DNA of 64,000 bases, from contig SEBU01000005.1 in assembly GCA_004173475.1 (NCBI GenBank), positions 248,001-312,000 on the forward strand, given 5' to 3'. The notes beneath the pieces were generated by a model. That model ran no database searches. It saw nothing but the letters and a program-made list of their open reading frames with translations, and was not told where the DNA came from. This document shows, piece by piece, positions 1 through 64,000 of the stretch. The first letter of the stretch is position 1. Every line of letters begins with the position of its first letter. The position numbers and the translations under genes were made by a program. This DNA is from Gammaproteobacteria bacterium (GTDB taxonomy: Bacteria; Pseudomonadota; Gammaproteobacteria; Pseudomonadales; Cellvibrionaceae).

Positions 1-124
1 TTTCAGCTTACATTTGGTGTTTTCGCGTTTTTCTACTATTACTAATCAAGGATTTGCGCATCTATACCATAATTAATTTTTTTAAATCCACCATAAAAAT
101 ATTGTCTTTTGAGGAGCTCACCTC

Positions 125-2467
125 GTGAAATTACAAAAACTCAGCTTACTTTCGGTATTGATTGCCACTTACATCAGTTTTCCAACGATGGCGGCCGATG
201 CGCCCGCGCTTGATGAAATCATCGTAACTGCACAAAAACGTGTGCAAAAATTGGAAGATGTACCCATTTCACTAACAGCCATCAACGGTGAAAAATTAGA
301 AGACGCCGGCATCGTCAGCATTTCGGGCATTGCAGATTACACGCCCAGTTTTAATATGACGCAAACCGGTATAGGAACTAATATCGCGATTCGCGGAATT
401 AGTTCTGGTGTAAACCAAGGTTTCGAACAATCGGCTGCTATGTTTGTGGATGGTATTCACTACGGGCGGGCACAATTGTCGCGAGCACCTTTCCTTGATA
501 TCGAACGAATTGAAGTGTTGCGCGGACCACAAAGTATTTTATTTGGTAAAAACAGTACCGCGGGTGCTATCAGCGTTATCAATGCAAAACCTGGCGATGA
601 ATTTTTTGGAAAATTAAGTTTAAGTTATGAACCTGAACTTGATGAGCGCGAAGCCCGCTTAGTACTCTCTGGACCTATCAGTGAAACCGTCGGCGGACGC
701 ATGGCTATTTTAAGCCGTAAAACTGAAGGATTTATTGAAAACACAACGCTTGAACGCGATGAATCAGCAGACGAAGATCGCGTAATACGCGCGACACTTG
801 AATGGAAACCAACCGACGCTTGGGACATCACACTCAAACTGGAAGATGGATCTTTTGATAGTACTGGTCGCAATATTGAAGTTGTTAAACCAGTAACTAA
901 TGCGTTGCTAAATCCAACCAATAATCCGAATCCCTACAAAACTATTCTCGAATTGCTAACAGCAGGTCAATATCATCTTGATACAACTGACGATGGAAAG
1001 CGTCAATCGAATGGTGATTACAGTTACAACGATACGAATAATGCAACCCTAACAATCGAACATGATTTTGGCGGCATGACATTAACATCGGTGACCGGCT
1101 ATAACGATTACACCTATTCTGAGTTGTGTGATTGTGACTTTACCGGTGCACCAGGATTTAATATTTTTTCTGACGAAAGTTATCGTCAGCTTAGCCAGGA
1201 ATTGCGTATTACTTCTCCAGCCGATCAGAAAATCAGTTGGGTTGGTGGATTATTTTATCAAGGTAGTGATATCCAATTTCATGACAACGTATTTGTTCCC
1301 ACTAACAGTGTAATCGCTACGGCAGTTTCTCCATTACTACGTGGTGCATCTACCCAACGTGACTTCAATCAGGACACGGAGCTTTACGCTATTTTTGGTC
1401 AGGCAACCTGGAACATAACTGATGTCAATCGCTTGATTTTGGGTGGTCGCTATTCATCTGAATCAAAAGACGCTAGTCGCTATCAATACCATGTAACACC
1501 CACGGGGACAGTACTCCCACAAGGTACAGTGACAGATCCCTACAACATTTTATGGGCAGGATTCAAAGTCGATCCTCACAACATCGCCAAGGACCGTAGA
1601 GAACCAAACTTTGACCCACAAATTGTTTTCCAGCACGACCTCAATAAAACAGACAGGCTTTATGCGAGCTACACTACCGGCTCCAAGTCAGGTGGTTTCG
1701 ATGTGCGCGCAAATGCATCGCCAAATAGTTTAGGAGGCGTATATCCAAACTTGGAAGGTAGCTTCGAGTTTAAAAAAGAGAAAGTTAAAAGTTATGAGCT
1801 TGGTGGCAAATTTTTTCTCGGCGGTTCAGCTGATCTAAATGTTGCAATATTCCGTTCCGACTTTACCGGCATGCAAACTAGCCAATTTGACGGAAGCTTA
1901 AGTTTCAACGTGGCTAATGCGGGCGAAGCGAGAGTACAAGGTATAGAAGTGGATGGGCGCTGGGCAATTACAACCGACCTGCTACTACGCGGCGGAGTTA
2001 GCTACCTCGATTTCGAATATCTTGATTTCCCAAACGGTCAATGTTCATTTGGCCAAGCACCGAACAGCGGTCCCACCTCCTGCGACCAATCCGGAATGTC
2101 TCGTGAGTTTGTTCCTGAATATCAAGGCAACCTTGGACTGGACTACGATTTTCCCCTTGCTAACGGCTGGAATATTAAAAGTACATTGGACGTAATTTTC
2201 AACGATGGTTACTTAACAACTCCATCATTGGATACGCGTTTCACGCAATCATCTTATACGAAACTTAATGCACGCATCGCATTGAGCGGAGTTGACGAAA
2301 AATGGGAGCTCGCATTGGTTGGTAAAAACCTGACTGATGAATCCATCATCACTTACGCTAACGGCTTGCCAGTTGCAAGTGTGCTTACAAGAGGTGCTGG
2401 CTCAGGTTTTTACGCATTTTATGAACCTGCACGTAGCGTAGCGATTCAAGGCTCTGTTAAATTTTAA
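125..2467 (+). CDS. TonB-dependent outer-membrane receptor
   Basis: Imports an unidentified ligand across the outer membrane using TonB energy. The 780-residue product starts at a GTG preceded by GAGGAG. It has a signal peptide (about residues 1-23, cut after MAA), then a TonB-box/plug start (DEIIVTAQKR), a plug domain with VDGIHYGR and IERIEVLRGPQS motifs (about 100-140), and a long beta-barrel ending in aromatic F (GSVKF). The length is normal for the family. The ligand cannot be told from sequence; the neighbouring molybdate genes are on the opposite strand and need not be related. It appears monocistronic, with a strong terminator just downstream. The family call is firm, the substrate unknown. 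Confidence 0.93.
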   Translation: MKLQKLSLLSVLIATYISFPTMAADAPALDEIIVTAQKRVQKLEDVPISLTAINGEKLEDAGIVSISGIADYTPSFNMTQTGIGTNIAIRGISSGVNQGFEQSAAMFVDGIHYGRAQLSRAPFLDIERIEVLRGPQSILFGKNSTAGAISVINAKPGDEFFGKLSLSYEPELDEREARLVLSGPISETVGGRMAILSRKTEGFIENTTLERDESADEDRVIRATLEWKPTDAWDITLKLEDGSFDSTGRNIEVVKPVTNALLNPTNNPNPYKTILELLTAGQYHLDTTDDGKRQSNGDYSYNDTNNATLTIEHDFGGMTLTSVTGYNDYTYSELCDCDFTGAPGFNIFSDESYRQLSQELRITSPADQKISWVGGLFYQGSDIQFHDNVFVPTNSVIATAVSPLLRGASTQRDFNQDTELYAIFGQATWNITDVNRLILGGRYSSESKDASRYQYHVTPTGTVLPQGTVTDPYNILWAGFKVDPHNIAKDRREPNFDPQIVFQHDLNKTDRLYASYTTGSKSGGFDVRANASPNSLGGVYPNLEGSFEFKKEKVKSYELGGKFFLGGSADLNVAIFRSDFTGMQTSQFDGSLSFNVANAGEARVQGIEVDGRWAITTDLLLRGGVSYLDFEYLDFPNGQCSFGQAPNSGPTSCDQSGMSREFVPEYQGNLGLDYDFPLANGWNIKSTLDVIFNDGYLTTPSLDTRFTQSSYTKLNARIALSGVDEKWELALVGKNLTDESIITYANGLPVASVLTRGAGSGFYAFYEPARSVAIQGSVKF

Positions 2468-2489
2468 ATCTTAGGTTTTAGGTTCACGC

Positions 2490-2526
2490 AAAAAAGCCGT
2501 GTCAAGAAATTGATGCGGCTTTTTTA
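2490..2526 (+). terminator. Intrinsic terminator after the TonB receptor
   Basis: An A-run plus GCCG stem pairs with CGGC followed by seven T residues, 23 bases after the receptor stop codon. The hairpin with flanking A and T runs could also work on the minus strand for the modABC transcript. Confidence 0.85.
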
Positions 2527-2659
2527 TTTTAATACGCCTCTCAAGGCTATTTGAATAAACAATGTACGCGTGTAAATTTTCACCGCATACTTTCAACTCA
2601 CGCGTTAAAAAGACAGATAAAGTCAGGAAAAAACCGCTCAAGCCCGCGACTTAAATTAG

Positions 2660-3319
2660 TTAATTCGCATGATTTATTATTTTCCCATCACTCATAATTA
2701 ACTGCGAATCGGTAAGAAACTCAAGCTCTCGCGATGAGTGGGTCACATAGATCATAGGAATTTTACATTCAGATTTTATGCGTAAAAAAAATGGCAAAAT
2801 CTGATTTTTCAAGCGCTCATCAAGTGCGGACAAAGGTTCATCTAATAATAGTAATTCCGGTGAATATAGTACCGCTCGCCCTAATGCAACGCGCTGTTTT
2901 TCACCTCCGGAGAGCGTATTGGTCTTGCGTTCTAAAAGCTTGTCAATTTCAAATAAGTCTGCAATCTCCGCCACGGAAAAATGACGCTCCTCAGCTGCAA
3001 TATTTCGGTAGCCGTAGAGCAAATTATCACCTACGGATAAGTGCGGAAGCAGTTGCCCGTCTTGAAAGACCAAGCCAATTCTACGTTTGTGTGGCGGAAC
3101 CCAGACCTCCTTTTTAGCGTCCAAAGGCCGCAAAAAAAGCATTCGTTTTCCAAGTAAAACATGCCCAATTTGCGGTTTTAATAGGCCCGCTATAATTGCT
3201 AGCAAAGTGCTTTTTCCACTACCGGATGCTCCCAAAATTCCGGTGATAGGTGCGTCCATTTTTGTGCAAATTTGCATGCAAAAATTATCGCGTTTGAATT
3301 TAAAATCCAGGTCAAGCAC
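2660..3319 (-). CDS. modC: Molybdate ABC transporter ATP-binding protein
   Basis: ATPase of the molybdate importer on the cytoplasmic side. Walker A (GASGSGKST), ABC signature (LSGGEKQRVALGRA) and Walker B (LLLLDEPLSAL) are all present. I prefer the GTG at 3319, giving the family-typical N-terminus (V/M)LDLDFKFK and a short overlap with modB. A GTG at 3346 would add nine residues. At about 219 residues it is much shorter than E. coli ModC (about 350) because it ends shortly after the D-loop/H-loop region and lacks the C-terminal molybdate-binding MOP domain. It is last in the operon modA-modB-modC. Confidence 0.88.
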   Translation of the reverse strand: MLDLDFKFKRDNFCMQICTKMDAPITGILGASGSGKSTLLAIIAGLLKPQIGHVLLGKRMLFLRPLDAKKEVWVPPHKRRIGLVFQDGQLLPHLSVGDNLLYGYRNIAAEERHFSVAEIADLFEIDKLLERKTNTLSGGEKQRVALGRAVLYSPELLLLDEPLSALDERLKNQILPFFLRIKSECKIPMIYVTHSSRELEFLTDSQLIMSDGKIINHAN

Positions 3320-4007
3320 TGTGTAGTCCAATCCACTTTTCTGCACGACGCGACAGAATATTACTTAACAGCAAGGCGAAAAATGCAAAGGCTAAACTGA
3401 TAAAAATTAAACGCATTGCCGACGCATCGCCATTGATTTGATGTGTTGCTGAGTAAATCGCAAGAGGCAAGGTGCGTGTCTCTCCCGCTACATTTCCCAC
3501 AAACGTAATAGTTGCACCGAACTCGCCTAATGAGCGGCTGAATACCATAATCAACCCCACCAAAATGCCAGGCAACATGAGTGGCAAAGTTATTGTGAAC
3601 CACACCTTGAAAGGGTTTGCGCCCAGTGTGCTTGCTGCCTGCTCAATTCGGCGATCAATCATTTGCAGGGACAGTTTTGCCGCTTGAACCATTAACGGAA
3701 AAGCAATTATCGCAGATGCTAAAACTGCACCTTTCCAATTAAAAACAAATTCAATATTAAAATTTTCTTTCAACCATTTTCCCGCAACACCTTGGGAGCC
3801 GAAAGTAACCAACAACAAATATCCTGGAACCGTGGGAGGCAATACCATCGGCATAAAAACTAGCGCTTCAAGCGCAGGTTTAACGAAAAAGTTTTTACGC
3901 GCTAATAGCCAACCGCAAGCAATACCAGGAATTAGGCATATCACCGTTGCCCAGAACCCAACCTGTGCGGATAGCGCAAGTGCTTGCAACTCACCGGGAG
4001 TTAACAT
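3312..4007 (-). CDS. modB: Molybdate ABC transporter permease
   Basis: Inner-membrane channel subunit of the molybdate importer, 231 residues, normal for ModB. Five or six hydrophobic segments are visible. The EAA loop reads EQAASTLGANPFKVWFTITLPL (about 142-163), the ATPase contact site typical of importer permeases, and is followed by SRSLGEFGATITFVGN, characteristic of ModB/CysT-type permeases. It begins 17 bases after modA and overlaps the start of modC, so the three genes are translationally linked. Confidence 0.93.
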   Translation of the reverse strand: MLTPGELQALALSAQVGFWATVICLIPGIACGWLLARKNFFVKPALEALVFMPMVLPPTVPGYLLLVTFGSQGVAGKWLKENFNIEFVFNWKGAVLASAIIAFPLMVQAAKLSLQMIDRRIEQAASTLGANPFKVWFTITLPLMLPGILVGLIMVFSRSLGEFGATITFVGNVAGETRTLPLAIYSATHQINGDASAMRLIFISLAFAFFALLLSNILSRRAEKWIGLHSA

Positions 4008-4024
4008 AAAGGAATCACCGTAAT

Positions 4025-4777
4025 TTAATCTACCGGTTTAAATCCATATCGAGAGAACACCGACTTCGCGTTTTTACTTTGTAAAAACATCCAGAACTCT
4101 TTAGCATCACTATCGGCCGTTTTTGTTAAAGCTCCGGGGTATTCGATGGGCTTATGACTCGGATCTGGAAATGTAGCAATAATTTTAATTTTTTTACTTA
4201 ATAATGCATCCGTTTTATAGACTATTCCCAGCCCGCACTCTTCTCGTTCGACAAACATAAGCGCTGTGCGAACATCTTCGGTGCCTACCACTCGCGATTC
4301 GATTTTATTCCACCAGTTGTAATGAACCAAAGACTGTTTAGCATATTTACCTACAGGTACAGAGGTAGGATCACCTGTGCATATTCGCCCACTAACAGCG
4401 GTATTTAAATTAAAAGCAGGGTCCAACAAAATATTCACCTTACTCTTAAGCGGAGCAATCAACACTAATTCATTGTTCAATAATTTTTTACGCGATGCAT
4501 CGTCCAATATGCCGCGCGTCTGTAGATAATCAACCCAATCTGTGTCCGCAGAAATAAATAGATCCGTTGGTGCTCCATTTTCGATTTGTTTTGCTAGTGT
4601 CGATGACCCCGCAAAAGATTTTTTTATCGTAACGCCGGGATGCAACTTTTCAAAATCATTGCTCAATTCTGTAAGTGCGTCCGTTAAACTCGCTGCAGCG
4701 TGTAGGTTTACTTCGTTAGCATGCGAAAGACCGCACAGAAACACGCAACCTACTAATACCGTAAATATCTTGAACAT
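4025..4777 (-). CDS. modA: Periplasmic molybdate-binding protein
   Basis: Captures molybdate in the periplasm and delivers it to ModB. The 250-residue product has a signal peptide (about 1-20, ending SHA) and the ModA fingerprint AASLTDALTELSNDFEKLHP, with KKSFAGSSTLAKQIENGAPTDLFISAD further on. A C-terminal lobe carries VGKYAKQSL and GLGIVYKTDA. It is first in the modABC operon. The 200-base upstream spacer holds a short inverted repeat (TTACGTCGTAA, 4818-4828), but I could not recognise a convincing ModE site. Confidence 0.92.
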   Translation of the reverse strand: MFKIFTVLVGCVFLCGLSHANEVNLHAAASLTDALTELSNDFEKLHPGVTIKKSFAGSSTLAKQIENGAPTDLFISADTDWVDYLQTRGILDDASRKKLLNNELVLIAPLKSKVNILLDPAFNLNTAVSGRICTGDPTSVPVGKYAKQSLVHYNWWNKIESRVVGTEDVRTALMFVEREECGLGIVYKTDALLSKKIKIIATFPDPSHKPIEYPGALTKTADSDAKEFWMFLQSKNAKSVFSRYGFKPVD

Positions 4778-4991
4778 TTTTCAAACTCCTGTTCATTACG
4801 CAGCTATGTGCTCTGTGTTACGTCGTAATTTTCTCGACTAATTTACGGGCAATCATTCGCAAATTTAAGCCATACCCAAGTTAGGTATACAAGGGTGTCT
4901 GTAACACGCAAAAGTAAAATTCTTGTACAGATTGTTTTATTACGTCAAATAGAATGACTTCAGGAAAGCAGCACCAGAATTGGCGAAAACA

Positions 4992-5858
4992 TTAATTCTT
5001 TTGCTCACTTGCCTTTAGCGCCCAATCGTACAAAAAGTTTTTTTTCAATCCGGTAATTTTTGCACCCAGGGAAGCGGCTTGCTTAACAGGCATTTCCTCC
5101 AATAAAAGGCGCATGATACGTTCATGCTCTGCCGATATTTCCACGCTATCCAATTTACTTGCGCCATGTACCATTAATACTATCTCGCCGCGCTGTTGGT
5201 TGCTGTCCGCCGCAACCCACTCCGCTATGGCACTGAGTTTTCCGCCTTCGATAGTTTCAAACGTTTTGGTAATTTCTCGCGCTACCACAACCTCTCGCTC
5301 GGCACCAAATACTGCAATCATATCCTGCAGCGTTTCGAGTACCCGGTGTGGCGCCTCATAAAAAATGAGTGTGCGTGTATCGCTCGCAAGAGACTCTAAT
5401 TGAGACGTGCGAGCGATTTGCTTCGCAGGCAAAAAACCCTCAAACGCAAATCGATCCGAAGGCAAACCCGCGGCGCTCAAAGCAGCAACCATAGCGCAGG
5501 CGCCAGGAATGGGCACAATTTGAACGCCTTTTTCGCGCGCGCTGCGCACTAAACGATACCCCGGGTCTGACACAAGCGGTGTCCCGGCATCAGAAATCAA
5601 GGCAATTTTTTCACCATTAAGTAAACGTGAAATTAATTGTTCGGTGCGATGCTCGTCGATGTGATCATGATATGCGACTGTAGGTGTTTTTATGTCAAAA
5701 TGGGCAAGCAAGCGCGCACTGTGACGCGTATCTTCAGCGGCAATTAAGCTTACGGTTTGTAGAGTCTCTACAGCTCGCGGTACCATGTCAGCCAAATTAC
5801 CAATAGGCGTTGCTACCACATAAAGTACGCCGCTGGATTTACTTGCAAGTGTGTTCAT
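4992..5858 (-). CDS. rsmI: 16S rRNA 2'-O-ribose C1402 methyltransferase
   Basis: RsmI methylates the ribose of C1402 in 16S rRNA using S-adenosylmethionine, in the decoding centre. The 288-residue protein shows the tetrapyrrole-methylase fold signatures of this family: VATPIGNLADM near the start, AAEDTRHSARLLAHF (about 40-54), ISDAGTPLVSDPG (about 88-100) and PIPGACAMVAALSAAGLPSDRF (about 116-137). It is divergent from the lpoA operon, which is the usual gammaproteobacterial arrangement. Length is normal. Confidence 0.95.
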   Translation of the reverse strand: MNTLASKSSGVLYVVATPIGNLADMVPRAVETLQTVSLIAAEDTRHSARLLAHFDIKTPTVAYHDHIDEHRTEQLISRLLNGEKIALISDAGTPLVSDPGYRLVRSAREKGVQIVPIPGACAMVAALSAAGLPSDRFAFEGFLPAKQIARTSQLESLASDTRTLIFYEAPHRVLETLQDMIAVFGAEREVVVAREITKTFETIEGGKLSAIAEWVAADSNQQRGEIVLMVHGASKLDSVEISAEHERIMRLLLEEMPVKQAASLGAKITGLKKNFLYDWALKASEQKN

Positions 5859-5917
5859 ACATTATTCCAAAGGCATTATTTTGCCTACATTAAATCGTGC
5901 GCCTGGAGCCATTGCTT

Positions 5918-7801
5918 ATGCTAAACCGACCAATACGCTACGCGATTATTTTGCTAGCACTACTTTTAGCCGGTTGTGACAGCTCACTTGTTAAACCTGA
6001 CCCAAACGAACCTGCGGTTATACGTAAAGCACAACCCAAAACAGGGGCAACAGTAAAAGAACAACTGGCACCAAAAGATTTGGTTGCACTTGCACAACAA
6101 AAAAAATCACCTGAGCGTGAAGCATTATTACTACAAGCAGCGGAAATATATGTAAGCCAATCCAAACAGAGCCAAGCACGCGAGCTTATTAAAGATCTAA
6201 ACCCCGCCAAATTAACTGATCAGAATTTCGTAAAATACAGTGAAGTTTTCGCTAGCATTGAATTAAAGGATGGAAACCTGGATGCAGCGCGACGCATTCT
6301 AACCGTTACGCGTCTCGAACAACAATTAAAAGGATTGGAACCATCTCAGGAAGCCATATTGAGAGAATTACGTGCGCAGATGTTCGAACGCAACGGTCAA
6401 TTACAGGAAAGCATTTCCGAGCGTATTAATGCGACTGCTGTATTAACAGACTCTCAAGCTGCGAATGCGAATCAGGAAGCGTTATGGCGAACGCTAATGC
6501 AGCTACCTCTGAATGATTTACAAATAAATGCGCGCAAAGGTAGTGGCGGTATCACTCAAGGTTGGTATAGCCTGGCGGCACTCAGTAAAAATAATACGCA
6601 AGATATTAATTCGCAATTGGCCGCTCTTACTAAATGGCAATCACAATGGAGCTCTCATCCAGCAGCGAGCAATTTGCCAAAAGATTTACGTGCATTACAA
6701 TCCAGCTTAAAACAACAGCCGAAAAAAGTTGCTTTGATTCTGCCACTAAAAGGTCGTTTAGCTGAAGCTGGTGAAGCAGTAAGCGATGGTTTTTTTGCAG
6801 CTTATTATCAATCGGTAAATACCAGTCTGCCGAGTGTTCGTAAATACGATTCGAGCACCGGCGTAGCTGCTGCTTATCAACAGGCTGTGAGCGACGGCGC
6901 AGAATTGATTATCGGCCCCCTTGAAAGGGATGACGTAAATATTATTAGCCGCCTACCCTCTCTTCCCACACCACTGCTAAGCTTGAACTATCCAGATCAA
7001 CAGCCTGCGCGCCCGTTAAGTAACTTCATACAGTTCGGTTTGGCGGTAGAAGACGAAGCGCGGCAAGCAGCGCGGCAAGGAATTAAAGATGGAAACACTC
7101 GGGCTATAATTGTGTCCACCGCTCAAGATGTTAGCGAACGTAGCGCCCAGGCATTCGCGAGCGAATTTCAAAAATTAGGCGGAACACTGATAGGCAAGAG
7201 TGTTTTTTCATCGCTCGATAAATTTTCAGAAAATTTCCGTCACTCTATGTTGTTGGACGAAAGTCAGGCTCGCGCCACTTTATTACAACAACAGTTGGGT
7301 ACTAAGTTTGAATTTACCCCAAGAAGCCGTGCCGATGTTGATATGATTTTTATGGCTGTCACACCTGCGCAAGGGCGTCAGATAAAACCTATTCTCGTGT
7401 TTCAATACGCGAACAATATTCCAGTCTATGCCACCAGCAGCATTTATTCGGGCGATACTGACCCTGCAAATAATGAGGACTTAAATGGTGTTTTGTTCAA
7501 TACGCTGCCCTGGGTTTTTGACAATGAAAATCCAGAGAAGCAAGCAATTGCTCAAAATACCAAGTCGGCGGCAGTCTACGGTCGTTTACATGCATTGGGC
7601 GCAGACGCATTTCATCTGTATTCACGCTTGCCGCAACTGCAACGATCACCCGATATGAATATTTACGGTGCCACCGGATCACTCCGTTTATTGCCAGATG
7701 GACGAATTGAGCGCGAACAAATGTGGGCTCGCTTTAATCAAGGCTTGGCTGAACCACTTGTGACTGTAGTTGACACTAACTCGCCCGAAAAAAACCAATA
7801 A
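5918..7801 (+). CDS. lpoA: Penicillin-binding protein activator lipoprotein LpoA
   Basis: Outer-membrane lipoprotein that activates the peptidoglycan synthase PBP1A from outside. The chosen ATG follows GGAG by ten bases and gives a proper lipoprotein signal (MLNRPIRYAIILLALLLAGC); a GTG at 5897 would add seven residues without a better site. The N-terminal half is helical with TPR-like character. The C-terminal half (from about residue 270, KKVALILPLKGRLAEAGEAVSDGF) is a periplasmic-binding-protein-like LppC domain. The stop overlaps the yraN start (TAATG), so the two are translationally coupled. Confidence 0.93.
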   Translation: MLNRPIRYAIILLALLLAGCDSSLVKPDPNEPAVIRKAQPKTGATVKEQLAPKDLVALAQQKKSPEREALLLQAAEIYVSQSKQSQARELIKDLNPAKLTDQNFVKYSEVFASIELKDGNLDAARRILTVTRLEQQLKGLEPSQEAILRELRAQMFERNGQLQESISERINATAVLTDSQAANANQEALWRTLMQLPLNDLQINARKGSGGITQGWYSLAALSKNNTQDINSQLAALTKWQSQWSSHPAASNLPKDLRALQSSLKQQPKKVALILPLKGRLAEAGEAVSDGFFAAYYQSVNTSLPSVRKYDSSTGVAAAYQQAVSDGAELIIGPLERDDVNIISRLPSLPTPLLSLNYPDQQPARPLSNFIQFGLAVEDEARQAARQGIKDGNTRAIIVSTAQDVSERSAQAFASEFQKLGGTLIGKSVFSSLDKFSENFRHSMLLDESQARATLLQQQLGTKFEFTPRSRADVDMIFMAVTPAQGRQIKPILVFQYANNIPVYATSSIYSGDTDPANNEDLNGVLFNTLPWVFDNENPEKQAIAQNTKSAAVYGRLHALGADAFHLYSRLPQLQRSPDMNIYGATGSLRLLPDGRIEREQMWARFNQGLAEPLVTVVDTNSPEKNQ

Positions 7802-8187
7802 TGTTTTTTACGCGTAAACCCCCTTCGGAAAAATTGACCATACCTTCGTCCGGTGCTATGGCCGAAGATCATGCAGAAATTTTTTTGAAGCAACAGGGAC
7901 TGGTAATAGTCGCAAAAAATTACCGCTGCAAGTCAGGCGAAATAGATCTGATAATGCAGCACGCGGATACGTTGGTGTTTGTTGAGGTTCGCCTGCGAAC
8001 CCACCAAGCTTTTGCTGGGGCAGCTGAAAGCGTTACTATTCGCAAACAGCAAAAAATCATTAAAACAGCGCAATATTATTTACAACAATATCAGCTAACA
8101 GACAAAGCCAATTGTCGTTTTGATGTTGTGGCCTTCGGCGAAAACGGCACGCCGGAATGGATAAAAAACGCTTTCTCTGCATACTAA
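7801..8187 (+). CDS. yraN: YraN family (UPF0102) putative endonuclease-fold protein
   Basis: Small 128-residue protein of the UPF0102 family, which has a restriction-endonuclease-like fold but no settled function. Visible family motifs are GAMAEDHAEIFLKQQGLVIVAKNYRCKSGEIDLI (about 18-51; the E and D of GEID are the putative nuclease residues) and LVFVEVRLRTH (about 59-69). The start codon overlaps the lpoA stop by one base. Its place between lpoA and diaA is the standard gammaproteobacterial order. Confidence 0.9.
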   Translation: MFFTRKPPSEKLTIPSSGAMAEDHAEIFLKQQGLVIVAKNYRCKSGEIDLIMQHADTLVFVEVRLRTHQAFAGAAESVTIRKQQKIIKTAQYYLQQYQLTDKANCRFDVVAFGENGTPEWIKNAFSAY

Positions 8188-8204
8188 ACAGTTGAACAAG
8201 TACT

Positions 8205-8795
8205 ATGGAACAACGAGTCATTACGCTTTTTCACGAAAGTATCGAAGCCAAAATGCAGGCCGGTGAACAGCTCGCACCTTTAATAGCGCAAGCAAGTCAT
8301 TCGATTGTCGAAGCACTATTGAATGAAAAAAAAGTACTAACCTGTGGCAACGGTATTTCTGCAGCCCACGCGCATATTTTTACTGCAAACCTTATGAATA
8401 GTTTGGAGCAAGAACGCCCTAGCTTACCCGCTATTAGTTTAGGTACAGATATTATTAGTAACGCCGATAATGCTACTACGAACGATATTTATGCCAAGCA
8501 AATTCGGACGCTCGGTAATCAGGGCGACGTTTTACTCCTTGTGACTACTACCGGAGCTGCGAGCAACTTGCTACAAGCGATTAGCGCCGCACACGATAAG
8601 CAAATGCAAGTTATTGCACTAACCGGACGTGACGGCGGCAATGTTGCAGCCTTGTTAGATGCACAAGATATTGAACTTCGTGTATCAGCAACAGCCAAAC
8701 ACCGTATTCACGAGGTGCATTTACTTAGCTTATTTTGTATATGTGATTTGATAGATCAACAATTATTTGGTGGATTTAATTATGAGAGCTATTAA
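8205..8795 (+). CDS. diaA: DiaA-like SIS-domain protein (DnaA initiator-associating)
   Basis: SIS-domain protein, 196 residues, expected to bind DnaA and promote replication initiation. The family is related to phosphoheptose isomerase GmhA. The sequence shows KKVLTCGNGISAAHAHIFTANL (about 42-63; the canonical CGNGGSA motif reads CGNGISA here), GDVLLLVTTTGAASNLLQAI (about 107-126) and VIALTGRDGG. Context with yraN and dolP favours DiaA over GmhA. It overlaps the start of the next gene by 14 bases. Confidence 0.88.
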   Translation: MEQRVITLFHESIEAKMQAGEQLAPLIAQASHSIVEALLNEKKVLTCGNGISAAHAHIFTANLMNSLEQERPSLPAISLGTDIISNADNATTNDIYAKQIRTLGNQGDVLLLVTTTGAASNLLQAISAAHDKQMQVIALTGRDGGNVAALLDAQDIELRVSATAKHRIHEVHLLSLFCICDLIDQQLFGGFNYESY

Positions 8796-9366
8796 TCGAA
8801 TAGTACTAATAGGGCTTGGCCTTTGCGGTAGCTTGCTAATAAATGGTTGTGCGGAAGTTATCAATGTAACCACCTCAAAACCTATCGAAATGAAAGCAAA
8901 TACCCGCACCATGGGCGCGAAGTTGAATGATCAGGAAATCGAAACGGCTTCCAAAGTAAATATAAAAAAGGCAGACCCTCAGCTGGAACACGCGCACGTC
9001 AATATTGATAGTTTCAACGGCATAGTCCTGTTGACTGGCCAGGTGCCCTCCGATGATTTACGCAATCTGGTGGCAGATACTGTTTACAAACTTAATCCCG
9101 TGCGGGAGATCCACAATGAATTAGCGGTAATGGAACCAACTAATTTCGCCGCGCGCACTAAAGACAGCTGGATAAGTACTAAAATTAAAGCACAGCTTTT
9201 GGCAGACAGTGAAACCGAAAGCAATCGAGTGCATTTTGTGACAGAAAATCAGACAGTTTTCTTGATGGGAATGGTGACTCATGCAGAGGCTGACCGAATA
9301 GTAAATATGGTGAGCCACACGTCTGATGTGCAAAAAGTAGTAAAGGTTTTTGAATATATCGATTAA
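8782..9366 (+). CDS. dolP: DolP/YraP-like BON-domain lipoprotein
   Basis: Outer-membrane lipoprotein important for envelope integrity. The chosen ATG starts MRAINRIVLIGLGLCGSLLINGC, a lipoprotein signal with lipobox INGC; an upstream start at 8767 would spoil it. Two BON domains follow: about residues 60-115 (HAHVNIDSFNGIVLLTGQVPSDD) and about 130-190 (VHFVTENQTVFLMGMVTHAEAD). It overlaps the diaA end by 14 bases, indicating coupling. Confidence 0.9.
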   Translation: MRAINRIVLIGLGLCGSLLINGCAEVINVTTSKPIEMKANTRTMGAKLNDQEIETASKVNIKKADPQLEHAHVNIDSFNGIVLLTGQVPSDDLRNLVADTVYKLNPVREIHNELAVMEPTNFAARTKDSWISTKIKAQLLADSETESNRVHFVTENQTVFLMGMVTHAEADRIVNMVSHTSDVQKVVKVFEYID

Positions 9367-9399
9367 TAGCCAAGCCACAACATTTAAAAGGAAATCGTC

Positions 9400-9996
9400 A
9401 TGGTCGTATTCATTGTTCTTCTGGTTATTGCTGCTGTCGTCGTGTTTTATGTTGTTGGTATCTATAATCAATTGGTTTCGCTTAAAAACCGTTATCAAAA
9501 TGCTTTTTCACAAATCGAAGTGCAATTAAAACGACGCTACGATTTAATTCCTAATCTCGTGGAGACTGCAAAAGCATATTTATCCCACGAGCGCGAAACG
9601 CTTGAAGCCGTCATCAACGCACGAAACCAAGCGGTGGGGGGATTGAAAGCGGCAGCTGCCGATCCGAGCAATGCAAATGCAATGAAAGAACTTGCCGGTG
9701 CTGAAGGACTTTTGAATAACGCCATGAGCCGTTTAAACGTGGTCATGGAAGCCTATCCTGATTTGAAGGCATCACAAAACATGATGCAAGTGTCTGAGGA
9801 GTTAACCAGCACTGAAAATAAAGTCTCTTTTGCTCGGCAGGCGTTTAACGATGCAGTGACAGCCTACAACATTTATAAACAAAGCTTTCCTCCCGTGTTT
9901 TTTGCCGCATCCTTCGGTCATAGCCAAGACGCTGTGCTATTAGTGTTTGAGGACAGCAAAGAAGTACAGGCTGCACCTAAAGTTAGTTTTAAATAG
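9400..9996 (+). CDS. lemA: LemA family membrane protein
   Basis: 198 residues with one N-terminal transmembrane segment (about 1-22) followed by the LemA helical domain: NRYQNAFSQIEVQLKRRYDLIPNLVETAKAY (about 29-59) and NAMSRLNVVMEAYPDLKAS. The molecular role is not settled. LemA genes are commonly paired with M48 metallopeptidases or TPM-domain proteins, and an M48 gene follows here. AAAGGA lies ahead of the ATG. A terminator separates it from the peptidase gene. Confidence 0.92.
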   Translation: MVVFIVLLVIAAVVVFYVVGIYNQLVSLKNRYQNAFSQIEVQLKRRYDLIPNLVETAKAYLSHERETLEAVINARNQAVGGLKAAAADPSNANAMKELAGAEGLLNNAMSRLNVVMEAYPDLKASQNMMQVSEELTSTENKVSFARQAFNDAVTAYNIYKQSFPPVFFAASFGHSQDAVLLVFEDSKEVQAAPKVSFK

Positions 9997-10010
9997 TTTT
10001 TCAGATAAGG

Positions 10011-10036
10011 GGCTATCATTAGATAGCCTTTTTTAT
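10011..10036 (+). terminator. Intrinsic terminator after lemA
   Basis: GGCTATC pairs with GATAGCC and is followed by six T residues, 15 bases after the lemA stop. Confidence 0.85.
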
Positions 10037-10109
10037 TTACTGGCCCTATTTTGATTTTTCTGGCTCTTCTTCCCGCATTTATATTCGACTTTGTATTTAC
10101 AGAGCTCCT

Positions 10110-12050
10110 ATGAATTTCTTTGAACAACAGGATCTAGCGCATCGCAATACGAAACGTTTGGTGATCTTACTGTGCCTCGCGGTTATCTCGTTGATTGCGA
10201 TAACGACGCTGTTATTTGCTACTACCTTCTATTATATGGAGCAAAACACCCATCGTTACTTGAACAGCACCGGCTTGTGGAATGGGATCACCCAGGCAAT
10301 GAGTTGGAAGATGTTGGGTGGAATTAGCGTAAGCGTATGTGTTGTTATTTTTTTAGGAAGTTTTTACAAACTTATTCAGCTTTCCAGCGGCGGACGTGTA
10401 GTCGCTGAATCCTTGGGCGGTCGCCCTATTAATACGTTAAACGCCGTTGGTGACGAAAAGAAAATTTTAAATGTTGTTGAGGAAATGGCCATCGCTTCGG
10501 GTACACCCGTTCCGCCCGTTTATATTATTGAAGATGAAGCAATCAACGCGTTTGCTGCGGGTCATACACCGCAAGATGCCGTCATCGGAGTTACTCGCGG
10601 TTGCATTCGAGTACTCAATCGCGACGAATTACAAGGCGTTATTGCACACGAATTTAGTCATATCTTCCACGGTGACATGAAATTAAATCTACGCCTCGTT
10701 GCGCTTCTAAACGGGATTTTGCTGTTGGGCCTGATTGGCGAGTTTTTATTACGATCTTCCGGTGGCGGCTCTTCGTTTCGATCCAATAAAAAAAATCCTG
10801 CCGCAATGATGGGGCTTGGTATCGGTCTATTGATTATTGGGTACGCCGGCACTTTCTTCGGTAAGTTGATTAAAGCTGCAGTGAGTCGTCAGCGTGAATT
10901 TCTAGCGGATGCTTCTGCCGTTAAATTTACTCGCAATCCCGATGGTATTGCAGGCGCCTTAAAAAAACTGGGAGGATATGTTGGTGGTTCACAAATGGAC
11001 GCGGCTCATGCATCCGAATTTAGTCATATGTTTTTCGGTGAAGGTGTAAGTAGTCTTTTTAATGCGATGGCAACACATCCGCCTTTGGCGGAGCGTATTA
11101 AAAGAATTGATCCACGTTGGGATGGCAATTTCAGCCGCATTGATGTTTATGAGCAAGTTGAAAATAGCTATATAGAAGAAGGAAGACTTTCGGACGATTC
11201 AACGTTTGAATTCACATCACCTAAAACGCCTATAGAATTTGTCGCAAGTGTCAATCAAGTATTGGAATCTATAGGCACGCCAACGCAATCGCATCTTGCC
11301 TACGCGCAACAAACACTTAATAGTATTAGTGATGACATACATCAAGCGGCACACAACCCGTGGGAAGCACAAGCACTCATGCTCGGATTGTTGCTTGATA
11401 AAAACTCCGATCAACAAACTGCACAATGGAATTTGCTCGGAAAACTTTTTTCCGAGCAGCAACTACAGTTACTTAAGCCGCTTGCGCTGCATTCCTCTTT
11501 ACTAGAAATTCAATTGCGATTGCCACTAGTTGAACTAAGCCTGCCTGCGCTCAAAAACTTATCTTTTCAGCAGTACCAACTTTTTAAAACGGCAATGACC
11601 GGACTGATACGCGCAGACGGCCGTATAGATCTGATGGAATGGTCGCTCTTTCGAATCATTACCCATAACTTGGAAACAAAAAAATCATCCAATCGGTTAG
11701 TAGATCTCAATCAACTACAACAGGAAGCGCGCGTGCTTTTATCGGTGATCGCTAACGCGGGAACAAAGTCACGGGATGCAGCGGAAGCTGCCTTTAATTC
11801 CAGCAAACTTATAATGGGATTTACGGACGCTACGCTGATGAGTGAATCGGATTACAGCATGATTGATTTGGATTTGGCGGTGACGCGCCTGAATTGCGTT
11901 AAACCACTACAGAAACCTAAATTGTTAAAAGCCATGATTCAATGTGTATTGGCCGATCAACATGTAAGCGCAGTTGAAGCTGAATTATTTCGCGCCATTG
12001 CAGATGCTTTAGATTGTCCGGTCCCACCCTTAATTGTTGCCAGTCGTTAG
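10110..12050 (+). CDS. M48 family membrane metallopeptidase with C-terminal TerB-like region
   Basis: Zinc-dependent membrane protease, 646 residues. It has transmembrane segments near 20-45 and 65-90, the HEXXH site in VIAHEFSHIFHGDMK (about 175-189), two further hydrophobic stretches (about 195-215 and 235-255) and the third zinc ligand region REFLADASAVKFTRNP (about 266-281). This is the HtpX/BepA-like M48 plan. The C-terminal third (about 380-646) is not protease. It contains two ADG/ADQ-type helical motifs (GLIRADGRIDLMEWSLFR and VLADQHVSAVEAELFRAI) like TerB/DjlA acidic repeats. The substrate is unknown. Location next to lemA is typical. Confidence 0.9.
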   Translation: MNFFEQQDLAHRNTKRLVILLCLAVISLIAITTLLFATTFYYMEQNTHRYLNSTGLWNGITQAMSWKMLGGISVSVCVVIFLGSFYKLIQLSSGGRVVAESLGGRPINTLNAVGDEKKILNVVEEMAIASGTPVPPVYIIEDEAINAFAAGHTPQDAVIGVTRGCIRVLNRDELQGVIAHEFSHIFHGDMKLNLRLVALLNGILLLGLIGEFLLRSSGGGSSFRSNKKNPAAMMGLGIGLLIIGYAGTFFGKLIKAAVSRQREFLADASAVKFTRNPDGIAGALKKLGGYVGGSQMDAAHASEFSHMFFGEGVSSLFNAMATHPPLAERIKRIDPRWDGNFSRIDVYEQVENSYIEEGRLSDDSTFEFTSPKTPIEFVASVNQVLESIGTPTQSHLAYAQQTLNSISDDIHQAAHNPWEAQALMLGLLLDKNSDQQTAQWNLLGKLFSEQQLQLLKPLALHSSLLEIQLRLPLVELSLPALKNLSFQQYQLFKTAMTGLIRADGRIDLMEWSLFRIITHNLETKKSSNRLVDLNQLQQEARVLLSVIANAGTKSRDAAEAAFNSSKLIMGFTDATLMSESDYSMIDLDLAVTRLNCVKPLQKPKLLKAMIQCVLADQHVSAVEAELFRAIADALDCPVPPLIVASR

Positions 12051-12155
12051 TTTTTTAACAGAGTTCAATTCAAGACTACAACTAGTCATTGACTAACGGT
12101 TATACTGCGCGCCGTTTTTTTAATTACGACCCACTGCCATCAGAGGTGAATCACT

Positions 12156-13430
12156 GTGCAATCAGATCAAACTCAACTGCATCAATTAGAAAGTCAACTG
12201 GCCGCTGAATATCAAACCATCCTCAGCAAAAAATTGAATCTCGATTTAACGCGCGGAAAACCATCTTCCGATCAGTTGGATCTATCTGATGCGCTTGATG
12301 GAATTTTGAAGGGTAACTACATTGCCGCTGACGGCACTGACACACGTAACTACGGTGGACTCGATGGTTTACCCGAAGCCAAGCAATTGGGCGCGAACAT
12401 CATGGGTGTGGATGCAGCCAATGTACTTGTCGGTGGCAGCAGCAGTTTGACGTTGATGTTTCAGGTTGCCATGACGGCTCATTTATTTGGTTTGAAAGAT
12501 GCGACGAGCGCCTGGAAAAATGAAGGCGACGTAAAATTCCTTTGCCCCGTTCCTGGTTACGATCGCCACTTCACTATCTGTGAACAGTTAGGCATCCAAA
12601 TGGTCACTGTTCCCATGACATCAACTGGCCCGGATATGGATGCCGTTGAAGCTGCTATCAACGCGGATAAGAGCATCAAAGGTTTATGGTGTGTTCCTAA
12701 ATATTCCAACCCGACAGGCGTTGTTTACAGCGATGAGACTGTAGAGCGTATTGCTAAACTTGGAAAAATAGCCAGCGCCAATTTCCGAGTATTTTGGGAT
12801 AACGCCTACTCGGTGCATGACCTCGTTGAAAGCGCACCCCAACTGGCAAGTATTCTGGAAGCTACCCGCCGCAACGGCACGGAAGATTCGGTAATACAAT
12901 TTGCCTCGACATCAAAAATTACCCAAGCGGGCGCTGGTGTGGCTTTCATTGCGGCTAGCGCAGCTAACCTGGCAGGTTTCAAGAAAGCCTTGGGAGCGCA
13001 AACCATTGGGCCAGACAAGGTAAACCAGATTCGTCATACGCGCTTCCTGCCAGATCGCACAGCACTTATGGCGCATATGAAAAAGCATGCTGATTTGTTA
13101 AACCCGCGCTTCGAAGCGGTTCTCTCGGCGCTTTCAAGCGCATTTGAAGGCACAGATTTAGGATCTTGGGAAAAACCCGTGGGTGGATACTTCGTGTCAT
13201 TCGATACCCGCAAAAATTGCGCGAAAGAAACTGTTCGCCTCGCCGCTGAAGCAGGTGTGAAATTGACGCCCGCAGGTGCCACCTATCCCTACGGTAAAGA
13301 TCCTGAAGATCGCAATATTCGCATCGCACCTTCAGTGCCAACCGTTCCTGAAGTTGTTGAGGCAATGAAAGTGTTTGTGACCTGTGTGAAATTGGCATCC
13401 GTTCGACAAGCGCTTGCTAAAAACTCGTAA
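12156..13430 (+). CDS. PLP-dependent aminotransferase (aspartate aminotransferase subgroup 1c-like)
   Basis: Fold-type I PLP enzyme, 424 residues, expected to act on aspartate or a related amino acid. Characteristic stretches are LDLTRGKPSSDQLDLSD (about 29-45), TRNYGGLDGLPEAK (about 63-76), GGSSSLTLMFQ (about 92-102), CVPKYSNPTG (about 178-187) and the PLP lysine in FASTSKITQAGAGVAF (about 249-264). This matches the Asp_aminotransf group rather than classical AspC. It is monocistronic with its own terminator. Substrate is inferred from family only. Confidence 0.87.
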   Translation: MQSDQTQLHQLESQLAAEYQTILSKKLNLDLTRGKPSSDQLDLSDALDGILKGNYIAADGTDTRNYGGLDGLPEAKQLGANIMGVDAANVLVGGSSSLTLMFQVAMTAHLFGLKDATSAWKNEGDVKFLCPVPGYDRHFTICEQLGIQMVTVPMTSTGPDMDAVEAAINADKSIKGLWCVPKYSNPTGVVYSDETVERIAKLGKIASANFRVFWDNAYSVHDLVESAPQLASILEATRRNGTEDSVIQFASTSKITQAGAGVAFIAASAANLAGFKKALGAQTIGPDKVNQIRHTRFLPDRTALMAHMKKHADLLNPRFEAVLSALSSAFEGTDLGSWEKPVGGYFVSFDTRKNCAKETVRLAAEAGVKLTPAGATYPYGKDPEDRNIRIAPSVPTVPEVVEAMKVFVTCVKLASVRQALAKNS

Positions 13431-13447
13431 TCATTAATTGATTTGCA

Positions 13448-13484
13448 AAAGGCCTCGTAGTGAAACCATTACGAGGCCTTTTTC
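13448..13484 (+). terminator. Intrinsic terminator after the aminotransferase
   Basis: AAAAGGCCTCGT pairs with ACGAGGCCTTTTT across a 12-base loop, shortly after the stop codon. Confidence 0.88.
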
Positions 13485-13744
13485 TTTAAAGTAAAATTTT
13501 ACGCGCACGAAAAAAACTTCTTATTGATCTTCTTGCAACTCTTCAATTCTCACCAGAACCGTTACTTTCTCCGCCATTCACTCGGCGCCATGCCTTCTTG
13601 ATAACCAAAACATCTATTTCTTGCCAATATGCGTAAAAAACTTTCCAACGCCATGTCAAAACCGTTCTTATACTTCAAGAACAAGGCGCTTGGGCTTTGT
13701 TATCTACTCATAAACAATGGTGATCACTTTTGGAGTTCAGACTT
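13485..13744. other. Spacer, no gene seen
   Basis: Between the terminator at 13484 and the deacylase start. No ORF with family resemblance, RNA gene or repeat was recognised. A Shine-Dalgarno GGAG (13732-13735) precedes the next ATG. Confidence 0.6.
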
Positions 13745-14269
13745 ATGGGTGTCGCTAGAAATATAGAAAAGTATTTACACAGCAATCAAATTGAATATTC
13801 ACTCCTTGAACATGCCTATGCGGAAGGTTCTTTCAATACCGCACGTGTCGCAAAAATAGATAATCGCGCGCTTGCAAAAGGCGTTTTGTTACGCGATGAA
13901 GATTTTCATTACACGCTTTGCGTGCTTCCATCCAGTCACAAAATTTTACGTCATACCCTCAACCAGATATTTGATCGACACATGCATTTGGTCGAGGAAG
14001 ACGAATTAATCCAATTTTTTAAAGACTGTGAGGCCGGAGCTGTACCAGTTATTGGTAAAGCTTATGGGTTGGACGTGATTTGGGATGAAGAATTAAAAGA
14101 GAATGATGTGATTTATATGGAAGCAGGAGATCACCGCCATTTGATCTGTATAAAGCAACCCGAATTTACCAAACTCATGCAAAACACATTGCACGATCAC
14201 TTCAGTGCAGACCGCCGCAGGCATTATCAAACCCCGATTCATGTTCGCCATACGTACGATTCAGTCTAA
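13745..14269 (+). CDS. YbaK/ProX-type aminoacyl-tRNA deacylase domain protein
   Basis: About 174 residues, probably hydrolysing mischarged aminoacyl-tRNA in the cytoplasm. The YbaK-like core shows YSLLEHAYAEGSFNTARVAKIDNRALAKGVLLRDEDFHYTLCVLPSSHKI (residues about 18-68), including the conserved lysine of the LAKGVLL strand, and AGAVPVIGKAYGLDVIWDEEL (about 101-121). The ATG at 13745 is preferred because GGAG lies nine bases upstream; the longer frame from a TTG at 13730 has no site. Family membership is good; the specific tRNA substrate is unknown. Confidence 0.82.
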   Translation: MGVARNIEKYLHSNQIEYSLLEHAYAEGSFNTARVAKIDNRALAKGVLLRDEDFHYTLCVLPSSHKILRHTLNQIFDRHMHLVEEDELIQFFKDCEAGAVPVIGKAYGLDVIWDEELKENDVIYMEAGDHRHLICIKQPEFTKLMQNTLHDHFSADRRRHYQTPIHVRHTYDSV

Positions 14270-14365
14270 GTTTAAATTCGATCTAAATAGCAACTCGGTT
14301 TAGATATTCGATCCAACTTAACCTTCATCACAAGGATGTGAGATACAAAACCGATACTTTTACAC

Positions 14366-15424
14366 TTATTCAAACAAGTGAAACTGATAAAAAGATTCGT
14401 CCTCTCGCAAATCCACAAAACGAACACCTACACCTAGCAACCGCACCGGCAACTCTTTGCGAGAATATGCATCGCGACATAATTGTTGAAACTCTGTTGC
14501 GACTAGTGATGAGCTGCCACGCTCAATGGTTGTTTGGCTAAAGTCAGCGAATTTTATTTTGACGAAAATTTTCACCATCAAATAACCATCGTCCAAGCGC
14601 CGCAAACGACTGGCCAATTGCTGTAGCAATGCTGGCAAGTGATTTAAACAGCTTGTTAGACTGGGTAAATCCTGCGGAAAGGTATTTTCCACACTTAATG
14701 ATTTACGCCTTCTCGAAGCCACTACTTCGCGCTCGTCAATACCGCGACACAACTCAAATAAACGCAAACCTAACTGTCCGAAGCGCTGTTTTAATTCAAA
14801 AACACTAAAGCGACGTAAGTCGGCACATGTTCTTACATTAACAGCATCCAGGCGTGCAGCCGTTGCCTTTCCAACACCAAAAATTTTATTTACGGGTAAT
14901 TGCAATACAAAGCTATCCATCGCATCCGGCGTTATCACGTATAAACCATTAGGCTTGTTCCAATCGCTAGCAATCTTGGCCAAAAACTTATTTGGCGCTA
15001 CGCCAGCAGAAACAGTTAGTTTTAACTCTTCGTGAACACGCAACCTGATTTGTTCGGCAATTCGCGTTGCACTGCCATCGCAATGTTGGCTATCAGTTAC
15101 ATCAAGAAATGCCTCATCAAGAGATAAAGGCTCAACTAATTCGGTGTAACCATAGAAAATGTGACGCATCTGAACGGAAGCTTCTTTGTAAGCATCCATA
15201 CGATGAGGAAGTATTAACAAATCAGGACATAACTTTTTTGCCATGACGGATGACATAGCTGAGCGAACACCAAAAGCGCGTGCTTCGTAGTTGCACGTTG
15301 AAATAACACCGCGTTGATCTGAATTGCCACCAACTGCAATCGGACGATGACGCAAAGAGGGATCATCGCGCATTTCAACCGCAGCATAAAAACAATCTGC
15401 ATCGCAATGAATGATTTTTTTCAC
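14366..15424 (-). CDS. dinB: DNA polymerase IV (Y-family)
   Basis: Error-prone translesion polymerase, 352 residues, typical length. The catalytic site is complete: IIHCDADCFYAAVEMRDDP (residues about 4-22, first Asp and steric-gate aromatic), GVISTCNYEARAFGVRSAM (about 39-57) and PLSLDEAFLDVTD (about 99-111, Asp-Glu pair). The helix-hairpin-helix thumb follows (VNKIFGVGKATAARL) with a little-finger domain. The C-terminus (EDESFYQFHLFE) resembles the beta-clamp-binding tail. I saw no clear LexA box in the upstream AT-rich spacer. Confidence 0.95.
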   Translation of the reverse strand: MKKIIHCDADCFYAAVEMRDDPSLRHRPIAVGGNSDQRGVISTCNYEARAFGVRSAMSSVMAKKLCPDLLILPHRMDAYKEASVQMRHIFYGYTELVEPLSLDEAFLDVTDSQHCDGSATRIAEQIRLRVHEELKLTVSAGVAPNKFLAKIASDWNKPNGLYVITPDAMDSFVLQLPVNKIFGVGKATAARLDAVNVRTCADLRRFSVFELKQRFGQLGLRLFELCRGIDEREVVASRRRKSLSVENTFPQDLPSLTSCLNHLPALLQQLASRLRRLDDGYLMVKIFVKIKFADFSQTTIERGSSSLVATEFQQLCRDAYSRKELPVRLLGVGVRFVDLREDESFYQFHLFE

Positions 15425-15983
15425 GCTGAGTTAATCCAAAATATAATTAAACCAATACGAATACTGTATATACATACAATAAAACTATCAATACAAATAC
15501 TAAAAGGTTTTCTTCAATAAAAATTCAAATCGGAAATTGCGACTTAAAAAATAATATTGCAAATCAAATTAGACCTCTTTGAGGTTTGCATGAATGACCC
15601 GTTGAAGAACCTCAAAACACTCTTAAAGGAATTTTTCAAAATTTAAAATGGCGTTAAAGAGGATCAAAAAAGAGTTCGATTGATCGTTTTTAAAAAGTTA
15701 AAAAGCCGATTTAAAGTTTTAAATGGACCCAATTTAAGGAATTCAGAGGCAAAGAATTAAAGTTGAAAATTTATTTTTGAATATCGACAACACATCCAAA
15801 ATCAAAAAAAAACGCTTTTAAAAACTCTAAGTCGGTTTAATTTCGACTTTTTTGCAAAAAAAATGCGTTTTTTCACAAAAAACTCATTAAAAAACTTGAA
15901 ATTTTTCAATAAAGTTTTAACTTATACATGTTGTATCTTTTTATCCATTTTTCGTCTAATCGAATACTTACAGGAAGCACACC
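15425..15983. other. 559-base AT-rich, A-tract-rich intergenic region
   Basis: This stretch lies between the dinB start and the AlgP-like gene. It is full of runs of four to eight A or T, with no coding frame of note. It probably holds the promoters of both divergent genes and may be intrinsically curved. No RNA gene or repeat array was recognised. Confidence 0.6.
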
Positions 15984-16877
15984 ATGGCTGCACGTAAACA
16001 AACTGCCGTTAATCCAGTTGCGGGTTTAGAACAACAACTCGCTGCCCTAAAATCACAATTGGCAAAAGCGCGCGCTGCTCACGCTGCTGATGCTCAAAAA
16101 TCAATCGCTGGTTTAGTGAAAGAAGCTGCAAAAGCTACTGCTGCTCTTAAAGCTGCACAAGGCAAAGTTGCTGCTGCTGGTAAAAAGAAAACTCCTGGTT
16201 CTGCAAAACAAGTTAGCGCTGCTAAAGCTGAAGTAGCTTCTGCGAAGAAAGTTGCTGATGCAGCAAAAGCTGCAGTTGCTAATGCCAAGAAAGAAGTAGC
16301 TGCTATTAAGTCTGCTAACAAATTAGCTGCTGCTCATGATAAAGCTGTGGCAAAAGCAGAAGGTGCTGTTGCCAAGCGTTTGAAAGCTGCTGAGAAAAAA
16401 GCTGCTGCCAAAAACAAAGTTGCAGCTAAGAAAGCCGCTGTAAAAGCTAAACTGGCTGCTAAGAAAGCTGCCGTAAAAGCTAAAGCCGCTGATAAGAAAC
16501 GCGCTTTGAAAGCTAAAGCTGCTGCTAAAAAAGCTGCTGCCAAGAAGAAAGCAGCTGACAAAAAAACCGCTTTACGTGCTAAAGCTGCCGCCAAAAAAGC
16601 TGCAGCAAGAGATAAAGCTACTGCCAAGAAAAATGCAGCAGCAGCAAAGAAAGCAGCTGCTAAGCCAGCAAAAAAAGCAACCGCTAAAAAAGCTCCAGCT
16701 GCCAAGAAAGCTCCAGCCGCTAAAAAAGCAGTAGCTAAAAAAGCTCCAGCTGCAAAAAAAGCCGCAGTAAAAAAAGCTCCAGCCGCTAAAAAAGCTCCAG
16801 CTGCAAAAAAAGCCGCTCCAGCTTCAAAGCGTGGCCGTAAGCCTAAAGCTGCGGTTGCAGCAGCACCAGCTGCTTAA
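15984..16877 (+). CDS. algP: AlgP-like histone H1-like DNA-binding protein
   Basis: 297 residues. The N-terminal part (about 1-120) is Ala/Lys-rich and predicted coiled coil (VAGLEQQLAALKSQLAKARAAH). The remainder is a long run of KAAAKK/KAPAAKK-type repeats resembling eukaryotic histone H1 tails and Pseudomonas AlgP. Such proteins bind DNA non-specifically; AlgP was linked to alginate regulation in Pseudomonas. GGAAG precedes the ATG. Codon use is biased to GCT/AAA, forming an internally repetitive DNA tract prone to copy-number change. The assignment to AlgP is by composition and architecture, not specific motifs. Confidence 0.82.
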   Translation: MAARKQTAVNPVAGLEQQLAALKSQLAKARAAHAADAQKSIAGLVKEAAKATAALKAAQGKVAAAGKKKTPGSAKQVSAAKAEVASAKKVADAAKAAVANAKKEVAAIKSANKLAAAHDKAVAKAEGAVAKRLKAAEKKAAAKNKVAAKKAAVKAKLAAKKAAVKAKAADKKRALKAKAAAKKAAAKKKAADKKTALRAKAAAKKAAARDKATAKKNAAAAKKAAAKPAKKATAKKAPAAKKAPAAKKAVAKKAPAAKKAAVKKAPAAKKAPAAKKAAPASKRGRKPKAAVAAAPAA

Positions 16878-16930
16878 TTCTTAATTGCCACTCGGAATTA
16901 ATCGATTTCGAGTGTTACGTTAAGAACAAT

Positions 16931-16963
16931 AAAAAAAGGATGCCTTTCGGCATCCTTTTTTTA
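16931..16963. terminator. Bidirectional intrinsic terminator
   Basis: AAAAAAAGGATGCC pairs with GGCATCCTTTTTTT around a short loop. Runs on both sides suit both the AlgP-like gene (plus) and the convergent PilZ gene (minus). Confidence 0.88.
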
Positions 16964-17004
16964 TTCCAAGCTAAGATAACGTCAATAACTGATGCCTCCG
17001 CTAA

Positions 17005-17736
17005 TCAACTACCTATTACTTCCTCACTGCCTATCTGGGCGTAGACGTATGCGTAAAGCAGTAATCGTCTATCTTCATCAGGCTCGATAAACTCAACACC
17101 GTAAGCAACTCCACTATCTACGTGTTGTATATCCATTTCTCCACGTGAGCGAATAATTGCCTCTAATGTCAAATCGCGCGTTAAATTGGCTACCCCAACT
17201 CGCATTGTGACCTGAATTTTATTTCCAATTTCACCAAGCTCTGAAGGAACTTCAATACGAGCGCCCGTTACACTAACGTCCACCACGCTGCCCACTACTA
17301 CTTCATCGTTAGCAATTGTTAAATTAAGGATTTGAACCGGTTCATCAATTGCTACACGAGTAGCGCCACGAATTCCTTTAAAACTTACGTTGTCAGGATA
17401 ACTAATGTGGAGTATTGGATAAGGATCAGCTGTTTGAGCTTCAACCACGCTTACAAATATGCCTATTCCGTTGTCTACCATTAAACGGGCAACAACTTTC
17501 TGGCCAGTGCGAAAGCGAACTAATTTTCCAGCGAGCTTGGGAACAGACAATAAAATACTTCTGCCGGGCAAACACCCGATTAATCGACACGAGAATCGCT
17601 CCGGCTGGCCTGCGCTATTGCTGGTTTGCAATTGCATCGGATAACCGTATATCAATTTCATATCTTCGAATTTCATAGGCGCATTACCAAAGGAAGTAGC
17701 AAACGGAAAATAAATTTCCATTAATTGTAGTAGCAC
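17005..17736 (-). CDS. PilZ-domain protein with YcgR-like N-terminal domain
   Basis: 243 residues, probable cyclic-di-GMP effector. The N-terminal region (about 25-110) resembles the YcgR-like flagellar-brake domain (LIGCLPGRSILLSVPKLAGKLVRFRTGQKVVARL). The C-terminal PilZ domain starts near FKGIRGATRVAIDEPVQ (about 118-134), although the usual RxxxR is partly altered (RGATR), and has VVDVSVTGARIEVPSELGEIG (about 152-172), matching the D/NxSxxG motif. The cyclic-nucleotide-binding gene upstream is on the same strand, so they may be co-transcribed. The target is unknown; motility control is possible as motAB lies 5 kb away. Confidence 0.85.
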   Translation of the reverse strand: MLLQLMEIYFPFATSFGNAPMKFEDMKLIYGYPMQLQTSNSAGQPERFSCRLIGCLPGRSILLSVPKLAGKLVRFRTGQKVVARLMVDNGIGIFVSVVEAQTADPYPILHISYPDNVSFKGIRGATRVAIDEPVQILNLTIANDEVVVGSVVDVSVTGARIEVPSELGEIGNKIQVTMRVGVANLTRDLTLEAIIRSRGEMDIQHVDSGVAYGVEFIEPDEDRRLLLYAYVYAQIGSEEVIGS

Positions 17737-17794
17737 TCGCTTGTTTACGCGAATGAGCGAGGTCGATGAATAAAGAAGCGTTCTATCGGGGATT

Positions 17795-18472
17795 TTATAA
17801 TTCGAAAATATCTTCGGGTGGCGTGGATTCGTCTGTCAATGCGCCAAACTCACGATTCCATTGCAACAGCAAACTCGCCAGCGCTTGCGCTTGTTCATAG
17901 AGCGCACGTAATTCTTCGTGCGTATCTTTCGCGCCCGTGTACAGTTTTACCAAACGGTGTTTATTTGCCAATGGATGTTGCAAATGTTGTGAGCGATAAA
18001 CTTCTAGCTTCCAACGCAAGTTATGGACGGTGTTTCTATAGTAAGCAAGTTTGGTTTGAACAGTGATCGGACGAGTTGAATTTATGTCACCAAAAATCGA
18101 GGCATCGGTTGCCAATACGATAGACTCACGATAACTCGGCTCAGCTAAAACTGTCGCGGTGCGGGGTTGGCCCATCAACTGCGCTAGATCTCCAAACACT
18201 TCGCCCGGCGTAACATAATTAACCAATTCACCTTTAAGGGGATCGTTAACATACACCGCCAAACGCCCCTTCAGTAAAAAAAATAACCACTGATCAGAAT
18301 CGCCCCGCTGCAAAACTATTTCACCGGGAGAGTAGGTAATTATGCGGGAAGATTGGAGCAATAATTCGAACTGCCAGGGATCTTGTTGCTTTACCAATTT
18401 AAAAAATGGAATGCCAGATAACAGCTGTTCTACATAATCACGGGATAATTTGGACAGCAGTTTTATTTCCAT
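17795..18472 (-). CDS. Cyclic-nucleotide-binding-domain protein without DNA-binding domain
   Basis: 225 residues. Residues about 15-140 form a CRP-type cyclic-nucleotide-binding fold: FFKLVKQQDPWQFELLLQSSRIITYSPGEIVLQRGDSDQWLFFLLKGRLAVY and YVTPGEVFGDLAQLMGQPRTATVLAEP, the latter being the phosphate-binding cassette region with FGDLAQL and PRTATV. No helix-turn-helix follows; the C-terminal part is helical and unrecognised. It is 58 bases upstream of the PilZ gene on the same strand. Whether it binds cAMP, another nucleotide or none cannot be decided. Confidence 0.8.
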   Translation of the reverse strand: MEIKLLSKLSRDYVEQLLSGIPFFKLVKQQDPWQFELLLQSSRIITYSPGEIVLQRGDSDQWLFFLLKGRLAVYVNDPLKGELVNYVTPGEVFGDLAQLMGQPRTATVLAEPSYRESIVLATDASIFGDINSTRPITVQTKLAYYRNTVHNLRWKLEVYRSQHLQHPLANKHRLVKLYTGAKDTHEELRALYEQAQALASLLLQWNREFGALTDESTPPEDIFEL

Positions 18473-18745
18473 ATCGAGCCTACTTACAGAATATAGTAGT
18501 GAGAAATTCAGGTTATTCTTATAAAAACCTAGCTGGTAAACAGTTAGATATCAAATCAAATATTTTTATTTTGCTCTATACTCTAAAAAGGGCCTTTTGT
18601 CAGCAGCTCAGCTTATAGAATATAGAGTACACCTCTCTCATCGGTTTATATATTATACTTCCGTGATCTGGGACATGCGATGAAACGGATTTCTAACGGC
18701 ACATCACTGCCAACCTAATCTATACAGAATGAGAGTATTTATGCC

Positions 18746-19936
18746 ATGCGCCTAAAAATTACAATCAAGCTTTGTATAAGCTTTTTACTCGCCAGCATCA
18801 GTTTGCTGAGCCAAGCAGCCGAGCCTCAATTGAATGGGATGGCTGTACATATTGATCTTGGGAAAGAGCAGTTTATTGGTGCGCTCTACACCTCTACTCT
18901 AAGTGACAATCCAGATAAGTTACTTACCAGCAACCAACCCATGCGCATGGAACTGAAAATTGTTGCGCCAGAGGGCATAGCCACGCGTAGATTTAGTCGT
19001 TGGTGGATTGAGGGTATGGCCATCAACAATTCACCCGCTCTTTTGACAGAACAAGCAGACAACATGGTTAAGTTTGACGCCCTTTTTAAAGGGAGATTCG
19101 TAGCAAATGATGAAGTTGCATTCAGCTACGAACCTGGAAAAGGCGTAAACATTACTGTCAATGACGTATTCCTCGGCAACATCGCCGGCGATAAATTTTT
19201 CCCTATGTTGTTGAGAACCTGGATCGGAAAAGTACCTTTGTCCTCAGATTATAAAGACGGCATTTTGAAAAATGGCAAAGTGAGTGAGGATATCAAAAAT
19301 CGTTTCGCTAAACTCAAGCCTAGTGCAGCCCGAATTGCCGAAGTCGCCACCTGGAGCAAACTCAAATCGCCAGCTGATTTAGCTGCGGAGAAAGAAAAAG
19401 AAAAAGAAGCTAAAGAAGCCGCTGCGTTAGCGGCCGCGGCGAAAGCTTCAAGCGCGCAAACATCATCGGCTGATAGCGCAGCAGCCAAGCTAGCGGCGCA
19501 AAAAGCTGAGCAAGCTAAAGCGGAAGCTGCAAAACTTGCTGCGCAGAAAGCGGCTGCGGCTGCGGTGGCTACTACAACCGCACCTGCAACCAGTGCTGAT
19601 GATGAAGACGACGATAAACCCGCACTAACTGCGCAAACTCTATTGGCCCGTCAGTTCTACGTGTCAGATCAACTGAAAAAAATATACGGCAATGTTCGCT
19701 ACCCCAAGAGGGCACTTGAGCGAAATCAAACCGGTAGCGTTCGCGTTGCCATCGTCATTGATCGCAAAGGTAATGTTCTCAAGACGTCTATTGCACAAGC
19801 GTCCGAAGTTGAATCTTTAAACGACGCCGCATTGCAAGCGGTGGGGAAATCAGGCCCTTTCTCAGCGCTTCCCGATGCGATCTCCGGAACTACATTTGAA
19901 TTTACCGCCCCACTTAAATTCACCCTGCAAAATTAA
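18746..19936 (+). CDS. TonB-family C-terminal-domain protein with Ala/Lys/Glu linker
   Basis: 396 residues with an N-terminal signal peptide (about 1-24, ending SQAAEP), so it is secreted or periplasmic rather than anchored like classical TonB. A unique domain of about 180 residues follows, then a low-complexity Ala/Lys/Glu linker (about 208-285). A TonB C-terminal domain closes it (about 305-396: YPKRALERNQTGSVRVAIVIDRKGNVLKTSIAQAS). The role is uncertain: energy transduction would need an anchoring segment that I do not see, so it may be a TonB-like accessory. It is monocistronic. Confidence 0.8.
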   Translation: MRLKITIKLCISFLLASISLLSQAAEPQLNGMAVHIDLGKEQFIGALYTSTLSDNPDKLLTSNQPMRMELKIVAPEGIATRRFSRWWIEGMAINNSPALLTEQADNMVKFDALFKGRFVANDEVAFSYEPGKGVNITVNDVFLGNIAGDKFFPMLLRTWIGKVPLSSDYKDGILKNGKVSEDIKNRFAKLKPSAARIAEVATWSKLKSPADLAAEKEKEKEAKEAAALAAAAKASSAQTSSADSAAAKLAAQKAEQAKAEAAKLAAQKAAAAAVATTTAPATSADDEDDDKPALTAQTLLARQFYVSDQLKKIYGNVRYPKRALERNQTGSVRVAIVIDRKGNVLKTSIAQASEVESLNDAALQAVGKSGPFSALPDAISGTTFEFTAPLKFTLQN

Positions 19937-19955
19937 TTTCTTTCTGACCCAAAAT

Positions 19956-19986
19956 AAAAAAAGCCACTCTTGTGGCTTTTTTTATT
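19956..19986. terminator. Bidirectional intrinsic terminator
   Basis: AAAAAAAGCCAC pairs with GTGGCTTTTTTT over a short loop, between the TonB-like gene and the convergent hypothetical gene at 20002. Confidence 0.85.
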
Positions 19987-20001
19987 TATATCTACAAAAA
20001 A

Positions 20002-20562
20002 CTACAACTTACCTAAATTCTCCAGCCTACGTTGAATAACTTTTTCGATATCGCTTCTTTCCAAATTTGAATGCGAAGTCAATCGATTCACATGTATGCG
20101 ATGTAAATGTAAGCAGGGAATAGAAGCGTCCAGTTCACGCAGGTCGCCTTTCATAAGCACAGGTAGGAACGGACGTTCGGGAGGGCATTGTTGTTGCACT
20201 ATGCGAAGCCCTATTTGCAAAGGCACGGTACGAACTCTTACAGCGCCACTTTTGAATGGAATGCGTAAAAACAGACTTAGCTTTTCTTTAAACATTCCGG
20301 GAATAATTTCCATTCCCGTAGCAGTTACTGCACTTTCTGGAATGCCATTAAAAGTGTCGTGATGGGCGTATGGATTAGGCAATATAACGAGCTTGCGAGC
20401 CTCCTCACGAGGAAAGAATATATTGTAGTTGGTATAGAGTTGTTCAACAGAATTGGAGAATACACAAATTTTGTTTTCAAATCCCATCACAAAATCTATA
20501 GCTCGCTGGCGTTGGCTAAACGCATCAAGATCCCAGACCAGATCGTTATTATCTGTTTTCAT
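20002..20562 (-). CDS. Hypothetical protein, 186 residues
   Basis: I do not recognise this family. The likely start is the ATG at 20562 (MKTDNNDLVWDLDAFSQRQRAIDFV); a start at 20574 would add four residues. No signal peptide or transmembrane segment is evident. The middle has basic beta-like stretches (KSGAVRVRTVPLQIGLRIV) and the C-terminus is helical and charged. It is upstream of nothing obvious, reading leftward after prfC with an 81-base gap, so read-through from prfC is possible. Confidence 0.6.
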   Translation of the reverse strand: MKTDNNDLVWDLDAFSQRQRAIDFVMGFENKICVFSNSVEQLYTNYNIFFPREEARKLVILPNPYAHHDTFNGIPESAVTATGMEIIPGMFKEKLSLFLRIPFKSGAVRVRTVPLQIGLRIVQQQCPPERPFLPVLMKGDLRELDASIPCLHLHRIHVNRLTSHSNLERSDIEKVIQRRLENLGKL

Positions 20563-20643
20563 ACCTGGCCTCAATTATAACCTTCCGCCGACAGCAAGCA
20601 TTCAGGTCTGAATTGGCGCGTTGAACGCGCCGTTATTTTTACA

Positions 20644-22221
20644 TTAATGCTCGCGTGTTGCCCTGAAAATAATATCTGGATGACGTTCTTGCGTTAAGGA
20701 TAAATTAACGCGTGACGGGGCCAAATAAGTCAAATGACCACCCCCATCAAGCGCAAGGTTTTCAGTACATTTGCGTTTGAACTCTTCGAGTTTTTTCGTA
20801 TCAGTACAATCGCACCAGCGCGCGGTGGTGACGTTCACCGGTTCATACACCGCTTCAACCTTATATTCATCTTTTAGACGATAAGCGACAACCTCAAACT
20901 GCAACACACCTACAGCGCCGACAACAATGTCATTGTTGTTTACTGGAAAGAATACTTGCGTTGAACCCTCTTCGGATAATTGCTGCAGGCCTTTTTGCAA
21001 TTGCTTCATTTTCAACGGATCTTTCAAACGTATACGGCGAAAAAGTTCAGGGGCAAAATGCGGAATGCCGGTAAATTTTAATTCTTCACCTTCAGTAAAC
21101 GTATCACCAATCTGAATGGTGCCGTGATTATGCAAACCAATAATATCGCCAGCTAGCGCTTCTTCTACCGCGCTGCGATCGCCAGCCATAAACGTCACCG
21201 CATCAGCAATTTTAATTTCTTTGCCAATCCGAACATGTTTCATTTTCATGCCTTGTTGATACACGCCGGAACAAACACGCATGAAAGCAATACGATCGCG
21301 ATGCTTGGGGTCCATATTGGCCTGGATCTTAAAAATAAACCCACTGAACTTTTCTTCACTTGCTTCAACCACACGTTCCTTGGCTGCGCGACTACGCGGT
21401 GTAGGCGCCCACTCAACGAAACCATCCAACATTTCACGCACACCAAAATTGCCTAATGCAGTACCAAAAAATACGGGGGTCATGCGACCCGCCAAATATT
21501 CTTCCAAATCAAATTGGTTAGTGGCGCCGCGTACAAAATCAATTTCTTCACGAACATCTTCTGCGTAGCTGCCAAGCAATTTGGTTGCTTCATCGCTGTC
21601 CAAACCTTTGATCTGTACATCATCAGGAATTGTGTGGCCTTGGCCGTGCTGATAAACATGAATAACGTCAGTGTAAAAATTATAAACACCAACAAATTCT
21701 TTACCGCTACCCAATGGCCAATTGATCGGTGCCGCACTAATTTTTAATACGCTTTCAATTTCGTCGAGTAATTCAACTGTGGGGCGACTTTCGCGATCCA
21801 TTTTATTAATAAAAGTTAAAATCGGCGTATCGCGCAAGCGGCATACTTCCATTAACTTTATGGTGCGATCTTCTACACCTTTTGCGCCGTCAATCATCAT
21901 TAATACTGAATCTACTGCCGTTAATGTGCGATAAGTATCTTCAGAGAAATCTTCGTGACCGGGGGTGTCCAGCAAATTAACAATGCGACCCTTGTAAGGA
22001 AATTGCATGACCGATGAGGTCACCGAAATTCCACGCTCTTGCTCCATGCTCATCCAATCGGATTTGGCATGAGGCCCGCGCTTACCCTTTACAGAACCCG
22101 CTAGTTGAATAGCGTTACCCCATAGCAATAACTTTTCAGTAACGGTTGTTTTACCCGCATCCGGGTGGGAAATAATGGCGAAGGTGCGACGTTTGGCAAG
22201 TTCGGTTTTTACATTAATCAT
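20644..22221 (-). CDS. prfC: Peptide chain release factor 3
   Basis: RF3, a ribosome-dependent GTPase that recycles RF1/RF2 after termination; 525 residues, normal length. GTPase motifs are complete: G1 [16 protein letters not shown] (about 17-32), G2 region [15 protein letters not shown]3 [16 protein letters not shown] (about 89-104) and G4 NKMDRESR (about 144-151). Domain II and III signatures follow ([22 protein letters not shown]). A GGCGCGT/ACGCGCC inverted repeat lies at 20615-20631 just beyond the stop. Confidence 0.96.
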
Positions 22222-22336
22222 GGTGTTCTGCTTGATGAGTCGAAATGGGTATAGGTTTTGGTGGGAACGAAGGGCGGCGATTATAGCCTAGTCAGTCTTG
22301 CTGCGGGAATGAAGAGAGACGAAGACGGATAAGATG

Positions 22337-22372
22337 TAAAAATGCCGCTTCAACACAAGTTCAAGCGGCATT
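22337..22372 (-). terminator. Intrinsic terminator after motB
   Basis: Read on the minus strand, AATGCCGCTT pairs with AAGCGGCATT and is followed by a T-run, 20 bases past the motB stop. Confidence 0.85.
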
Positions 22373-22392
22373 GAAAAGTAAACTTGATTCAC

Positions 22393-23388
22393 TTAACGAG
22401 CAGCATCAATCGCTGCATCTATTTCTTTTTGAGTCATGATGTGCGGCTTGGGTTCGCTTTCAGCACCGGTCGGATTCACCAGGTCGCTGGAGTTCAACCC
22501 TGTACCGCCATTACTCAGGGCTTCGGCGACTGCTTTTTTCAACACGATGATAGCTATACGCCTATTAATAGGTGCGTCCGGCTTATCCGCAACCAGAGGC
22601 GCCGCCGATCCCATTCCTTGTACTGTGACTACTTTGCCTTCAGGGAATCCACCCTGTAAAAGCGCGCGGCGAGCCGAATTAGCGCGATCAGCTGAAAGCT
22701 CCCAATTGGTATAGGTCGCCCCTGCGCCGTAGGAGGTTGAATCCGTATGGCCCGTTACACTTATTTTGTTTTGAACCTTGTCGAGGAGTGGCGCTAATGA
22801 ATTTAATACATCTTCGATGTAAGGCTTCATGCGCGCACTGCCTACATCAAAACCTGGGCGCTGATCTTTATCCACAATTTGAATTCGCAAACCCAGTGCA
22901 GTTAAATCAATTAAAATCTGATCTTTTACTTGCTGGAAAATCGGGTCTTTATTAATTTCCTCGCGCACTTGTTCCTGTAATTTTTCCAACTGTTCTTTTT
23001 CGATTCGTTCCAACTCTTTTTTTAATTTTGCCTCAGAAATTTGTTCGGCATTTTGTGTTTGGGTATTTTGTTCCGAATTATCCTTATCACTTTTTTCCTC
23101 AGTCGTAGGTTCTTCAGAATGGGATTCAACTTGCGGTTGTTCAGCATTGATAAGCCCTGGATTAGAGCCGCCCTCGCCTATCGCATACTCGCTGCCAGGA
23201 TCATTAAAATAGCCGGAAATGGCTTTTTGTTCTTCCTTCGAAGTGCTTCCCAACAGCCACATCAACATAAAAAAGGCCATCATCGCCGTCATAAAATCGG
23301 CCAGGGCCACTTTCCAACCACCGCCGTGATGGCCGTGACCGTGCCCTTTTTTCTTAATGATGATGATCTGTTGCGTGCCCTTTTCCAT
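22393..23388 (-). CDS. motB: Flagellar motor stator protein MotB
   Basis: 331 residues. A cytoplasmic His/Gly/Lys-rich N-terminus leads to a single membrane helix (ADFMTAMMAFFMLMWLLG, about 30-47) carrying the proton-conducting Asp31. A charged, low-complexity Glu/Lys linker spans about 75-150. The C-terminal OmpA-like peptidoglycan-binding domain contains ISVTGHTDSTSYGAGATYTNWELSADRANSARRALL (about 209-244). It forms the stator with MotA. It follows motA by 12 bases in an operon. Confidence 0.94.
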   Translation of the reverse strand: MEKGTQQIIIIKKKGHGHGHHGGGWKVALADFMTAMMAFFMLMWLLGSTSKEEQKAISGYFNDPGSEYAIGEGGSNPGLINAEQPQVESHSEEPTTEEKSDKDNSEQNTQTQNAEQISEAKLKKELERIEKEQLEKLQEQVREEINKDPIFQQVKDQILIDLTALGLRIQIVDKDQRPGFDVGSARMKPYIEDVLNSLAPLLDKVQNKISVTGHTDSTSYGAGATYTNWELSADRANSARRALLQGGFPEGKVVTVQGMGSAAPLVADKPDAPINRRIAIIVLKKAVAEALSNGGTGLNSSDLVNPTGAESEPKPHIMTQKEIDAAIDAAR

Positions 23389-23400
23389 GCTTAGTCTGCC

Positions 23401-24255
23401 CTATCGTTTCGCACGGTATTGTTCTTCCAACTCTTTGAAGCTGGGGCGCACGCTGTGGTACAACACTTTACGGCCAAACTCGACTGCAATTTGCGGTGGA
23501 ACGCCGTTCATAGAAGCAACGAGACAAGCTTTAATGCACGTGTAGAAATGTGCTTCATCGCGATTTTTGTGACTCAAATACATGCCGAACGGACCAATAA
23601 AACCGTACGCAAACAAAATACCTAATAAGGTTCCCACCAACGCGGCTGCAACGTGGTGACCCAACACTTCTGGTGGGCCGCCAAGGCTACCCATGGTGAT
23701 CACGATACCCAATACCGCCGCAACAATACCGAAACCCGGCAAGCCATCAGCCGCGCCGGTAATCGCGCTGGGGATTAATGCTTGCTCTTGATGATGCCCT
23801 TCCAGCTCTTGATCGATTAACGCTTCCAACTCATGAGGCGCCATGTTACCCGCCACCATAATGCGCAAGTAATCACAGATAAATTCAACCGCATGATGAT
23901 CTTTAAGTATTAACGGATAATTAGAAAATATCGGGCTACTTTCAGGTTCTTCTATGTCGCCTTCAATTGCCATAAGGCCTTCGCGACGGGTTTTATTGAA
24001 GATGTCATAAAGCAAGGTGAGCAAATCGAGATAAAGTTGTTTTTTATATTTGGATGGCGTCATCAATGCGCCAGCTGATTTGACGACACCTATAGTGACC
24101 GCCATAGGATTACCGATGATCATAGCGCCCAAAGATGCGCCACAAATAATCAGGACCTCAATGGGCTGAAAGAGCGCCATCACTTTGCCGCCCGCAAGCA
24201 TGAAGCCCCCGACAACACAGCCGAATATAACAATAATGCCGAGAATGATATTCAC
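23401..24255 (-). CDS. motA: Flagellar motor stator protein MotA
   Basis: 284 residues when started at the GTG at 24255. I prefer this start because GGGGAG lies seven bases upstream and the product begins (V/M)NIILGIIVIFGCVVGGFMLAGG, the usual MotA N-terminus; the open frame runs upstream to 24402 but that extension looks non-coding. Four transmembrane segments are present, with ADGLPGFGIVAAVLGIVITMGSLGGPPEVLGHHVAAALVGTLLGILFAYG carrying the channel prolines of helices 3-4. Normal length. Confidence 0.93.
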   Translation of the reverse strand: MNIILGIIVIFGCVVGGFMLAGGKVMALFQPIEVLIICGASLGAMIIGNPMAVTIGVVKSAGALMTPSKYKKQLYLDLLTLLYDIFNKTRREGLMAIEGDIEEPESSPIFSNYPLILKDHHAVEFICDYLRIMVAGNMAPHELEALIDQELEGHHQEQALIPSAITGAADGLPGFGIVAAVLGIVITMGSLGGPPEVLGHHVAAALVGTLLGILFAYGFIGPFGMYLSHKNRDEAHFYTCIKACLVASMNGVPPQIAVEFGRKVLYHSVRPSFKELEEQYRAKR

Positions 24256-24536
24256 GCAAACTCCCCTGATCAGTCTTCTTAGCGCGTAGTTCGCTTTGAG
24301 TATAGGTTGTATCGCTTGAGGTTCAAGGCGAAAACTTTGACTGATCAAAGTGGCATCAAAAGCAACGAAAATACCGGCTGTGTTTGCATGCTTTTTCGCC
24401 AATTATTGCCAGGAAAGTTATTGTTCAAATTTTGAGGATTTTATTTGCAATAAATTTTATAGTGCCAGCAGATAAGCCAATCAACTACCGCAGCCTCTCA
24501 CCTCACTCAAACATTGCAACTTGCGAAGCTAACATT

Positions 24537-24854
24537 ATGAAAGACGTATTAAAAATTTCAGATCTTGATTCAGAAACACAAACGCAGCTTGAAGCAGCTG
24601 CATTCAGGCGATTGATCGAGCATTTAAACACTCGCACTGATGTGCAAAATATTGATTTAATGAACCTGGCCGGTTTTTGTCGCAACTGTTTAAGCAAATG
24701 GTACGTAGCGGCGGCGGACGAGAAAAATATTTCTGTGGATTACGAAAATGCACGCGAACGCGTGTATGGAATGACCTATGAGGAATGGAAAAATAAGTAT
24801 CAAACGCCTGCTTCGCCAAAACAGGTTGAAGCATTTAATCAAAAAAAGGATTAA
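24537..24854 (+). CDS. DUF1244 family protein
   Basis: 105 residues, cytoplasmic, function unknown. The family signature is clear: AAAFRRLIEHLNTRTDVQNIDLMNLAGFCRNCLSKWYVAAADEK (about 21-64) with paired cysteines in FCRNCL, then ARERVYGMTYEEWKNKYQ. The ATG at 24537 is chosen because the frame upstream of it does not resemble the family. A strong bidirectional terminator follows. Confidence 0.9.
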   Translation: MKDVLKISDLDSETQTQLEAAAFRRLIEHLNTRTDVQNIDLMNLAGFCRNCLSKWYVAAADEKNISVDYENARERVYGMTYEEWKNKYQTPASPKQVEAFNQKKD

Positions 24855-24894
24855 TGATTTTACTGCGTTAAAAACACATTTGAAACTTTTAACC

Positions 24895-24931
24895 AATCAG
24901 CTAAATTTTTTCTTATAAAATTTAGCTGATT
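24895..24931. terminator. Bidirectional hairpin terminator
   Basis: A perfect 15-base inverted repeat (AATCAGCTAAATTTT / AAAATTTAGCTGATT) with a seven-base loop lies between the convergent DUF1244 and beta-propeller genes. Confidence 0.8.
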
Positions 24932-24932
24932 A

Positions 24933-25781
24933 TTAATTTCCACTTACTTTGTAGGCAGTGACAGAGTTTTTGGAAAAATTTGGAACGAACAATGTTTGTG
25001 ATTCAGTATCGTAAGCAATGTCTGCCGTATTGATCCCTTCTTTCTGGCTGTCCAACAGTAAATTAATTTTTCCATCCAGGTGAACGTAGTAAATTAAACC
25101 TGCCCAGCAAGATACTATAAAGTCTCCCTTGGACGCGGACTCTACCCCATCAATCCCCTGTGCAAAACCACTGGCAACTTCGAGTTTATTTTTGTTTTTG
25201 TCGACCAAATACAAATGAGTTCCTGCGCCAACAATGACATGTGTACCCACGGACTTCAGACCATTAGCACTGTCCATCTTGGTGACATAATCATCGAGCA
25301 CATCATTTTGGTAGCGATGAACTTTTCCGGTTTTGGTGTCTGAAATATAAATAACACCTTTCGAATCCACTGTGATGTCATTTAAAAATTGTGCATCTGG
25401 GATCATCACTTTCTTTTCAATCGCACCGGATTTTATGTTGATGATAACGAGTTCACTAATATCAGACACATAGAGTTTCCCGTCAAAAGCGGCCATTCCC
25501 TTTGGAGCGTTTAAACCTGTAACCCAATCTTTATCCGTAATATCACCATCAAGATTCATTTTGGCGATACCACCCTTACCGTCTGTTGCGCTGGCATCAC
25601 CATCGATTTGCGACACGAAGAGCAAATTTGTTCTTCCGCTTCGATAAATAAGCACAGATTCAGGCACACTCAGTCCTTCCGTCAGCCACAACTTTTCCAA
25701 TGCTGGTTGGGCGTGCGAAGGGAATACAACGAAAAGTGAGCATAAAAAAAACGTTAATTTTATATTTTTAATATATAACAT
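24933..25781 (-). CDS. Secreted SMP-30/NHL-type beta-propeller protein
   Basis: 282 residues with a signal peptide (about 1-24, ending SHA). The rest consists of repeated beta-propeller blades with NHL/SMP-30-like character: GGIAKMNLDGDI, GLNAPKGMAAFDGKLYVSDISELVII, LNDITVDSKGVIYISDTKTGKVHRYQNDVL and GVESASKGDFIVSCWAGLIYYVHLDGKI. These resemble gluconolactonase-like ATP/GTP-independent propellers. Enzymatic activity is not shown; a binding or lactonase role is possible. Probably periplasmic. Confidence 0.75.
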   Translation of the reverse strand: MLYIKNIKLTFFLCSLFVVFPSHAQPALEKLWLTEGLSVPESVLIYRSGRTNLLFVSQIDGDASATDGKGGIAKMNLDGDITDKDWVTGLNAPKGMAAFDGKLYVSDISELVIINIKSGAIEKKVMIPDAQFLNDITVDSKGVIYISDTKTGKVHRYQNDVLDDYVTKMDSANGLKSVGTHVIVGAGTHLYLVDKNKNKLEVASGFAQGIDGVESASKGDFIVSCWAGLIYYVHLDGKINLLLDSQKEGINTADIAYDTESQTLFVPNFSKNSVTAYKVSGN

Positions 25782-26013
25782 GATCGAGACCTCATTTTCA
25801 CTGCGAAATATGTCAAGATTAATTAGAGTCTAGCTGAGACAGTTCGGATTTACATTAGCTTTTACAAATTAATACTTATGCAATTTAATGCCCAAAACGC
25901 TCGAATTGCCTGTACGTTAGAACTGAAATTTATGGCTCAAATAACGAATTATTTATGTCAACGGTTACAATCCCAACAATTATTTTATTCACACATAGTG
26001 ACGGAGATATTTA

Positions 26014-27159
26014 ATGGCTACTGCTCTTGTTAACGGGATTGTATTTACAAGCGAGCATTGGCTTACAAACCAGGCTGTTGTCATTGACGAGGACAAGATT
26101 ACTGCTGTGTGCCCAGCAAATGATTTACCGTCACAAGTGGCCAATACGATTGATTTAAAACAACAGCGTTTAGTTCCCGGATTTATCGATACTCAAGTAA
26201 ATGGCGGAGGTGGAGCGTTGTTTAACGATGCACCTACGCTCGAAACGCTACGCATAATAAGCGAGGCCCATCGCGCATTTGGTACGACAGGTTTTTATCC
26301 CACCTTAATCAGTGACAATCTGGAAGTTATGCAAGCTGGGATCACAGCAGTGAAGCAGGCCATTAAAAAAAAGGTGCCAGGCGTTTTGGGTATTCATTTG
26401 GAAGGTCCGTTTTTAAATCCCGAACGCAAGGGCGTTCACGATGCATCGAAATTTAAAATTATTGACGAATCTGCTTTTCAAATACTAACGTCGCTGGATA
26501 TTGGAAAAACATTAATCACCTTAGCACCTGAATTGACGACTCCTGAGATGATAAAACGCCTAATCAATGCAGGCGTCATTGTGTCTGCTGGTCATAGTGC
26601 TGCGACTTACGAACAAACGAAAATCGCCCTTGCTTCGGGACTAACTAGTTTCACGCATCTATTCAATGCCATGACGCCATTCACCAGCCGCGAACCGGGT
26701 ATGGTCGGTGCTGCGTTAGAGGATAAAAATTCCTGGTGCGGAATTATTGCGGATGGTTTTCACGTTCATCCCGCAAGTTTGAAAATTGCTTATCAAGCTA
26801 AAACGCGCGGCAAAATAATTTTAGTCACCGATGCTATGCCGAGTGTAGGCGCAATCAATAAAAATTTTATGCTTAACGGCGAATTAATTCGCTACGACAA
26901 TGGCAAATTAACAACCGCTACAGGCACACTCGCCGGTTCTGACTTAACCATGATATCCACTGTTACCAATGCAATAAGTTTTTTGGATATCACTCTGGAC
27001 GAAGCAATTCGTATGGCAAGCACTTACCCGGCAGCCATGATGGGTGAAAAATACCTAGGTGAAATTAAAGCGGGTTATACAGCAAGCATGATTTTAATAG
27101 ATGATCAAAATCGCGTAACTCGCAGCTGGGTTAATGGCAGGGAACTTACAGAGAATTAA
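26014..27159 (+). CDS. nagA: N-acetylglucosamine-6-phosphate deacetylase
   Basis: Hydrolyses GlcNAc-6-phosphate to glucosamine-6-phosphate and acetate, in amino-sugar or chitin catabolism. 381 residues, normal. Amidohydrolase motifs: VPGFIDTQVNGGGGALFND (about 55-73), GIHLEGPFLNPERKGVHD (about 127-144, metal-binding Glu), VSAGHSAATYEQ (metal His), FTHLFNAMTPFTSREPGMVGAAL (about 213-235), LVTDAMPSVGA (catalytic Asp) and TGTLAGSDLTM. GGAGA precedes the ATG. It stands alone without nagB or a transporter in the window. Confidence 0.95.
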   Translation: MATALVNGIVFTSEHWLTNQAVVIDEDKITAVCPANDLPSQVANTIDLKQQRLVPGFIDTQVNGGGGALFNDAPTLETLRIISEAHRAFGTTGFYPTLISDNLEVMQAGITAVKQAIKKKVPGVLGIHLEGPFLNPERKGVHDASKFKIIDESAFQILTSLDIGKTLITLAPELTTPEMIKRLINAGVIVSAGHSAATYEQTKIALASGLTSFTHLFNAMTPFTSREPGMVGAALEDKNSWCGIIADGFHVHPASLKIAYQAKTRGKIILVTDAMPSVGAINKNFMLNGELIRYDNGKLTTATGTLAGSDLTMISTVTNAISFLDITLDEAIRMASTYPAAMMGEKYLGEIKAGYTASMILIDDQNRVTRSWVNGRELTEN

Positions 27160-27402
27160 ACATTCACGTAGGTCATCTAACTATAAGGTTACCCGTGTAG
27201 CCAAGGATTGAGCTGCAACAAAAAATTTCCATCCTTGAATCCAAATCATCAATCGTCCCATCTAAGTTAGTAACCCCGTTCACTTGAAGCATCAAATGGA
27301 TATGCTGGGGCTTTAAATTTTCTTCTTCCAAGCTCTTGCATGTTCGAGTGTTAGATTTTTCCACCGGACTCAACAACATAGAGATATCTATCAGGATTTA
27401 TC

Positions 27403-28521
27403 ATGCCAAAGAAATCACTAATCACATTTAGTCTAATTGCCCTACTGGCCGGCTGCGGTGGTAAAACGAGTGATAAACCCGCTGAGGCCAAGTTGCCTAT
27501 TCTTGTGATTCAGGAAGATTTGGTGCGCATTTCCCCGGGCCGCATCGCACACGGGCCGATTATTTCGGGTTCACTTCAAGCGAAAAAGCAGGCCGATCTG
27601 CGCGCAGAAGTCTCAGCCATTGTGCTGCAGGTTTTCAAAGATAACGGCGATAAAGTTCAGAAAGGCGATTTACTGGTTCGCCTGGATGACACCGCATTTC
27701 GGCAAGCATTGAATTCGGCACAGGAAGCAGAACGCGCGGCCCAACAAAGTTTTGATCAGGCGGAGCGTCAATTCAATCGCTTAAAAACGTTATCAGTCAG
27801 TGGTGCTGTATCGACCCAGGCGAAAGAGGATGCCGAATTGCGTCGCAATACTGCACAAAGTGATCTCGCTGCGGCGCACACTCGGGTGGTGCAAGACGCT
27901 CAACAATTAGCACGTACTGAAGTGCGCGCGCCCTTCGCCGGGATCGTGGGCAAACGCGAAGTATCTAATGGCGATACCGCACAAATTGGTAAAGCGCTGC
28001 TTAAAGTGATTGATCCTGCCAGCATGCGCTTCGAAGGTTTTGTGCCTGCCGACCAAATCCGGGAAGTTCACGTTGGTCAGCTGGTGAACTTTTATATCAA
28101 CGGCAGCCGAGAACATGCCTTCGAAGGTCGCATTGAAGGCATCAGCCCCGTTGCAGATGCAACCACCCGCCAGGTTGGCGTACATGTCGCACTTGAAGGT
28201 AACGAAAATCTAACCGTTGGGCTCTTCGCAGAAGGCCGGGTGCAAAGTGATGTTAAACAGGGGCTCAGCATTCCCGAATCGAGTCTTGTGCAACAAGGCG
28301 ATCATGCTTTTGTTTGGCGTGTTCAGAACGGCGTGCTCAACAAAGTTGAAATTATGCTTGGCCAGCGCGATGTAAAATCTGGCGATTACGCTATCAATTC
28401 TGGCTTAGCCGAGGGCGACCATATTATTCGCCACCCGCGCGGAGCCTTGATTGACGGTGCGAAAGTCACTATGGAAAAAGTCGCCTCGGCTTCTACCACA
28501 ACGAATAAGAAGGAAGGATAA
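27403..28521 (+). CDS. RND efflux periplasmic adaptor (MFP) lipoprotein
   Basis: 372 residues linking an RND pump to an outer-membrane channel. Lipoprotein signal with lipobox LAGC (about 1-18), then barrel-sandwich halves (ADLRAEVSAIVLQVFKDNGDKVQKGDLLVRLDD and TEVRAPFAGIVGKREVSNGDTAQIGKALLKVIDP) flanking a coiled-coil hairpin rich in Gln/Ala (about 100-165). A beta-barrel and membrane-proximal domain complete it. Four bases separate it from the pump gene. Confidence 0.92.
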   Translation: MPKKSLITFSLIALLAGCGGKTSDKPAEAKLPILVIQEDLVRISPGRIAHGPIISGSLQAKKQADLRAEVSAIVLQVFKDNGDKVQKGDLLVRLDDTAFRQALNSAQEAERAAQQSFDQAERQFNRLKTLSVSGAVSTQAKEDAELRRNTAQSDLAAAHTRVVQDAQQLARTEVRAPFAGIVGKREVSNGDTAQIGKALLKVIDPASMRFEGFVPADQIREVHVGQLVNFYINGSREHAFEGRIEGISPVADATTRQVGVHVALEGNENLTVGLFAEGRVQSDVKQGLSIPESSLVQQGDHAFVWRVQNGVLNKVEIMLGQRDVKSGDYAINSGLAEGDHIIRHPRGALIDGAKVTMEKVASASTTTNKKEG

Positions 28522-28525
28522 AACC

Positions 28526-31500
28526 ATGTTTCTATCTGACTTTAGTATTAAACGCCCCATAGTCACCGTTGTCCTTACGCTTGGCCTTATGGCTGTAGGT
28601 TGGATGGCGCTCAGCAAATTGCGGGTTAACGAACGCCCGGATATCGCGCCGCCTATTTTGCAAGTGAGTATTCCCTACCCCGGCGCTTCGCCTGAAACGG
28701 TAGAGCGGGAAATTGTGGATCGCCTCGAAAAAGCCATGCGTGGCATTCCCGGTGTGCATGATATGCGGGTGTGGGCCAGTGAGGGGAATGGCTGGTTTCG
28801 TATCGAATTTGAATTCAACAAAAATTTAATTGAAGCAGCAGATGAAGTGCGTAACGCAATCGCCAGCGTGCGTTATAAATTGCCCGTTGAAATGCGCGAA
28901 CCGATCATTCGCCGGCAAGACCCGGATGCCTGGCCAATCATGTGGTTATCATTGTCATCGTCCAGCCAAAGTCACGTTGAGCTGTCGATCCTGGCAGAAA
29001 AAGATATCGCAGACCATTTGCGCGGCGTACCTGGTGTTGCTGTTGTTGATATTTCCGGCGCATTAACACGCGAACTGTCGGTGCTATTACGTAGCGAAAA
29101 ACTGCGTATGCATAATGTTTCTGTTGTGGAAATTCAACGCAGCCTACAAAACCAAAATCTCACTGCACCTGGCGGCAAACTTGAAGGAACTCTCGAAGAC
29201 CACAGCATTCGTTTGTTGGGGCGATTGGCATCACCTGAAGAATTTTCTCGCATTGTTATTCGCCGCAATGGCGACGATGTGTTGCGCTTGGGCGATGTCG
29301 CGGATGTCGTAGACGGCACTGCTCAACCGGACGGTTTAGGATTTTATAACGGGCATTCAGCTGTAGGGATCAGCGTAATCCGCACTCGCGAAGCGAGTAC
29401 CGTCGCCGTCTCCAAAGCAGTTCGCAAAGAGCTGGATGAAATTCGCAAACAACTTAAACCCGGCACTCAAATTGAAATCGCCGACGACGGCGGTGAGTGG
29501 GCCGAGTCCAGTTTAAATAATGTTATTGAATCGCTAATTCTCGGCGCAGGTTTAACCATTTTTGTAGTTTACGCTTTCCTTAATTCCTGGCGTTCAACAC
29601 TAATTACCGCTCTCGCCTTACCGACGTCAGTGCTGGCTGCATTTATTGCTGTTTGGTTGTTTGGTTTTTCACTGAATTTTATGACGCTACTCGGTCTGTC
29701 TTTGGCGATCGGTGTATTAATCGACGATGCGATTGTCGTGCGCGAAAATATCGTCCGCCATATGGAGCGCGGTGAGGATCGCATGACTGCATCCCGTGAA
29801 GGCACCAAGGAAATTGGCGTAGCAGTAATGGCCACAACCTTTTCAATTGTTGCAGTATTTATACCCGTCGCATTTATGGGTGGCGGCCCTGGCCAATGGT
29901 TTAAACCTTTTGCATTGACGGTTGTAGCCTCCGTATTGGTATCGCTATTTGTTTCGTTCTCGCTCGACCCCATGCTGTCATCGCGCTGGGGAGATCCAGT
30001 TGGCTATCAGGATATGCCGAAGCGCGGTTTTAGCGCGTTGCTCAAACGTTTCAACAACTGGTTTGATCATCAAGCTGATCGTTACACACTCGTTATTCGC
30101 TGGGCATTAGGTCATAGACGATCCATGGCAACCATCGCCGTATTGAGTTTGGTTGGCGCGCTCGCCCTGCAATCTTTTAAAGGCGGTAGCAGCTTTTTGC
30201 CCGCTGCTGATAACGGAAAATTAGTCATCGACATTCGCACGCCCTCTGGCGCAAGTCTCGAGTATGCGCGCATCAAAACCGAACAGGCCGCCGAGCTCGC
30301 TCGTTTAATTCCCGAAGTGAGATCTGTTTTCAGCGATATTAAAAGAGACGGTAGCCGCATCGATTTGGACATCGGCAAACCAAGCACCCGCGACCGTAGT
30401 GCCGCCGAAATTGCAGTGCAAGTGCGTACATCGGTAAGCCGCTTAGTCGGTGCTGAATACACCGTACAAGACGACACGAGTAACGGCGGTGACAAACCGG
30501 TGCGTATTAATTTTTACGGCCAGGATTCGCGCAAACTTATGGAAATCACCGACACCTACATGGAAGACCTACGCAAAATTAAAGGCGCGGTAGATGTTGG
30601 TTTGAGCGAACAAGAGCCCATGCCGGAATTACAAATTGAACTAGACCGTGGCTTGGCAAGCAGTTTGGGAATTGCCGTTGGTGATGCAGCACAAGCACTG
30701 CGTATTGCCTTTGCAGGAATTGAAGTGGGCGACTGGGTTGATCCTACTGGCGAAACTCGCGATGTGGCGCTGCGTTTACATCCAGACGACCGTGCAGATG
30801 TTTCCGCTTTAGCACGCCTGCCATTGGTTCCTGGTGGCAGCAATAGCGTAATTCCCCTGGAACAAATCGCCGACATTCGTATGGACAAAGCCCCAACACG
30901 CATCATGCATACCGATGGCAAACGCACAGTAACCGTCACCGCAAATGTTGAGGGCGCACCGCAAGGAGAAGTTATCAGCGCAGCTATGGCTCTCGCAAAA
31001 AGCATAGATTTTCCACCGGGTTACGGCATTGAATTACGCGGTGCCGGGCGCGACCAACAGGAATTATTTGGCGCTATGCTCACTGCATTAATCTCCGGCA
31101 TTGCGCTTATGTATTTTATTTTGGTTATTCAATTCGGCTCATTCCTCGCACCAGTTCCTGTGATGATGAGTTTGCCGTTAAGTTTAATCGGTGTGGTCAT
31201 CGCGCTCTTATCCACGGGTCATACCCTAAACCTAATGAGCTTTATCGGCATCATTATGCTAATGGGACTAGTCGCAAAAAATGCAATTCTTTTACTCGAC
31301 TGCGCGCGCACAAAAGAAAAAAAAGGGTTCAGCCGCGAAGAAGCATTAATGTTCGCTGGCCGCTCACGGTTACGTCCGATACTGATGACAACTTTCGCAT
31401 TAATCGCCGGCATGTTGCCCGTTGCAATTGGTATGGGTGAAGGCGGAGAGTTTTATCAACCACTCGCCGTCGCAATCATCGGCGGCACTATTACCTCAAC

Positions 31501-31723
31501 AATTCTCACACTACTAATGATCCCAACTTTTTACGACAGTATCGAAATAGCGCGCGATAAATTAGTAAAAAAATACAATCGCCGCGTTGCAGAGAGAGGC
31601 GCATTTACAAGCACAGTGTTAACGGCATCAGAAACACTACTTACTCTCACATTTGTAAGATTGATTTATCGTTTAACAAAACGCGGATGGGGAATGGTTG
31701 GGCAACGGAAGTCAGCGGCTTGA
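28526..31723 (+). CDS. RND-family multidrug efflux transporter (AcrB/MexF-like)
   Basis: Inner-membrane proton-driven exporter, 1065 residues from the ATG at 28526 (AAGGAAGGA upstream; MFLSDFSIKRPIVTVVLTLGLMAVG is the standard first helix). Twelve transmembrane segments in two repeats and two large periplasmic loops are evident. TM4 carries the proton-relay pair (LGLSLAIGVLIDDAIVVRENIVRHME) and TM6 the GGPGQWFKPFALTVVASVLVSLFVSFSLDPMLSSRW signature. No outer-membrane channel gene is adjacent. Substrate unknown. The frame remains open upstream to 28451, inside the adaptor gene; that is not used. Confidence 0.94.
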   Translation: MFLSDFSIKRPIVTVVLTLGLMAVGWMALSKLRVNERPDIAPPILQVSIPYPGASPETVEREIVDRLEKAMRGIPGVHDMRVWASEGNGWFRIEFEFNKNLIEAADEVRNAIASVRYKLPVEMREPIIRRQDPDAWPIMWLSLSSSSQSHVELSILAEKDIADHLRGVPGVAVVDISGALTRELSVLLRSEKLRMHNVSVVEIQRSLQNQNLTAPGGKLEGTLEDHSIRLLGRLASPEEFSRIVIRRNGDDVLRLGDVADVVDGTAQPDGLGFYNGHSAVGISVIRTREASTVAVSKAVRKELDEIRKQLKPGTQIEIADDGGEWAESSLNNVIESLILGAGLTIFVVYAFLNSWRSTLITALALPTSVLAAFIAVWLFGFSLNFMTLLGLSLAIGVLIDDAIVVRENIVRHMERGEDRMTASREGTKEIGVAVMATTFSIVAVFIPVAFMGGGPGQWFKPFALTVVASVLVSLFVSFSLDPMLSSRWGDPVGYQDMPKRGFSALLKRFNNWFDHQADRYTLVIRWALGHRRSMATIAVLSLVGALALQSFKGGSSFLPAADNGKLVIDIRTPSGASLEYARIKTEQAAELARLIPEVRSVFSDIKRDGSRIDLDIGKPSTRDRSAAEIAVQVRTSVSRLVGAEYTVQDDTSNGGDKPVRINFYGQDSRKLMEITDTYMEDLRKIKGAVDVGLSEQEPMPELQIELDRGLASSLGIAVGDAAQALRIAFAGIEVGDWVDPTGETRDVALRLHPDDRADVSALARLPLVPGGSNSVIPLEQIADIRMDKAPTRIMHTDGKRTVTVTANVEGAPQGEVISAAMALAKSIDFPPGYGIELRGAGRDQQELFGAMLTALISGIALMYFILVIQFGSFLAPVPVMMSLPLSLIGVVIALLSTGHTLNLMSFIGIIMLMGLVAKNAILLLDCARTKEKKGFSREEALMFAGRSRLRPILMTTFALIAGMLPVAIGMGEGGEFYQPLAVAIIGGTITSTILTLLMIPTFYDSIEIARDKLVKKYNRRVAERGAFTSTVLTASETLLTLTFVRLIYRLTKRGWGMVGQRKSAA

Positions 31724-31730
31724 AAAATTT

Positions 31731-31763
31731 AATTGTCGTTGCGTATGTCACGCAACGACAATT
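31731..31763. terminator. Perfect inverted repeat after the RND pump gene
   Basis: AATTGTCGTTGCG and CGCAACGACAATT form a perfect 13-base stem with a seven-base loop just after the stop. No T-run follows, so it may be a factor-assisted terminator or an mRNA-stabilising 3' hairpin. Confidence 0.65.
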
Positions 31764-32179
31764 AGCTTAGAATTCATGGCAATACTTCAGTAATGATTTC
31801 GAAATTTAAATAAGCGCAAATAACATCAAATAACCAATCCAATATAGCGTTAATATAATGCTCGAAAATTTTACCACGCGTGCACAAAAATAACATACTT
31901 GCACGGCTATCTTCTTAAATAAAATATAACTAACAGCAGCGCCTCGAAAAATACGAACTCCTATTGAATAAACCGAATTATTGTTCGGCGTTATATCACT
32001 AAAAACTCTATCAACACACCTGCAAAAACATCACCCACTTCGTCGCTTAAATAACTAGCATATTCTTAATAATGCGAGAAATATAAAACACATAAGTTAA
32101 TTCATTCAGCATTCAGCTAATTTCGTTAGGCTACGCCCACCCTGAGTTAGGGATCACACTTTATTTTATGGAGAATCTC
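31764..32179. other. Spacer, no gene seen
   Basis: About 415 AT-rich bases between the RND operon and the barrel gene. I see no convincing gene, RNA or repeat. GGAG at 32170-32173 serves the downstream ATG. Confidence 0.6.
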
Positions 32180-32956
32180 ATGAAATTTTCAAAAACTATT
32201 TTTTCAGCCCTGTTATTGGCTTCCACTGCAACATTTGCAGATACATACAATGGTGAAGTGGAATTACGATATTTTGGAAATGGAGCATCTGTTGGGGATA
32301 CTCTACTTATTATTGATAATGTTTCCAGCCTTCAAATCCGCGGCACTTATAACTTTAGCGCGGTCGACACAACCAACAAACCTTTGGCTGAAGCAGACTT
32401 CCTAGGCAAGCATAGTTTTATCAACGCGTCATACAGTTCAATTGATTCCGATGATTCAAATTATTTTGATCTATCTAATTCGAAAAGTATTGGAGCCGGG
32501 TTCTACATTCCCAACAGTATTTTTTACATCGGCGCTGGATATGCGGAACTCGACGATTCGAACGACACAGTTGTTAGCCTGGGCATTACGCCAATTGATG
32601 GCCTGCTGATCACTACCAGCCACAACGATGAAGCAAAAGACTACAGCCTTAATCTATCAGCGAAATATGTAACTCAACTAGCTGGTGATACAGCTATTAA
32701 TCTGGAAACAGGATATAAAAAAGGTAGAGACGCAGAGGATGATTTTGAAGAAGACAAAGACGATACCATTTATGTAGCTGCAGATTACTACTTCAACAGT
32801 CGCTTAAGCGTGGGCGCAGCATTCATTGACGCTGAAGCTTCTGTCTATATTATACGCAGCCGTTATTTCTACAGCGAGAAGGTCTCATTTAAAGCAGAAG
32901 CGATATCTGCTGACAACCAAGGCGCTTTCAATTTAGGGGCCGCTATACGCTTCTGA
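32180..32956 (+). CDS. Putative outer-membrane beta-barrel protein
   Basis: 258 residues with a signal peptide (about 1-20, ending TFA|DT). The mature part alternates hydrophobic and polar residues in about ten to twelve predicted beta-strands and ends in AAIRF, the C-terminal phenylalanine typical of outer-membrane barrels. It contains an acidic insert (DAEDDFEEDKDD, about 175-187). I do not recognise a specific family. The ATG at 32180 has GGAG seven bases upstream; a start at 32168 would place four residues before the signal peptide. A short T-rich hairpin follows at about 32970-33004. Confidence 0.7.
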   Translation: MKFSKTIFSALLLASTATFADTYNGEVELRYFGNGASVGDTLLIIDNVSSLQIRGTYNFSAVDTTNKPLAEADFLGKHSFINASYSSIDSDDSNYFDLSNSKSIGAGFYIPNSIFYIGAGYAELDDSNDTVVSLGITPIDGLLITTSHNDEAKDYSLNLSAKYVTQLAGDTAINLETGYKKGRDAEDDFEEDKDDTIYVAADYYFNSRLSVGAAFIDAEASVYIIRSRYFYSEKVSFKAEAISADNQGAFNLGAAIRF

Positions 32957-33168
32957 TAAATCCATTTAACGCTCAAAGGCTATCTACAAGATGGCCTTTT
33001 TTTCGTGACTATATCGGACTGACGAGACAAATGTTTGCAGCAAATATGTACCTTTGTATGAGTAAATGCTATCTAATAAATGAAGCGCAATTTACTATAC
33101 TTGAAGGCGTTCAACTCAATGACAATACCAATTCGCTGTGCAATAAAACGTATACCCCAGGATAGTTT

Positions 33169-34239
33169 ATGACTTTATCTTTAATAAACCCCGATTTTAA
33201 TCATCTACCAAAAATGCAAGAACTGGCCAGCAAAACCTTTTTAGCATCCATGCCAAAAGCGGAATTGCATTTGCATCTCGATGGCGCCTTGTCGCCCGAA
33301 TTGATGTTTACTTTAGCGCAACGTAATAAAGTAGAGCTGCCGTACAAAAGCGTGGCGGAAATTGAAGCCGCTTATCAATTCACGAGCCTGCAAAGTTTTT
33401 TAGATCTTTATTATCAGGGTGCTTCCGTATTGAATCTGGAGCAAGATTTTTATGACCTCACTACAGATTACTTTCTAAAATGTAAAGCCGACAATATTCG
33501 CCATACAGAGATATCTTTCGACCCACAAACTCACACCGAACGTGGCATTGCATTTGAAACGATTATTAGCGGAATTTTGCGAGCGATGAGCGACGCAAAA
33601 GAAAAATGGAATATCAGCTCATTGCTCATCATGGATTTTCTTCGTCACCTAAGCGAAGAAAGTGCAATAAAAACATTAGCAGAGGCGCTACCCTGGAAAG
33701 ATAAAATTATTGCGGTTGGATTAGATAGTTCTGAGCTCGGTCATCCGCCGAGTAAATTCACCAGAGTATTCGAGCAAGCCCGTGCCGAAGGTTTTCGTGT
33801 TGTCGCTCACGCAGGTGAAGAAGGCCCGCCAGAATATATCTGGGAGGCGATTAATTTACTTAAAGTGGAACGTATAGATCACGGTGTACGCTGCGATGAA
33901 GATGCGCGGTTGATGGAATATTTGCGTACATCTCAGATTCCACTCACTGTATGCCCACTCTCGAACGTGCGTTTGTGCGTCTACAACAATATGAAACAAC
34001 ATAATATTTTTAAGCTTATGGATGCAGGCTTGCGAGTCATGATCAATTCAGATGACCCAACCTATTTTGGTGGTTACCTGAATGACAACTATTTTGCACT
34101 TGCAGATGCTTTTCCTTTGACGCGTGCACAAGCCCTACAACTTGCTCACAATAGCTTCACCGCAAGCTTTATTAGCGATCAGAAAAAACAAGCTTTTGTG
34201 GACGAGCTTGAGGCGTACGCGACTCAGTTTCGGGAATAG
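33169..34239 (+). CDS. Adenine deaminase of the adenosine-deaminase family
   Basis: Zinc hydrolase, 356 residues, predicted to deaminate adenine (to hypoxanthine) or adenosine in purine salvage. Metal and catalytic motifs: [20 protein letters not shown] (about 29-48), [17 protein letters not shown] (about 212-228), [15 protein letters not shown] (about 234-248), [13 protein letters not shown] (about 261-273) and [17 protein letters not shown] (about 290-306). The [11 protein letters not shown] and [15 protein letters not shown] stretches resemble the bacterial adenine-aminohydrolase (type 2) subgroup as in Pseudomonas more than true adenosine deaminases. Substrate by subgroup resemblance only. 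Confidence 0.88.
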
Positions 34240-34305
34240 CTCGTTTAATCGAAAGACCATTGGGCTTCCTACAGGAAATTTCTAAGCTTTGAATTACCAA
34301 AAAAG

Positions 34306-34638
34306 TTATCTACTAAAGTTTTTAGTAAATGGCTCTTTTTTCAAAATATTTACTTTGCATGCTTCATCAACTGAAATTTCATAGGAAAATTGATCGATCC
34401 TTTCGCCCTGAGGGATAGACACAACGTAGACGTTTGTGCGAGTTTGTTTAACCTCAGAAATTCCACCACCGCCGATTTCTAAATAGTTAGAATCCAAATC
34501 TTTTAATATCGCCTCAATAGCAGCTTTAGATTGTTTAACTGGCGTCAGTTTACATTCCAGACTATTTGAATTTTTTAAAGCGGAGCTATTTTTTTTAATA
34601 TCAGCTAAACAACCAAAGGCTAACACTTGCATGACCAA
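34306..34638 (-). CDS. Small putative lipoprotein, possible frameshift at its 5' end
   Basis: About 110 residues of unknown function. The readable frame has no good start (TTG 34644, ATG 34632). A well-placed ATG at 34658 lies one frame off, separated by a run of six A on the plus strand (34637-34642). With one extra base in that run the product would begin MKTVTIFLVMQVLAFGC, an ideal lipoprotein signal with lipobox AFGC. So either the assembly has a homopolymer error, the gene is broken, or the run is a slippage switch. The mature part has no motif I recognise. It lies downstream of the RiPP acyltransferase gene on the same strand. Confidence 0.45.
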   Translation of the reverse strand: MVMQVLAFGCLADIKKNSSALKNSNSLECKLTPVKQSKAAIEAILKDLDSNYLEIGGGGISEVKQTRTNVYVVSIPQGERIDQFSYEISVDEACKVNILKKEPFTKNFSR

Positions 34639-34738
34639 AAAATTGTTACTGTCTTCATTCTAAATAAATCACCAAATGAAAAATGCATACTATCCGCTCA
34701 TTAATTATTTAAAAGACCCAGAGGTTACGATTTTATAA

Positions 34739-35161
34739 TCAATGCAGAGATTTATATCTAACTCGTTTCAGCGAATTTTTATCTTTGTCCAAATAACATA
34801 AGAACTTTTGTTTACGAGCTTCTGCTAGCAAAAATTTTGGTAGAAAATTTTCCCAGCCTTTTTTGACTAAAACATCCAATATAAGTGTAATAGGTCCTTC
34901 ATCCCATTCATATTCATACTTGGGTACAGAAAGCTTTTGCTTGGCTGCGAGGTAAGCCTCCTTATTTACTTTTGCCCAGGTGACATAAGCGATAATCTCC
35001 CCATCGCAATTCTCTAAAAAAGAGTAATGACCATATTGAATTGAATTGGACAAACACCGAAGGTCTTCTGGTGAGCTGCTTAAACCGCGCTCTGCTCGCA
35101 ATATGCAAAACTTGCCTAATCGCAGGTTTAATTCCTCAGCGCTGATCATCTTAGATTGCAT
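34739..35161 (-). CDS. HlyC-like toxin-activating lysine acyltransferase
   Basis: 140 residues. HlyC-family enzymes move fatty-acyl groups from acyl carrier protein to lysines of RTX toxins. Shared features are a His in SIQYGHYSFLENCDGEIIAYVTWAKVN (about 29-55; candidate catalytic His) and WDEGPITLILDVLVKKGWENFLPKFL (about 84-109; conserved W, G and Asp). No RTX toxin is in the window. It ends the leftward RiPP operon, 11 bases after TfuA, so acylation of the modified peptide or of a partner protein is a reasonable guess. Neither precursor has a lysine in its C-terminal half, so an amino terminus or hydroxyl would have to be the target. Family call good; substrate open. Confidence 0.72.
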   Translation of the reverse strand: MQSKMISAEELNLRLGKFCILRAERGLSSSPEDLRCLSNSIQYGHYSFLENCDGEIIAYVTWAKVNKEAYLAAKQKLSVPKYEYEWDEGPITLILDVLVKKGWENFLPKFLLAEARKQKFLCYLDKDKNSLKRVRYKSLH

Positions 35162-35172
35162 GGTATAGTTCC

Positions 35173-36579
35173 TTAAGCATAGGCTGCTTTGGCGATAAAA
35201 GCCTGTTCGCGTTCAGCTTGCTGGTCGCACTCATGAATAAACAGATAATGCGCAACCAATTCATTAATAAATAAACGTACGGATGAAAAACCTCGCTCGG
35301 CAGCATGCTTTTCAAGTGATTCACCTACGCTTGAAATATGTTGCTGATACCACCGTAAACTTGCGTCTACCAAGGCATTATCATAGTCGTGATTTTGATC
35401 CAGAGCCTGTTCTTTCAAGCTACTCCACTTCTGATTGACCTCCGAACTTATAGCGGCGTATTGCCCCGTCAATTTCAACGCACTATTAAGCTGCTTATCG
35501 ATCTGTTCGCAATATAAATTTTCTATCAAGTACTGGGTATACTCAGAATGCGCAAGATCGAGACAGTCATTTTTGGTAACGCCATTCTCGATCATCCATT
35601 GTTGTAAACGCTCCGTTGAATGAAGCTTGCGATTTTTACGAAAGTGAAGCAAAGCATCGCGTGAATTGAATTTGCTGCGACGTAGCCGCTTAGCCTCGGC
35701 ATTCACCAAATGCTGTAACAAGGCCTTATCAATGATAGCTTGACGATTTTTTTCAACAAGACGAACGTGATTACGCAAACGATCAAAGTTTGCGCCGCCA
35801 CTAGCTTGCGTATTTATGCCATTAAAATAAATGCTCAAGTGGTCCCAGAAAACCGTTGGTTCAAAGAAAAATTTATTCTTTTCGCGATATTCATTCGACT
35901 CTCTAATGTGCGTAGCCGGAGATTGTGCCACTTTCGTTAGTAGGGAGCGCGCATCCAGTCGCTTTAAATTAGTGTTCATTAATGCAATAAAATTTTTAAA
36001 ATTTTCGATTTGCAATTCCGAAATTGATTTTTCTACGGCTGCCAACCTCATGGCTTTCACTAATTCATGCCAGGTGCGTTGCGGATAATAGGTAGCCTTG
36101 GCGAGTGCAATAGCGGTGTCCACAAAATGCTGGTCGATAATTTTTTCTTCCAGCGCAAGTTCTAAGCCGTAACGAATATTAACCATGGCTTCCGACTGGC
36201 AAATGTAACCACTGTTGGCTGGCCCATGAACTACAGCCACTTCATCATCATCTTCCAGCTTGCCGCTAAGGAAATCGTTGAAGATCTTTCCATGCCCGCG
36301 CATACCAAAAGCTGAAAGCTCTGCCGCGCGTAAAGCGCCCATGCTGCTGGCACCTATCACCGGAATATTTTTATTAAGGGCGAACAAGATTTCTTTGTGC
36401 CAAACGGCGGGCGTTTGTTCAAAGAGTCCGTCGATAATAATAATTAAATCAATCTTCTCTTCACTTTCAACCAGACGATATAAATCACCCATTTTTACCG
36501 GCGGTAAATAATTGGCTTTCAAAATTGTCTCAGCTTCTGAGCGGTCCAGACTTGGACCAAGATAAACAAAGATATTCAT
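35173..36579 (-). CDS. TfuA-like protein (thioamidation partner of YcaO)
   Basis: 468 residues from the ATG at 36579 (AGGACC upstream); the open frame to 36636 is not family-like. The TfuA core occupies the first 200 residues: MNIFVYLGPSLDRSEAETIL, PPVKMGDLYRLVE, IDLIIIIDGLFEQTPAVWHKEILFAL and VIGASSMGALRAAELSAFGMRGHGKIF. The remainder is a long helical region of unknown role. TfuA proteins work with a dedicated YcaO in backbone thioamide formation and have been reported to release sulfur from thiocarboxylated ThiS-type carriers. Here the partner YcaO ends ten bases upstream, and a ThiS/ThiF pair is in the same cluster. Confidence 0.88.
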   Translation of the reverse strand: MNIFVYLGPSLDRSEAETILKANYLPPVKMGDLYRLVESEEKIDLIIIIDGLFEQTPAVWHKEILFALNKNIPVIGASSMGALRAAELSAFGMRGHGKIFNDFLSGKLEDDDEVAVVHGPANSGYICQSEAMVNIRYGLELALEEKIIDQHFVDTAIALAKATYYPQRTWHELVKAMRLAAVEKSISELQIENFKNFIALMNTNLKRLDARSLLTKVAQSPATHIRESNEYREKNKFFFEPTVFWDHLSIYFNGINTQASGGANFDRLRNHVRLVEKNRQAIIDKALLQHLVNAEAKRLRRSKFNSRDALLHFRKNRKLHSTERLQQWMIENGVTKNDCLDLAHSEYTQYLIENLYCEQIDKQLNSALKLTGQYAAISSEVNQKWSSLKEQALDQNHDYDNALVDASLRWYQQHISSVGESLEKHAAERGFSSVRLFINELVAHYLFIHECDQQAEREQAFIAKAAYA

Positions 36580-36589
36580 GCTATGGTCC

Positions 36590-37831
36590 TCATGCTGCAA
36601 TTTTTTGAAGGTAATCTGCGGCACGTTTACCCGCACGATAACTAGAGGTATGGAAAGGTTCCAAGCCGGGGACGACTAGTTTGACAACAGGAATCCCAAT
36701 ATCATCGCGAGTCAAATTCACCACAGCGATTGAATCTAAACCAATCTTTTTTAACTGTTGGATGATCGTATTGAGGTCTTCCTCAAAATAATTGCCGACA
36801 GGCAATTGAGTATTCGGAAAAATTTTCGTGGGCTGTGGGAAACGAATTGCCGCAATCGCCCGTTCGTGATCTTCCTTATTGCCACTTTGTTCATAATCGC
36901 GTGGAAAAATATCATCACGGCTACCAGATATTACGGTCGCGCGGCTTTGAATTGCTTCGTAAATTGCACGTGCTAAAGCAATTTCCGGTTGTAAGTGGCA
37001 ACCGTGACCAGAAAATGCTGGTAAAGGTCGCCAGTATTCACTATCAGGATCTTCATAAATGGTTGCGGTAAATACGGGTAATCCTACATCGCTGGTAATT
37101 TCCCATGCGCTCACAACCACACCGAGCTTAGCTAATTTTTCAATGAGCTCGCGCAGTTCTTTATCATTCACTGTGTGCAAATCGATTTGTTTACTTTTAC
37201 GCTGATGTTGCGGTGTTAATTCCCACAGCGCTAAAGCATCGCGTTCAATAATTTCGTAGAGCGCATGAACAATAGCTTCAAGCAAATGATTTCCAGACGC
37301 GAGCCCATTACTGCTCTGTAAGAAGCTGGGTTGATATTGATGCGCTTGTACAAAGTTGGTGGACACTAATTCAAACGGCAACCAAATTGATTGGTCTTGC
37401 ACCAGGTCATAGGCTTCAATCCAATTAAAAGGGCGGTCATTGCTGGGCGTTGCGTCACTGCGCCATGGCAAATCCGTCAAATTCGGAACATTAAAACGCT
37501 GCGCCATTGCATGCTGCGAATCAAATCGCAAAGGTGCATCTATACGTTCACAATGCCATGACTCTATAGCTTCCATTAACGCCGATGTTTTGGCGGCAAA
37601 CAGGGTTGACCCTTTGCCTTGTGCCGAGGCAAGTGCGCGAGCATTAGGACGAATGGCGACACACACAGGTACACCAATTCGGTCAAGCCCCGTAACGTTT
37701 GCAATACGCGTGATACCCATTTGATTCATGTAACGTGAATAATCATTAAACGTATCTTCTGGCGAACGCAAACGATGCGTACCTAAAAAATGATTTTTTT
37801 TAGCCGATAATTCCTGATTAAAAAATTTCAT
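36590..37831 (-). CDS. YcaO-domain protein, TfuA-associated (predicted peptide thioamidation)
   Basis: About 413 residues. YcaO enzymes use ATP to activate backbone amides. This copy belongs with the TfuA-linked, thioamide-forming branch: LRSPEDTFNDYSRYMNQMGITRIANVTGLDRIGVPVCVAIRPNARALASAQGKG (about 22-75), then ATP/Mg-binding glutamates in ALMEAIESWHCERIDAPLRF and SNGLASGNHLLEAIVHALYEIIERDAL. The C-terminus (YLQKIAA) lacks the proline-rich tail of azole-forming YcaOs, as expected. The ATG at 37831 is chosen; a TTG lies at 37843. It is transcribed with TfuA and the exporter genes upstream. Confidence 0.9.
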   Translation of the reverse strand: MKFFNQELSAKKNHFLGTHRLRSPEDTFNDYSRYMNQMGITRIANVTGLDRIGVPVCVAIRPNARALASAQGKGSTLFAAKTSALMEAIESWHCERIDAPLRFDSQHAMAQRFNVPNLTDLPWRSDATPSNDRPFNWIEAYDLVQDQSIWLPFELVSTNFVQAHQYQPSFLQSSNGLASGNHLLEAIVHALYEIIERDALALWELTPQHQRKSKQIDLHTVNDKELRELIEKLAKLGVVVSAWEITSDVGLPVFTATIYEDPDSEYWRPLPAFSGHGCHLQPEIALARAIYEAIQSRATVISGSRDDIFPRDYEQSGNKEDHERAIAAIRFPQPTKIFPNTQLPVGNYFEEDLNTIIQQLKKIGLDSIAVVNLTRDDIGIPVVKLVVPGLEPFHTSSYRAGKRAADYLQKIAA

Positions 37832-37870
37832 GTGATTACTCAACTATTAATATTGATGAAGTCGCAACGC

Positions 37871-39067
37871 TTATACGGCAGCCAGTGATTTTACCAAGGG
37901 AGTTCTACCCAATTTAATCGCCGGCAAAAGCGCTCCGGCTACACCTATGACTGTTGCAAAGATGCTGGCCAAGCCAAGTGCATAAGCGGAAACATGGAAT
38001 GAAAATACGACCTGACTAAAGTTTTTCGAGAAAAATAATGTTGAGGTGGTGTAGCCGTCGAATAAAAAGTACACCAGCAGGCATCCCAAAATTGCGCCTA
38101 ACAATGTGAGAGCGGTAGATTCGACGACGACAGAAACAACAATCGCTAATTTTTTTATACCTAATGTTTCCAAGGTCGCAAGTTCTCGACGACGCGCGAT
38201 GACGGTCGAAAAATTAGTATTTACCGCAGCGAACACGGCGCCAAACGCCATAAGAATTGCAATGCCGAAGCCGAGACGTTTAACGAACTTATTCAACATG
38301 GCTGACTGCTCAGCGTAGTAATCGGCTTCTGTTGTAACCTGTACATTTAAGCGGGGGTCTTTGTTAAGCGAATTTTGAAAATCTATCGGCTTTACGCCCT
38401 CTGCTAATTTTACATACACCACCTGCGCCGAATTCGCGCGCATGTATGCCGATTGCAACATCAAATTGTCGGTCCACAATTCTGACTCAAGCACAGTGCC
38501 ATTTGCCTCAAAAATTCCTACGACAGTCCACTCTGAATCGCTGAAACGCTTTTTGTCACCAATTTGTAAACCTGAAAATTGGGATTGCGATTTTTTTCCA
38601 ACAATAATTTCAGCTTTACCTGGTTCAAATAGACGCCCTTCAACTAATTTTAACTGGTGGCGAATATCAAATCCGGCGGGTTGTACACCACGCAGGGCCA
38701 CGTTCATGGTTTCAGCGGTGCTTTTATCGTCAATATTTACAATTACGTAAGATTCAGCAGAAAATATTTTTTTACCCTGCTTGTCCGTGGCGATTAATTC
38801 ATTATTTCTGATCAAATCCAATTGATCCCCTGTGAAGCTACTTTCCAATTCTGATTTAGCACCGGAGCGAAAAATAATAATGCTGTCGTCAGCGCCTTTA
38901 AACGACAGTGCTTTTTCATAACCCGCTGCAATGGACAAGATACTGACCAAAACACCGACAACACCAGCGGTACCAATAACACTTGTCAATGAACGGAACA
39001 AACGCTGCTTTATACCAAGCAATGCGATGTGCGATGCGCGTGCAATATGTTTAAGAAGTATTACCAT
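37871..39067 (-). CDS. MacB/FtsX-type ABC transporter permease (second subunit)
   Basis: 398 residues with the MacB-like plan: one N-terminal membrane helix (about 25-48), a large periplasmic domain (about 50-270) and three C-terminal helices containing the FtsX signature (MAFGAVFAAVNTNFSTVIARRRELATLETLGIKKLAIVVSVVVESTALTLLGAILG). It is nine bases downstream of a second permease, with an ATPase and HlyD-type adaptor before that. The set forms a tripartite-type exporter, most likely for the cluster peptide or for self-protection. Confidence 0.88.
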   Translation of the reverse strand: MVILLKHIARASHIALLGIKQRLFRSLTSVIGTAGVVGVLVSILSIAAGYEKALSFKGADDSIIIFRSGAKSELESSFTGDQLDLIRNNELIATDKQGKKIFSAESYVIVNIDDKSTAETMNVALRGVQPAGFDIRHQLKLVEGRLFEPGKAEIIVGKKSQSQFSGLQIGDKKRFSDSEWTVVGIFEANGTVLESELWTDNLMLQSAYMRANSAQVVYVKLAEGVKPIDFQNSLNKDPRLNVQVTTEADYYAEQSAMLNKFVKRLGFGIAILMAFGAVFAAVNTNFSTVIARRRELATLETLGIKKLAIVVSVVVESTALTLLGAILGCLLVYFLFDGYTTSTLFFSKNFSQVVFSFHVSAYALGLASIFATVIGVAGALLPAIKLGRTPLVKSLAAV

Positions 39068-39076
39068 GTTGTTCCC

Positions 39077-40240
39077 CTATACTGTTTTCGCAAGATGTTT
39101 AGAAATTTCCATATTGCTGATACGCAACCCCGGCAAAATAATGGCTGCGATGGTCAGACCTGCAGCACCTAAGATTCCGTAGCCAAGGTCACGCCACCAC
39201 AGCTGCAAGGTTGATAAAAGTTGATCAGACAGCGAGGCGACTTGCGGTATGGCAATAGCGGCAATTAAAAAACCTGCGAAACACCCACCAAAAGAAAACA
39301 GTAGGCTCTCACCAATTACCATAGCCATAATTTTTTTATCGCTATAACCAACCGTTTTTAAAAGCGCCAACTCGGACATGCGCTCGTTAACCGATTGTGA
39401 AAGCGTATTAGCCACTACTAGAATCAGCGTGAAAAACACAGCGCCCAGCGCCAGTGAAATCATTATTCCGAAATTACCTACTTGACGAAGGAAGCTTTGC
39501 GCAAATACTTTTTCAGAAGATGTTTTGGTTTCGTTGGGAGAGTTTTGAAATTTTTTATCAATCGCACTGGCAATAGCATTAGCCTGGTTAGAATCGCTAA
39601 CAACCATAGAATACCAACCCACTAGATCCCGATTGGCAAGGCGAGCCTGATTAAAATAGTCATAATTAATTAACATGCTATTTGTACTACCGCCTTTTTT
39701 GGTAGTGTCAAAAATAGCTTTAACATTGAAAGTCCAACTGAAACTACCATTACTGCGTTGGTGAATTGCGGAATAAATTGGAATTATATCGCCCACCTTC
39801 CAATGATATTTTTCTGCCATCTCTCGACCTACCGCCACACCTGCCGGGTCCTTAATCCAGTCATCCAATTCGGTGGGGTTATTGAAAACAATTTCAGGAA
39901 CCAAGCGTGAATAAACTTTTGGATCAGTAACTGTCGCAGCCACCTGATTGTCTTGATTCTGATAAAAGCCGCCAAAAAACGTGAAATGCCCAACTTCTTT
40001 TACGCCTTCAATTTTTTTAATAACTTCCATATAACTCAGTGGCATTGGGCGCAAAAATGAAGATTTATTGACGCTTATAAGGCGATTAGCATCGGCAACC
40101 TCCACACCTACGTTAAACATACGATTTACCGGTAATAGCAGTGCAAGCAGTAAAAATGCAATCACAATGGTACAAAATGTAAAAATCGAGCGAATTTTCC
40201 AGCGCAGTATATTGGCGGTTACAAGGTCAAATAGAATCAT
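39077..40240 (-). CDS. MacB/FtsX-type ABC transporter permease (first subunit)
   Basis: About 387 residues from the ATG at 40240 (MILFDLVTANILRWKIRSIFTF), which overlaps the ATPase gene end by 14 bases. It shows the same topology as its neighbour: N-terminal helix, periplasmic domain with FTFFGGFYQNQDN, and three C-terminal helices with SLALGAVFFTLILVVANTLSQSVNERMSELALLKTVGYSDKKIM. Two non-identical permeases suggest a heterodimer. The divergence between them is large, so the duplication is old. Confidence 0.88.
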   Translation of the reverse strand: MILFDLVTANILRWKIRSIFTFCTIVIAFLLLALLLPVNRMFNVGVEVADANRLISVNKSSFLRPMPLSYMEVIKKIEGVKEVGHFTFFGGFYQNQDNQVAATVTDPKVYSRLVPEIVFNNPTELDDWIKDPAGVAVGREMAEKYHWKVGDIIPIYSAIHQRSNGSFSWTFNVKAIFDTTKKGGSTNSMLINYDYFNQARLANRDLVGWYSMVVSDSNQANAIASAIDKKFQNSPNETKTSSEKVFAQSFLRQVGNFGIMISLALGAVFFTLILVVANTLSQSVNERMSELALLKTVGYSDKKIMAMVIGESLLFSFGGCFAGFLIAAIAIPQVASLSDQLLSTLQLWWRDLGYGILGAAGLTIAAIILPGLRISNMEISKHLAKTV

Positions 40241-40970
40241 TTCGTCTGGCCTCCTCAACAACACCTTTATTTAAATAAACAGTTTTGTGAGCGTAAGCAG
40301 CTGCTTGTGGGTCGTGGGTAACCAACACAATGGTTTTGCCGTAGTTTTTGTTTAACATGGCCAATAAATCGAGCACCTGCTCCGCTGATTCACGATCCAA
40401 ATCTCCTGTTGGCTCGTCACACAATAAAATATCAGGGTCAGTCACAATTGCTCTGGCTATGGCAACGCGTTGCTGCTGGCCTCCGGATAATTCATTCGGA
40501 AAATGTTTGTTTCGATTTTCCAATCCCACCAATTTGAAACACGCATCCACACGCTTTTTAATATCGTCGCGCGACAAATTAAATAATGACAAGGGTAGCT
40601 CAACATTTTTCTCTGCATTCAACACGGCGATTAAATGATAAAACTGAAAAATAAAACCGACTTCTTGAGCGCGCCATGCTGTTAGCTCAGAGCTATTAAG
40701 TCCGATAATATTTTTTCCTCCGACATACACACTTCCAGAACTAGGACGATCGATGCCGCCGATAATATTCAAAAGCGTCGTTTTTCCAGAACCTGACGGC
40801 CCCATAAGCGCAATGAACTCACCCTTTTTAATGGTGAAATTAACATCACTCAATACTTTCACGGTGCCAGAACCTTTGGTGTACTCCTTATTGATATTGT
40901 GGAGTTTTACCATAGCCTCGGATTTTTCACTGACACACTGCGATATTTCAATCTCTGAATTAATTAACAT
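40227..40970 (-). CDS. MacB/LolD-type ABC transporter ATP-binding protein
   Basis: 247 residues from the second ATG (40970, GAGG eight bases upstream; another ATG at 40976 is possible). It has Walker A (MGPSGSGKTTLL), Q-loop region, signature (ELSGGQQQRVAIARAI), Walker B (ILLCDEPTGDLDRESAEQVL) and H-loop (VLVTHDPQAAAYA). DEPTGDLD is typical of the MacB/LolD exporter class. It powers the two permeases encoded immediately downstream. Confidence 0.92.
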   Translation of the reverse strand: MLINSEIEISQCVSEKSEAMVKLHNINKEYTKGSGTVKVLSDVNFTIKKGEFIALMGPSGSGKTTLLNIIGGIDRPSSGSVYVGGKNIIGLNSSELTAWRAQEVGFIFQFYHLIAVLNAEKNVELPLSLFNLSRDDIKKRVDACFKLVGLENRNKHFPNELSGGQQQRVAIARAIVTDPDILLCDEPTGDLDRESAEQVLDLLAMLNKNYGKTIVLVTHDPQAAAYAHKTVYLNKGVVEEARRNDSI

Positions 40971-41026
40971 ATTCATTGCCTCTGTTATAAATAAAAATTC
41001 AGGTTTAGATACTTGTCTCTAAACCA

Positions 41027-42184
41027 TTAATTCGCAGCCGGGCTACCGGGCTTTACTGACTGGGCTTGACTTAAACGAACCACACCTTTTTCTAAAAACG
41101 CTACGTCAACTCGCATATTGGGAACAATATTTTCGCCGGTGTTCAGCAATTTTATTTTCACAGTGATACTCGCGGTCTCACGATTTGCTTGTGGCATTAT
41201 GTGACTCACTACACCCGTTATTTTTTCATTGGGGTATGCAATGCTGTTGACATTCACTGCCTGGCCCAAGCGTATTTTTTCAATATATTGTTCGCTAACC
41301 TGTACTTCTACTTTCAAAGATTCGATGTCAATAATTGTGCATATTCCAGTACGGGTGAAACCGCCACCGGCAGAAATAGGCGATACAATTTCACCAACTT
41401 CTGCAGCAAGCTCGGTAACAATTCCGGAAAAAGGTGCGTATATTTTTGCGTTTTCCAGCAGTTGCTGCTGAATGGAAAGCTGCTGTTCTGCAACTTTTAT
41501 GTTGCTGGAATTAGTGGCCAATTCAGCTTGTAAAATTGAAAATGTGTAACGCGCATTGTCGAGTTGTTCCTCACTTACAAATTGCTTTGCGCTCAAAGTT
41601 TGAATGCGTTGATATTTTCGCTGCGCTTCGTCCAACCTTATGGCTGTTTGGTTGTAAGTTGTTTTAGCAGTTTCCAATTGCACTTTTGTCAACTGCATTT
41701 GCGCTTCTGCGACACGTTGGTCGATGGTTGCCAACAGCTGGCCTTTAACAACATGCTCCCCTTCTTTTACAAGGATTTCCTTTAAACGCCCCGTAGTATC
41801 AGACGATACGGTTGCACTCTTTTCTGCAAGCACGTATCCCGAAGCATTGACTTGAATGTTTTCGGAAGGGATTGCAGTTGGAGATTGCACCTGGTTTGCA
41901 GCGGCTGTGTTCCCTGGCACAGGATCAGCGATCGGCTGGCCATTGGACATGGTCTTAACAGGGGTTGGCTCCTTGGCCGCCGCGTGAGTTACGACTTCTT
42001 TAGCCTCTTTCGCGACCGATGGTTGAGCGACGCTGTTTATAACTAGCCCGGCAGTAACCACCGAAACGCTAAAAATGGCGGTGACTAACCATTTTCTATT
42101 TCTGGAGGGCGCCGGCGCTTTCAACGATTTATCAAGTTGTAAATCATCAAGCAGATTTTTGGTTTCTGAAGTATTAATTTTCAT
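41027..42184 (-). CDS. HlyD/MacA-type periplasmic adaptor
   Basis: About 385 residues from the ATG at 42184, next to AGGAGG. It has a cytoplasmic N-terminus, one membrane helix (KWLVTAIFSVSVVTAGLVI, about 32-50), a Pro/Ala-rich linker, biotinyl-lipoyl-like half-motifs (VSSDTTGRLKEILVKEGEHVVKGQLLATID and ENAKIYAPFSGIVTELAAEVGEIVSP) and an alpha-helical hairpin between them. It is first in the leftward operon and connects the MacB-type exporter to an outer-membrane channel (no TolC homologue here). A lux-box-like site lies 135 bases upstream. Confidence 0.9.
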   Translation of the reverse strand: MKINTSETKNLLDDLQLDKSLKAPAPSRNRKWLVTAIFSVSVVTAGLVINSVAQPSVAKEAKEVVTHAAAKEPTPVKTMSNGQPIADPVPGNTAAANQVQSPTAIPSENIQVNASGYVLAEKSATVSSDTTGRLKEILVKEGEHVVKGQLLATIDQRVAEAQMQLTKVQLETAKTTYNQTAIRLDEAQRKYQRIQTLSAKQFVSEEQLDNARYTFSILQAELATNSSNIKVAEQQLSIQQQLLENAKIYAPFSGIVTELAAEVGEIVSPISAGGGFTRTGICTIIDIESLKVEVQVSEQYIEKIRLGQAVNVNSIAYPNEKITGVVSHIMPQANRETASITVKIKLLNTGENIVPNMRVDVAFLEKGVVRLSQAQSVKPGSPAAN

Positions 42185-42318
42185 ACCCTCCTTCTGGAAA
42201 TTTGGCGCATCTATCTTCCAAATAACCTGACATTTCATGGAGATTGGGAAGATAGCGAGCGCTTATCAAGCAAATAGCAAGTTCGGCTAGCTTAGTCATC
42301 GGGTAACCCAGCGCAAAG

Positions 42319-42334
42319 CTGTAACAACTTACAG
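42319..42334 (-). promoter_or_regulatory. lux-box-like site upstream of the exporter/TfuA operon
   Basis: CTGTAACAACTTACAG fits CT-N12-AG with matching arms (CTGTAA/TTACAG). Reading leftward, GATGAC (18 bases beyond the box) and CTATTT spaced by 17 form a plausible -35/-10 for the HlyD-type gene. It may also influence precursor 1. Confidence 0.7.
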
Positions 42335-42408
42335 TTAGATATTTAACAAGGCTTTTCCCGGCGCGCTTTCAAATGCAATCAACAAAGTCGAACTTTAAAA
42401 ATTAATTT

Positions 42409-42454
42409 AATGTTTTAATGTTTTAATGTTTTAATGTTTTAATGTTTTAATGTT
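42409..42454. repeat. 8-bp tandem repeat, AATGTTTT x 5.75
   Basis: Five perfect AATGTTTT units and a partial sixth, upstream of the precursor 1 promoter (47 bases before its lux-box-like site). Octamer microsatellites like this can change copy number by slippage. It may affect spacing between upstream sites and the promoter. Confidence 0.92.
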
Positions 42455-42500
42455 GATAAATTATTGTTTAAAAAAATATAAAATATTTTATTTAAAAATA

Positions 42501-42562
42501 CTGTAACAACTATCAGGTTTTTTAAAAAGTCGTTGACTAGCAATTAGGAATTTTGATTGTAT
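42501..42562 (+). promoter_or_regulatory. lux-box-like site and promoter of precursor 1
   Basis: CTGTAACAACTATCAG (42501-42516) is followed after 16 bases by TTGACT (42533-42538) and, 18 bases on, TTGTAT (42557-42562). The predicted start of transcription near 42569 puts the box centre near -60. The same geometry is found at precursor 2. Confidence 0.7.
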
Positions 42563-42628
42563 TTGCAGGTCGCAGTGAAATTATTTTCTGTCGATATTTT
42601 TAATTTAAATAACCTTAGGAGAAACATA

Positions 42629-42808
42629 ATGTTAAACCAACACCCTTTTGACATGATTGACATGAAAGACGAGTTAGACCTTTTCGCAGAAGAATTGCCA
42701 GAGCAAGTTCAATTGCTTTCTGACTGTTTATCTTCTGCCAGCTCTGTAAGTTGCTGTGGTACTGCAGGTTGCTTTGGTAGTGTTGGCTCAGTTGTTAGCT
42801 GCGGCTAA
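42629..42808 (+). CDS. RiPP precursor peptide 1
   Basis: 59 residues, start ATG with AGGAG eight bases upstream; an in-frame extension to 42557 is rejected. The leader (about 1-30) is acidic: MLNQHPFDMIDMKDELDLF then AEELPEQVQLL. The C-terminal part is rich in modifiable residues: SDCLSSASSV then SCCGTAGCFGSVGSVVSCG. Residues 31-59 hold nine Ser, one Thr and five Cys, fitting azole formation from Cys/Ser and dehydration of the rest. The cleavage site is not certain; it may fall after LL30, near C33-L34 or before S41. It is 50/59 identical to precursor 2. No known peptide matches it in my memory. Confidence 0.92.
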   Translation: MLNQHPFDMIDMKDELDLFAEELPEQVQLLSDCLSSASSVSCCGTAGCFGSVGSVVSCG

Positions 42809-42982
42809 TTGACGACCTAAATAGTTTCCGCCTCCCCTGAAAAATATTATTGTTTTCACAGCTAATTTTTTTAGGGTGCGGCGGTTGCCCGCATGTTAAA
42901 ACTCCGCATAAATTTATTTTCTTAGAATCCTGTCGTTATTCCCCCTAATCCAATCACTTTAAAATCCTGCTTTTCGGTTTTT
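42809..42982. other. Spacer between precursors, no gene seen
   Basis: AT-rich with a G/C-rich patch (GGTGCGGCGGTTGCCCGC, about 42876-42893) that could form a weak hairpin after precursor 1. No further small peptide gene was recognised. Confidence 0.55.
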
Positions 42983-43046
42983 TCTATTTTTCTATTTTTC
43001 TATTTTTCTATTTTTCTATTTTTCTATTTTTCTATTTTTCTATTTT
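42983..43046. repeat. 8-bp tandem repeat, TCTATTTT x 8
   Basis: Eight perfect copies of TCTATTTT ending 14 bases before the lux-box-like site of precursor 2. Same unit length as the array at 42409, but a different sequence. Confidence 0.93.
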
Positions 43047-43060
43047 TCAAAAATAATAAC

Positions 43061-43122
43061 CCGTAACAAATTACAGTGTATGTATTTTTCCGTTGACAGA
43101 CATTTGTTGAATTTGTTTTTAT
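43061..43122 (+). promoter_or_regulatory. lux-box-like site and promoter of precursor 2
   Basis: CCGTAACAAATTACAG (43061-43076), then a 16-base gap, TTGACA (43093-43098) and 18 bases on TTTTAT (43117-43122). The sequence after the -10 (ATTTG, then CGCAG) also matches the precursor 1 promoter, so promoter and gene were duplicated together. Confidence 0.72.
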
Positions 43123-43194
43123 TTGTCTGCCGCAGGGAAACCAGCGGCAATAAACTTAATAAACTTTAACTAACTTTTTTGTTTGGAGATTACT

Positions 43195-43374
43195 ATGTTA
43201 AACCAACATCCTTTTGACCTTGTTTCCTTTGACGACGAATTGGATCTTTTCGCTGAGGAATTGCCTGAGCAAGTTCAATTGCTTTCTGACTGTCTGTCTT
43301 CTGCCGGCTCTTTGAGCTGCTGCGGAACTGCAGGTAGCTTCAGTTCGGTTGGCTCTGTAGTGAGCTGCGGTTAA
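43195..43374 (+). CDS. RiPP precursor peptide 2
   Basis: 59 residues, start ATG with TTGGAG seven bases upstream; four extra codons in the open frame are ignored. It is identical to precursor 1 at 50 of 59 positions. Differences cluster at leader positions 9-13 (LVSFD) and at 38, 40, 48 and 50 (G, L, S, S). The C-terminal part reads SCCGTAGSFSSVGSVVSCG from residue 41. Cys48 of precursor 1 is Ser48 here, and Gly50 is Ser50, which should change the azole/dehydroalanine pattern. The invariant leader block DELDLFAEELPEQVQLLSD is probably the recognition sequence. Confidence 0.92.
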   Translation: MLNQHPFDLVSFDDELDLFAEELPEQVQLLSDCLSSAGSLSCCGTAGSFSSVGSVVSCG

Positions 43375-43397
43375 TCGCCGAAGCTTCACACCCCGTC

Positions 43398-43439
43398 GCA
43401 CCCTTTCGCTAAGCCAGGCTGTTGTTAGCGAATGGGTGC
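43398..43439 (+). terminator. Long hairpin after precursor 2 (possible attenuator)
   Basis: GCACCCTTTCGCTAA pairs with TTAGCGAATGGGTGC (15 positions, one mismatch, 12-base loop). No T-run follows, so it may stabilise the precursor mRNA or partly stop transcription before the modification genes. Confidence 0.7.
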
Positions 43440-43457
43440 AGACGGCCCAATTGAATT

Positions 43458-43487
43458 ATTGGGTATAGTTTTTCGACCATACCCAAT
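43458..43487 (+). terminator. Second hairpin after precursor 2
   Basis: ATTGGGTAT pairs with ATACCCAAT with a T-rich loop. With the hairpins at 43398 and 43576 it makes three stem-loops between precursor 2 and the sulfur-carrier gene. Confidence 0.55.
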
Positions 43488-43575
43488 ATTTCAATAGGGT
43501 AGAGCTAGATAAAAACGCCACGATAAAAAAGTTAGGTTAAGTTTTAAAGTTTATCAATGTGAATTTTTAGCAGTG

Positions 43576-43610
43576 TTGCTTGAGTGAGAACCTACTCAGC
43601 AAGCTTTTAA
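43576..43610 (+). terminator. Hairpin with short T-run before the sulfur-carrier gene
   Basis: TTGCT-T-GAGT pairs with ACTCAGCAA (one bulge) and is followed by GCTTTT. It is a weak terminator-like element about 40 bases before the next ATG. Confidence 0.5.
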
Positions 43611-43643
43611 AATGCAGATGTCAAACAAAAACACAGGTGCACC

Positions 43644-43919
43644 ATGACTATTGAAATAAAACTACCCAGTGTGTTTGCGCGTTATACCAATGGGCTCAAA
43701 TCAGTGAGTAGCAGTGCCGTTTCAGTAAGACAAGCACTTACTCAGTTGGTAGACGAATTTCCAGAACTAAAATTAAAAATTTTTACACCAGACAACGAAT
43801 TACGCCATTTTATCAACGTGTATGTGAACGCAAATGATGTGCGTACATTAGATTCTCAAGATCCGGATTTGCGTGATGGCGATTCAATCACGTTAATTCC
43901 TGCAATTGCCGGCGGTTAA
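43644..43919 (+). CDS. ThiS/MoaD-like sulfur-carrier protein
   Basis: 91 residues with a ubiquitin-like fold and the essential C-terminal Gly-Gly (ITLIPAIAGG). The sequence MTIEIKLPSVFARYTNG, then VRQALTQLVDEFPELKLKIF and FINVYVNANDVRTLD, matches the MoaD/ThiS family. The C-terminal glycine is adenylated and turned into a thiocarboxylate by a ThiF/MoeB enzyme, encoded 32 bases downstream. In this cluster it most likely supplies sulfur for TfuA-YcaO thioamidation rather than for thiamine or molybdopterin synthesis. Confidence 0.92.
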   Translation: MTIEIKLPSVFARYTNGLKSVSSSAVSVRQALTQLVDEFPELKLKIFTPDNELRHFINVYVNANDVRTLDSQDPDLRDGDSITLIPAIAGG

Positions 43920-43951
43920 CATTACAACGCTTAGGGCTGAGGAAATTTTTT

Positions 43952-45112
43952 ATGCAAAACACAAACAATGCAGCTGCACTTAACCCGGAAGAAATACAAC
44001 GCTACAGTCGCCATTTGCTTTTACCTGAAGTGGGAATAGCGGGTCAGCAAAAGCTTAAACATTCACAGGTGTTAGTGATTGGCGCTGGCGGCCTTGGTTG
44101 CCCGGTGTTGTTGTATCTCGCAGCCGCAGGTGTTGGCCATCTCGGAATTGTGGACGACGATAAAGTTGATCTCAGCAACCTTCAACGACAAGTTCTTTTT
44201 TCGGTAGGTGATTTAGATAAATCAAAAGCTCTGGTTGCGCAGGAAAAAATTCAGGCGCTAAACCCAAACACAGCGGTGACGGTTTATCAAACACGACTTA
44301 ATTCCGCTAACGCATTGGAAATTTTTAAAAATTATGACGTGATAGTGGATTGCACTGATAACTTTGCAACACGTTATTTATCTAATGATGCATGCGTCAT
44401 TCTCGGTAAACCAAACGTTTATGCCTCAATTTTTCGTTTCGATGGCCAGCTCAGTATTTTCAACTACCGAAATGGTCCTTGCTACCGTTGCCTCTATCCT
44501 ACGCCTCCACCGCCTGAATTGGTGCCCTCCTGTGCAGAAGGTGGAGTTGTAGGGATTTTACCGGGCGTTTTAGGCACACTTCAGGCAACCGAAGTTATAA
44601 AAATCCTGTTGGACATTGGCGATGTTATGGCAGGACGGCTACTAACATTTGACGCTTTAACCATGAGTTTTGATGAGTATCAGTTAAAGCGCAATCATAA
44701 CTGCACCTTTTGTTCTACCAGCACGTCAGAGCGAAAACTCATTGATTACCAGGAGTTCTGTGGAATACCTGCAGCGCAAAATAATTCTCAGGATATTCCC
44801 AGTATTCAACCGATGGCGTTAAAGCATTTGCTATCAACAGGTGAGCCCATTCAGCTGATTGATGTGCGCAGCATTTCCGAACATCAGATAGCGAATATCA
44901 AAGAGGCCCAGCTTTTACCACTGGACAGTTTGGAACAAGAAATTTTAGATCTTGATAAGCATGCGAAAACAATTTGTTTTTGCCATAAAGGCAAAAGGTC
45001 GCAGAAAGCCTGCGAAATTCTTTTACAACATGGCTTTTCTAACATTTTAAATTTAAGTGGCGGAATAGACCGTTGGAGTTTGGAGGCTAGCATCGAAACG
45101 CCTCGATACTAA
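43952..45112 (+). CDS. ThiF/MoeB-like adenylyltransferase fused to rhodanese domain
   Basis: 386 residues. The E1-like N-terminal domain (about 1-250) has YSRHLLLPEVGIAGQQKLKHSQVLVIGAGGLGCPVLLYLAAAG (ATP-binding), DDDKVDLSNLQRQVLF, and zinc-binding pairs CYRCLYP and CTFCS, plus the catalytic-Cys region VPSCAEGGVVG. The C-terminal rhodanese domain (about 285-386) has its active-site loop in CFCHKGKRSQKAC. This MoeZ-type fusion can adenylate and then sulfurate the partner carrier. Located directly after the ThiS-like gene. Confidence 0.93.
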   Translation: MQNTNNAAALNPEEIQRYSRHLLLPEVGIAGQQKLKHSQVLVIGAGGLGCPVLLYLAAAGVGHLGIVDDDKVDLSNLQRQVLFSVGDLDKSKALVAQEKIQALNPNTAVTVYQTRLNSANALEIFKNYDVIVDCTDNFATRYLSNDACVILGKPNVYASIFRFDGQLSIFNYRNGPCYRCLYPTPPPPELVPSCAEGGVVGILPGVLGTLQATEVIKILLDIGDVMAGRLLTFDALTMSFDEYQLKRNHNCTFCSTSTSERKLIDYQEFCGIPAAQNNSQDIPSIQPMALKHLLSTGEPIQLIDVRSISEHQIANIKEAQLLPLDSLEQEILDLDKHAKTICFCHKGKRSQKACEILLQHGFSNILNLSGGIDRWSLEASIETPRY

Positions 45113-45179
45113 CGACTAAAAAGCAGAATTGGAGGTTAGCAATCCAAGCACGCCATTGAAAATAATGAGGAGCCGTTCG

Positions 45180-46967
45180 GTGACCATTCACGAAAATATT
45201 CAGAACAAATTTTTTTCTCAATCCATTTCTGCACGAGTAGAAGATTTTCCTCCACTCCTTGCACCTTACCGTGGATTCAAATGCACTACAGGGCAATCAA
45301 GCTGGATTAATTCTTCCGATGCTCCCGCAAGCATTAGTGCAAGCGGTAAGGAATGGAATGTAGATACCATGCTTTCCGAGTTCGCCTATTGCGTGGCAGG
45401 TAGTGACTATTTTCCAGTAGCAAATTTTGATTTATCCAAGTCTTATACTTTATTAGCGGAGCGTTATGGTGGCAGAGGTGTTGGTGGAAACGGTGGCGGC
45501 GCACGCTGTGGGTTGGTCAATGGCATTCAATTAAAAGGCTCTGGTGGAAACTGCCTGGTGGGTCAAGGTGTGGATTGGTGGCACACGACGGGTTGCTTGC
45601 AATTAACCGATGCGGTTGTTGAAGTTATTTACGCGGGCCTTATTCAAACAATCTTGCCTTCAGGTGCCGCGCGCTGTTACGGCATCATAGACACATCAAT
45701 GCCTGCACCTTATTACCTCAATGGTGATCGCAACACCATATTGAACGGACGCGGTGCTTTGTTATTGCGCGAAGCCTTATTGCGCCCCGCGCATTTTATA
45801 CGTTCGCCTCATTTTGTTTCTTCACCGACGTCGCGGCCGCTGTTGGCGCCGGATACACTACGAGTAAAGCAGGCGATAAAAAGTTTGCAAACATACGCAC
45901 AGGCAAACGGTGGGATAGAAACAATTTTATCGCGCAGTCTTGCTGCCAATGCACGCCAGTTTGCCGTTGCAAAATTACAGCGAATCACTCATAGCACGAT
46001 CACGCCTTCCAACTTGAGCTTTGGTGGCGAATGGCTGGACTTAACTACCTGCTCACTCGTGCCTTCTGGTATCAATTATAAATTTGGTATGAATCAGCCG
46101 TCATTTTATCTCGAGGCAATTGTTGTTCCGCAAGCCTACGAGGAATTAGTCGATACTTACAATAAATACATAGGTTGCAAAATAAATTCTGCGCGCCTGA
46201 ATGATTACTACCAACAAGCCTTTTTGCGTAGCGCCTATCGGGAATCACCGCAAATTTTTGGTCTAGGATCCTACGTGTTAAAACCAGCTTATCACCAGCT
46301 ATATCAACCTTTAGCTGAATATTTACACCAAATCATTGGAAGAGATAAAGGCATTACGAGTGGGTACCCGCGGGTCCGGGAAAACACTGACCCATTACAT
46401 GTAGTATTGCGAAACCTGTATTTATCGCTGAGCAACACCAACCTGGTGGATGAACAATCGCTACAGCAATTACCTATAAGATTTCCAGCTTCATTAGTAG
46501 AGAACTTTCGCAACTTAATGCGAGTTGGGTTCCAGCGTTACGCGCGAGGTGCACCAGATTTTACAAGTTACTGCAAACGCGCAGTCATTCAATTATTCCG
46601 GCGCGAGTTTTTGCGAGACATTGGCTACCGTAATCGAATCAACGACACCATACATCCACTGGTAGATCAGGGAACCATAAACTTTCAGGGCTTTATAGAT
46701 TTCCACCATAATTCTTTCAAATTTGCATTTAATAATGTGGATGACGATGAGGTTGGCGTGCTCGATATTGACGGGCTCTCGATAAAATATGTATGCGCAC
46801 CAAATAACTACCGAGTTGTACTTGGATGCAACGAAATCTATATAAATAAACTCACCGAGCTACGTCAGCTACTCGAAACTCTGGATTACAACCAACTGCA
46901 AAAATTCGACTACGATTTTAAACCCTATCTGCAAGACCTTTTTTCAATACTTCAACATTTCGAATAA
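45180..46967 (+). CDS. SelO-like (pseudokinase-fold) protein in the RiPP cluster
   Basis: About 595 residues. I prefer the GTG at 45180 because AGGAG lies eight bases upstream; an ATG at 45165 and a TTG at 45129 extend the frame. Residues about 95-127 read ERYGGRGVGGNGGGARCG, then LVNGIQLKGSGGNCLVG, closely recalling the HRYGGHQFG...LKGAGRTPYSR block of SelO protein AMPylators. The following helix (EVIYAGLIQTILPSGAARCYGIIDT) and HFIRSPHF also follow the SelO pattern. The C-terminal half is not clearly alignable by eye. Possible roles are AMP or phosphate transfer to the peptide or a partner; none is proven. It ends the second operon. Confidence 0.55.
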   Translation: MTIHENIQNKFFSQSISARVEDFPPLLAPYRGFKCTTGQSSWINSSDAPASISASGKEWNVDTMLSEFAYCVAGSDYFPVANFDLSKSYTLLAERYGGRGVGGNGGGARCGLVNGIQLKGSGGNCLVGQGVDWWHTTGCLQLTDAVVEVIYAGLIQTILPSGAARCYGIIDTSMPAPYYLNGDRNTILNGRGALLLREALLRPAHFIRSPHFVSSPTSRPLLAPDTLRVKQAIKSLQTYAQANGGIETILSRSLAANARQFAVAKLQRITHSTITPSNLSFGGEWLDLTTCSLVPSGINYKFGMNQPSFYLEAIVVPQAYEELVDTYNKYIGCKINSARLNDYYQQAFLRSAYRESPQIFGLGSYVLKPAYHQLYQPLAEYLHQIIGRDKGITSGYPRVRENTDPLHVVLRNLYLSLSNTNLVDEQSLQQLPIRFPASLVENFRNLMRVGFQRYARGAPDFTSYCKRAVIQLFRREFLRDIGYRNRINDTIHPLVDQGTINFQGFIDFHHNSFKFAFNNVDDDEVGVLDIDGLSIKYVCAPNNYRVVLGCNEIYINKLTELRQLLETLDYNQLQKFDYDFKPYLQDLFSILQHFE

Positions 46968-46983
46968 GCGTTGGGGATTCCAT

Positions 46984-47016
46984 GTGCCAGACTATATATA
47001 AGTCTGGCATTTTTTT
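46984..47016 (+). terminator. Intrinsic terminator after the SelO-like gene
   Basis: TGCCAGACT pairs with AGTCTGGCA around a seven-base loop and runs into seven T residues. It separates the sulfur-carrier operon from the ABC-2/dehydratase operon. Confidence 0.9.
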
Positions 47017-47038
47017 ATGCACGCCTAACCGCTATCAC

Positions 47039-47054
47039 CTGTCAGATATGACAG
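47039..47054 (+). promoter_or_regulatory. lux-box-like site upstream of the ABC-2/dehydratase operon
   Basis: CTGTCAGATATGACAG, embedded in ACCTGTCAGATATGACAGCT, fits the 20-base lux box well. A weaker copy (CTACAACATCTGACAG, 47072-47087) follows. The gene starts at 47216. Confidence 0.65.
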
Positions 47055-47215
47055 CTTTGAATACCGCCCACCTACAACATCTGACAGTTATCCCGCGTCG
47101 ATTTTCGTCAAATAATAGGCCCATAGATTCATTGCAAAACGAATCAATTTTTTCGCGATGAAGTCCAGATTTTTTGATGACGTTGCTCATTATTTTCACC
47201 AGCGGGTAAGTATTT

Positions 47216-48304
47216 ATGACCACTCTATACTCTGATCTAAACAGCGCGCAGCAGCTAAAAAATGCGCCCCTGAGCAATCCTCAAGGATTACGGGATGTTC
47301 CTGGAAATATTCTAAAGGATGCGAATCAACCTACGATTATTAGCCCAGATCTCAACGCAACTCAGGCTGCCATTCAAGTATCGGATCTGCGTAAAACCTA
47401 CGGCGAAGGGAACCAAGCGGTCGACGCACTACGTGGTGTTAGCCTAACCGTTTTTCCGGGCGAGGTAGTGGGCGTACTAGGGCCAAACGGAGCAGGCAAA
47501 ACCACTCTCATGGAAATACTTGAGGGCCTGCGCAAACCAAGTCACGGCACGTTACAGATTTTGGGAAATGACATTGGCAGCAGAGCCCACACTGAAGCGC
47601 GTAAAAAAATTGGTGTCGCTGTTCAAAATTCCGTATTACCACCGCTACTAACAGTGGCAGAAATTTTGAAGCTACAGGCAAGTCTTTTCGGGCCGCAATC
47701 GCTCGACGTCGAAGCAATTATTGAAGCGGTTGTGTTGGGAGATAAGCGTAATAGTCGCGTTCAACAGTTATCGGGAGGTCAGCAACAACGCGTTGCGCTT
47801 GCGCTTGCGCTAGTTGGAAATCCAGAAATTTTATTCCTGGATGAACCCACCTCGCAACTCGATCCACAGGCGCGTCGGCAGGTGTGGAATTTGGTATTGC
47901 GTCAACGTAACCATAAAAAAGCAGCCGTACTTATTACCACGCATCAAATGGAAGAAGCTGAAAAACTTTGTGACCGTGTATTTATTCTCGATAACGGCCA
48001 AATACTGGCGCAGGGACGCCCCGACGACTTAATCAATCAATATTGCCCCGAGCAAACTCTGGAATTTACGGTGCGTGAAAAATTTTCCAATGCTTTATTC
48101 GCACAGGATGCACAACCGACTTTCACTCAACAAGCGGATGGGAATTTTTCGGCGGTATTTAAAAATAAGGATATCAATGGTGTGTTCCGCATTTTGATTG
48201 AACAACACATTATCGATATAGCTGCGATCACTCAAGCCAAAGTCACTAAACAGACATTGGAAGATGTATTCATCAAATTAACCGGACGAGGCATTAGAGA
48301 CTAA
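47216..48304 (+). CDS. ABC-2-type exporter ATP-binding protein
   Basis: 362 residues, longer than a bare ATPase because of an N-terminal extension (about 50 residues) and a C-terminal accessory domain (about 290-362). Walker A GPNGAGKTTLMEIL, signature QLSGGQQQRVALALAL, Walker B ILFLDEPTSQLD and H-loop ITTHQMEEAE are present. GPNGAGKTT with ITTHQMEEAE is typical of the CcmA/DrrA-type ABC-2 exporters used for antibiotic export or immunity. It overlaps the permease start by one base (TAATG). Confidence 0.92.
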   Translation: MTTLYSDLNSAQQLKNAPLSNPQGLRDVPGNILKDANQPTIISPDLNATQAAIQVSDLRKTYGEGNQAVDALRGVSLTVFPGEVVGVLGPNGAGKTTLMEILEGLRKPSHGTLQILGNDIGSRAHTEARKKIGVAVQNSVLPPLLTVAEILKLQASLFGPQSLDVEAIIEAVVLGDKRNSRVQQLSGGQQQRVALALALVGNPEILFLDEPTSQLDPQARRQVWNLVLRQRNHKKAAVLITTHQMEEAEKLCDRVFILDNGQILAQGRPDDLINQYCPEQTLEFTVREKFSNALFAQDAQPTFTQQADGNFSAVFKNKDINGVFRILIEQHIIDIAAITQAKVTKQTLEDVFIKLTGRGIRD

Positions 48305-49380
48305 TGAACATTAATTTCGCCAGAATTTCAGCAATAATTGCTACCCAGGCAAAAGAATTTTATCGCGACTTTGGTTCGATATTTTTCAGCTTTGCATTTC
48401 CATTATTTTTTATCATTACATTGGTGGTTACCAACAATTCGAATCCGCAATACAAATTCAAATTGGGTGTGATTGATGAATACCACAACGCACAAACGGC
48501 TGATCTCATTCAAACTCTTTCTGAGAATAATTCTATACAGGCAGCAATTATTGACGAAGATAAAGCGTCGAAAATGGTTGCTGATGGAGAACTTCACGCG
48601 TTAGTAAAAGTACCTTCAGAAGATTTCCGTCAAGGTTCAGGTCGGTTGGAGTTGGTGGTAGACGAGCGTTACGAAGAGTTTTCCAAAATGGTAATCGACG
48701 CCATTAATTTTCGTATGACTCCCAACAATATTCAGGAACATTATTTCGTAAGTCGCCCTTCCATCGCTGCCAAATCGGAATTCAGTTTTATATTTCCTGG
48801 CATGCTCGCCATGGCGCTGCTGCAATTAGGTTTGTTCGCAACAGCAACTCCTATATTGCGAGCACGTGAGCGAGGAACTTTACGTCACTTGCTACTTACG
48901 CCATTAACGGCAACCGAACTTATTTTTGCGCAGATTAGCCTACGCACCTTGGTCGCTATAGTTCAGGTCATATTTTTTCTTGCCGTTGGCACTTGGGTGG
49001 TTGATCTATCGGTTTCGACTTGGCTCGCTGTTCTAAGCGTGAGTGTTCTGGGTGCAATTATGCTGATTTCATTGGGCTACTTAATTGCAGGCATAGCGCC
49101 TACCCAAGAGTTCGGCATGGCGTTAATTATGCTCTGCAATTTCGGCATGTTGTTCGGCGGAAATATTTTCTTCAACACTGCCGACAATCATTTGCTTGAA
49201 ATGATTTCCTACGCAATACCAGTTACCTATTTAGCAGATATTTATCGCCAGCTTATCAGTCAAGCCAGTGGGAATTTACCACTCTGGTTAAATTTAGTCG
49301 CAGTGTTCAGTTGGACCTTGGCCGCCATCGTAATAGCAACGCGCACTTTTAAATTCGACATGCGCGGTGAAGCCGCCTGA
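48304..49380 (+). CDS. ABC-2-type exporter permease
   Basis: 358 residues with the ABC-2 plan: one N-terminal helix (SIFFSFAFPLFFIITLVV, about 27-44), a soluble loop (about 45-165) and five to six C-terminal helices (about 170-350) with RARERGTLRHLLLTPLTATELIFAQ. It pairs with the ATPase encoded immediately before. Probable peptide export or self-immunity; it is the second exporter in the cluster. Confidence 0.9.
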   Translation: MNINFARISAIIATQAKEFYRDFGSIFFSFAFPLFFIITLVVTNNSNPQYKFKLGVIDEYHNAQTADLIQTLSENNSIQAAIIDEDKASKMVADGELHALVKVPSEDFRQGSGRLELVVDERYEEFSKMVIDAINFRMTPNNIQEHYFVSRPSIAAKSEFSFIFPGMLAMALLQLGLFATATPILRARERGTLRHLLLTPLTATELIFAQISLRTLVAIVQVIFFLAVGTWVVDLSVSTWLAVLSVSVLGAIMLISLGYLIAGIAPTQEFGMALIMLCNFGMLFGGNIFFNTADNHLLEMISYAIPVTYLADIYRQLISQASGNLPLWLNLVAVFSWTLAAIVIATRTFKFDMRGEAA

Positions 49381-49465
49381 CCCAGGATTGTTAGAAAGAT
49401 ATTTTGGTAAAAAATACGTAATTTTTAAATTTAATTTAATTCAATAATTGAGATGGAGAAATAAC

Positions 49466-50362
49466 ATGAATATTGAAACCGCTTCTGCAAATTCACAATG
49501 GCTTTATCTTAAGCTCTACCTGGGTGAAGCTGTAGATAAAATGGATGCATTGCTGATTGATATTGGAAAAAAGATATCCAGCGTGACCAGTTTTGAACAG
49601 TGGTTTTTTATTCGCTACATTGATGAAGGTGGAATGCACATTCGCTTGCGCGCAAAACCCAGCGAAGGACAATACCAACAAGCAAAAAATGTCTTGGATG
49701 AAATTTGCCTCGAACGTCTAAATAAATTACATGACTACGTGCCCAGTGAATACTACCCAATGGTATCCCAGCCCGGCAGTATAAATTTCCGAGCTACAGA
49801 TGTCGCCCACAATGATGTTCGTGTGGCATATGAACAATATCTTCAAGAAACAGATAAGTACGGTACTGGCGAAAAAATGTTAATTGCAGAGTCGATCTTT
49901 GCAGAGTCATCCAAAATCGCCTGTGAAATATTGGCGTTGGAAGACAACGGCATTGTCTCTCGCAAAACCTTTCTGCCCAGTTTAATGCAAGCAGCTTATG
50001 ACGCGTTCAAACCTACGGAATCAGCCGCAGGTTTTTGGAAACACTATGCGCTTTACTGGCTCGGTGGAGATACACCTGTCGCGCAAGATTGGCGTGAGCG
50101 TTTTACAGAAAAAGCGGAGGAATTGAAATCTGAAGGTATAAATTTATTTGCCGCTGAAGAAAATCTTCCAGAACAGGCACAAGCTTTAATTGCACGCTGG
50201 CGCAAAACGTTAAACGACGCGGCGACCCGTTATGCGAAAGCAAATGGTGATCTTACCTCAAACGATGTGCTCACCTTTAATTTTGCGCACCTAATGAATA
50301 ACCGTTTGGGTTTGATGGCTCTTGAAGAGGCTTATATGGCCTGCTTGTTAGAAGCGCAATAA
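49466..50362 (+). CDS. SpaB_C/thiopeptide-type dehydratase partner (elimination-domain-like)
   Basis: 298 residues from the ATG at 49466 (GGAGA upstream). It is a stand-alone SpaB_C-like protein: QWLYLKLYLGEAVDKMDALL near the start, FEQWFFIRYIDEGGMHIRLRAKPS (about 43-66) and a helical C-terminus with HLMNNRLGL. In split LanB systems such a protein carries out glutamate elimination to give dehydroalanine; a related protein instead performs the [4+2] cyclisation in thiopeptides. Only one copy is present, so elimination is the more economical reading. It is in the operon with the second YcaO (ten-base gap). Confidence 0.85.
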   Translation: MNIETASANSQWLYLKLYLGEAVDKMDALLIDIGKKISSVTSFEQWFFIRYIDEGGMHIRLRAKPSEGQYQQAKNVLDEICLERLNKLHDYVPSEYYPMVSQPGSINFRATDVAHNDVRVAYEQYLQETDKYGTGEKMLIAESIFAESSKIACEILALEDNGIVSRKTFLPSLMQAAYDAFKPTESAAGFWKHYALYWLGGDTPVAQDWRERFTEKAEELKSEGINLFAAEENLPEQAQALIARWRKTLNDAATRYAKANGDLTSNDVLTFNFAHLMNNRLGLMALEEAYMACLLEAQ

Positions 50363-50372
50363 GGAGCCAACC

Positions 50373-51719
50373 ATGAATCCTAATCTCACTCTTGATGAAC
50401 GTTATTTACGAAATAAATATTCTTTTGGGCATTCACTTACCCCCATCGGAGGAATTTTGGCCGGCGTTAGTCGCCTGAGCGCCGAGCACACTGCACCTGA
50501 TTTTGAAATTGCGGTGTCTGATCTAGACAATCTCACCAAAATTTTTCCGCACGTTTCGCGGCCGGATGGAACCGATGCCTGTAAAGAACCTTTAGGTGGC
50601 GCAGGTGCTGATATAGACCCTGAGTTAGCCTGGTTGCGCGCGGTTATGGAAGGCCTCGAACGATATTCGGGCATGGCATTTAAGGATGAAGATTTTATTC
50701 TCGCGACCGCAAATGAATTAGGTGACCTCGCACTTGATCTCGACACCATACCCCGCTGTTCTGAACGCGAATATGCAGATCCGCAATGTCCTTATATGGC
50801 GCCGGACAAAAATAAAAAAATCCGTTGGGTGCAAGGTTATTCGCTTGTAGATAAATGCAAGCGCCTCGTACCAGGTGCGATGTCCATGCTCTATTTTAAA
50901 CCCTGGGTTGGTGAAAATATTGCGATTGAAATCTCCACCGGAACTGCCGCGCACACCAGTCTTGAAACCGCATTGGTCTCGGCTATTTGTGAAGTTATCG
51001 AGCGTGACTCAATTGCATTGTCATGGTTGCTGAAAATTCCGTTACCGCGAATTGAATTTACACATCCATTGCCACCGGTATTAGCACCTAACTATGGGCG
51101 CCTCGAAAATAGTCTCGTTAAACAATATTTTTTTGACGCGACAACCGACATAGGTATTCCAACCGTGTACGCGTTACAACTGTTGGAGAACCAACCCATC
51201 CTGTCGCAATACGTTGCCTGTGCTACCGGTTTTGATGCAGCTGCTTGTTGCGCAAAAACGATTCGTGAATCAGCACCATCGCGCTCAGTGTTCCAGGACA
51301 ATTATCAAGTACCGGACAATGTTATTGATTTTCGCACTCTCTATGACGGTGCAGCATTTCTCGGGCGTGCAGAAAACCGCAGTGCATTTGAATTTTTAAC
51401 TAACACTCCAAATCGTATTGCACTGGGAGATATGGGGCCAAAGGATGCAGGCAATTCTGATCGAGAGCGCTTAAATTATTTAGTGAAAATACTTGCCAGT
51501 ATGGATATGGATATAGTTGTGGTCGACATGACAACAGAAGAGTTGCGCAAGATGGGTATATGGGTCGTGCGCGCAATTATTCCTGGTCTTATGCCTATGA
51601 GTTCAGTTCAGCGTGCCCGCTTTTTAGGACACAAACGTTTGCATGACTATGCAAAAAAAATCGGGATCGTTGATTTTAATGAATCAATGGTAAATCAATC
51701 ACCTCAACCTTTTGCGTAA
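50373..51719 (+). CDS. YcaO-domain cyclodehydratase (azoline-forming)
   Basis: 448 residues, second YcaO of the cluster. ATP/Mg-binding regions include RAVMEGLERYSGMAF (about 89-103) and TSLETALVSAICEVIERDSIAL (about 195-216). The C-terminus ends NQSPQPFA, a degenerate form of the proline-rich tail found on azole-forming YcaOs. Its neighbours are E1-like partner proteins rather than TfuA. Expected role: ATP-dependent cyclodehydration of Cys/Ser/Thr in the precursor to azolines, guided by an E1-like/RRE partner. AGGAG precedes the ATG. Confidence 0.9.
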   Translation: MNPNLTLDERYLRNKYSFGHSLTPIGGILAGVSRLSAEHTAPDFEIAVSDLDNLTKIFPHVSRPDGTDACKEPLGGAGADIDPELAWLRAVMEGLERYSGMAFKDEDFILATANELGDLALDLDTIPRCSEREYADPQCPYMAPDKNKKIRWVQGYSLVDKCKRLVPGAMSMLYFKPWVGENIAIEISTGTAAHTSLETALVSAICEVIERDSIALSWLLKIPLPRIEFTHPLPPVLAPNYGRLENSLVKQYFFDATTDIGIPTVYALQLLENQPILSQYVACATGFDAAACCAKTIRESAPSRSVFQDNYQVPDNVIDFRTLYDGAAFLGRAENRSAFEFLTNTPNRIALGDMGPKDAGNSDRERLNYLVKILASMDMDIVVVDMTTEELRKMGIWVVRAIIPGLMPMSSVQRARFLGHKRLHDYAKKIGIVDFNESMVNQSPQPFA

Positions 51720-51726
51720 TATTATT

Positions 51727-52356
51727 ATGATTATCATCACTGCTGGTAAATTTGGTAATGCAATCGGTGCACGCGTCAACGAGTTGATCACGGTGCATAC
51801 CATTGACATTCAATATATCGAAGAAGATTTCGCCGCACAATTCAAACGCGATTTCGCTGACGAACAACATATCGTGTTTGCCTCATGGCGGCCTTATCCA
51901 GAAATTTGCGAAGCGATAGATAATTATTGTTACGCAGAAAATAAAAGCTGGACCATGGTTGAACTGCACGGTCAACGGCTCACCTGCGGCCCTACTGTAA
52001 TACCGGGCAAAGGCGCTTGTTATAGCTGCTACAAAAAACGTTATTTATCTCACCACCGTGCTCCTGAACGAGAGTTGGTATTAACTAACGCTTATCAAAA
52101 AAATCCTGCGCTTGGCCCAGAGGGCTACTGTATGCCCATGGTAGAGCTCGCAGCAACCGCTATTGTCGACAGCCTTACCAGGCTTACAGATCACGTCGGC
52201 AAAGTGCGTGTTGTTGATGTGCTCGGCGGCACAGTCATCGAAGGTGAAGTGATTGGTATTCACGCATGTAAAAAATGTGGTGAAAAAAGAACAACGCCAA
52301 GTCACGAACGCTTCACTGAAAAATTAATTCCGGAACTTGCTGAGGTGTTGGAATGA
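51727..52356 (+). CDS. E1-like/TOMM-partner protein with two Cys pairs
   Basis: About 209 residues. Zinc-type Cys pairs occur in GKGACYSCYKKRY (about 95-107) and HACKKCGEKR (about 178-187), as in ThiF-like RiPP partner proteins, but the glycine-rich ATP loop of true E1 enzymes is missing. It probably helps the cyclodehydratase engage the precursor. The start is not firm: an ATG at 51727 is used, lying seven bases after the YcaO stop; the frame opens at 51712. Its end overlaps the next start by four bases (ATGA). Confidence 0.78.
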   Translation: MIIITAGKFGNAIGARVNELITVHTIDIQYIEEDFAAQFKRDFADEQHIVFASWRPYPEICEAIDNYCYAENKSWTMVELHGQRLTCGPTVIPGKGACYSCYKKRYLSHHRAPERELVLTNAYQKNPALGPEGYCMPMVELAATAIVDSLTRLTDHVGKVRVVDVLGGTVIEGEVIGIHACKKCGEKRTTPSHERFTEKLIPELAEVLE

Positions 52357-54722
52357 AAAACTTTTCGCTTACCCAATCTGCTGAATTAATTGGCGGAAAA
52401 TTTGATGAAGATCCCGAATTGCATATTCCGGAATACCCACGCTTTCCACAGGAAATACTGGCCATTCCATTTGGAAAATTGGGATTGCTATTTGAAGGCG
52501 CAAAAGGCACCCAGGTGTTAAACGGAAATGCTGCACGTCAATTTGTTCCATCACTGCTAAAACATTTAAATGGCCGTAATTCGCTTGCTGATTTGCAAAC
52601 AATTTTTCCCAAGATACCAGCAAAATCCATTCGCGACACAGTGGCTTTGTTGTACAGCCGTGGATTGCTTGAATCGGGCGATAGCGAGCCATCAAAGAAA
52701 CATGAAGAGTTGGCTTCTTTCCTTGGACGTTATGCCGACGTAACGCGCATTAATAAAAACCGCGGTGAAGCCTTGGATAAAATAGCTCGCGCCAAGGTTG
52801 CAATTTTGGGCAATGCAGCGCAAGCACAACCTATTTTAGCGGCATTGTCGAATCAGGGATTCAGCCAGCTAAACCTTCATGAAAGCACGAACAACCTTTC
52901 ACAAAAAATTGATTTGCTCGTTATTCTTGCGTCCAATAATAAAGAAGAAAATCAAGCATGGTTTAATTTCGCCCACGAAAAAAATATTCGTGTCTTACAT
53001 GCGCATATAGGTCATGAAAACGTACAAATCGGCCCGCTAATTATTCCGGGGAAATCGGCATGCTACGATTGCTTCCAAAACATATGTGTTGAACCCGAAG
53101 GTATTCCGGGTACCGATATGAGCTTTTGGTCAGCAATGGTTGCGCTGAACGCATTTCATATTGTGAGTATGATCGGTACACCACGCCTTTATAATATCTG
53201 CCACCAATATTTGAGCGATGGGAAAGGCCGTTACTACGAAGAAAGACGTGTGGTGCGCTTACCCGGTTGTACTAAATGTGGTTTGGCCGACTGCAAACCA
53301 AAACTCAGTGAACCCAATGGTGACATATGGTTGTTGCATAATTTTGCGAACTCCATGCCACCGCGTGAGCTCATGAGTCCAAGGGATTATCAGCATCACT
53401 ACGCCGCAGCCAATATTAGTATTACTCAGGAAATTCCTGAACCTTATTACGGTTCAGAAAAAGTTATTCTGCCGGAGGGAGACGAATCTCTGGGCCAACC
53501 TAATTGGCTCGGTGAATCACCTGTAACCAAAAAATATTTCGATGTAAAAGATTTGGGAAATATTTTGCGCTACTCCGTAGGTTATGAACCTGTTCCAAAC
53601 GGGCAGCGTCGTATCGCACCCAGTGGTGGCGGGTTGGGGTCAGCGGAATTATTCCTGGTTGTTCGTAATATTAAAGGATTAGCAGACGGCGTTTATCATT
53701 ACTACGCCTTCAGTCATTACCTCGAACGTATTAAAGATATTTCCAACCACATGCTACAAGGAATATTGGGAATCACCGAACGCGATTTACCACAGCTCCT
53801 TTTAGTCGGTGTGGGAAGTTTGAAAAAGCTTCGTCAGAAATACGGTAATTTTGCGTTCCGCTTTTCTAACCTGGATGCAGGTGTAACGCGTAGTTATCTT
53901 CACCATTTGTTGCGTGGCCATGGTTATGAATACACCGAATATTCTGATGTGCGCGACAAAGCCCTGGCAGAATTAATTGGCTTACCCACCATGGGTAATC
54001 GCTATTTAATTACCTATGCGCTTGGAATCGGTTTACGCAAACAAGATGCTTATCTTCCGCGCACAGGCGTAATGAGTTGCATGGATTCATTGGTAGAACT
54101 TTCTGCCAAATTGGGATCGCAACCCTTGCCCGACAAGGCCGATAAAATTCCTAATTTACCGCCACAAAAATTAACATCCTTAAAAGAAATATTTCGCGCC
54201 CGCCGTTCAGAACGAAATTTTTCTTCCAAAGCAATTCCATTGCCTATTTTAAAAGGGCTGTGCCAAATCGCCTACGGTAATTACCAAAATCGTTTGGCGC
54301 GTAGCCTGATAAAAATTGAATTGAAACTTTGGGTGGGTGTTGTTCAAGGAAATGATGATTATGTGGATGGAGTTTATGCGTGGAATCCACAGACGCAAAA
54401 TCTTGAGCTAAAAACCGCAGGATTAAAACCCGAAACGCTGGACGAAACAATGCTGCAAAAAAGTCTGGCGCGTGCGCCTGTGGTGTTTTATATCACCGGC
54501 AATTTTGAGCAGGCAGTTACGCAATACGGTGCACGTGGTTACCGCGATTTAATCAGCTGTGCCGGCACTATTGCCAGCGAGTCTTTGTTGGCGAGTGTTG
54601 CTTACGGTATTGCCGGTTGCCCGTGGGGTGGATTGGCGGAGGATGCCTGGGGACCACTGTTTAATATTGATCGCTACCGCGACTGCCCGTTGTTCGGTGT
54701 CTCCCTGGGGTATGCACTATGA
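52353..54722 (+). CDS. Fused E1-like partner and tandem SagB-type dehydrogenase
   Basis: 789 residues in three parts. Residues about 20-115 look like the leader-binding (RRE) module of ocin-ThiF-like proteins (LLFEGAKGTQVLNGNAARQFVPSLLKHLNG). Residues about 140-330 form an E1-like domain with Cys pairs SACYDCF and CTKCGLADC. The rest has two nitroreductase/SagB-like segments: about 390-580 (RYSVGYEPVPNGQRRIAPSGGGLGSAELFLVVRN) and about 610-789 (IFRARRSERNFSSKAIPLPILKGLCQIAYG). FMN dehydrogenases of this type oxidise azolines to azoles. One polypeptide thus joins substrate recognition to oxidation. The second copy may be structural. Confidence 0.82.
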   Translation: MKNFSLTQSAELIGGKFDEDPELHIPEYPRFPQEILAIPFGKLGLLFEGAKGTQVLNGNAARQFVPSLLKHLNGRNSLADLQTIFPKIPAKSIRDTVALLYSRGLLESGDSEPSKKHEELASFLGRYADVTRINKNRGEALDKIARAKVAILGNAAQAQPILAALSNQGFSQLNLHESTNNLSQKIDLLVILASNNKEENQAWFNFAHEKNIRVLHAHIGHENVQIGPLIIPGKSACYDCFQNICVEPEGIPGTDMSFWSAMVALNAFHIVSMIGTPRLYNICHQYLSDGKGRYYEERRVVRLPGCTKCGLADCKPKLSEPNGDIWLLHNFANSMPPRELMSPRDYQHHYAAANISITQEIPEPYYGSEKVILPEGDESLGQPNWLGESPVTKKYFDVKDLGNILRYSVGYEPVPNGQRRIAPSGGGLGSAELFLVVRNIKGLADGVYHYYAFSHYLERIKDISNHMLQGILGITERDLPQLLLVGVGSLKKLRQKYGNFAFRFSNLDAGVTRSYLHHLLRGHGYEYTEYSDVRDKALAELIGLPTMGNRYLITYALGIGLRKQDAYLPRTGVMSCMDSLVELSAKLGSQPLPDKADKIPNLPPQKLTSLKEIFRARRSERNFSSKAIPLPILKGLCQIAYGNYQNRLARSLIKIELKLWVGVVQGNDDYVDGVYAWNPQTQNLELKTAGLKPETLDETMLQKSLARAPVVFYITGNFEQAVTQYGARGYRDLISCAGTIASESLLASVAYGIAGCPWGGLAEDAWGPLFNIDRYRDCPLFGVSLGYAL

Positions 54723-55750
54723 CAAGCATGGCAACTGCAAACTCCGAAACCGTTTATCGTTTTCACGAGCATGTAGTGCGTTTTCATCGTGCCCACACTG
54801 TCATGCTCGTTTCAAAAAAAGATGGGACTTCTGTGCGCGTGAGCCAGGGGGCGGTTGAGTTGCTGCCGCTTCTTGCTGAGGGTGCAGATTCAGAAACCTT
54901 GGTTGCGCGCTTGCGTGCGCTTTACCCGCAGGCGCGCAACCCGGCAAGTAAATTGAAAATGTTTCTGGCACAGCTCGCGCAAGCTGGCTTGCTGGATAAT
55001 CTTCCTGAGCAACCGCGAACAAAACCTTCTGCGCGAAAAATTGTGCTGGGTAATCCGGATGCTGTTGCAAAAAAATTTGCTGCTGCATTCATGCTTGTTC
55101 CGAGTTGGCTACGAGCGGCTTTTACAGTCTCGCTAATTATCGCAGCGTGCACAGGAATAGGCGCACTGTTTCTGGATAAAAATAATTTGCCTCACCCCAT
55201 GCGGCTATTTGATGCATTCAGTGTATGGGGGCTCATGGCATTTATTATTTTAGTCGTTCCCCTACATGAATTCGCGCATGCCGTTGCGTGTCGAATGTCT
55301 GGGGTTCCGGTAGGGCAGGCAGGTTTGCTATTTCACGGAATCATGCCTGGCCCCTATGTTGATACAGGATTTTTTTATCAGATACGTGGCAAATATCAAC
55401 GCTTCCGTGTGCCCGCAGCAGGGCCGCTCATTGATTTGCTCGCAGCAGGTACCGCCGCCTGGCTATTGATTCTGTTGGATGCGCCAAGCCTTTCACCTGC
55501 ATTGGTCACGCTATTTTTGTTAAGCATAGCGTTTGTTTATCTCGACACTAATCCACTTGCACCGAGTGACGGTAGCCGCATGCTTGAAGCGCTGCTCGAC
55601 GATGAATTAGCTCGTCGCTCAGCACTATCGCGCAAACGTTCAGGATTGTCTTATTGGAAATCGGTTTGGTTGTATCGTGCAGTTTTAGTTCTGCATCTTG
55701 CAATTAGCGGTTTGTTTATCTGGTATTGGTGGACCCATAGCGTTCGCTAA
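54719..55750 (+). CDS. M50-family membrane metalloprotease with PqqD-like N-terminal region
   Basis: 343 residues. An N-terminal PqqD/RRE-like region (about 10-100: VSQGAVELLPLLAEG, FLAQLAQAGLLDN) precedes five or six membrane helices. The zinc site is HEFAH in VVPLHEFAHAVACRMSG (His at about 183), and the third ligand is in DTNPLAPSDGSRML (about 281-294). This is an S2P-type intramembrane protease plan. It could remove the leader or act in maturation or export. It overlaps the preceding gene by four bases. Confidence 0.85.
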   Translation: MTSMATANSETVYRFHEHVVRFHRAHTVMLVSKKDGTSVRVSQGAVELLPLLAEGADSETLVARLRALYPQARNPASKLKMFLAQLAQAGLLDNLPEQPRTKPSARKIVLGNPDAVAKKFAAAFMLVPSWLRAAFTVSLIIAACTGIGALFLDKNNLPHPMRLFDAFSVWGLMAFIILVVPLHEFAHAVACRMSGVPVGQAGLLFHGIMPGPYVDTGFFYQIRGKYQRFRVPAAGPLIDLLAAGTAAWLLILLDAPSLSPALVTLFLLSIAFVYLDTNPLAPSDGSRMLEALLDDELARRSALSRKRSGLSYWKSVWLYRAVLVLHLAISGLFIWYWWTHSVR

Positions 55751-55775
55751 TAAATACTGTGAAGGAAATAGACGA

Positions 55776-58427
55776 ATGAAAAATCAAGCAATTAACATTT
55801 TTAATAACGATTTAGCACAGCCATTCTCCAGCGAAGGCTATGAACTCGTTGTAGATAATATAAAAAATGTAGCGGAACTTGAAAAAAATAATAGTGTGCA
55901 AAAAAATCCGGACAAAGACGCCGTAGTGTTTGCACCCTTTTGCTTATTACGAATCGCCGCCCTACCCTATGAAATGCTTGGCGCATTACGCACGCAAAAG
56001 ACTCTCGCGTTGGTCGACAAAATTCTTTTACAACGCAAACAGTTGAACGATTTAAAAACAACTGTCGAGGCTATTTTACATAGCCTGGTGCCGCGCTTGG
56101 CCGAAGACGAAGTCAGCTTGCGCCGCCTCACTATTAAATTAAAAAGAGACGTTCACAACGGCCGGCTCACAGGATATCGAGATAGCGACTTAAACCAAAT
56201 TTCCGAACGATTACTTGAAGGGGAAAAAACCAGTTTTACGCAATGGCGCCAGCTGAAAGGTGAATTGGAAAGAAGCGAATTCAGCATAGATGACGTTTTT
56301 TTTGACGAACAACAAAATGTTCTGCGCCCCAACTTGCGCGCAGCTTTATCCAATCCTCTTTTTCAACATGCTTTAGCTTATGGTAGCGCCGGTGTTGCAC
56401 GCAGTGCATTAACTGAAAAAAAATTACCCACTAAATTCCAGCCGGACAGCTTGGAAAGATCTTTATTGGGATATCTCATTCGCGCCGCAGCTAAGACCAG
56501 CCCTTTTTCCAGCTTTATGTATCAAACAGCGGTAAGTTTTGCTCCAACCCAGCGAGAAAATACACCCAATGTTGGCAAGCCTACAGTATCTAGTCGAACA
56601 CGATTGAATCGCGGAATACCGAAGCGATTGCACCGAGGTTATTGCCAGGAAGTAGCGGCAGAAGTAAATCTCCCCCTACAAGTTAATGCAAGCTTAAGTG
56701 AATTTGGTGAAGCGGGCCGCCTACAAGCTATTTGTAATCGCGATATTGTTTTACTGGGTCGCCCCTGGTGTGAACAGCGTTATGCGCAATTTCGGTTGGA
56801 TGAAAAATTAGCTGATTTATTAATACGTGGCCCGCAACAAACACGCTGGAATGATTTTCTTGAGCAACTTATCGCTACCGGTATCACGCGCGAAAAAGCC
56901 CAGGCAGTAATGCTCAAACTTTATCAACGCGGAATTTTACTACCGCCTGATTTTACCGATGCTTACGATGCGCAACCTGAGCAAAGTTTGTTAGATTTTT
57001 TGCAAACCTGGGCCAGCAAAAATCCGCAAGTACAATTTGATGACAAGCTCAATGAAATGCGTGACTTAGTCGCTAGCCTCAGTGAATTTAAAACGCATCA
57101 CACAATCGCTGACACCCAAACCATGCTTGATGGTCTTGAAAAAATTCGCGCGCTGGAAACTGAGTCTATGCATGCAGTGCAACAAAAAAAGTACGATGAA
57201 TTCCAAAACATGGTGCTAGAAGATTGTTGGGTGAGCGGCGTACAAGGTGAGTTTGGCGATACGCTCGCACGATCATTGGCAGACCTTGCAGATTTTTTAA
57301 GTACACAAGTGGCAATTTCTACCGAATACGGTCGCATGTTGGATGCCTTTATCCAAGGCTTTGGCGAAGGCGGAACTTGTAATCAGGTAACGGAATTCTT
57401 ATTAACTGTCGGAAATAAATTAATCGACGTTCCAGAGTTTGGCGCCAAGATGGTTTACACACCGCCAAAACCTGCGCGACCAGGAATACCCATAGGGGTG
57501 ACTGCGCAAATACAACTCGCGCGGGATGACGCAACTGGGACACCGCTTGTGGTGGTTAATCGCGTATTCAACGGCCTAGGTTGGTTAAGTTCTCGCTTCG
57601 GTTTTGGCGCGACTAAAGAACAAGAATTGTTGCGTGATTCACTCAGTAATTGGTTATGTACTGCAAGCGCATCTAAAGAACCTGTCGATTTAATTTTGAA
57701 TGGCGACAGCAACGACCTGCAGGCACATCCTCGCTTGACGCGTCGTGTGTTGGCGTGGCCAGGTGAACCTTTACTAGTAGATGAAAAGGAAATTATTCGC
57801 GCTGATCAATTGGTTCTGCGCCACAATACCGAAACTAATTTACTTGAGCTTTTTGATGATGCGGGTGCTGCTATAGATCTCAATTACCTGGGCTCTACGT
57901 TTCCTAGCCCGGCATGGGGTGTCCCTTACGCGCTGTCGATATTAACGCAGCCGTTTCAATTAATGCGGCCTGAGACAGGGCCACCAACCGAATACGATGA
58001 AACTGCAAAAGATATTGTTTTTAATCCGCGGATCACGCACGGAAATACTATTTTGCGTCGTGCAACCTGGTGGGTGAAATCTTCCTACTTAAAAAGTATC
58101 TGGTTTCAAAACAATGGAGCACAGCGCTTACTTGCAGTAAGCGAAAGCCTGCAAAATTTGGAACTGCCGGAAATATTCTTTGCGCAAAAATCCTTTATGC
58201 ATGATGCAGGCATGATAGGTGCCGACGCATTGGATGCTGACCGTAAACCGCTCTGGGTGGACGCTAAAAATTCGTTTTGTTTATCGCTACTGGAACGCAT
58301 TACCGAAAAATGCACATGGGTTTCTTTCACTGAAGCATTGCCCGGCAAACAGGATAACTGGTTCAATGTTGACGGCAAATCCCATGTAACAGAACTTCAG
58401 GTTGAACTTCAAGTTCGCGCGAAATAA
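55776..58427 (+). CDS. LanB-type dehydratase, glutamylation subunit
   Basis: 883 residues from the ATG at 55776 (GAAGGA upstream); the open frame starts at 55698 but overlaps the protease gene. It matches the N-terminal lantibiotic dehydratase domain: FAPFCLLRIAALPYEMLGAL near the start, SLERSLLGYLIRAAAKTSPFSSFMYQTAV (about 228-256) and later SNPLFQHALAYGSAG. These enzymes use glutamyl-tRNA to glutamylate Ser/Thr of the precursor. A fused elimination domain is not evident, so it should pair with the SpaB_C-like protein at 49466. Last gene of the modification operon. Confidence 0.88.
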   Translation: MKNQAINIFNNDLAQPFSSEGYELVVDNIKNVAELEKNNSVQKNPDKDAVVFAPFCLLRIAALPYEMLGALRTQKTLALVDKILLQRKQLNDLKTTVEAILHSLVPRLAEDEVSLRRLTIKLKRDVHNGRLTGYRDSDLNQISERLLEGEKTSFTQWRQLKGELERSEFSIDDVFFDEQQNVLRPNLRAALSNPLFQHALAYGSAGVARSALTEKKLPTKFQPDSLERSLLGYLIRAAAKTSPFSSFMYQTAVSFAPTQRENTPNVGKPTVSSRTRLNRGIPKRLHRGYCQEVAAEVNLPLQVNASLSEFGEAGRLQAICNRDIVLLGRPWCEQRYAQFRLDEKLADLLIRGPQQTRWNDFLEQLIATGITREKAQAVMLKLYQRGILLPPDFTDAYDAQPEQSLLDFLQTWASKNPQVQFDDKLNEMRDLVASLSEFKTHHTIADTQTMLDGLEKIRALETESMHAVQQKKYDEFQNMVLEDCWVSGVQGEFGDTLARSLADLADFLSTQVAISTEYGRMLDAFIQGFGEGGTCNQVTEFLLTVGNKLIDVPEFGAKMVYTPPKPARPGIPIGVTAQIQLARDDATGTPLVVVNRVFNGLGWLSSRFGFGATKEQELLRDSLSNWLCTASASKEPVDLILNGDSNDLQAHPRLTRRVLAWPGEPLLVDEKEIIRADQLVLRHNTETNLLELFDDAGAAIDLNYLGSTFPSPAWGVPYALSILTQPFQLMRPETGPPTEYDETAKDIVFNPRITHGNTILRRATWWVKSSYLKSIWFQNNGAQRLLAVSESLQNLELPEIFFAQKSFMHDAGMIGADALDADRKPLWVDAKNSFCLSLLERITEKCTWVSFTEALPGKQDNWFNVDGKSHVTELQVELQVRAK

Positions 58428-58835
58428 TATTTGTATTGGCACAGGTAAAATTAAGCGCCATCAGAAATAATTGAAGCGCCAACCGGCAATTGTCGGCAGT
58501 TAAATATACCGAACAGATTCATGGCGATTGTGTTCGGTATATTTATCCTCTATATTTCATTGCGTTTTTCTGTTAAAGGGCTTTTCTTTTAAAAAATTAG
58601 GCTTCAAGGATGGTATTAATGAATTGCTTCAATTTTAGTTTCAAGAAAATAAAATAATATCGTTGTAAATTTTAAAATGCTGTAAATATCCCTGTAAATA
58701 AAATTAGGTACAGTGCGTTCTCATCAGCCATTACTGTTGGTCAACATCGCAAGGACTTGCGAAGTTTCTATAGGCACTTTGCCAACTAACCCAGTAATAT
58801 TTTTAAAACATTAAACCTTGAAAGGAAAATCCCCC
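58428..58835. other. Spacer between dehydratase and LuxR-type gene
   Basis: It contains the terminator at 58502-58544 and an AT-rich promoter region for the LuxR-type gene. No lux-box-like site with the 16-base pattern was found here, only CTGTAA fragments (about 58679-58697) with wrong spacing. Confidence 0.6.
58502..58544 (+). terminator. Perfect hairpin ending the modification operon
   Basis: AAATATACCGAACA and TGTTCGGTATATTT form a perfect 14-base stem with a 15-base loop, 75 bases after the dehydratase stop. Confidence 0.78.
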
Positions 58836-59561
58836 ATGGACACTAATAGTCTCTACCCCCTTATCGAAAAACTTGGGAAAACCAAAGACATTGAATCTGT
58901 GTGTAATGAGTTTTGTGAGCTCAGTACCTTTGAGTTTTTTCTATTTGGTGTTTGCAATGCGAGTTCATTTTCTGCACCGGAAATTTTTACCGTTTCAAAT
59001 TATCCGAAGGAATGGTACGAAGCTTATTTCGCAAATGATATGCAAAAACGCGATCCCGTTGTGCGTTATTGTTTCGATCACAGCATTCCTATCACCTGGA
59101 ACAAATTGATGAAGATGGAACAATACTGCGATCCTATAGCGGTAAAATTTATGGAAGCCGCTAAGGAAGGTGGATTGGTGGATGGACTTTCTGTTCCGGT
59201 AAAATCTCCTTCAGGTCAAGTTTCCATTTTTAGCCTGGCCACCAACAATCCGGAAAATGCCGAACAGCGCTTATTGAATGTGTTGCCATTTGCACAATAT
59301 TTTGGGTATTCAATATTTGAAGCTTATCTGGAAATGAATATTGATAAGTCCATGGTAGAAAGCCTCACACCTCGTGAACAAGAAAGTTTGTTCTGGGCGT
59401 GTGAAGGTAAAACAGCATGGGAAATGGCGCAAATTATGGATGTGTCTGAACGAACCGCTATTTTTCATTTGACGAGTGTTACAAAAAAGCTTGGCGCCGC
59501 AAATCGTCAGCATGCAGTCGCCAAGGCTGTTATGTATGGTTTAGTTAAGCCGTTGCCTTAA
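58836..59561 (+). CDS. LuxR-type acyl-homoserine-lactone receptor/regulator
   Basis: 241 residues from the ATG at 58836 (AAAGGA upstream). The N-terminal ligand domain has the conserved W, Y, D, P and W in NYPKEWYEAYFANDMQKRDPVVRY and HSIPITWNKL, plus G in VDGLSVPVKSPSG. The C-terminal GerE helix-turn-helix is LTPREQESLFWACEGKTAWEMAQIMDVSERTAIFHL (about 175-210). With the LuxI-type gene 4 kb downstream and lux-box-like sites across the cluster, it is the probable quorum regulator. Its 3' end overlaps the convergent RibD-like gene by 21 bases. Confidence 0.94.
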   Translation: MDTNSLYPLIEKLGKTKDIESVCNEFCELSTFEFFLFGVCNASSFSAPEIFTVSNYPKEWYEAYFANDMQKRDPVVRYCFDHSIPITWNKLMKMEQYCDPIAVKFMEAAKEGGLVDGLSVPVKSPSGQVSIFSLATNNPENAEQRLLNVLPFAQYFGYSIFEAYLEMNIDKSMVESLTPREQESLFWACEGKTAWEMAQIMDVSERTAIFHLTSVTKKLGAANRQHAVAKAVMYGLVKPLP

Positions 59562-60614
59562 GTCATTTTCTACATCAATTTCAATGTTGCTTTTTAGAAG
59601 CAGCCGGCTGCATTTACCTACAGCCGTGCTGCTTTGCAGTGTCCAATTACTCAAAGGTAGTTCAGTCATGGGAAGTGAATGAGCTGCTGACCGCACTTGT
59701 AAACCGGACGATACTATTTTCTGCAGCGCCTTATTATCCTGTTCTACTACGACAATATCTTCACCCTCCACAATATTCGCTCGGCTCCCGGTATCCGCAA
59801 ATGTCACTGCGAGGTGATGGACAATTTCATCCGTTAAATTACGCTGCATCAGGTGAGCAAGTAATTCCATATCCGCAAAGACCAAAACACTGCAGCGCTT
59901 TTCGACAATGCAATGCCGAAAAACAGCTTCACAACTGCTAGCAGTACTAACTTCAAAGTATTCGATTGCTTCATCAACATAATTAGCTTCATCCATGCTG
60001 GCCAGAATTGCTTTTTGATCTGGGCTATACAACACAGCCCGCGATTGGTTAACTAATTCCTTGATGTAGGCAGTTACGCCAAATTCTTCACTAAAATCAT
60101 TAATATTTTTATTATTGTTATGCATATCTGCGCTTGAAATGGTAGTCACCCACGGACGAGCGCCGGTTATAATTTTTCGAGGCCCAGCGGCAAGATTCGC
60201 ACCCATAATCGACAAAGGTAAGCGTATTATTTCACCATCCCAGCCAGCCAGCCAATTATTCCAATGATAATTAGAGACGTTAGCTGGCATCTTGTAGCAC
60301 ACTATCAAACTCGAACAATTTGATGCTGTAAGCACTTCTACCAAATTTTCAATATCAAATAAATAAGGGATAGGCTCTACCGTTAATATTAATTGATCAA
60401 GATTACTTCCATGATATCTCACAGATGCTGCAAGGTTTTCGGAATTAACACCCGCGATAGTCGCATCACTGTGAATAATTTTTCTATTTTTATCTTGCAA
60501 TACCCACGCAATACCCGCGCGGCTAGATACTTTATTGGCGCGCATGAGCGCGAAGTTTATACACTCCAAAGTCTGTTCATTAAATAAAATATTCTCTTTA
60601 GCGGAAATTGTCAT
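59541..60614 (-). CDS. RibD-like protein with altered deaminase zinc site
   Basis: 357 residues from the ATG at 60614 (GAGG upstream; a GTG lies at 60617). The layout follows RibD: a deaminase-like N-terminal half and a reductase-like C-terminal half. The HAE zinc motif reads NSENLAASVR, and the PCxxC-like loop reads TVEPIPYLF, so the His and both Cys ligands are gone though the Glu remains. GARPWVTTISSADM and CSVLVFADMELLAHLMQRNLTDEIVHHLAVTF echo the RibD reductase. Deaminase activity is unlikely. Function in this cluster is unknown; a nucleotide- or ligand-binding role is possible. Confidence 0.6.
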   Translation of the reverse strand: MTISAKENILFNEQTLECINFALMRANKVSSRAGIAWVLQDKNRKIIHSDATIAGVNSENLAASVRYHGSNLDQLILTVEPIPYLFDIENLVEVLTASNCSSLIVCYKMPANVSNYHWNNWLAGWDGEIIRLPLSIMGANLAAGPRKIITGARPWVTTISSADMHNNNKNINDFSEEFGVTAYIKELVNQSRAVLYSPDQKAILASMDEANYVDEAIEYFEVSTASSCEAVFRHCIVEKRCSVLVFADMELLAHLMQRNLTDEIVHHLAVTFADTGSRANIVEGEDIVVVEQDNKALQKIVSSGLQVRSAAHSLPMTELPLSNWTLQSSTAVGKCSRLLLKSNIEIDVENDLRQRLN

Positions 60615-60635
60615 CACCTACCTCTAGACCTATTT

Positions 60636-60824
60636 CTAGGCAAACTCATTGTTATGCTGCTCCCTGTAAAAATTCAAACTAGCGGTTTGATCTTTGTATA
60701 ACGAATAATTAGTCGACTCCGGAAAAAAATAACAAGCTGCCAATAAAATTAACGTGCATGTTGATATCGCAATATGTAGATCGCGGCGTATTGACCGATA
60801 GTAAAAAATGGTTTCTTTCGTCAT
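60636..60824 (-). CDS. Possible small membrane protein
   Basis: 62 residues with one hydrophobic segment (IAISTCTLILLAACYFF, about 18-34), a basic N-terminus and a polar C-terminus. It starts 35 bases from a lux-box-like site and ends 21 bases before the RibD-like gene, so it may be the first gene of that transcript. The ribosome-binding site is weak (GAAGGG is 14 bases away). No family recognised; it may not be translated. Confidence 0.4.
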   Translation of the reverse strand: MTKETIFYYRSIRRDLHIAISTCTLILLAACYFFPESTNYSLYKDQTASLNFYREQHNNEFA

Positions 60825-60858
60825 GAGTTCAGTGTAAACCCTTCACGCCAAAGCGATA

Positions 60859-60874
60859 CTGTAAAATGTTACAG
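60859..60874. promoter_or_regulatory. lux-box-like site between divergent genes
   Basis: CTGTAAAATGTTACAG, an almost perfect palindrome, sits between the leftward small ORF/RibD-like gene and the rightward chitin-synthase-like gene, and could serve both. Confidence 0.72.
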
Positions 60875-60998
60875 CTAGGTTAAAGTTTAATTTTACTTAT
60901 ATTCTGGAAAGAAGAAATGAGATGATACCTTGTGTGCTAGGCATAAATTTGACTATCAATTTTTTAAACATTGATATGTTGCGTTTTGAACAACAACT

Positions 60999-63047
60999 GT
61001 GGATTTAAAAAAAGCGAGCCAAATAATGCAAGTTGCGGTGCAGGCAGAAATTCCGGAAAAACCCATTCGTGATTCGGGCATGTTAATGGAATGCGATAAG
61101 CAGCAATTGGATTGTGCTGCCAATTTACTTATATCCTCAGGATTGCCCGCCCCTGGTGGTACCTTAACGTGTATTACGCTATATAACGAGTCGGGCGATG
61201 AGCTTCAGCAATCATTAGCGGCGCTTGTTCGCGGCTTAATTAATCATTGTAACTGCGCCAGCTCACTTGCCATAAAAAGCGGAACATTAAATTCGCATAG
61301 CATAGCCATTATTGCCGACGGCTTCGAAAATCTTTCTGAAACGGCGCGTATTTTACTGTTTGATTTCGGGTTTACTCATACCAAGCTGAGCGATTTTAAC
61401 GCCGACCTAGCAATTTTTTCAAAAAACTTTTCCCTCATAAATTTGTTGGTACATTTAATTCCTAATGCTGAAGAGTTTATAAATTTAGATGACACATTGT
61501 TGTATCAGCCGATTCATGTTTATATCTGTGTTAAAAAAAACAATGCAGGAAAACTAGATTCTCATTGGTGGTACTACAAATTTTTATGCCCCTTGATTGA
61601 CCCGAAGTATTGTTTCCAAATGGATACAGGTACATCAGTTGCCACGCAATCTTTTCATCAAATGGTTGCGCATTTCGAGGAAAATCCTTCGGCGGCTGCT
61701 TTGGCCAGCAACGTGTCTGTTGCTGCTCCCGATAATTTTTTTAATCCCTTACACATATGGCAATATGGCAGTTTTCAGCATGGTTTGTTGCTTGAATGGC
61801 CTGCAGAAGAATACAGTGGCTATTTAAGTGTAATACCGGGCCAATACAGCGGCGTTCGCTGGGAAGCGTTGCGTGATGCATCCATTGAGGATGAGTCTGC
61901 TTGCATTAAATCCAACGCGATCGCGCAAATAAATTCAGAAGTGGAAGAACCGCTGGACATTTATTTTCGTGGTCTTGGCGAGCTCGAACCGGCTGAAGCT
62001 ATTGTGTACCTGGCGGAAGATCGCGTGCTCTGTAACGAGGTTGCTTTTCGCGACCAGGGACGCTGGCGTTTGCAATACGTTGAAAACGCAGTAGCTACAA
62101 CTGATACCTGCAATAGCCTGCAAGAATTGTTGCGGCAACGCCGACGTTGGTACAGCAGCTATATCGGATGTCGCGTTAAATTTTTGGAGCGTTTGAAGCT
62201 CGCATTCACTCGCAATGAAATTCCTCCTCGCGAAACTTATCGCCTTTTGTCAGCCGGCGCTTATCAAACAGCACAATTATCTTTGGACTGGTTTTTTCCG
62301 GCGCTATTGTTTTTAGTGTATCTGGGAATCCATAACCAAATAAATGGATTTACGAATCCGATATTGAAAAACTATTTTTCATCGCTTGAAATCATCATGA
62401 CAAGCGCAATCATGTCGCAATTTGTTTGCGCTTTAGTGGGTCGCCTAAACAGATTTTCTTTAGCAATTTTCGGTTGTGCCATAGCAGCCCAATCTTTCTA
62501 TCTAGTGAGTTCCGCAACGGTTTTCATGTTAAACACATTCAATGACGGAATTTCCTTATTGCAGCTACAGGTCTTACTTATTGTCTTGTCAGTGCCTATC
62601 GCAGCTGCGCTAAAATCGCACCGACAGCTGATTCCCCTTATTAAATACTTTCTTCCCTACACATTACTACGGCCGGGATTCGCGCTCTTATTTTGGACAT
62701 ACGCCATATTTAATTCCCATGATAATAGTTGGGGGACAAAAGGATTGCATGAGCCGAAATATATGAAAAAAAGTTCTACTAATCACAGTGCGCGAAGAAA
62801 CTACGTCAATTTCAGAAATAGTTTCGTCGCTATATGGCTAATAACAAATATTACGCTTTCACTTGTTATGTGGCATGCATTTAATAGCTCTCCTATTTTT
62901 CTGCTTCAACTTATTTTGGGAATCATGTGCGGCAATATTATGTTTTCTATTGGTGTTCTAGTACGTGGTCTATTGGCCTGCAAGCAGAATAATAATGTAC
63001 CTATTTTGCGTCGCTACAGTTCGCTTAAAAGTTTATTGAAAATATGA
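60999..63047 (+). CDS. Chitin-synthase-like family 2 glycosyltransferase
   Basis: 682 residues from a GTG (an ATG at 61026 would remove nine). Processive GT2 signatures of the chitin-synthase branch appear in order: CITLYNESGDELQQSLAAL (about 59-77), NNAGKLDSHWWYYKF (about 180-195), FQMDTGTS (DxD-like region, about 205-212), GYLSVIPGQYSGVRWEAL (about 271-288), YLAEDRVLCNEV (acceptor-site ED) and LLRQRRRWYSS (QxxRW). Five to six membrane helices fill the C-terminus (about 425-660). It should extend a beta-linked sugar chain at the inner membrane. Such eukaryote-like chitin synthase motifs are unusual in a gammaproteobacterium. Preceded by a lux-box-like site. Confidence 0.82.
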   Translation: MDLKKASQIMQVAVQAEIPEKPIRDSGMLMECDKQQLDCAANLLISSGLPAPGGTLTCITLYNESGDELQQSLAALVRGLINHCNCASSLAIKSGTLNSHSIAIIADGFENLSETARILLFDFGFTHTKLSDFNADLAIFSKNFSLINLLVHLIPNAEEFINLDDTLLYQPIHVYICVKKNNAGKLDSHWWYYKFLCPLIDPKYCFQMDTGTSVATQSFHQMVAHFEENPSAAALASNVSVAAPDNFFNPLHIWQYGSFQHGLLLEWPAEEYSGYLSVIPGQYSGVRWEALRDASIEDESACIKSNAIAQINSEVEEPLDIYFRGLGELEPAEAIVYLAEDRVLCNEVAFRDQGRWRLQYVENAVATTDTCNSLQELLRQRRRWYSSYIGCRVKFLERLKLAFTRNEIPPRETYRLLSAGAYQTAQLSLDWFFPALLFLVYLGIHNQINGFTNPILKNYFSSLEIIMTSAIMSQFVCALVGRLNRFSLAIFGCAIAAQSFYLVSSATVFMLNTFNDGISLLQLQVLLIVLSVPIAAALKSHRQLIPLIKYFLPYTLLRPGFALLFWTYAIFNSHDNSWGTKGLHEPKYMKKSSTNHSARRNYVNFRNSFVAIWLITNITLSLVMWHAFNSSPIFLLQLILGIMCGNIMFSIGVLVRGLLACKQNNNVPILRRYSSLKSLLKI

Positions 63048-63316
63048 CAACACCAAATGATTATTTATCGCGATCCAGGTTATTTATTAAATAGCTTCTC
63101 AAGTCAAAAACAATCTTCTCTAAAAATTCATGATTATTCTGTCAACAATTTTCCTTGCGCATCTTCTTAAAAACAGCCTTGGAATCATTAGGCAAGACCG
63201 AAGTTATATTTATTATCTAGCCGCAAACATCCAAAAACTCCTCTGACACACCATCTCTATACGCGTCTGATTTCATTCGGCGCGAGACTATAGCTCGACC
63301 ATATTTCGAAGATTAG

Positions 63317-63332
63317 CTGTAACTAGTTACAG
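63317..63332 (+). promoter_or_regulatory. lux box, perfect 16-base palindrome
   Basis: CTGTAACTAGTTACAG is its own reverse complement and lies 139 bases before the luxI-type ATG. TTGAAA (63343-63348) follows as a possible -35. It is the best match to the CTGTAAC-type sites in the cluster. Confidence 0.85.
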
Positions 63333-63393
63333 GTTCGGCTCTTTGAAAGCTATCTCACTGAAAACTATTGGAATTTTTCCCGCTTCAAGGCAG

Positions 63394-63409
63394 CTGTCAA
63401 ATCTGCCAG
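63394..63409 (+). promoter_or_regulatory. Second lux-box-like site upstream of luxI-type gene
   Basis: CTGTCAAATCTGCCAG has the CT-N12-AG form but imperfect arms. It is 62 bases before the ATG and might allow repression or fine control. Confidence 0.5.
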
Positions 63410-63471
63410 CTATAGACTTCGTTTTGTGATCATTAATTTTGACCTCGCCCATTAACCCAAGCGAGGTCAAC

Positions 63472-64000
63472 ATGAACAACTTAATCATCACTCAAGAAGA
63501 CAGTAACTCTACCAATCAAATCGTCGATGGCATTCTTCAACTTCGCCATGAAACCTTTATCCAAAGACTTGATTGGGACATTCCTTCAGTGAATGGTCGC
63601 GAGCGTGATTATTTTGATGATTTACAGCCATACCACATTGCGGTATTGGATCAGAATAAATCTGTAGTAAATGGCTGTTGGCGCGCCTTGCCCACAACAG
63701 GTGATTACATGTTGAAATCTATTTTTCCTGAATTGTTGCAAGGTGAAGCAGCACCCTCCTGTGACGACGTTTGGGAAATTAGTCGTTTTGCCGTTAGAAA
63801 AGGTTCCGCCGAAAAAGAAGTTGGTTTGCTTGGAAATGTTACTGTAGACCTGGTTCGATCCTTCCATGATTTTGCTATCCAAAACGACATCAAAGCTTAC
63901 GTCACTGTTACTACAGTTGCCTGTGAACGTTTATTGCGACAACTGGGAGTTAGTTTACGCCGTATGGGCGCAGCTAGCGCAATGCAAATTGGAAAGGAAC
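63472..64000 (+). CDS. LuxI-type acyl-homoserine-lactone synthase (partial, runs off the window)
   Basis: 176 codons to the window edge, no stop reached. LuxI hallmarks: LRHETFIQRLDWDIP (Arg and Trp), RERDYFDDLQPYHIAVLD (Glu-Asp-Asp core), GCWRALPTTGDYMLKSIFPEL and WEISRFAVRK (Glu and Arg). It joins an acyl chain from acyl-ACP with S-adenosylmethionine to make an acyl-homoserine lactone. GAGG precedes the ATG. With the LuxR-type gene at 58836 it forms a quorum circuit. The acyl length is not deducible. Confidence 0.95.
   Translation, partial: MNNLIITQEDSNSTNQIVDGILQLRHETFIQRLDWDIPSVNGRERDYFDDLQPYHIAVLDQNKSVVNGCWRALPTTGDYMLKSIFPELLQGEAAPSCDDVWEISRFAVRKGSAEKEVGLLGNVTVDLVRSFHDFAIQNDIKAYVTVTTVACERLLRQLGVSLRRMGAASAMQIGKE

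Follow-up and report, generated by a model that had tools for sequence, protein, structure and literature searches.

A putative quorum-regulated azole, dehydroalanine and thioamide RiPP cluster with an MchC/MchD-like pair in a gammaproteobacterium

A 64,000-nucleotide stretch of contig SEBU01000005.1 (positions 248,001 to 312,000; hereafter "the window"), from a gammaproteobacterium of the Cellvibrionaceae, places genes of the kinds that modify RiPP backbones next to genes with quite different associations, and raises the question of whether these form a single pathway and what kind of peptide such a pathway would make. The reading that we lean towards is a quorum-regulated azole/dehydroalanine/thioamide RiPP, the C-terminus of which is probably conjugated to a sugar-containing group as a last step.

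Gene content, extent and recurrence of the cluster

Open reading frame and family searches found all of the genes that a first-pass annotation had listed here, namely two precursors, two YcaO proteins, TfuA, a ThiS/ThiF-rhodanese set, a split LanB, an M50 protease and exporters (Table 1). The bounds given then, 34739..58427, hold for these genes and fall short at the right edge, since the unit continues past 58427 to a LuxR-type regulator, a family-2 glycosyltransferase and a LuxI-type synthase. The right flank beyond the glycosyltransferase, luxI excepted, was read by eye.

Table 1. Features of the cluster and its flanks, in window coordinates
Feature	Position	Strand	Evidence
HlyC-like protein, MchD/MceI type, partner of MchC-like protein	34739..35161	-	profile + Pfam
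TfuA, thioamidation partner	35173..36636	-	Pfam TfuA 1.3e-44; solved TfuA 6xp8 1.2e-31
YcaO of thioamide type	36590..37843	-	Pfam YcaO 4.1e-81
MacB/FtsX-type permease	37871..39067	-	family search
MacB/FtsX-type permease, second	39077..40264	-	family search
ABC ATPase, LolD/DarD/MacB type	40227..40976	-	family search
HlyD/MacA-type periplasmic adaptor	41027..42238	-	family search
Lux-box-like palindrome CTGTAACAACTTACAG before left operon	42319..42334		motif search
Weaker lux-box-like site before precursor A, 2 mismatches	42501..42516		outside one-mismatch genome list
Precursor A, 59 aa	42629..42808	+	NF033482 25.1 bits, cut-off 25
Lux-box-like site before precursor B	43061..43076		motif search
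Precursor B, 59 aa	43195..43374	+	NF033482 26.3 bits, cut-off 25
ThiS-like sulfur carrier, C-terminal Gly-Gly	43644..43919	+	family search, sequence end
ThiF/MoeB-type activating enzyme fused to rhodanese	43952..45112	+	family search
MchC/MceJ-like protein (SelO family)	45165..46967	+	profile match
ABC ATPase of ABC-2 exporter	47216..48304	+	family search
ABC-2 permease	48304..49380	+	family search
LanB elimination domain (LanBC)	49448..50362	+	Pfam Lant_dehydr_C 9.7e-34; TIGR03891; NisB weak, 0.0027
SagD-type azoline-forming YcaO	50373..51719	+	267.4 bits, cut-off 219.25
TOMM leader-binding (ocin-ThiF-like, cyclo_dehyd_2) protein	51712..52356	+	TIGR03882 42.2 bits, cut-off 36.9
SagB-type dehydrogenase + second nitroreductase domain + weak ThiF-like part	52353..54722	+	family searches
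M50 intramembrane metalloprotease, PqqD-like N-terminus weak	54719..55750	+	family searches
LanB glutamylation domain (LanBN)	55698..58427	+	Pfam Lant_dehydr_N 6e-12
LuxR-type autoinducer-binding regulator	58818..59561	+	Autoind_bind 4.3e-29, GerE 4.4e-14
Lux-box-like site before glycosyltransferase	60859..60874		motif search
Family-2 glycosyltransferase, chitin-synthase-like	60999..63047	+	Pfam Chitin_synth_1 5.8e-18
Lux-box-like site before luxI	63317..63332		motif search
LuxI-type autoinducer synthase, runs past window end to 64056 (window numbering)	63439..64000	+	Autoind_synth 8e-28

Judged by sequence comparison, the gene set is more than a chance co-occurrence: Pseudoalteromonas rubra and a plasmid of the alphaproteobacterium Paracoccus aminophilus both carry counterparts of sixteen of its proteins and of a precursor, and the precursor is under purifying selection between the window and Paracoccus (pS 0.97, pN 0.14). 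Synonymous change among the clusters is near saturation and the core peptide is conserved nonetheless. An alignment of the fused SagB, searched at 1e-30, matched one of 394 genomes (P. rubra itself) and one of 390 (that of the window itself), and gave three matches among 72,556 plasmid records, one of them, in P. aminophilus, near full length; the single SagB protein gave only partial matches, in 61 other genomes of 369. A close azoline-type YcaO was found in one of 108 genomes of the genus of P. rubra, and some match in 35. The scan of genome contigs used one protein as its query and reaches close relatives only, and with such narrow queries the true distribution may be wider. Paracoccus kondratievae has a TfuA match with a YcaO alongside, but no such cluster in that stretch. 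As a separate observation, 23 distant YcaO loci were seen on viral contigs.

It had also been claimed that no gammaproteobacterial example of this gene set was described, which holds within the literature searched, where no paper on the P. rubra or P. aminophilus cluster was found; yet P. rubra has the whole cluster and P. aminophilus its core. TfuA clusters annotated as LAP and having a split LanB were already reported in a 2021 mining study (PMC8120280), the supplements of which may list the clusters found here.

The MchC/MchD-like pair, the glycosyltransferase and probable quorum control

Two genes first labelled "HlyC-like" and "SelO-like" are indeed present, and by profile comparison their products are homologues of MchD and MchC (MceI and MceJ). 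The HlyC-like protein matches a profile of 14 other MchC-linked HlyC-like proteins at 1.1e-23, and Pfam HlyC at E 5.4e-4 (20.3 bits, where the cut-off is 25); its partner matches a profile of 15 other MchC proteins at 2.5e-113, and no Pfam or NCBIfam family. Both profiles were built without the window and P. rubra rows, and each matches only the window and P. rubra proteins among 834 ORFs. Kinase-type residues are kept in all 17 MchC rows, and hhalign with a six-row alignment recovered the SelO relation (probability 73, E 3e-5), which a two-row alignment did not; phmmer searches of solved structures with the MchC-like protein, and with the HlyC-like protein of genome G835, gave nothing useful. 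The two-row alignment found MchC in three of 398 genomes (its own, G835, and G205 at 7.5e-4). An HlyC neighbour stands at nine of ten MchC loci of the genus, a second copy in G018d being without its own. The idea of a "dead partner", suggested by the loss of the HlyC histidine, was dropped because E. coli MchD also lacks that histidine, at what we take to be its position.

In class IIb microcins, MchC/MchD (MceJ/MceI) is described as attaching a glycosylated siderophore to the C-terminal end of the peptide, and the acceptor described for MceIJ is a C-terminal serine. By analogy with MceIJ and microcin E492, the pair in the gammaproteobacterial versions of the cluster would use ATP to link the peptide C-terminus to a sugar-containing group, and we consider it slightly favoured that this cluster's own peptide is the substrate; that the peptide here ends in glycine counts against the analogy. 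Both gammaproteobacterial clusters hold both genes of the pair internally, in differing arrangements, and in the tree their MchC rows group as sisters (support 93/95). These observations weigh against the strongest competing account, in which the core chemistry is as proposed and the pair acts elsewhere on the peptide, on a different molecule or to protect the producer, the glycosyltransferase serving a separate quorum-controlled function. That account, which we regard as unlikely though the most serious of the alternatives, draws on the Paracoccus core cluster, in the searched stretch of which the pair was not found, and on distances in the window, where hlyC lies about 10 kb and the glycosyltransferase about 14 kb from mchC. 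It draws also on the precursor C-terminus, which is nearly alike in the window, with the pair, and in Paracoccus, so that no mark of a conjugation site is visible in the peptide. The three natural clusters differ in this module, and the role of the pair is therefore directly testable.

Conjugation as we prefer to read it would bring in the glycosyltransferase, which is tied to the pair because a homologue directly follows the MchC-HlyC pair in genome G001 and because PF00535 lies beside MchC at six of 15 places against 0.28 expected; the window enzyme is not among the PF00535 matches of its own genome, and no sugar-active gene was seen near five of 16 other MchC loci. A sugar in the conjugated cargo is a tentative proposal, a little short of an even call. 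Lux-box-like sites common to both tie the glycosyltransferase to the precursors: four of the five places found genome-wide in a one-mismatch search precede the left operon, precursor B, the glycosyltransferase and luxI. The genome as a whole has eight such rows against nine in a reversed control, so the total is not in excess and only the clustering is striking. Together with the LuxR- and LuxI-type genes, these sites make quorum control of the cluster likely, and the autoinducer system points to a way of inducing the cluster. An adjacent siderophore unit under Fur control was considered and rejected: the window has no Fur-like site at up to three mismatches from the consensus used, and of the 26 ORFs in the left flank that reach 180 aa, ten were scanned and proved to include no siderophore gene.

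A more far-reaching and rather speculative possibility is a Trojan-horse antibiotic with a modified backbone, its production tied to high cell density and its C-terminus fastened to a glycan, or to some glycosylated cargo, that would aid entry into rival cells. If that were true, MchC, MchD and the glycosyltransferase would form a portable module for conjugation on top of an already complete RiPP pathway, in the two gammaproteobacterial clusters and not in the alphaproteobacterial one, and the peptide-to-cargo ligase of the siderophore-microcins would not be tied to plain microcins and could finish a heavily modified peptide.

The peptide backbone and the weaker alternatives

A linear azole, dehydroamino-acid and thioamide peptide, as first proposed, is still what the gene set most naturally suggests. 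Each chemical step, like the conjugation site, cargo and antibacterial role considered above, we infer, the chemistry being read from protein families. The conserved leader of the precursors, LDLFAEELPEQVQLLS, would be bound by the ocin-ThiF-like/E1-like proteins; the SagD-type YcaO would form azolines for oxidation by the SagB-type protein; LanBN would glutamylate remaining serines and LanBC eliminate them to dehydroalanine; and the leader is probably cleaved off by the M50 protease. The LAP enzymes are encoded by separate genes, with TIGR03604, TIGR03882 and TIGR03605 each above cut-off, and the best solved-structure match of LanBN is 9jhq, named as a goadsporin biosynthetic protein (1.6e-16). 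In the fused "E1-like/SagB dehydrogenase" of the first description the SagB-type part stands and the match to ThiF/E1 is weak, at E 0.009 and under the cut-off. Azoles and dehydroalanine are very probably present in the product. Export would be through the MacAB-type and ABC-2 systems, in which no peptidase C39 match was found for either ATPase gene.

For the thioamide, the ThiF-rhodanese protein is predicted to charge the ThiS C-terminus with sulfur, and TfuA with the second YcaO to install that sulfur in the backbone. The two genes are adjacent and share a cluster with the precursor, and we hold a thioamide to be probable. The pair might instead act on another protein, leaving azoles and dehydroalanines only, since the top-scoring models for each protein, though under their cut-offs, concern thioamidation of the large enzyme McrA (261 bits for the YcaO against the McrA-glycine model, cut-off 365). 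This is improbable: the pair and ThiS/ThiF accompany the precursor in all three clusters, and among 57 relatives TfuA occurs in the window genome alone.

Least probable are a macrocycle and an acylated lysine. A thiopeptide closed by an unrecognised [4+2] enzyme would suit precursors A and B, which only just pass the cut-off of the NCBIfam thiocillin-family model NF033482, and LanBC, which falls under the thiopeptide-type model TIGR03891; the P. rubra and Paracoccus precursors stay below that cut-off at 21.7 bits, however, and the sole Lant_dehydr_C (PF14028) match in the genome is paired with a LanBN and weakly matches the elimination part of NisB, which leaves no second enzyme of that family for the [4+2] step, and the macrocycle was rejected. 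Acylation of a lysine side chain, as HlyC does to RTX proteins and as "possibly acylated" might imply, has the weak Pfam match to the HlyC fold on its side and was rejected as very unlikely, given the lack of lysine from LDLF onward in all four precursors and the grouping of the HlyC-like protein with MchC-linked partners; C-terminal conjugation is the more likely role of the pair.

Comparison with known systems

The cluster is a variation on known RiPP kinds and no new category. Thioamitides of the thioviridamide type carry an AviMeCys-forming decarboxylase and its set, and no flavoprotein decarboxylase matched among the 20 proteins scanned. The class IIb siderophore-microcins (E492, H47) share the MchC/MchD (MceJ/MceI) pair and a sugar-transfer gene; they differ in having a plain peptide without YcaO or LanB, a C39 exporter and a salmochelin cargo, none of which was found here. 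Like goadsporin clusters, the window has a split LanB and an azole module without a [4+2] enzyme; goadsporin clusters presumably lack TfuA, and we know of no MchC/MchD pair in them. Goadsporin and the spongiicolazolicins are described as combining azoles with dehydroalanines, likewise with a split LanB and no [4+2] enzyme (PMC4603692, PMC10676384), whereas the goadsporin set has a fused cyclodehydratase and dehydrogenase (B protein; PMC4603692) where the genes here are separate. The coryneazolisins, a mined class, are similar in their two YcaO proteins, LanB-type dehydratases and absence of a [4+2] enzyme, but are corynebacterial, with one YcaO fused to a C protein, and their description does not mention TfuA or MchC/MchD (PMC4603692). 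Dehydrazoles such as carnazolamide also place dehydroalanine next to azoles, but dehydrate by a DUF4135 LanMbC and have a nitrile-hydratase-like leader (PMC10676384); that class was rejected, as no DUF4135 match occurs among the 20 scanned cluster and flank proteins.

Also similar in gene content are the LAP-annotated TfuA clusters, which unite TfuA, an extra YcaO and split dehydratases; in them the YcaO is mostly fused to the cyclodehydratase, and the passages on them describe no product and list glycosyltransferases as frequent tailoring genes, naming neither MchC, an HlyC-like protein nor conjugation by glycosyltransferase (PMC8120280). The thioamide thiopeptides saalfelduracin and thiopeptin share azoles, dehydroalanine and a TfuA-YcaO thioamide (PMC8120280), but are macrocyclic and have a [4+2] enzyme, where here the window's genome has a single Lant_dehydr_C match. 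The TfuA-YcaO products known when that study was written all came from Actinobacteria (PMC8120280), and a linear Gram-negative peptide that combines a thioamide with azoles and dehydroalanine would extend the few thioamide RiPPs from outside that group.

Gene content and predicted core chemistry

All of the genes listed in the first-pass annotation were located between positions 34739 and 58427 of the window, which belongs to a genome of 4.73 Mb. Two precursors of 59 aa each, 85% identical, are placed between divergent operons. The left operon encodes, in leftward order, an HlyD-type adaptor, an ATPase, two FtsX-type permeases, a YcaO, TfuA and an HlyC-like protein; the right side, where many genes overlap or stand at short spacing, encodes ThiS, ThiF-rhodanese, a SelO-like protein, an ABC-2 exporter, the LanB elimination domain (LanBC), a SagD-type YcaO, a leader-binding protein, a SagB-type fusion, an M50 protease and the LanB glutamylation domain (LanBN). 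The gene that separates LuxR from the glycosyltransferase encodes a 358-aa protein for which Pfam gave no match to E 1 and NCBIfam none to 0.001; by eye, its start resembles a RibD-type deaminase.

Coordinates of the features discussed (window positions unless a locus is named)
Feature	Position	Remark
HlyC-like gene	34739-35161	
TfuA	35173-36636	
Second YcaO	36590-37843	
Lux-box-like site	42319	before left operon
Tandem repeat	42406-42454	perfect, 8 bp, TTTAATGT x 6.1, upstream of precursor A
Precursor A	42629-42808	
Tandem repeat	42979-43048	perfect, 8 bp, TTTTTCTA x 8.8, upstream of precursor B
Lux-box-like site	43061	before precursor B
Precursor B	43195-43374	
SelO-like gene	45165-46967	
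LanBC	49448-50362	
SagD-type YcaO	50373-51719	
LanBN	55698-58427	
LuxR	58818-59561	
358-aa protein	59541-60617	(-) strand
Lux-box-like site	60859	before glycosyltransferase
Glycosyltransferase	60999-63047	
Lux-box-like site	63317	before luxI
LuxI	from 63439	
Cupin_8/JmjC-type gene	L024:10418-11368	P. rubra
Second precursor-like frame	G424:C10:143779-143913	P. rubra
Alpha/beta hydrolase	L104:20601-21518	P. aminophilus
Microcin-like cluster	G835:C3:57161-65594	

Azole, dehydroalanine and thioamide steps are predicted from the protein families. The azoline module scores above NCBIfam cut-offs, the best solved match of LanBN is 9jhq, named goadsporin biosynthetic protein, and LanBC weakly matches the elimination part of NisB (0.0027). 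Precursors A and B narrowly exceed the thiocillin-family cut-off; Lant_dehydr_C has a single match in the whole genome, which leaves no second enzyme of that family for a [4+2] step. TfuA matches the solved TfuA 6xp8, and the ThiS proteins of the three clusters all have a Gly-Gly C-terminus. Liu et al. reportedly described in 2021 that thiocarboxylated ThiS is hydrolysed by TfuA and its sulfur passed to YcaO. Outside high-sulfide settings, thioamide-forming YcaO enzymes tend toward ThiS homologues and a TfuA hydrolase (PMC13063428). Distant YcaO relatives (23-26% identity in the best segment) also occur in 23 IMG/VR viral contigs.

Related clusters and their precursors

A scan with the azoline YcaO found one close relative, in Pseudoalteromonas rubra S2471, where 50 kb were read. 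Its order is precursor, ThiS, ThiF, MchC-like gene, HlyD, TfuA, YcaO, two permeases and ATPase, followed by LanBN, M50, SagB, leader-binding protein, YcaO, LanBC, permease and ATPase; it also has a family-2 glycosyltransferase. The HlyC-like gene, missed by BLAST at E 1, was identified by direct reading and alignment, then by profile. Extra relative to the window cluster, which has none, is a Cupin_8/JmjC-type gene between ThiF and the MchC-like gene; hydroxylation may be an added step. A second precursor-like frame at the cluster's far end, without the usual start codon, is probably a remnant. Searching plasmids with TfuA and with the precursor led to pAMI4 of the alphaproteobacterium Paracoccus aminophilus, which encodes the same 16 proteins plus a precursor; neither an MchC nor an HlyC-like gene was found in the 37-kb stretch read, and an alpha/beta hydrolase closes this cluster lacking the pair.

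In the 44 codons that run from LDLF to the precursor end, window precursor A shows 27 synonymous against 6 non-synonymous changes relative to the Paracoccus precursor (pS 0.97, pN 0.14), and the P. rubra precursor shows 30 against 4 (pS 1.01, pN 0.13), a sign of purifying selection on the peptide. LDLFAEELPEQVQLLSDC is invariant across all four precursors, none of which has a lysine from LDLF onward. The copy number of the tandem repeats upstream of the window precursors could vary, tuning expression.

The MchC/MchD pair and its link to sugar enzymes

The SelO-like and HlyC-like proteins, listed separately in the first-pass annotation, are identified as one known pair by profile matches, kinase-type residues, a SelO alignment and the literature on MchC. 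The SelO-like protein matched 21 plasmid records, the 20 listed including genes annotated MchC, bacteriocin maturation protein and SelO family protein. A profile built from 15 other MchC proteins, with the rows of the window and P. rubra left out, matched the window gene at 2.5e-113 and the P. rubra gene at 2e-108, and gave no further match at E 0.1 in a set of 834 ORFs (275 window, 221 P. rubra, 338 Paracoccus). In this set a second profile, made from 14 other HlyC-like proteins linked to MchC, matched only the P. rubra (1.4e-31) and window (1.1e-23) genes. Kinase-type residues are conserved in 17 of 17 MchC rows, and the genome's own SelO aligned with six MchC rows (E 3e-5, probability 73). 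In the 17-row tree, which has long branches, the window and P. rubra proteins are sisters (93/95, slightly under the tool's star). MchC is described as a subfamily of SelO that works with a partner of the HlyC-like type (PMC3281104), and MceIJ and MchCD attach glycosylated enterobactin to the microcin C-terminus (PMC7472721, PMC6071977).

An HlyC-like gene adjoins MchC in 9 of the 10 genus places examined (12 were found in relatives) and in all six further loci (P. rubra, G835, A. wodanis, Pantoea, Salinivibrio, E. coli). MchC-like genes occur in 7 of 21 genus genomes, with five in one genome (G018, one contig of 4.58 Mb); five are also given for Cellvibrio japonicus (PMC3281104), which makes Cellvibrio the probable genus of the window. 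Alpha-amylase-family, EryCIII-like and family-2 sugar enzymes are among their neighbours, and nine genus stretches (L069-L077) gave no match to the window's YcaO, TfuA or LanB proteins at E 0.001. The microcin-like cluster of G835 comprises HlyC-like, MchC-like, glycosyltransferase, radical SAM, HlyD and C39 exporter genes.

Of the 16 other MchC loci, 11 have a sugar-active gene at a distance of ~5 kb or less (P. rubra, G835, Pantoea, E. coli by annotation, G018a, G018b, G018c, G006, G015, G001 and G009); at A. wodanis, Salinivibrio, G014 and the two G018d copies none was seen among the neighbours scanned. As a control, nine genomes totalling 44.4 Mb were searched with PF00535; the 126 matches start beside MchC at 6 of 15 places versus 0.28 expected (Poisson 6e-7, an approximate value since genes of this kind tend to cluster). 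The window's own glycosyltransferase, 14 kb from mchC, is not among these 126; its homologue in G001 (28% over 565 aa) directly follows an MchC-HlyC pair.

Shared lux-box-like sites tie the window glycosyltransferase to the precursors. The palindrome CTGTAACnnnTTACAG resembles a lux box. When three mismatches or fewer to CTGTAACAACTTACAG are allowed, 8 matches at 6 places fall in the window, one place within the HlyD gene, versus 0.48 matches expected. With one mismatch the whole genome gives 8 rows at 5 places, four of them in the window, each before a gene or operon; since 9 rows come from the reversed control, it is the clustering of these sites and not their number that is the signal.

Comparison with known systems

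Candidates for the group that the pair would attach to the peptide are a sugar, a lipid-linked sugar or another moiety. In the known microcin pair system the acceptor residue is serine, whereas here it is glycine; the precursor C-terminal end is almost identical in clusters with and without the pair, and a scan of flank ORFs showed no siderophore gene in those covered, all of which counts against a full conjugation story. No described product of this kind was found in the literature searched, mostly titles and abstract starts, on TfuA/YcaO/thioamide RiPPs, MchC/MceIJ, P. rubra and P. aminophilus. PMC8120280 already describes LAP-annotated TfuA clusters that have a split LanB, so that the cluster core is a new member of an already mined class; the new element relative to that class is the MchC/MchD/glycosyltransferase addition.
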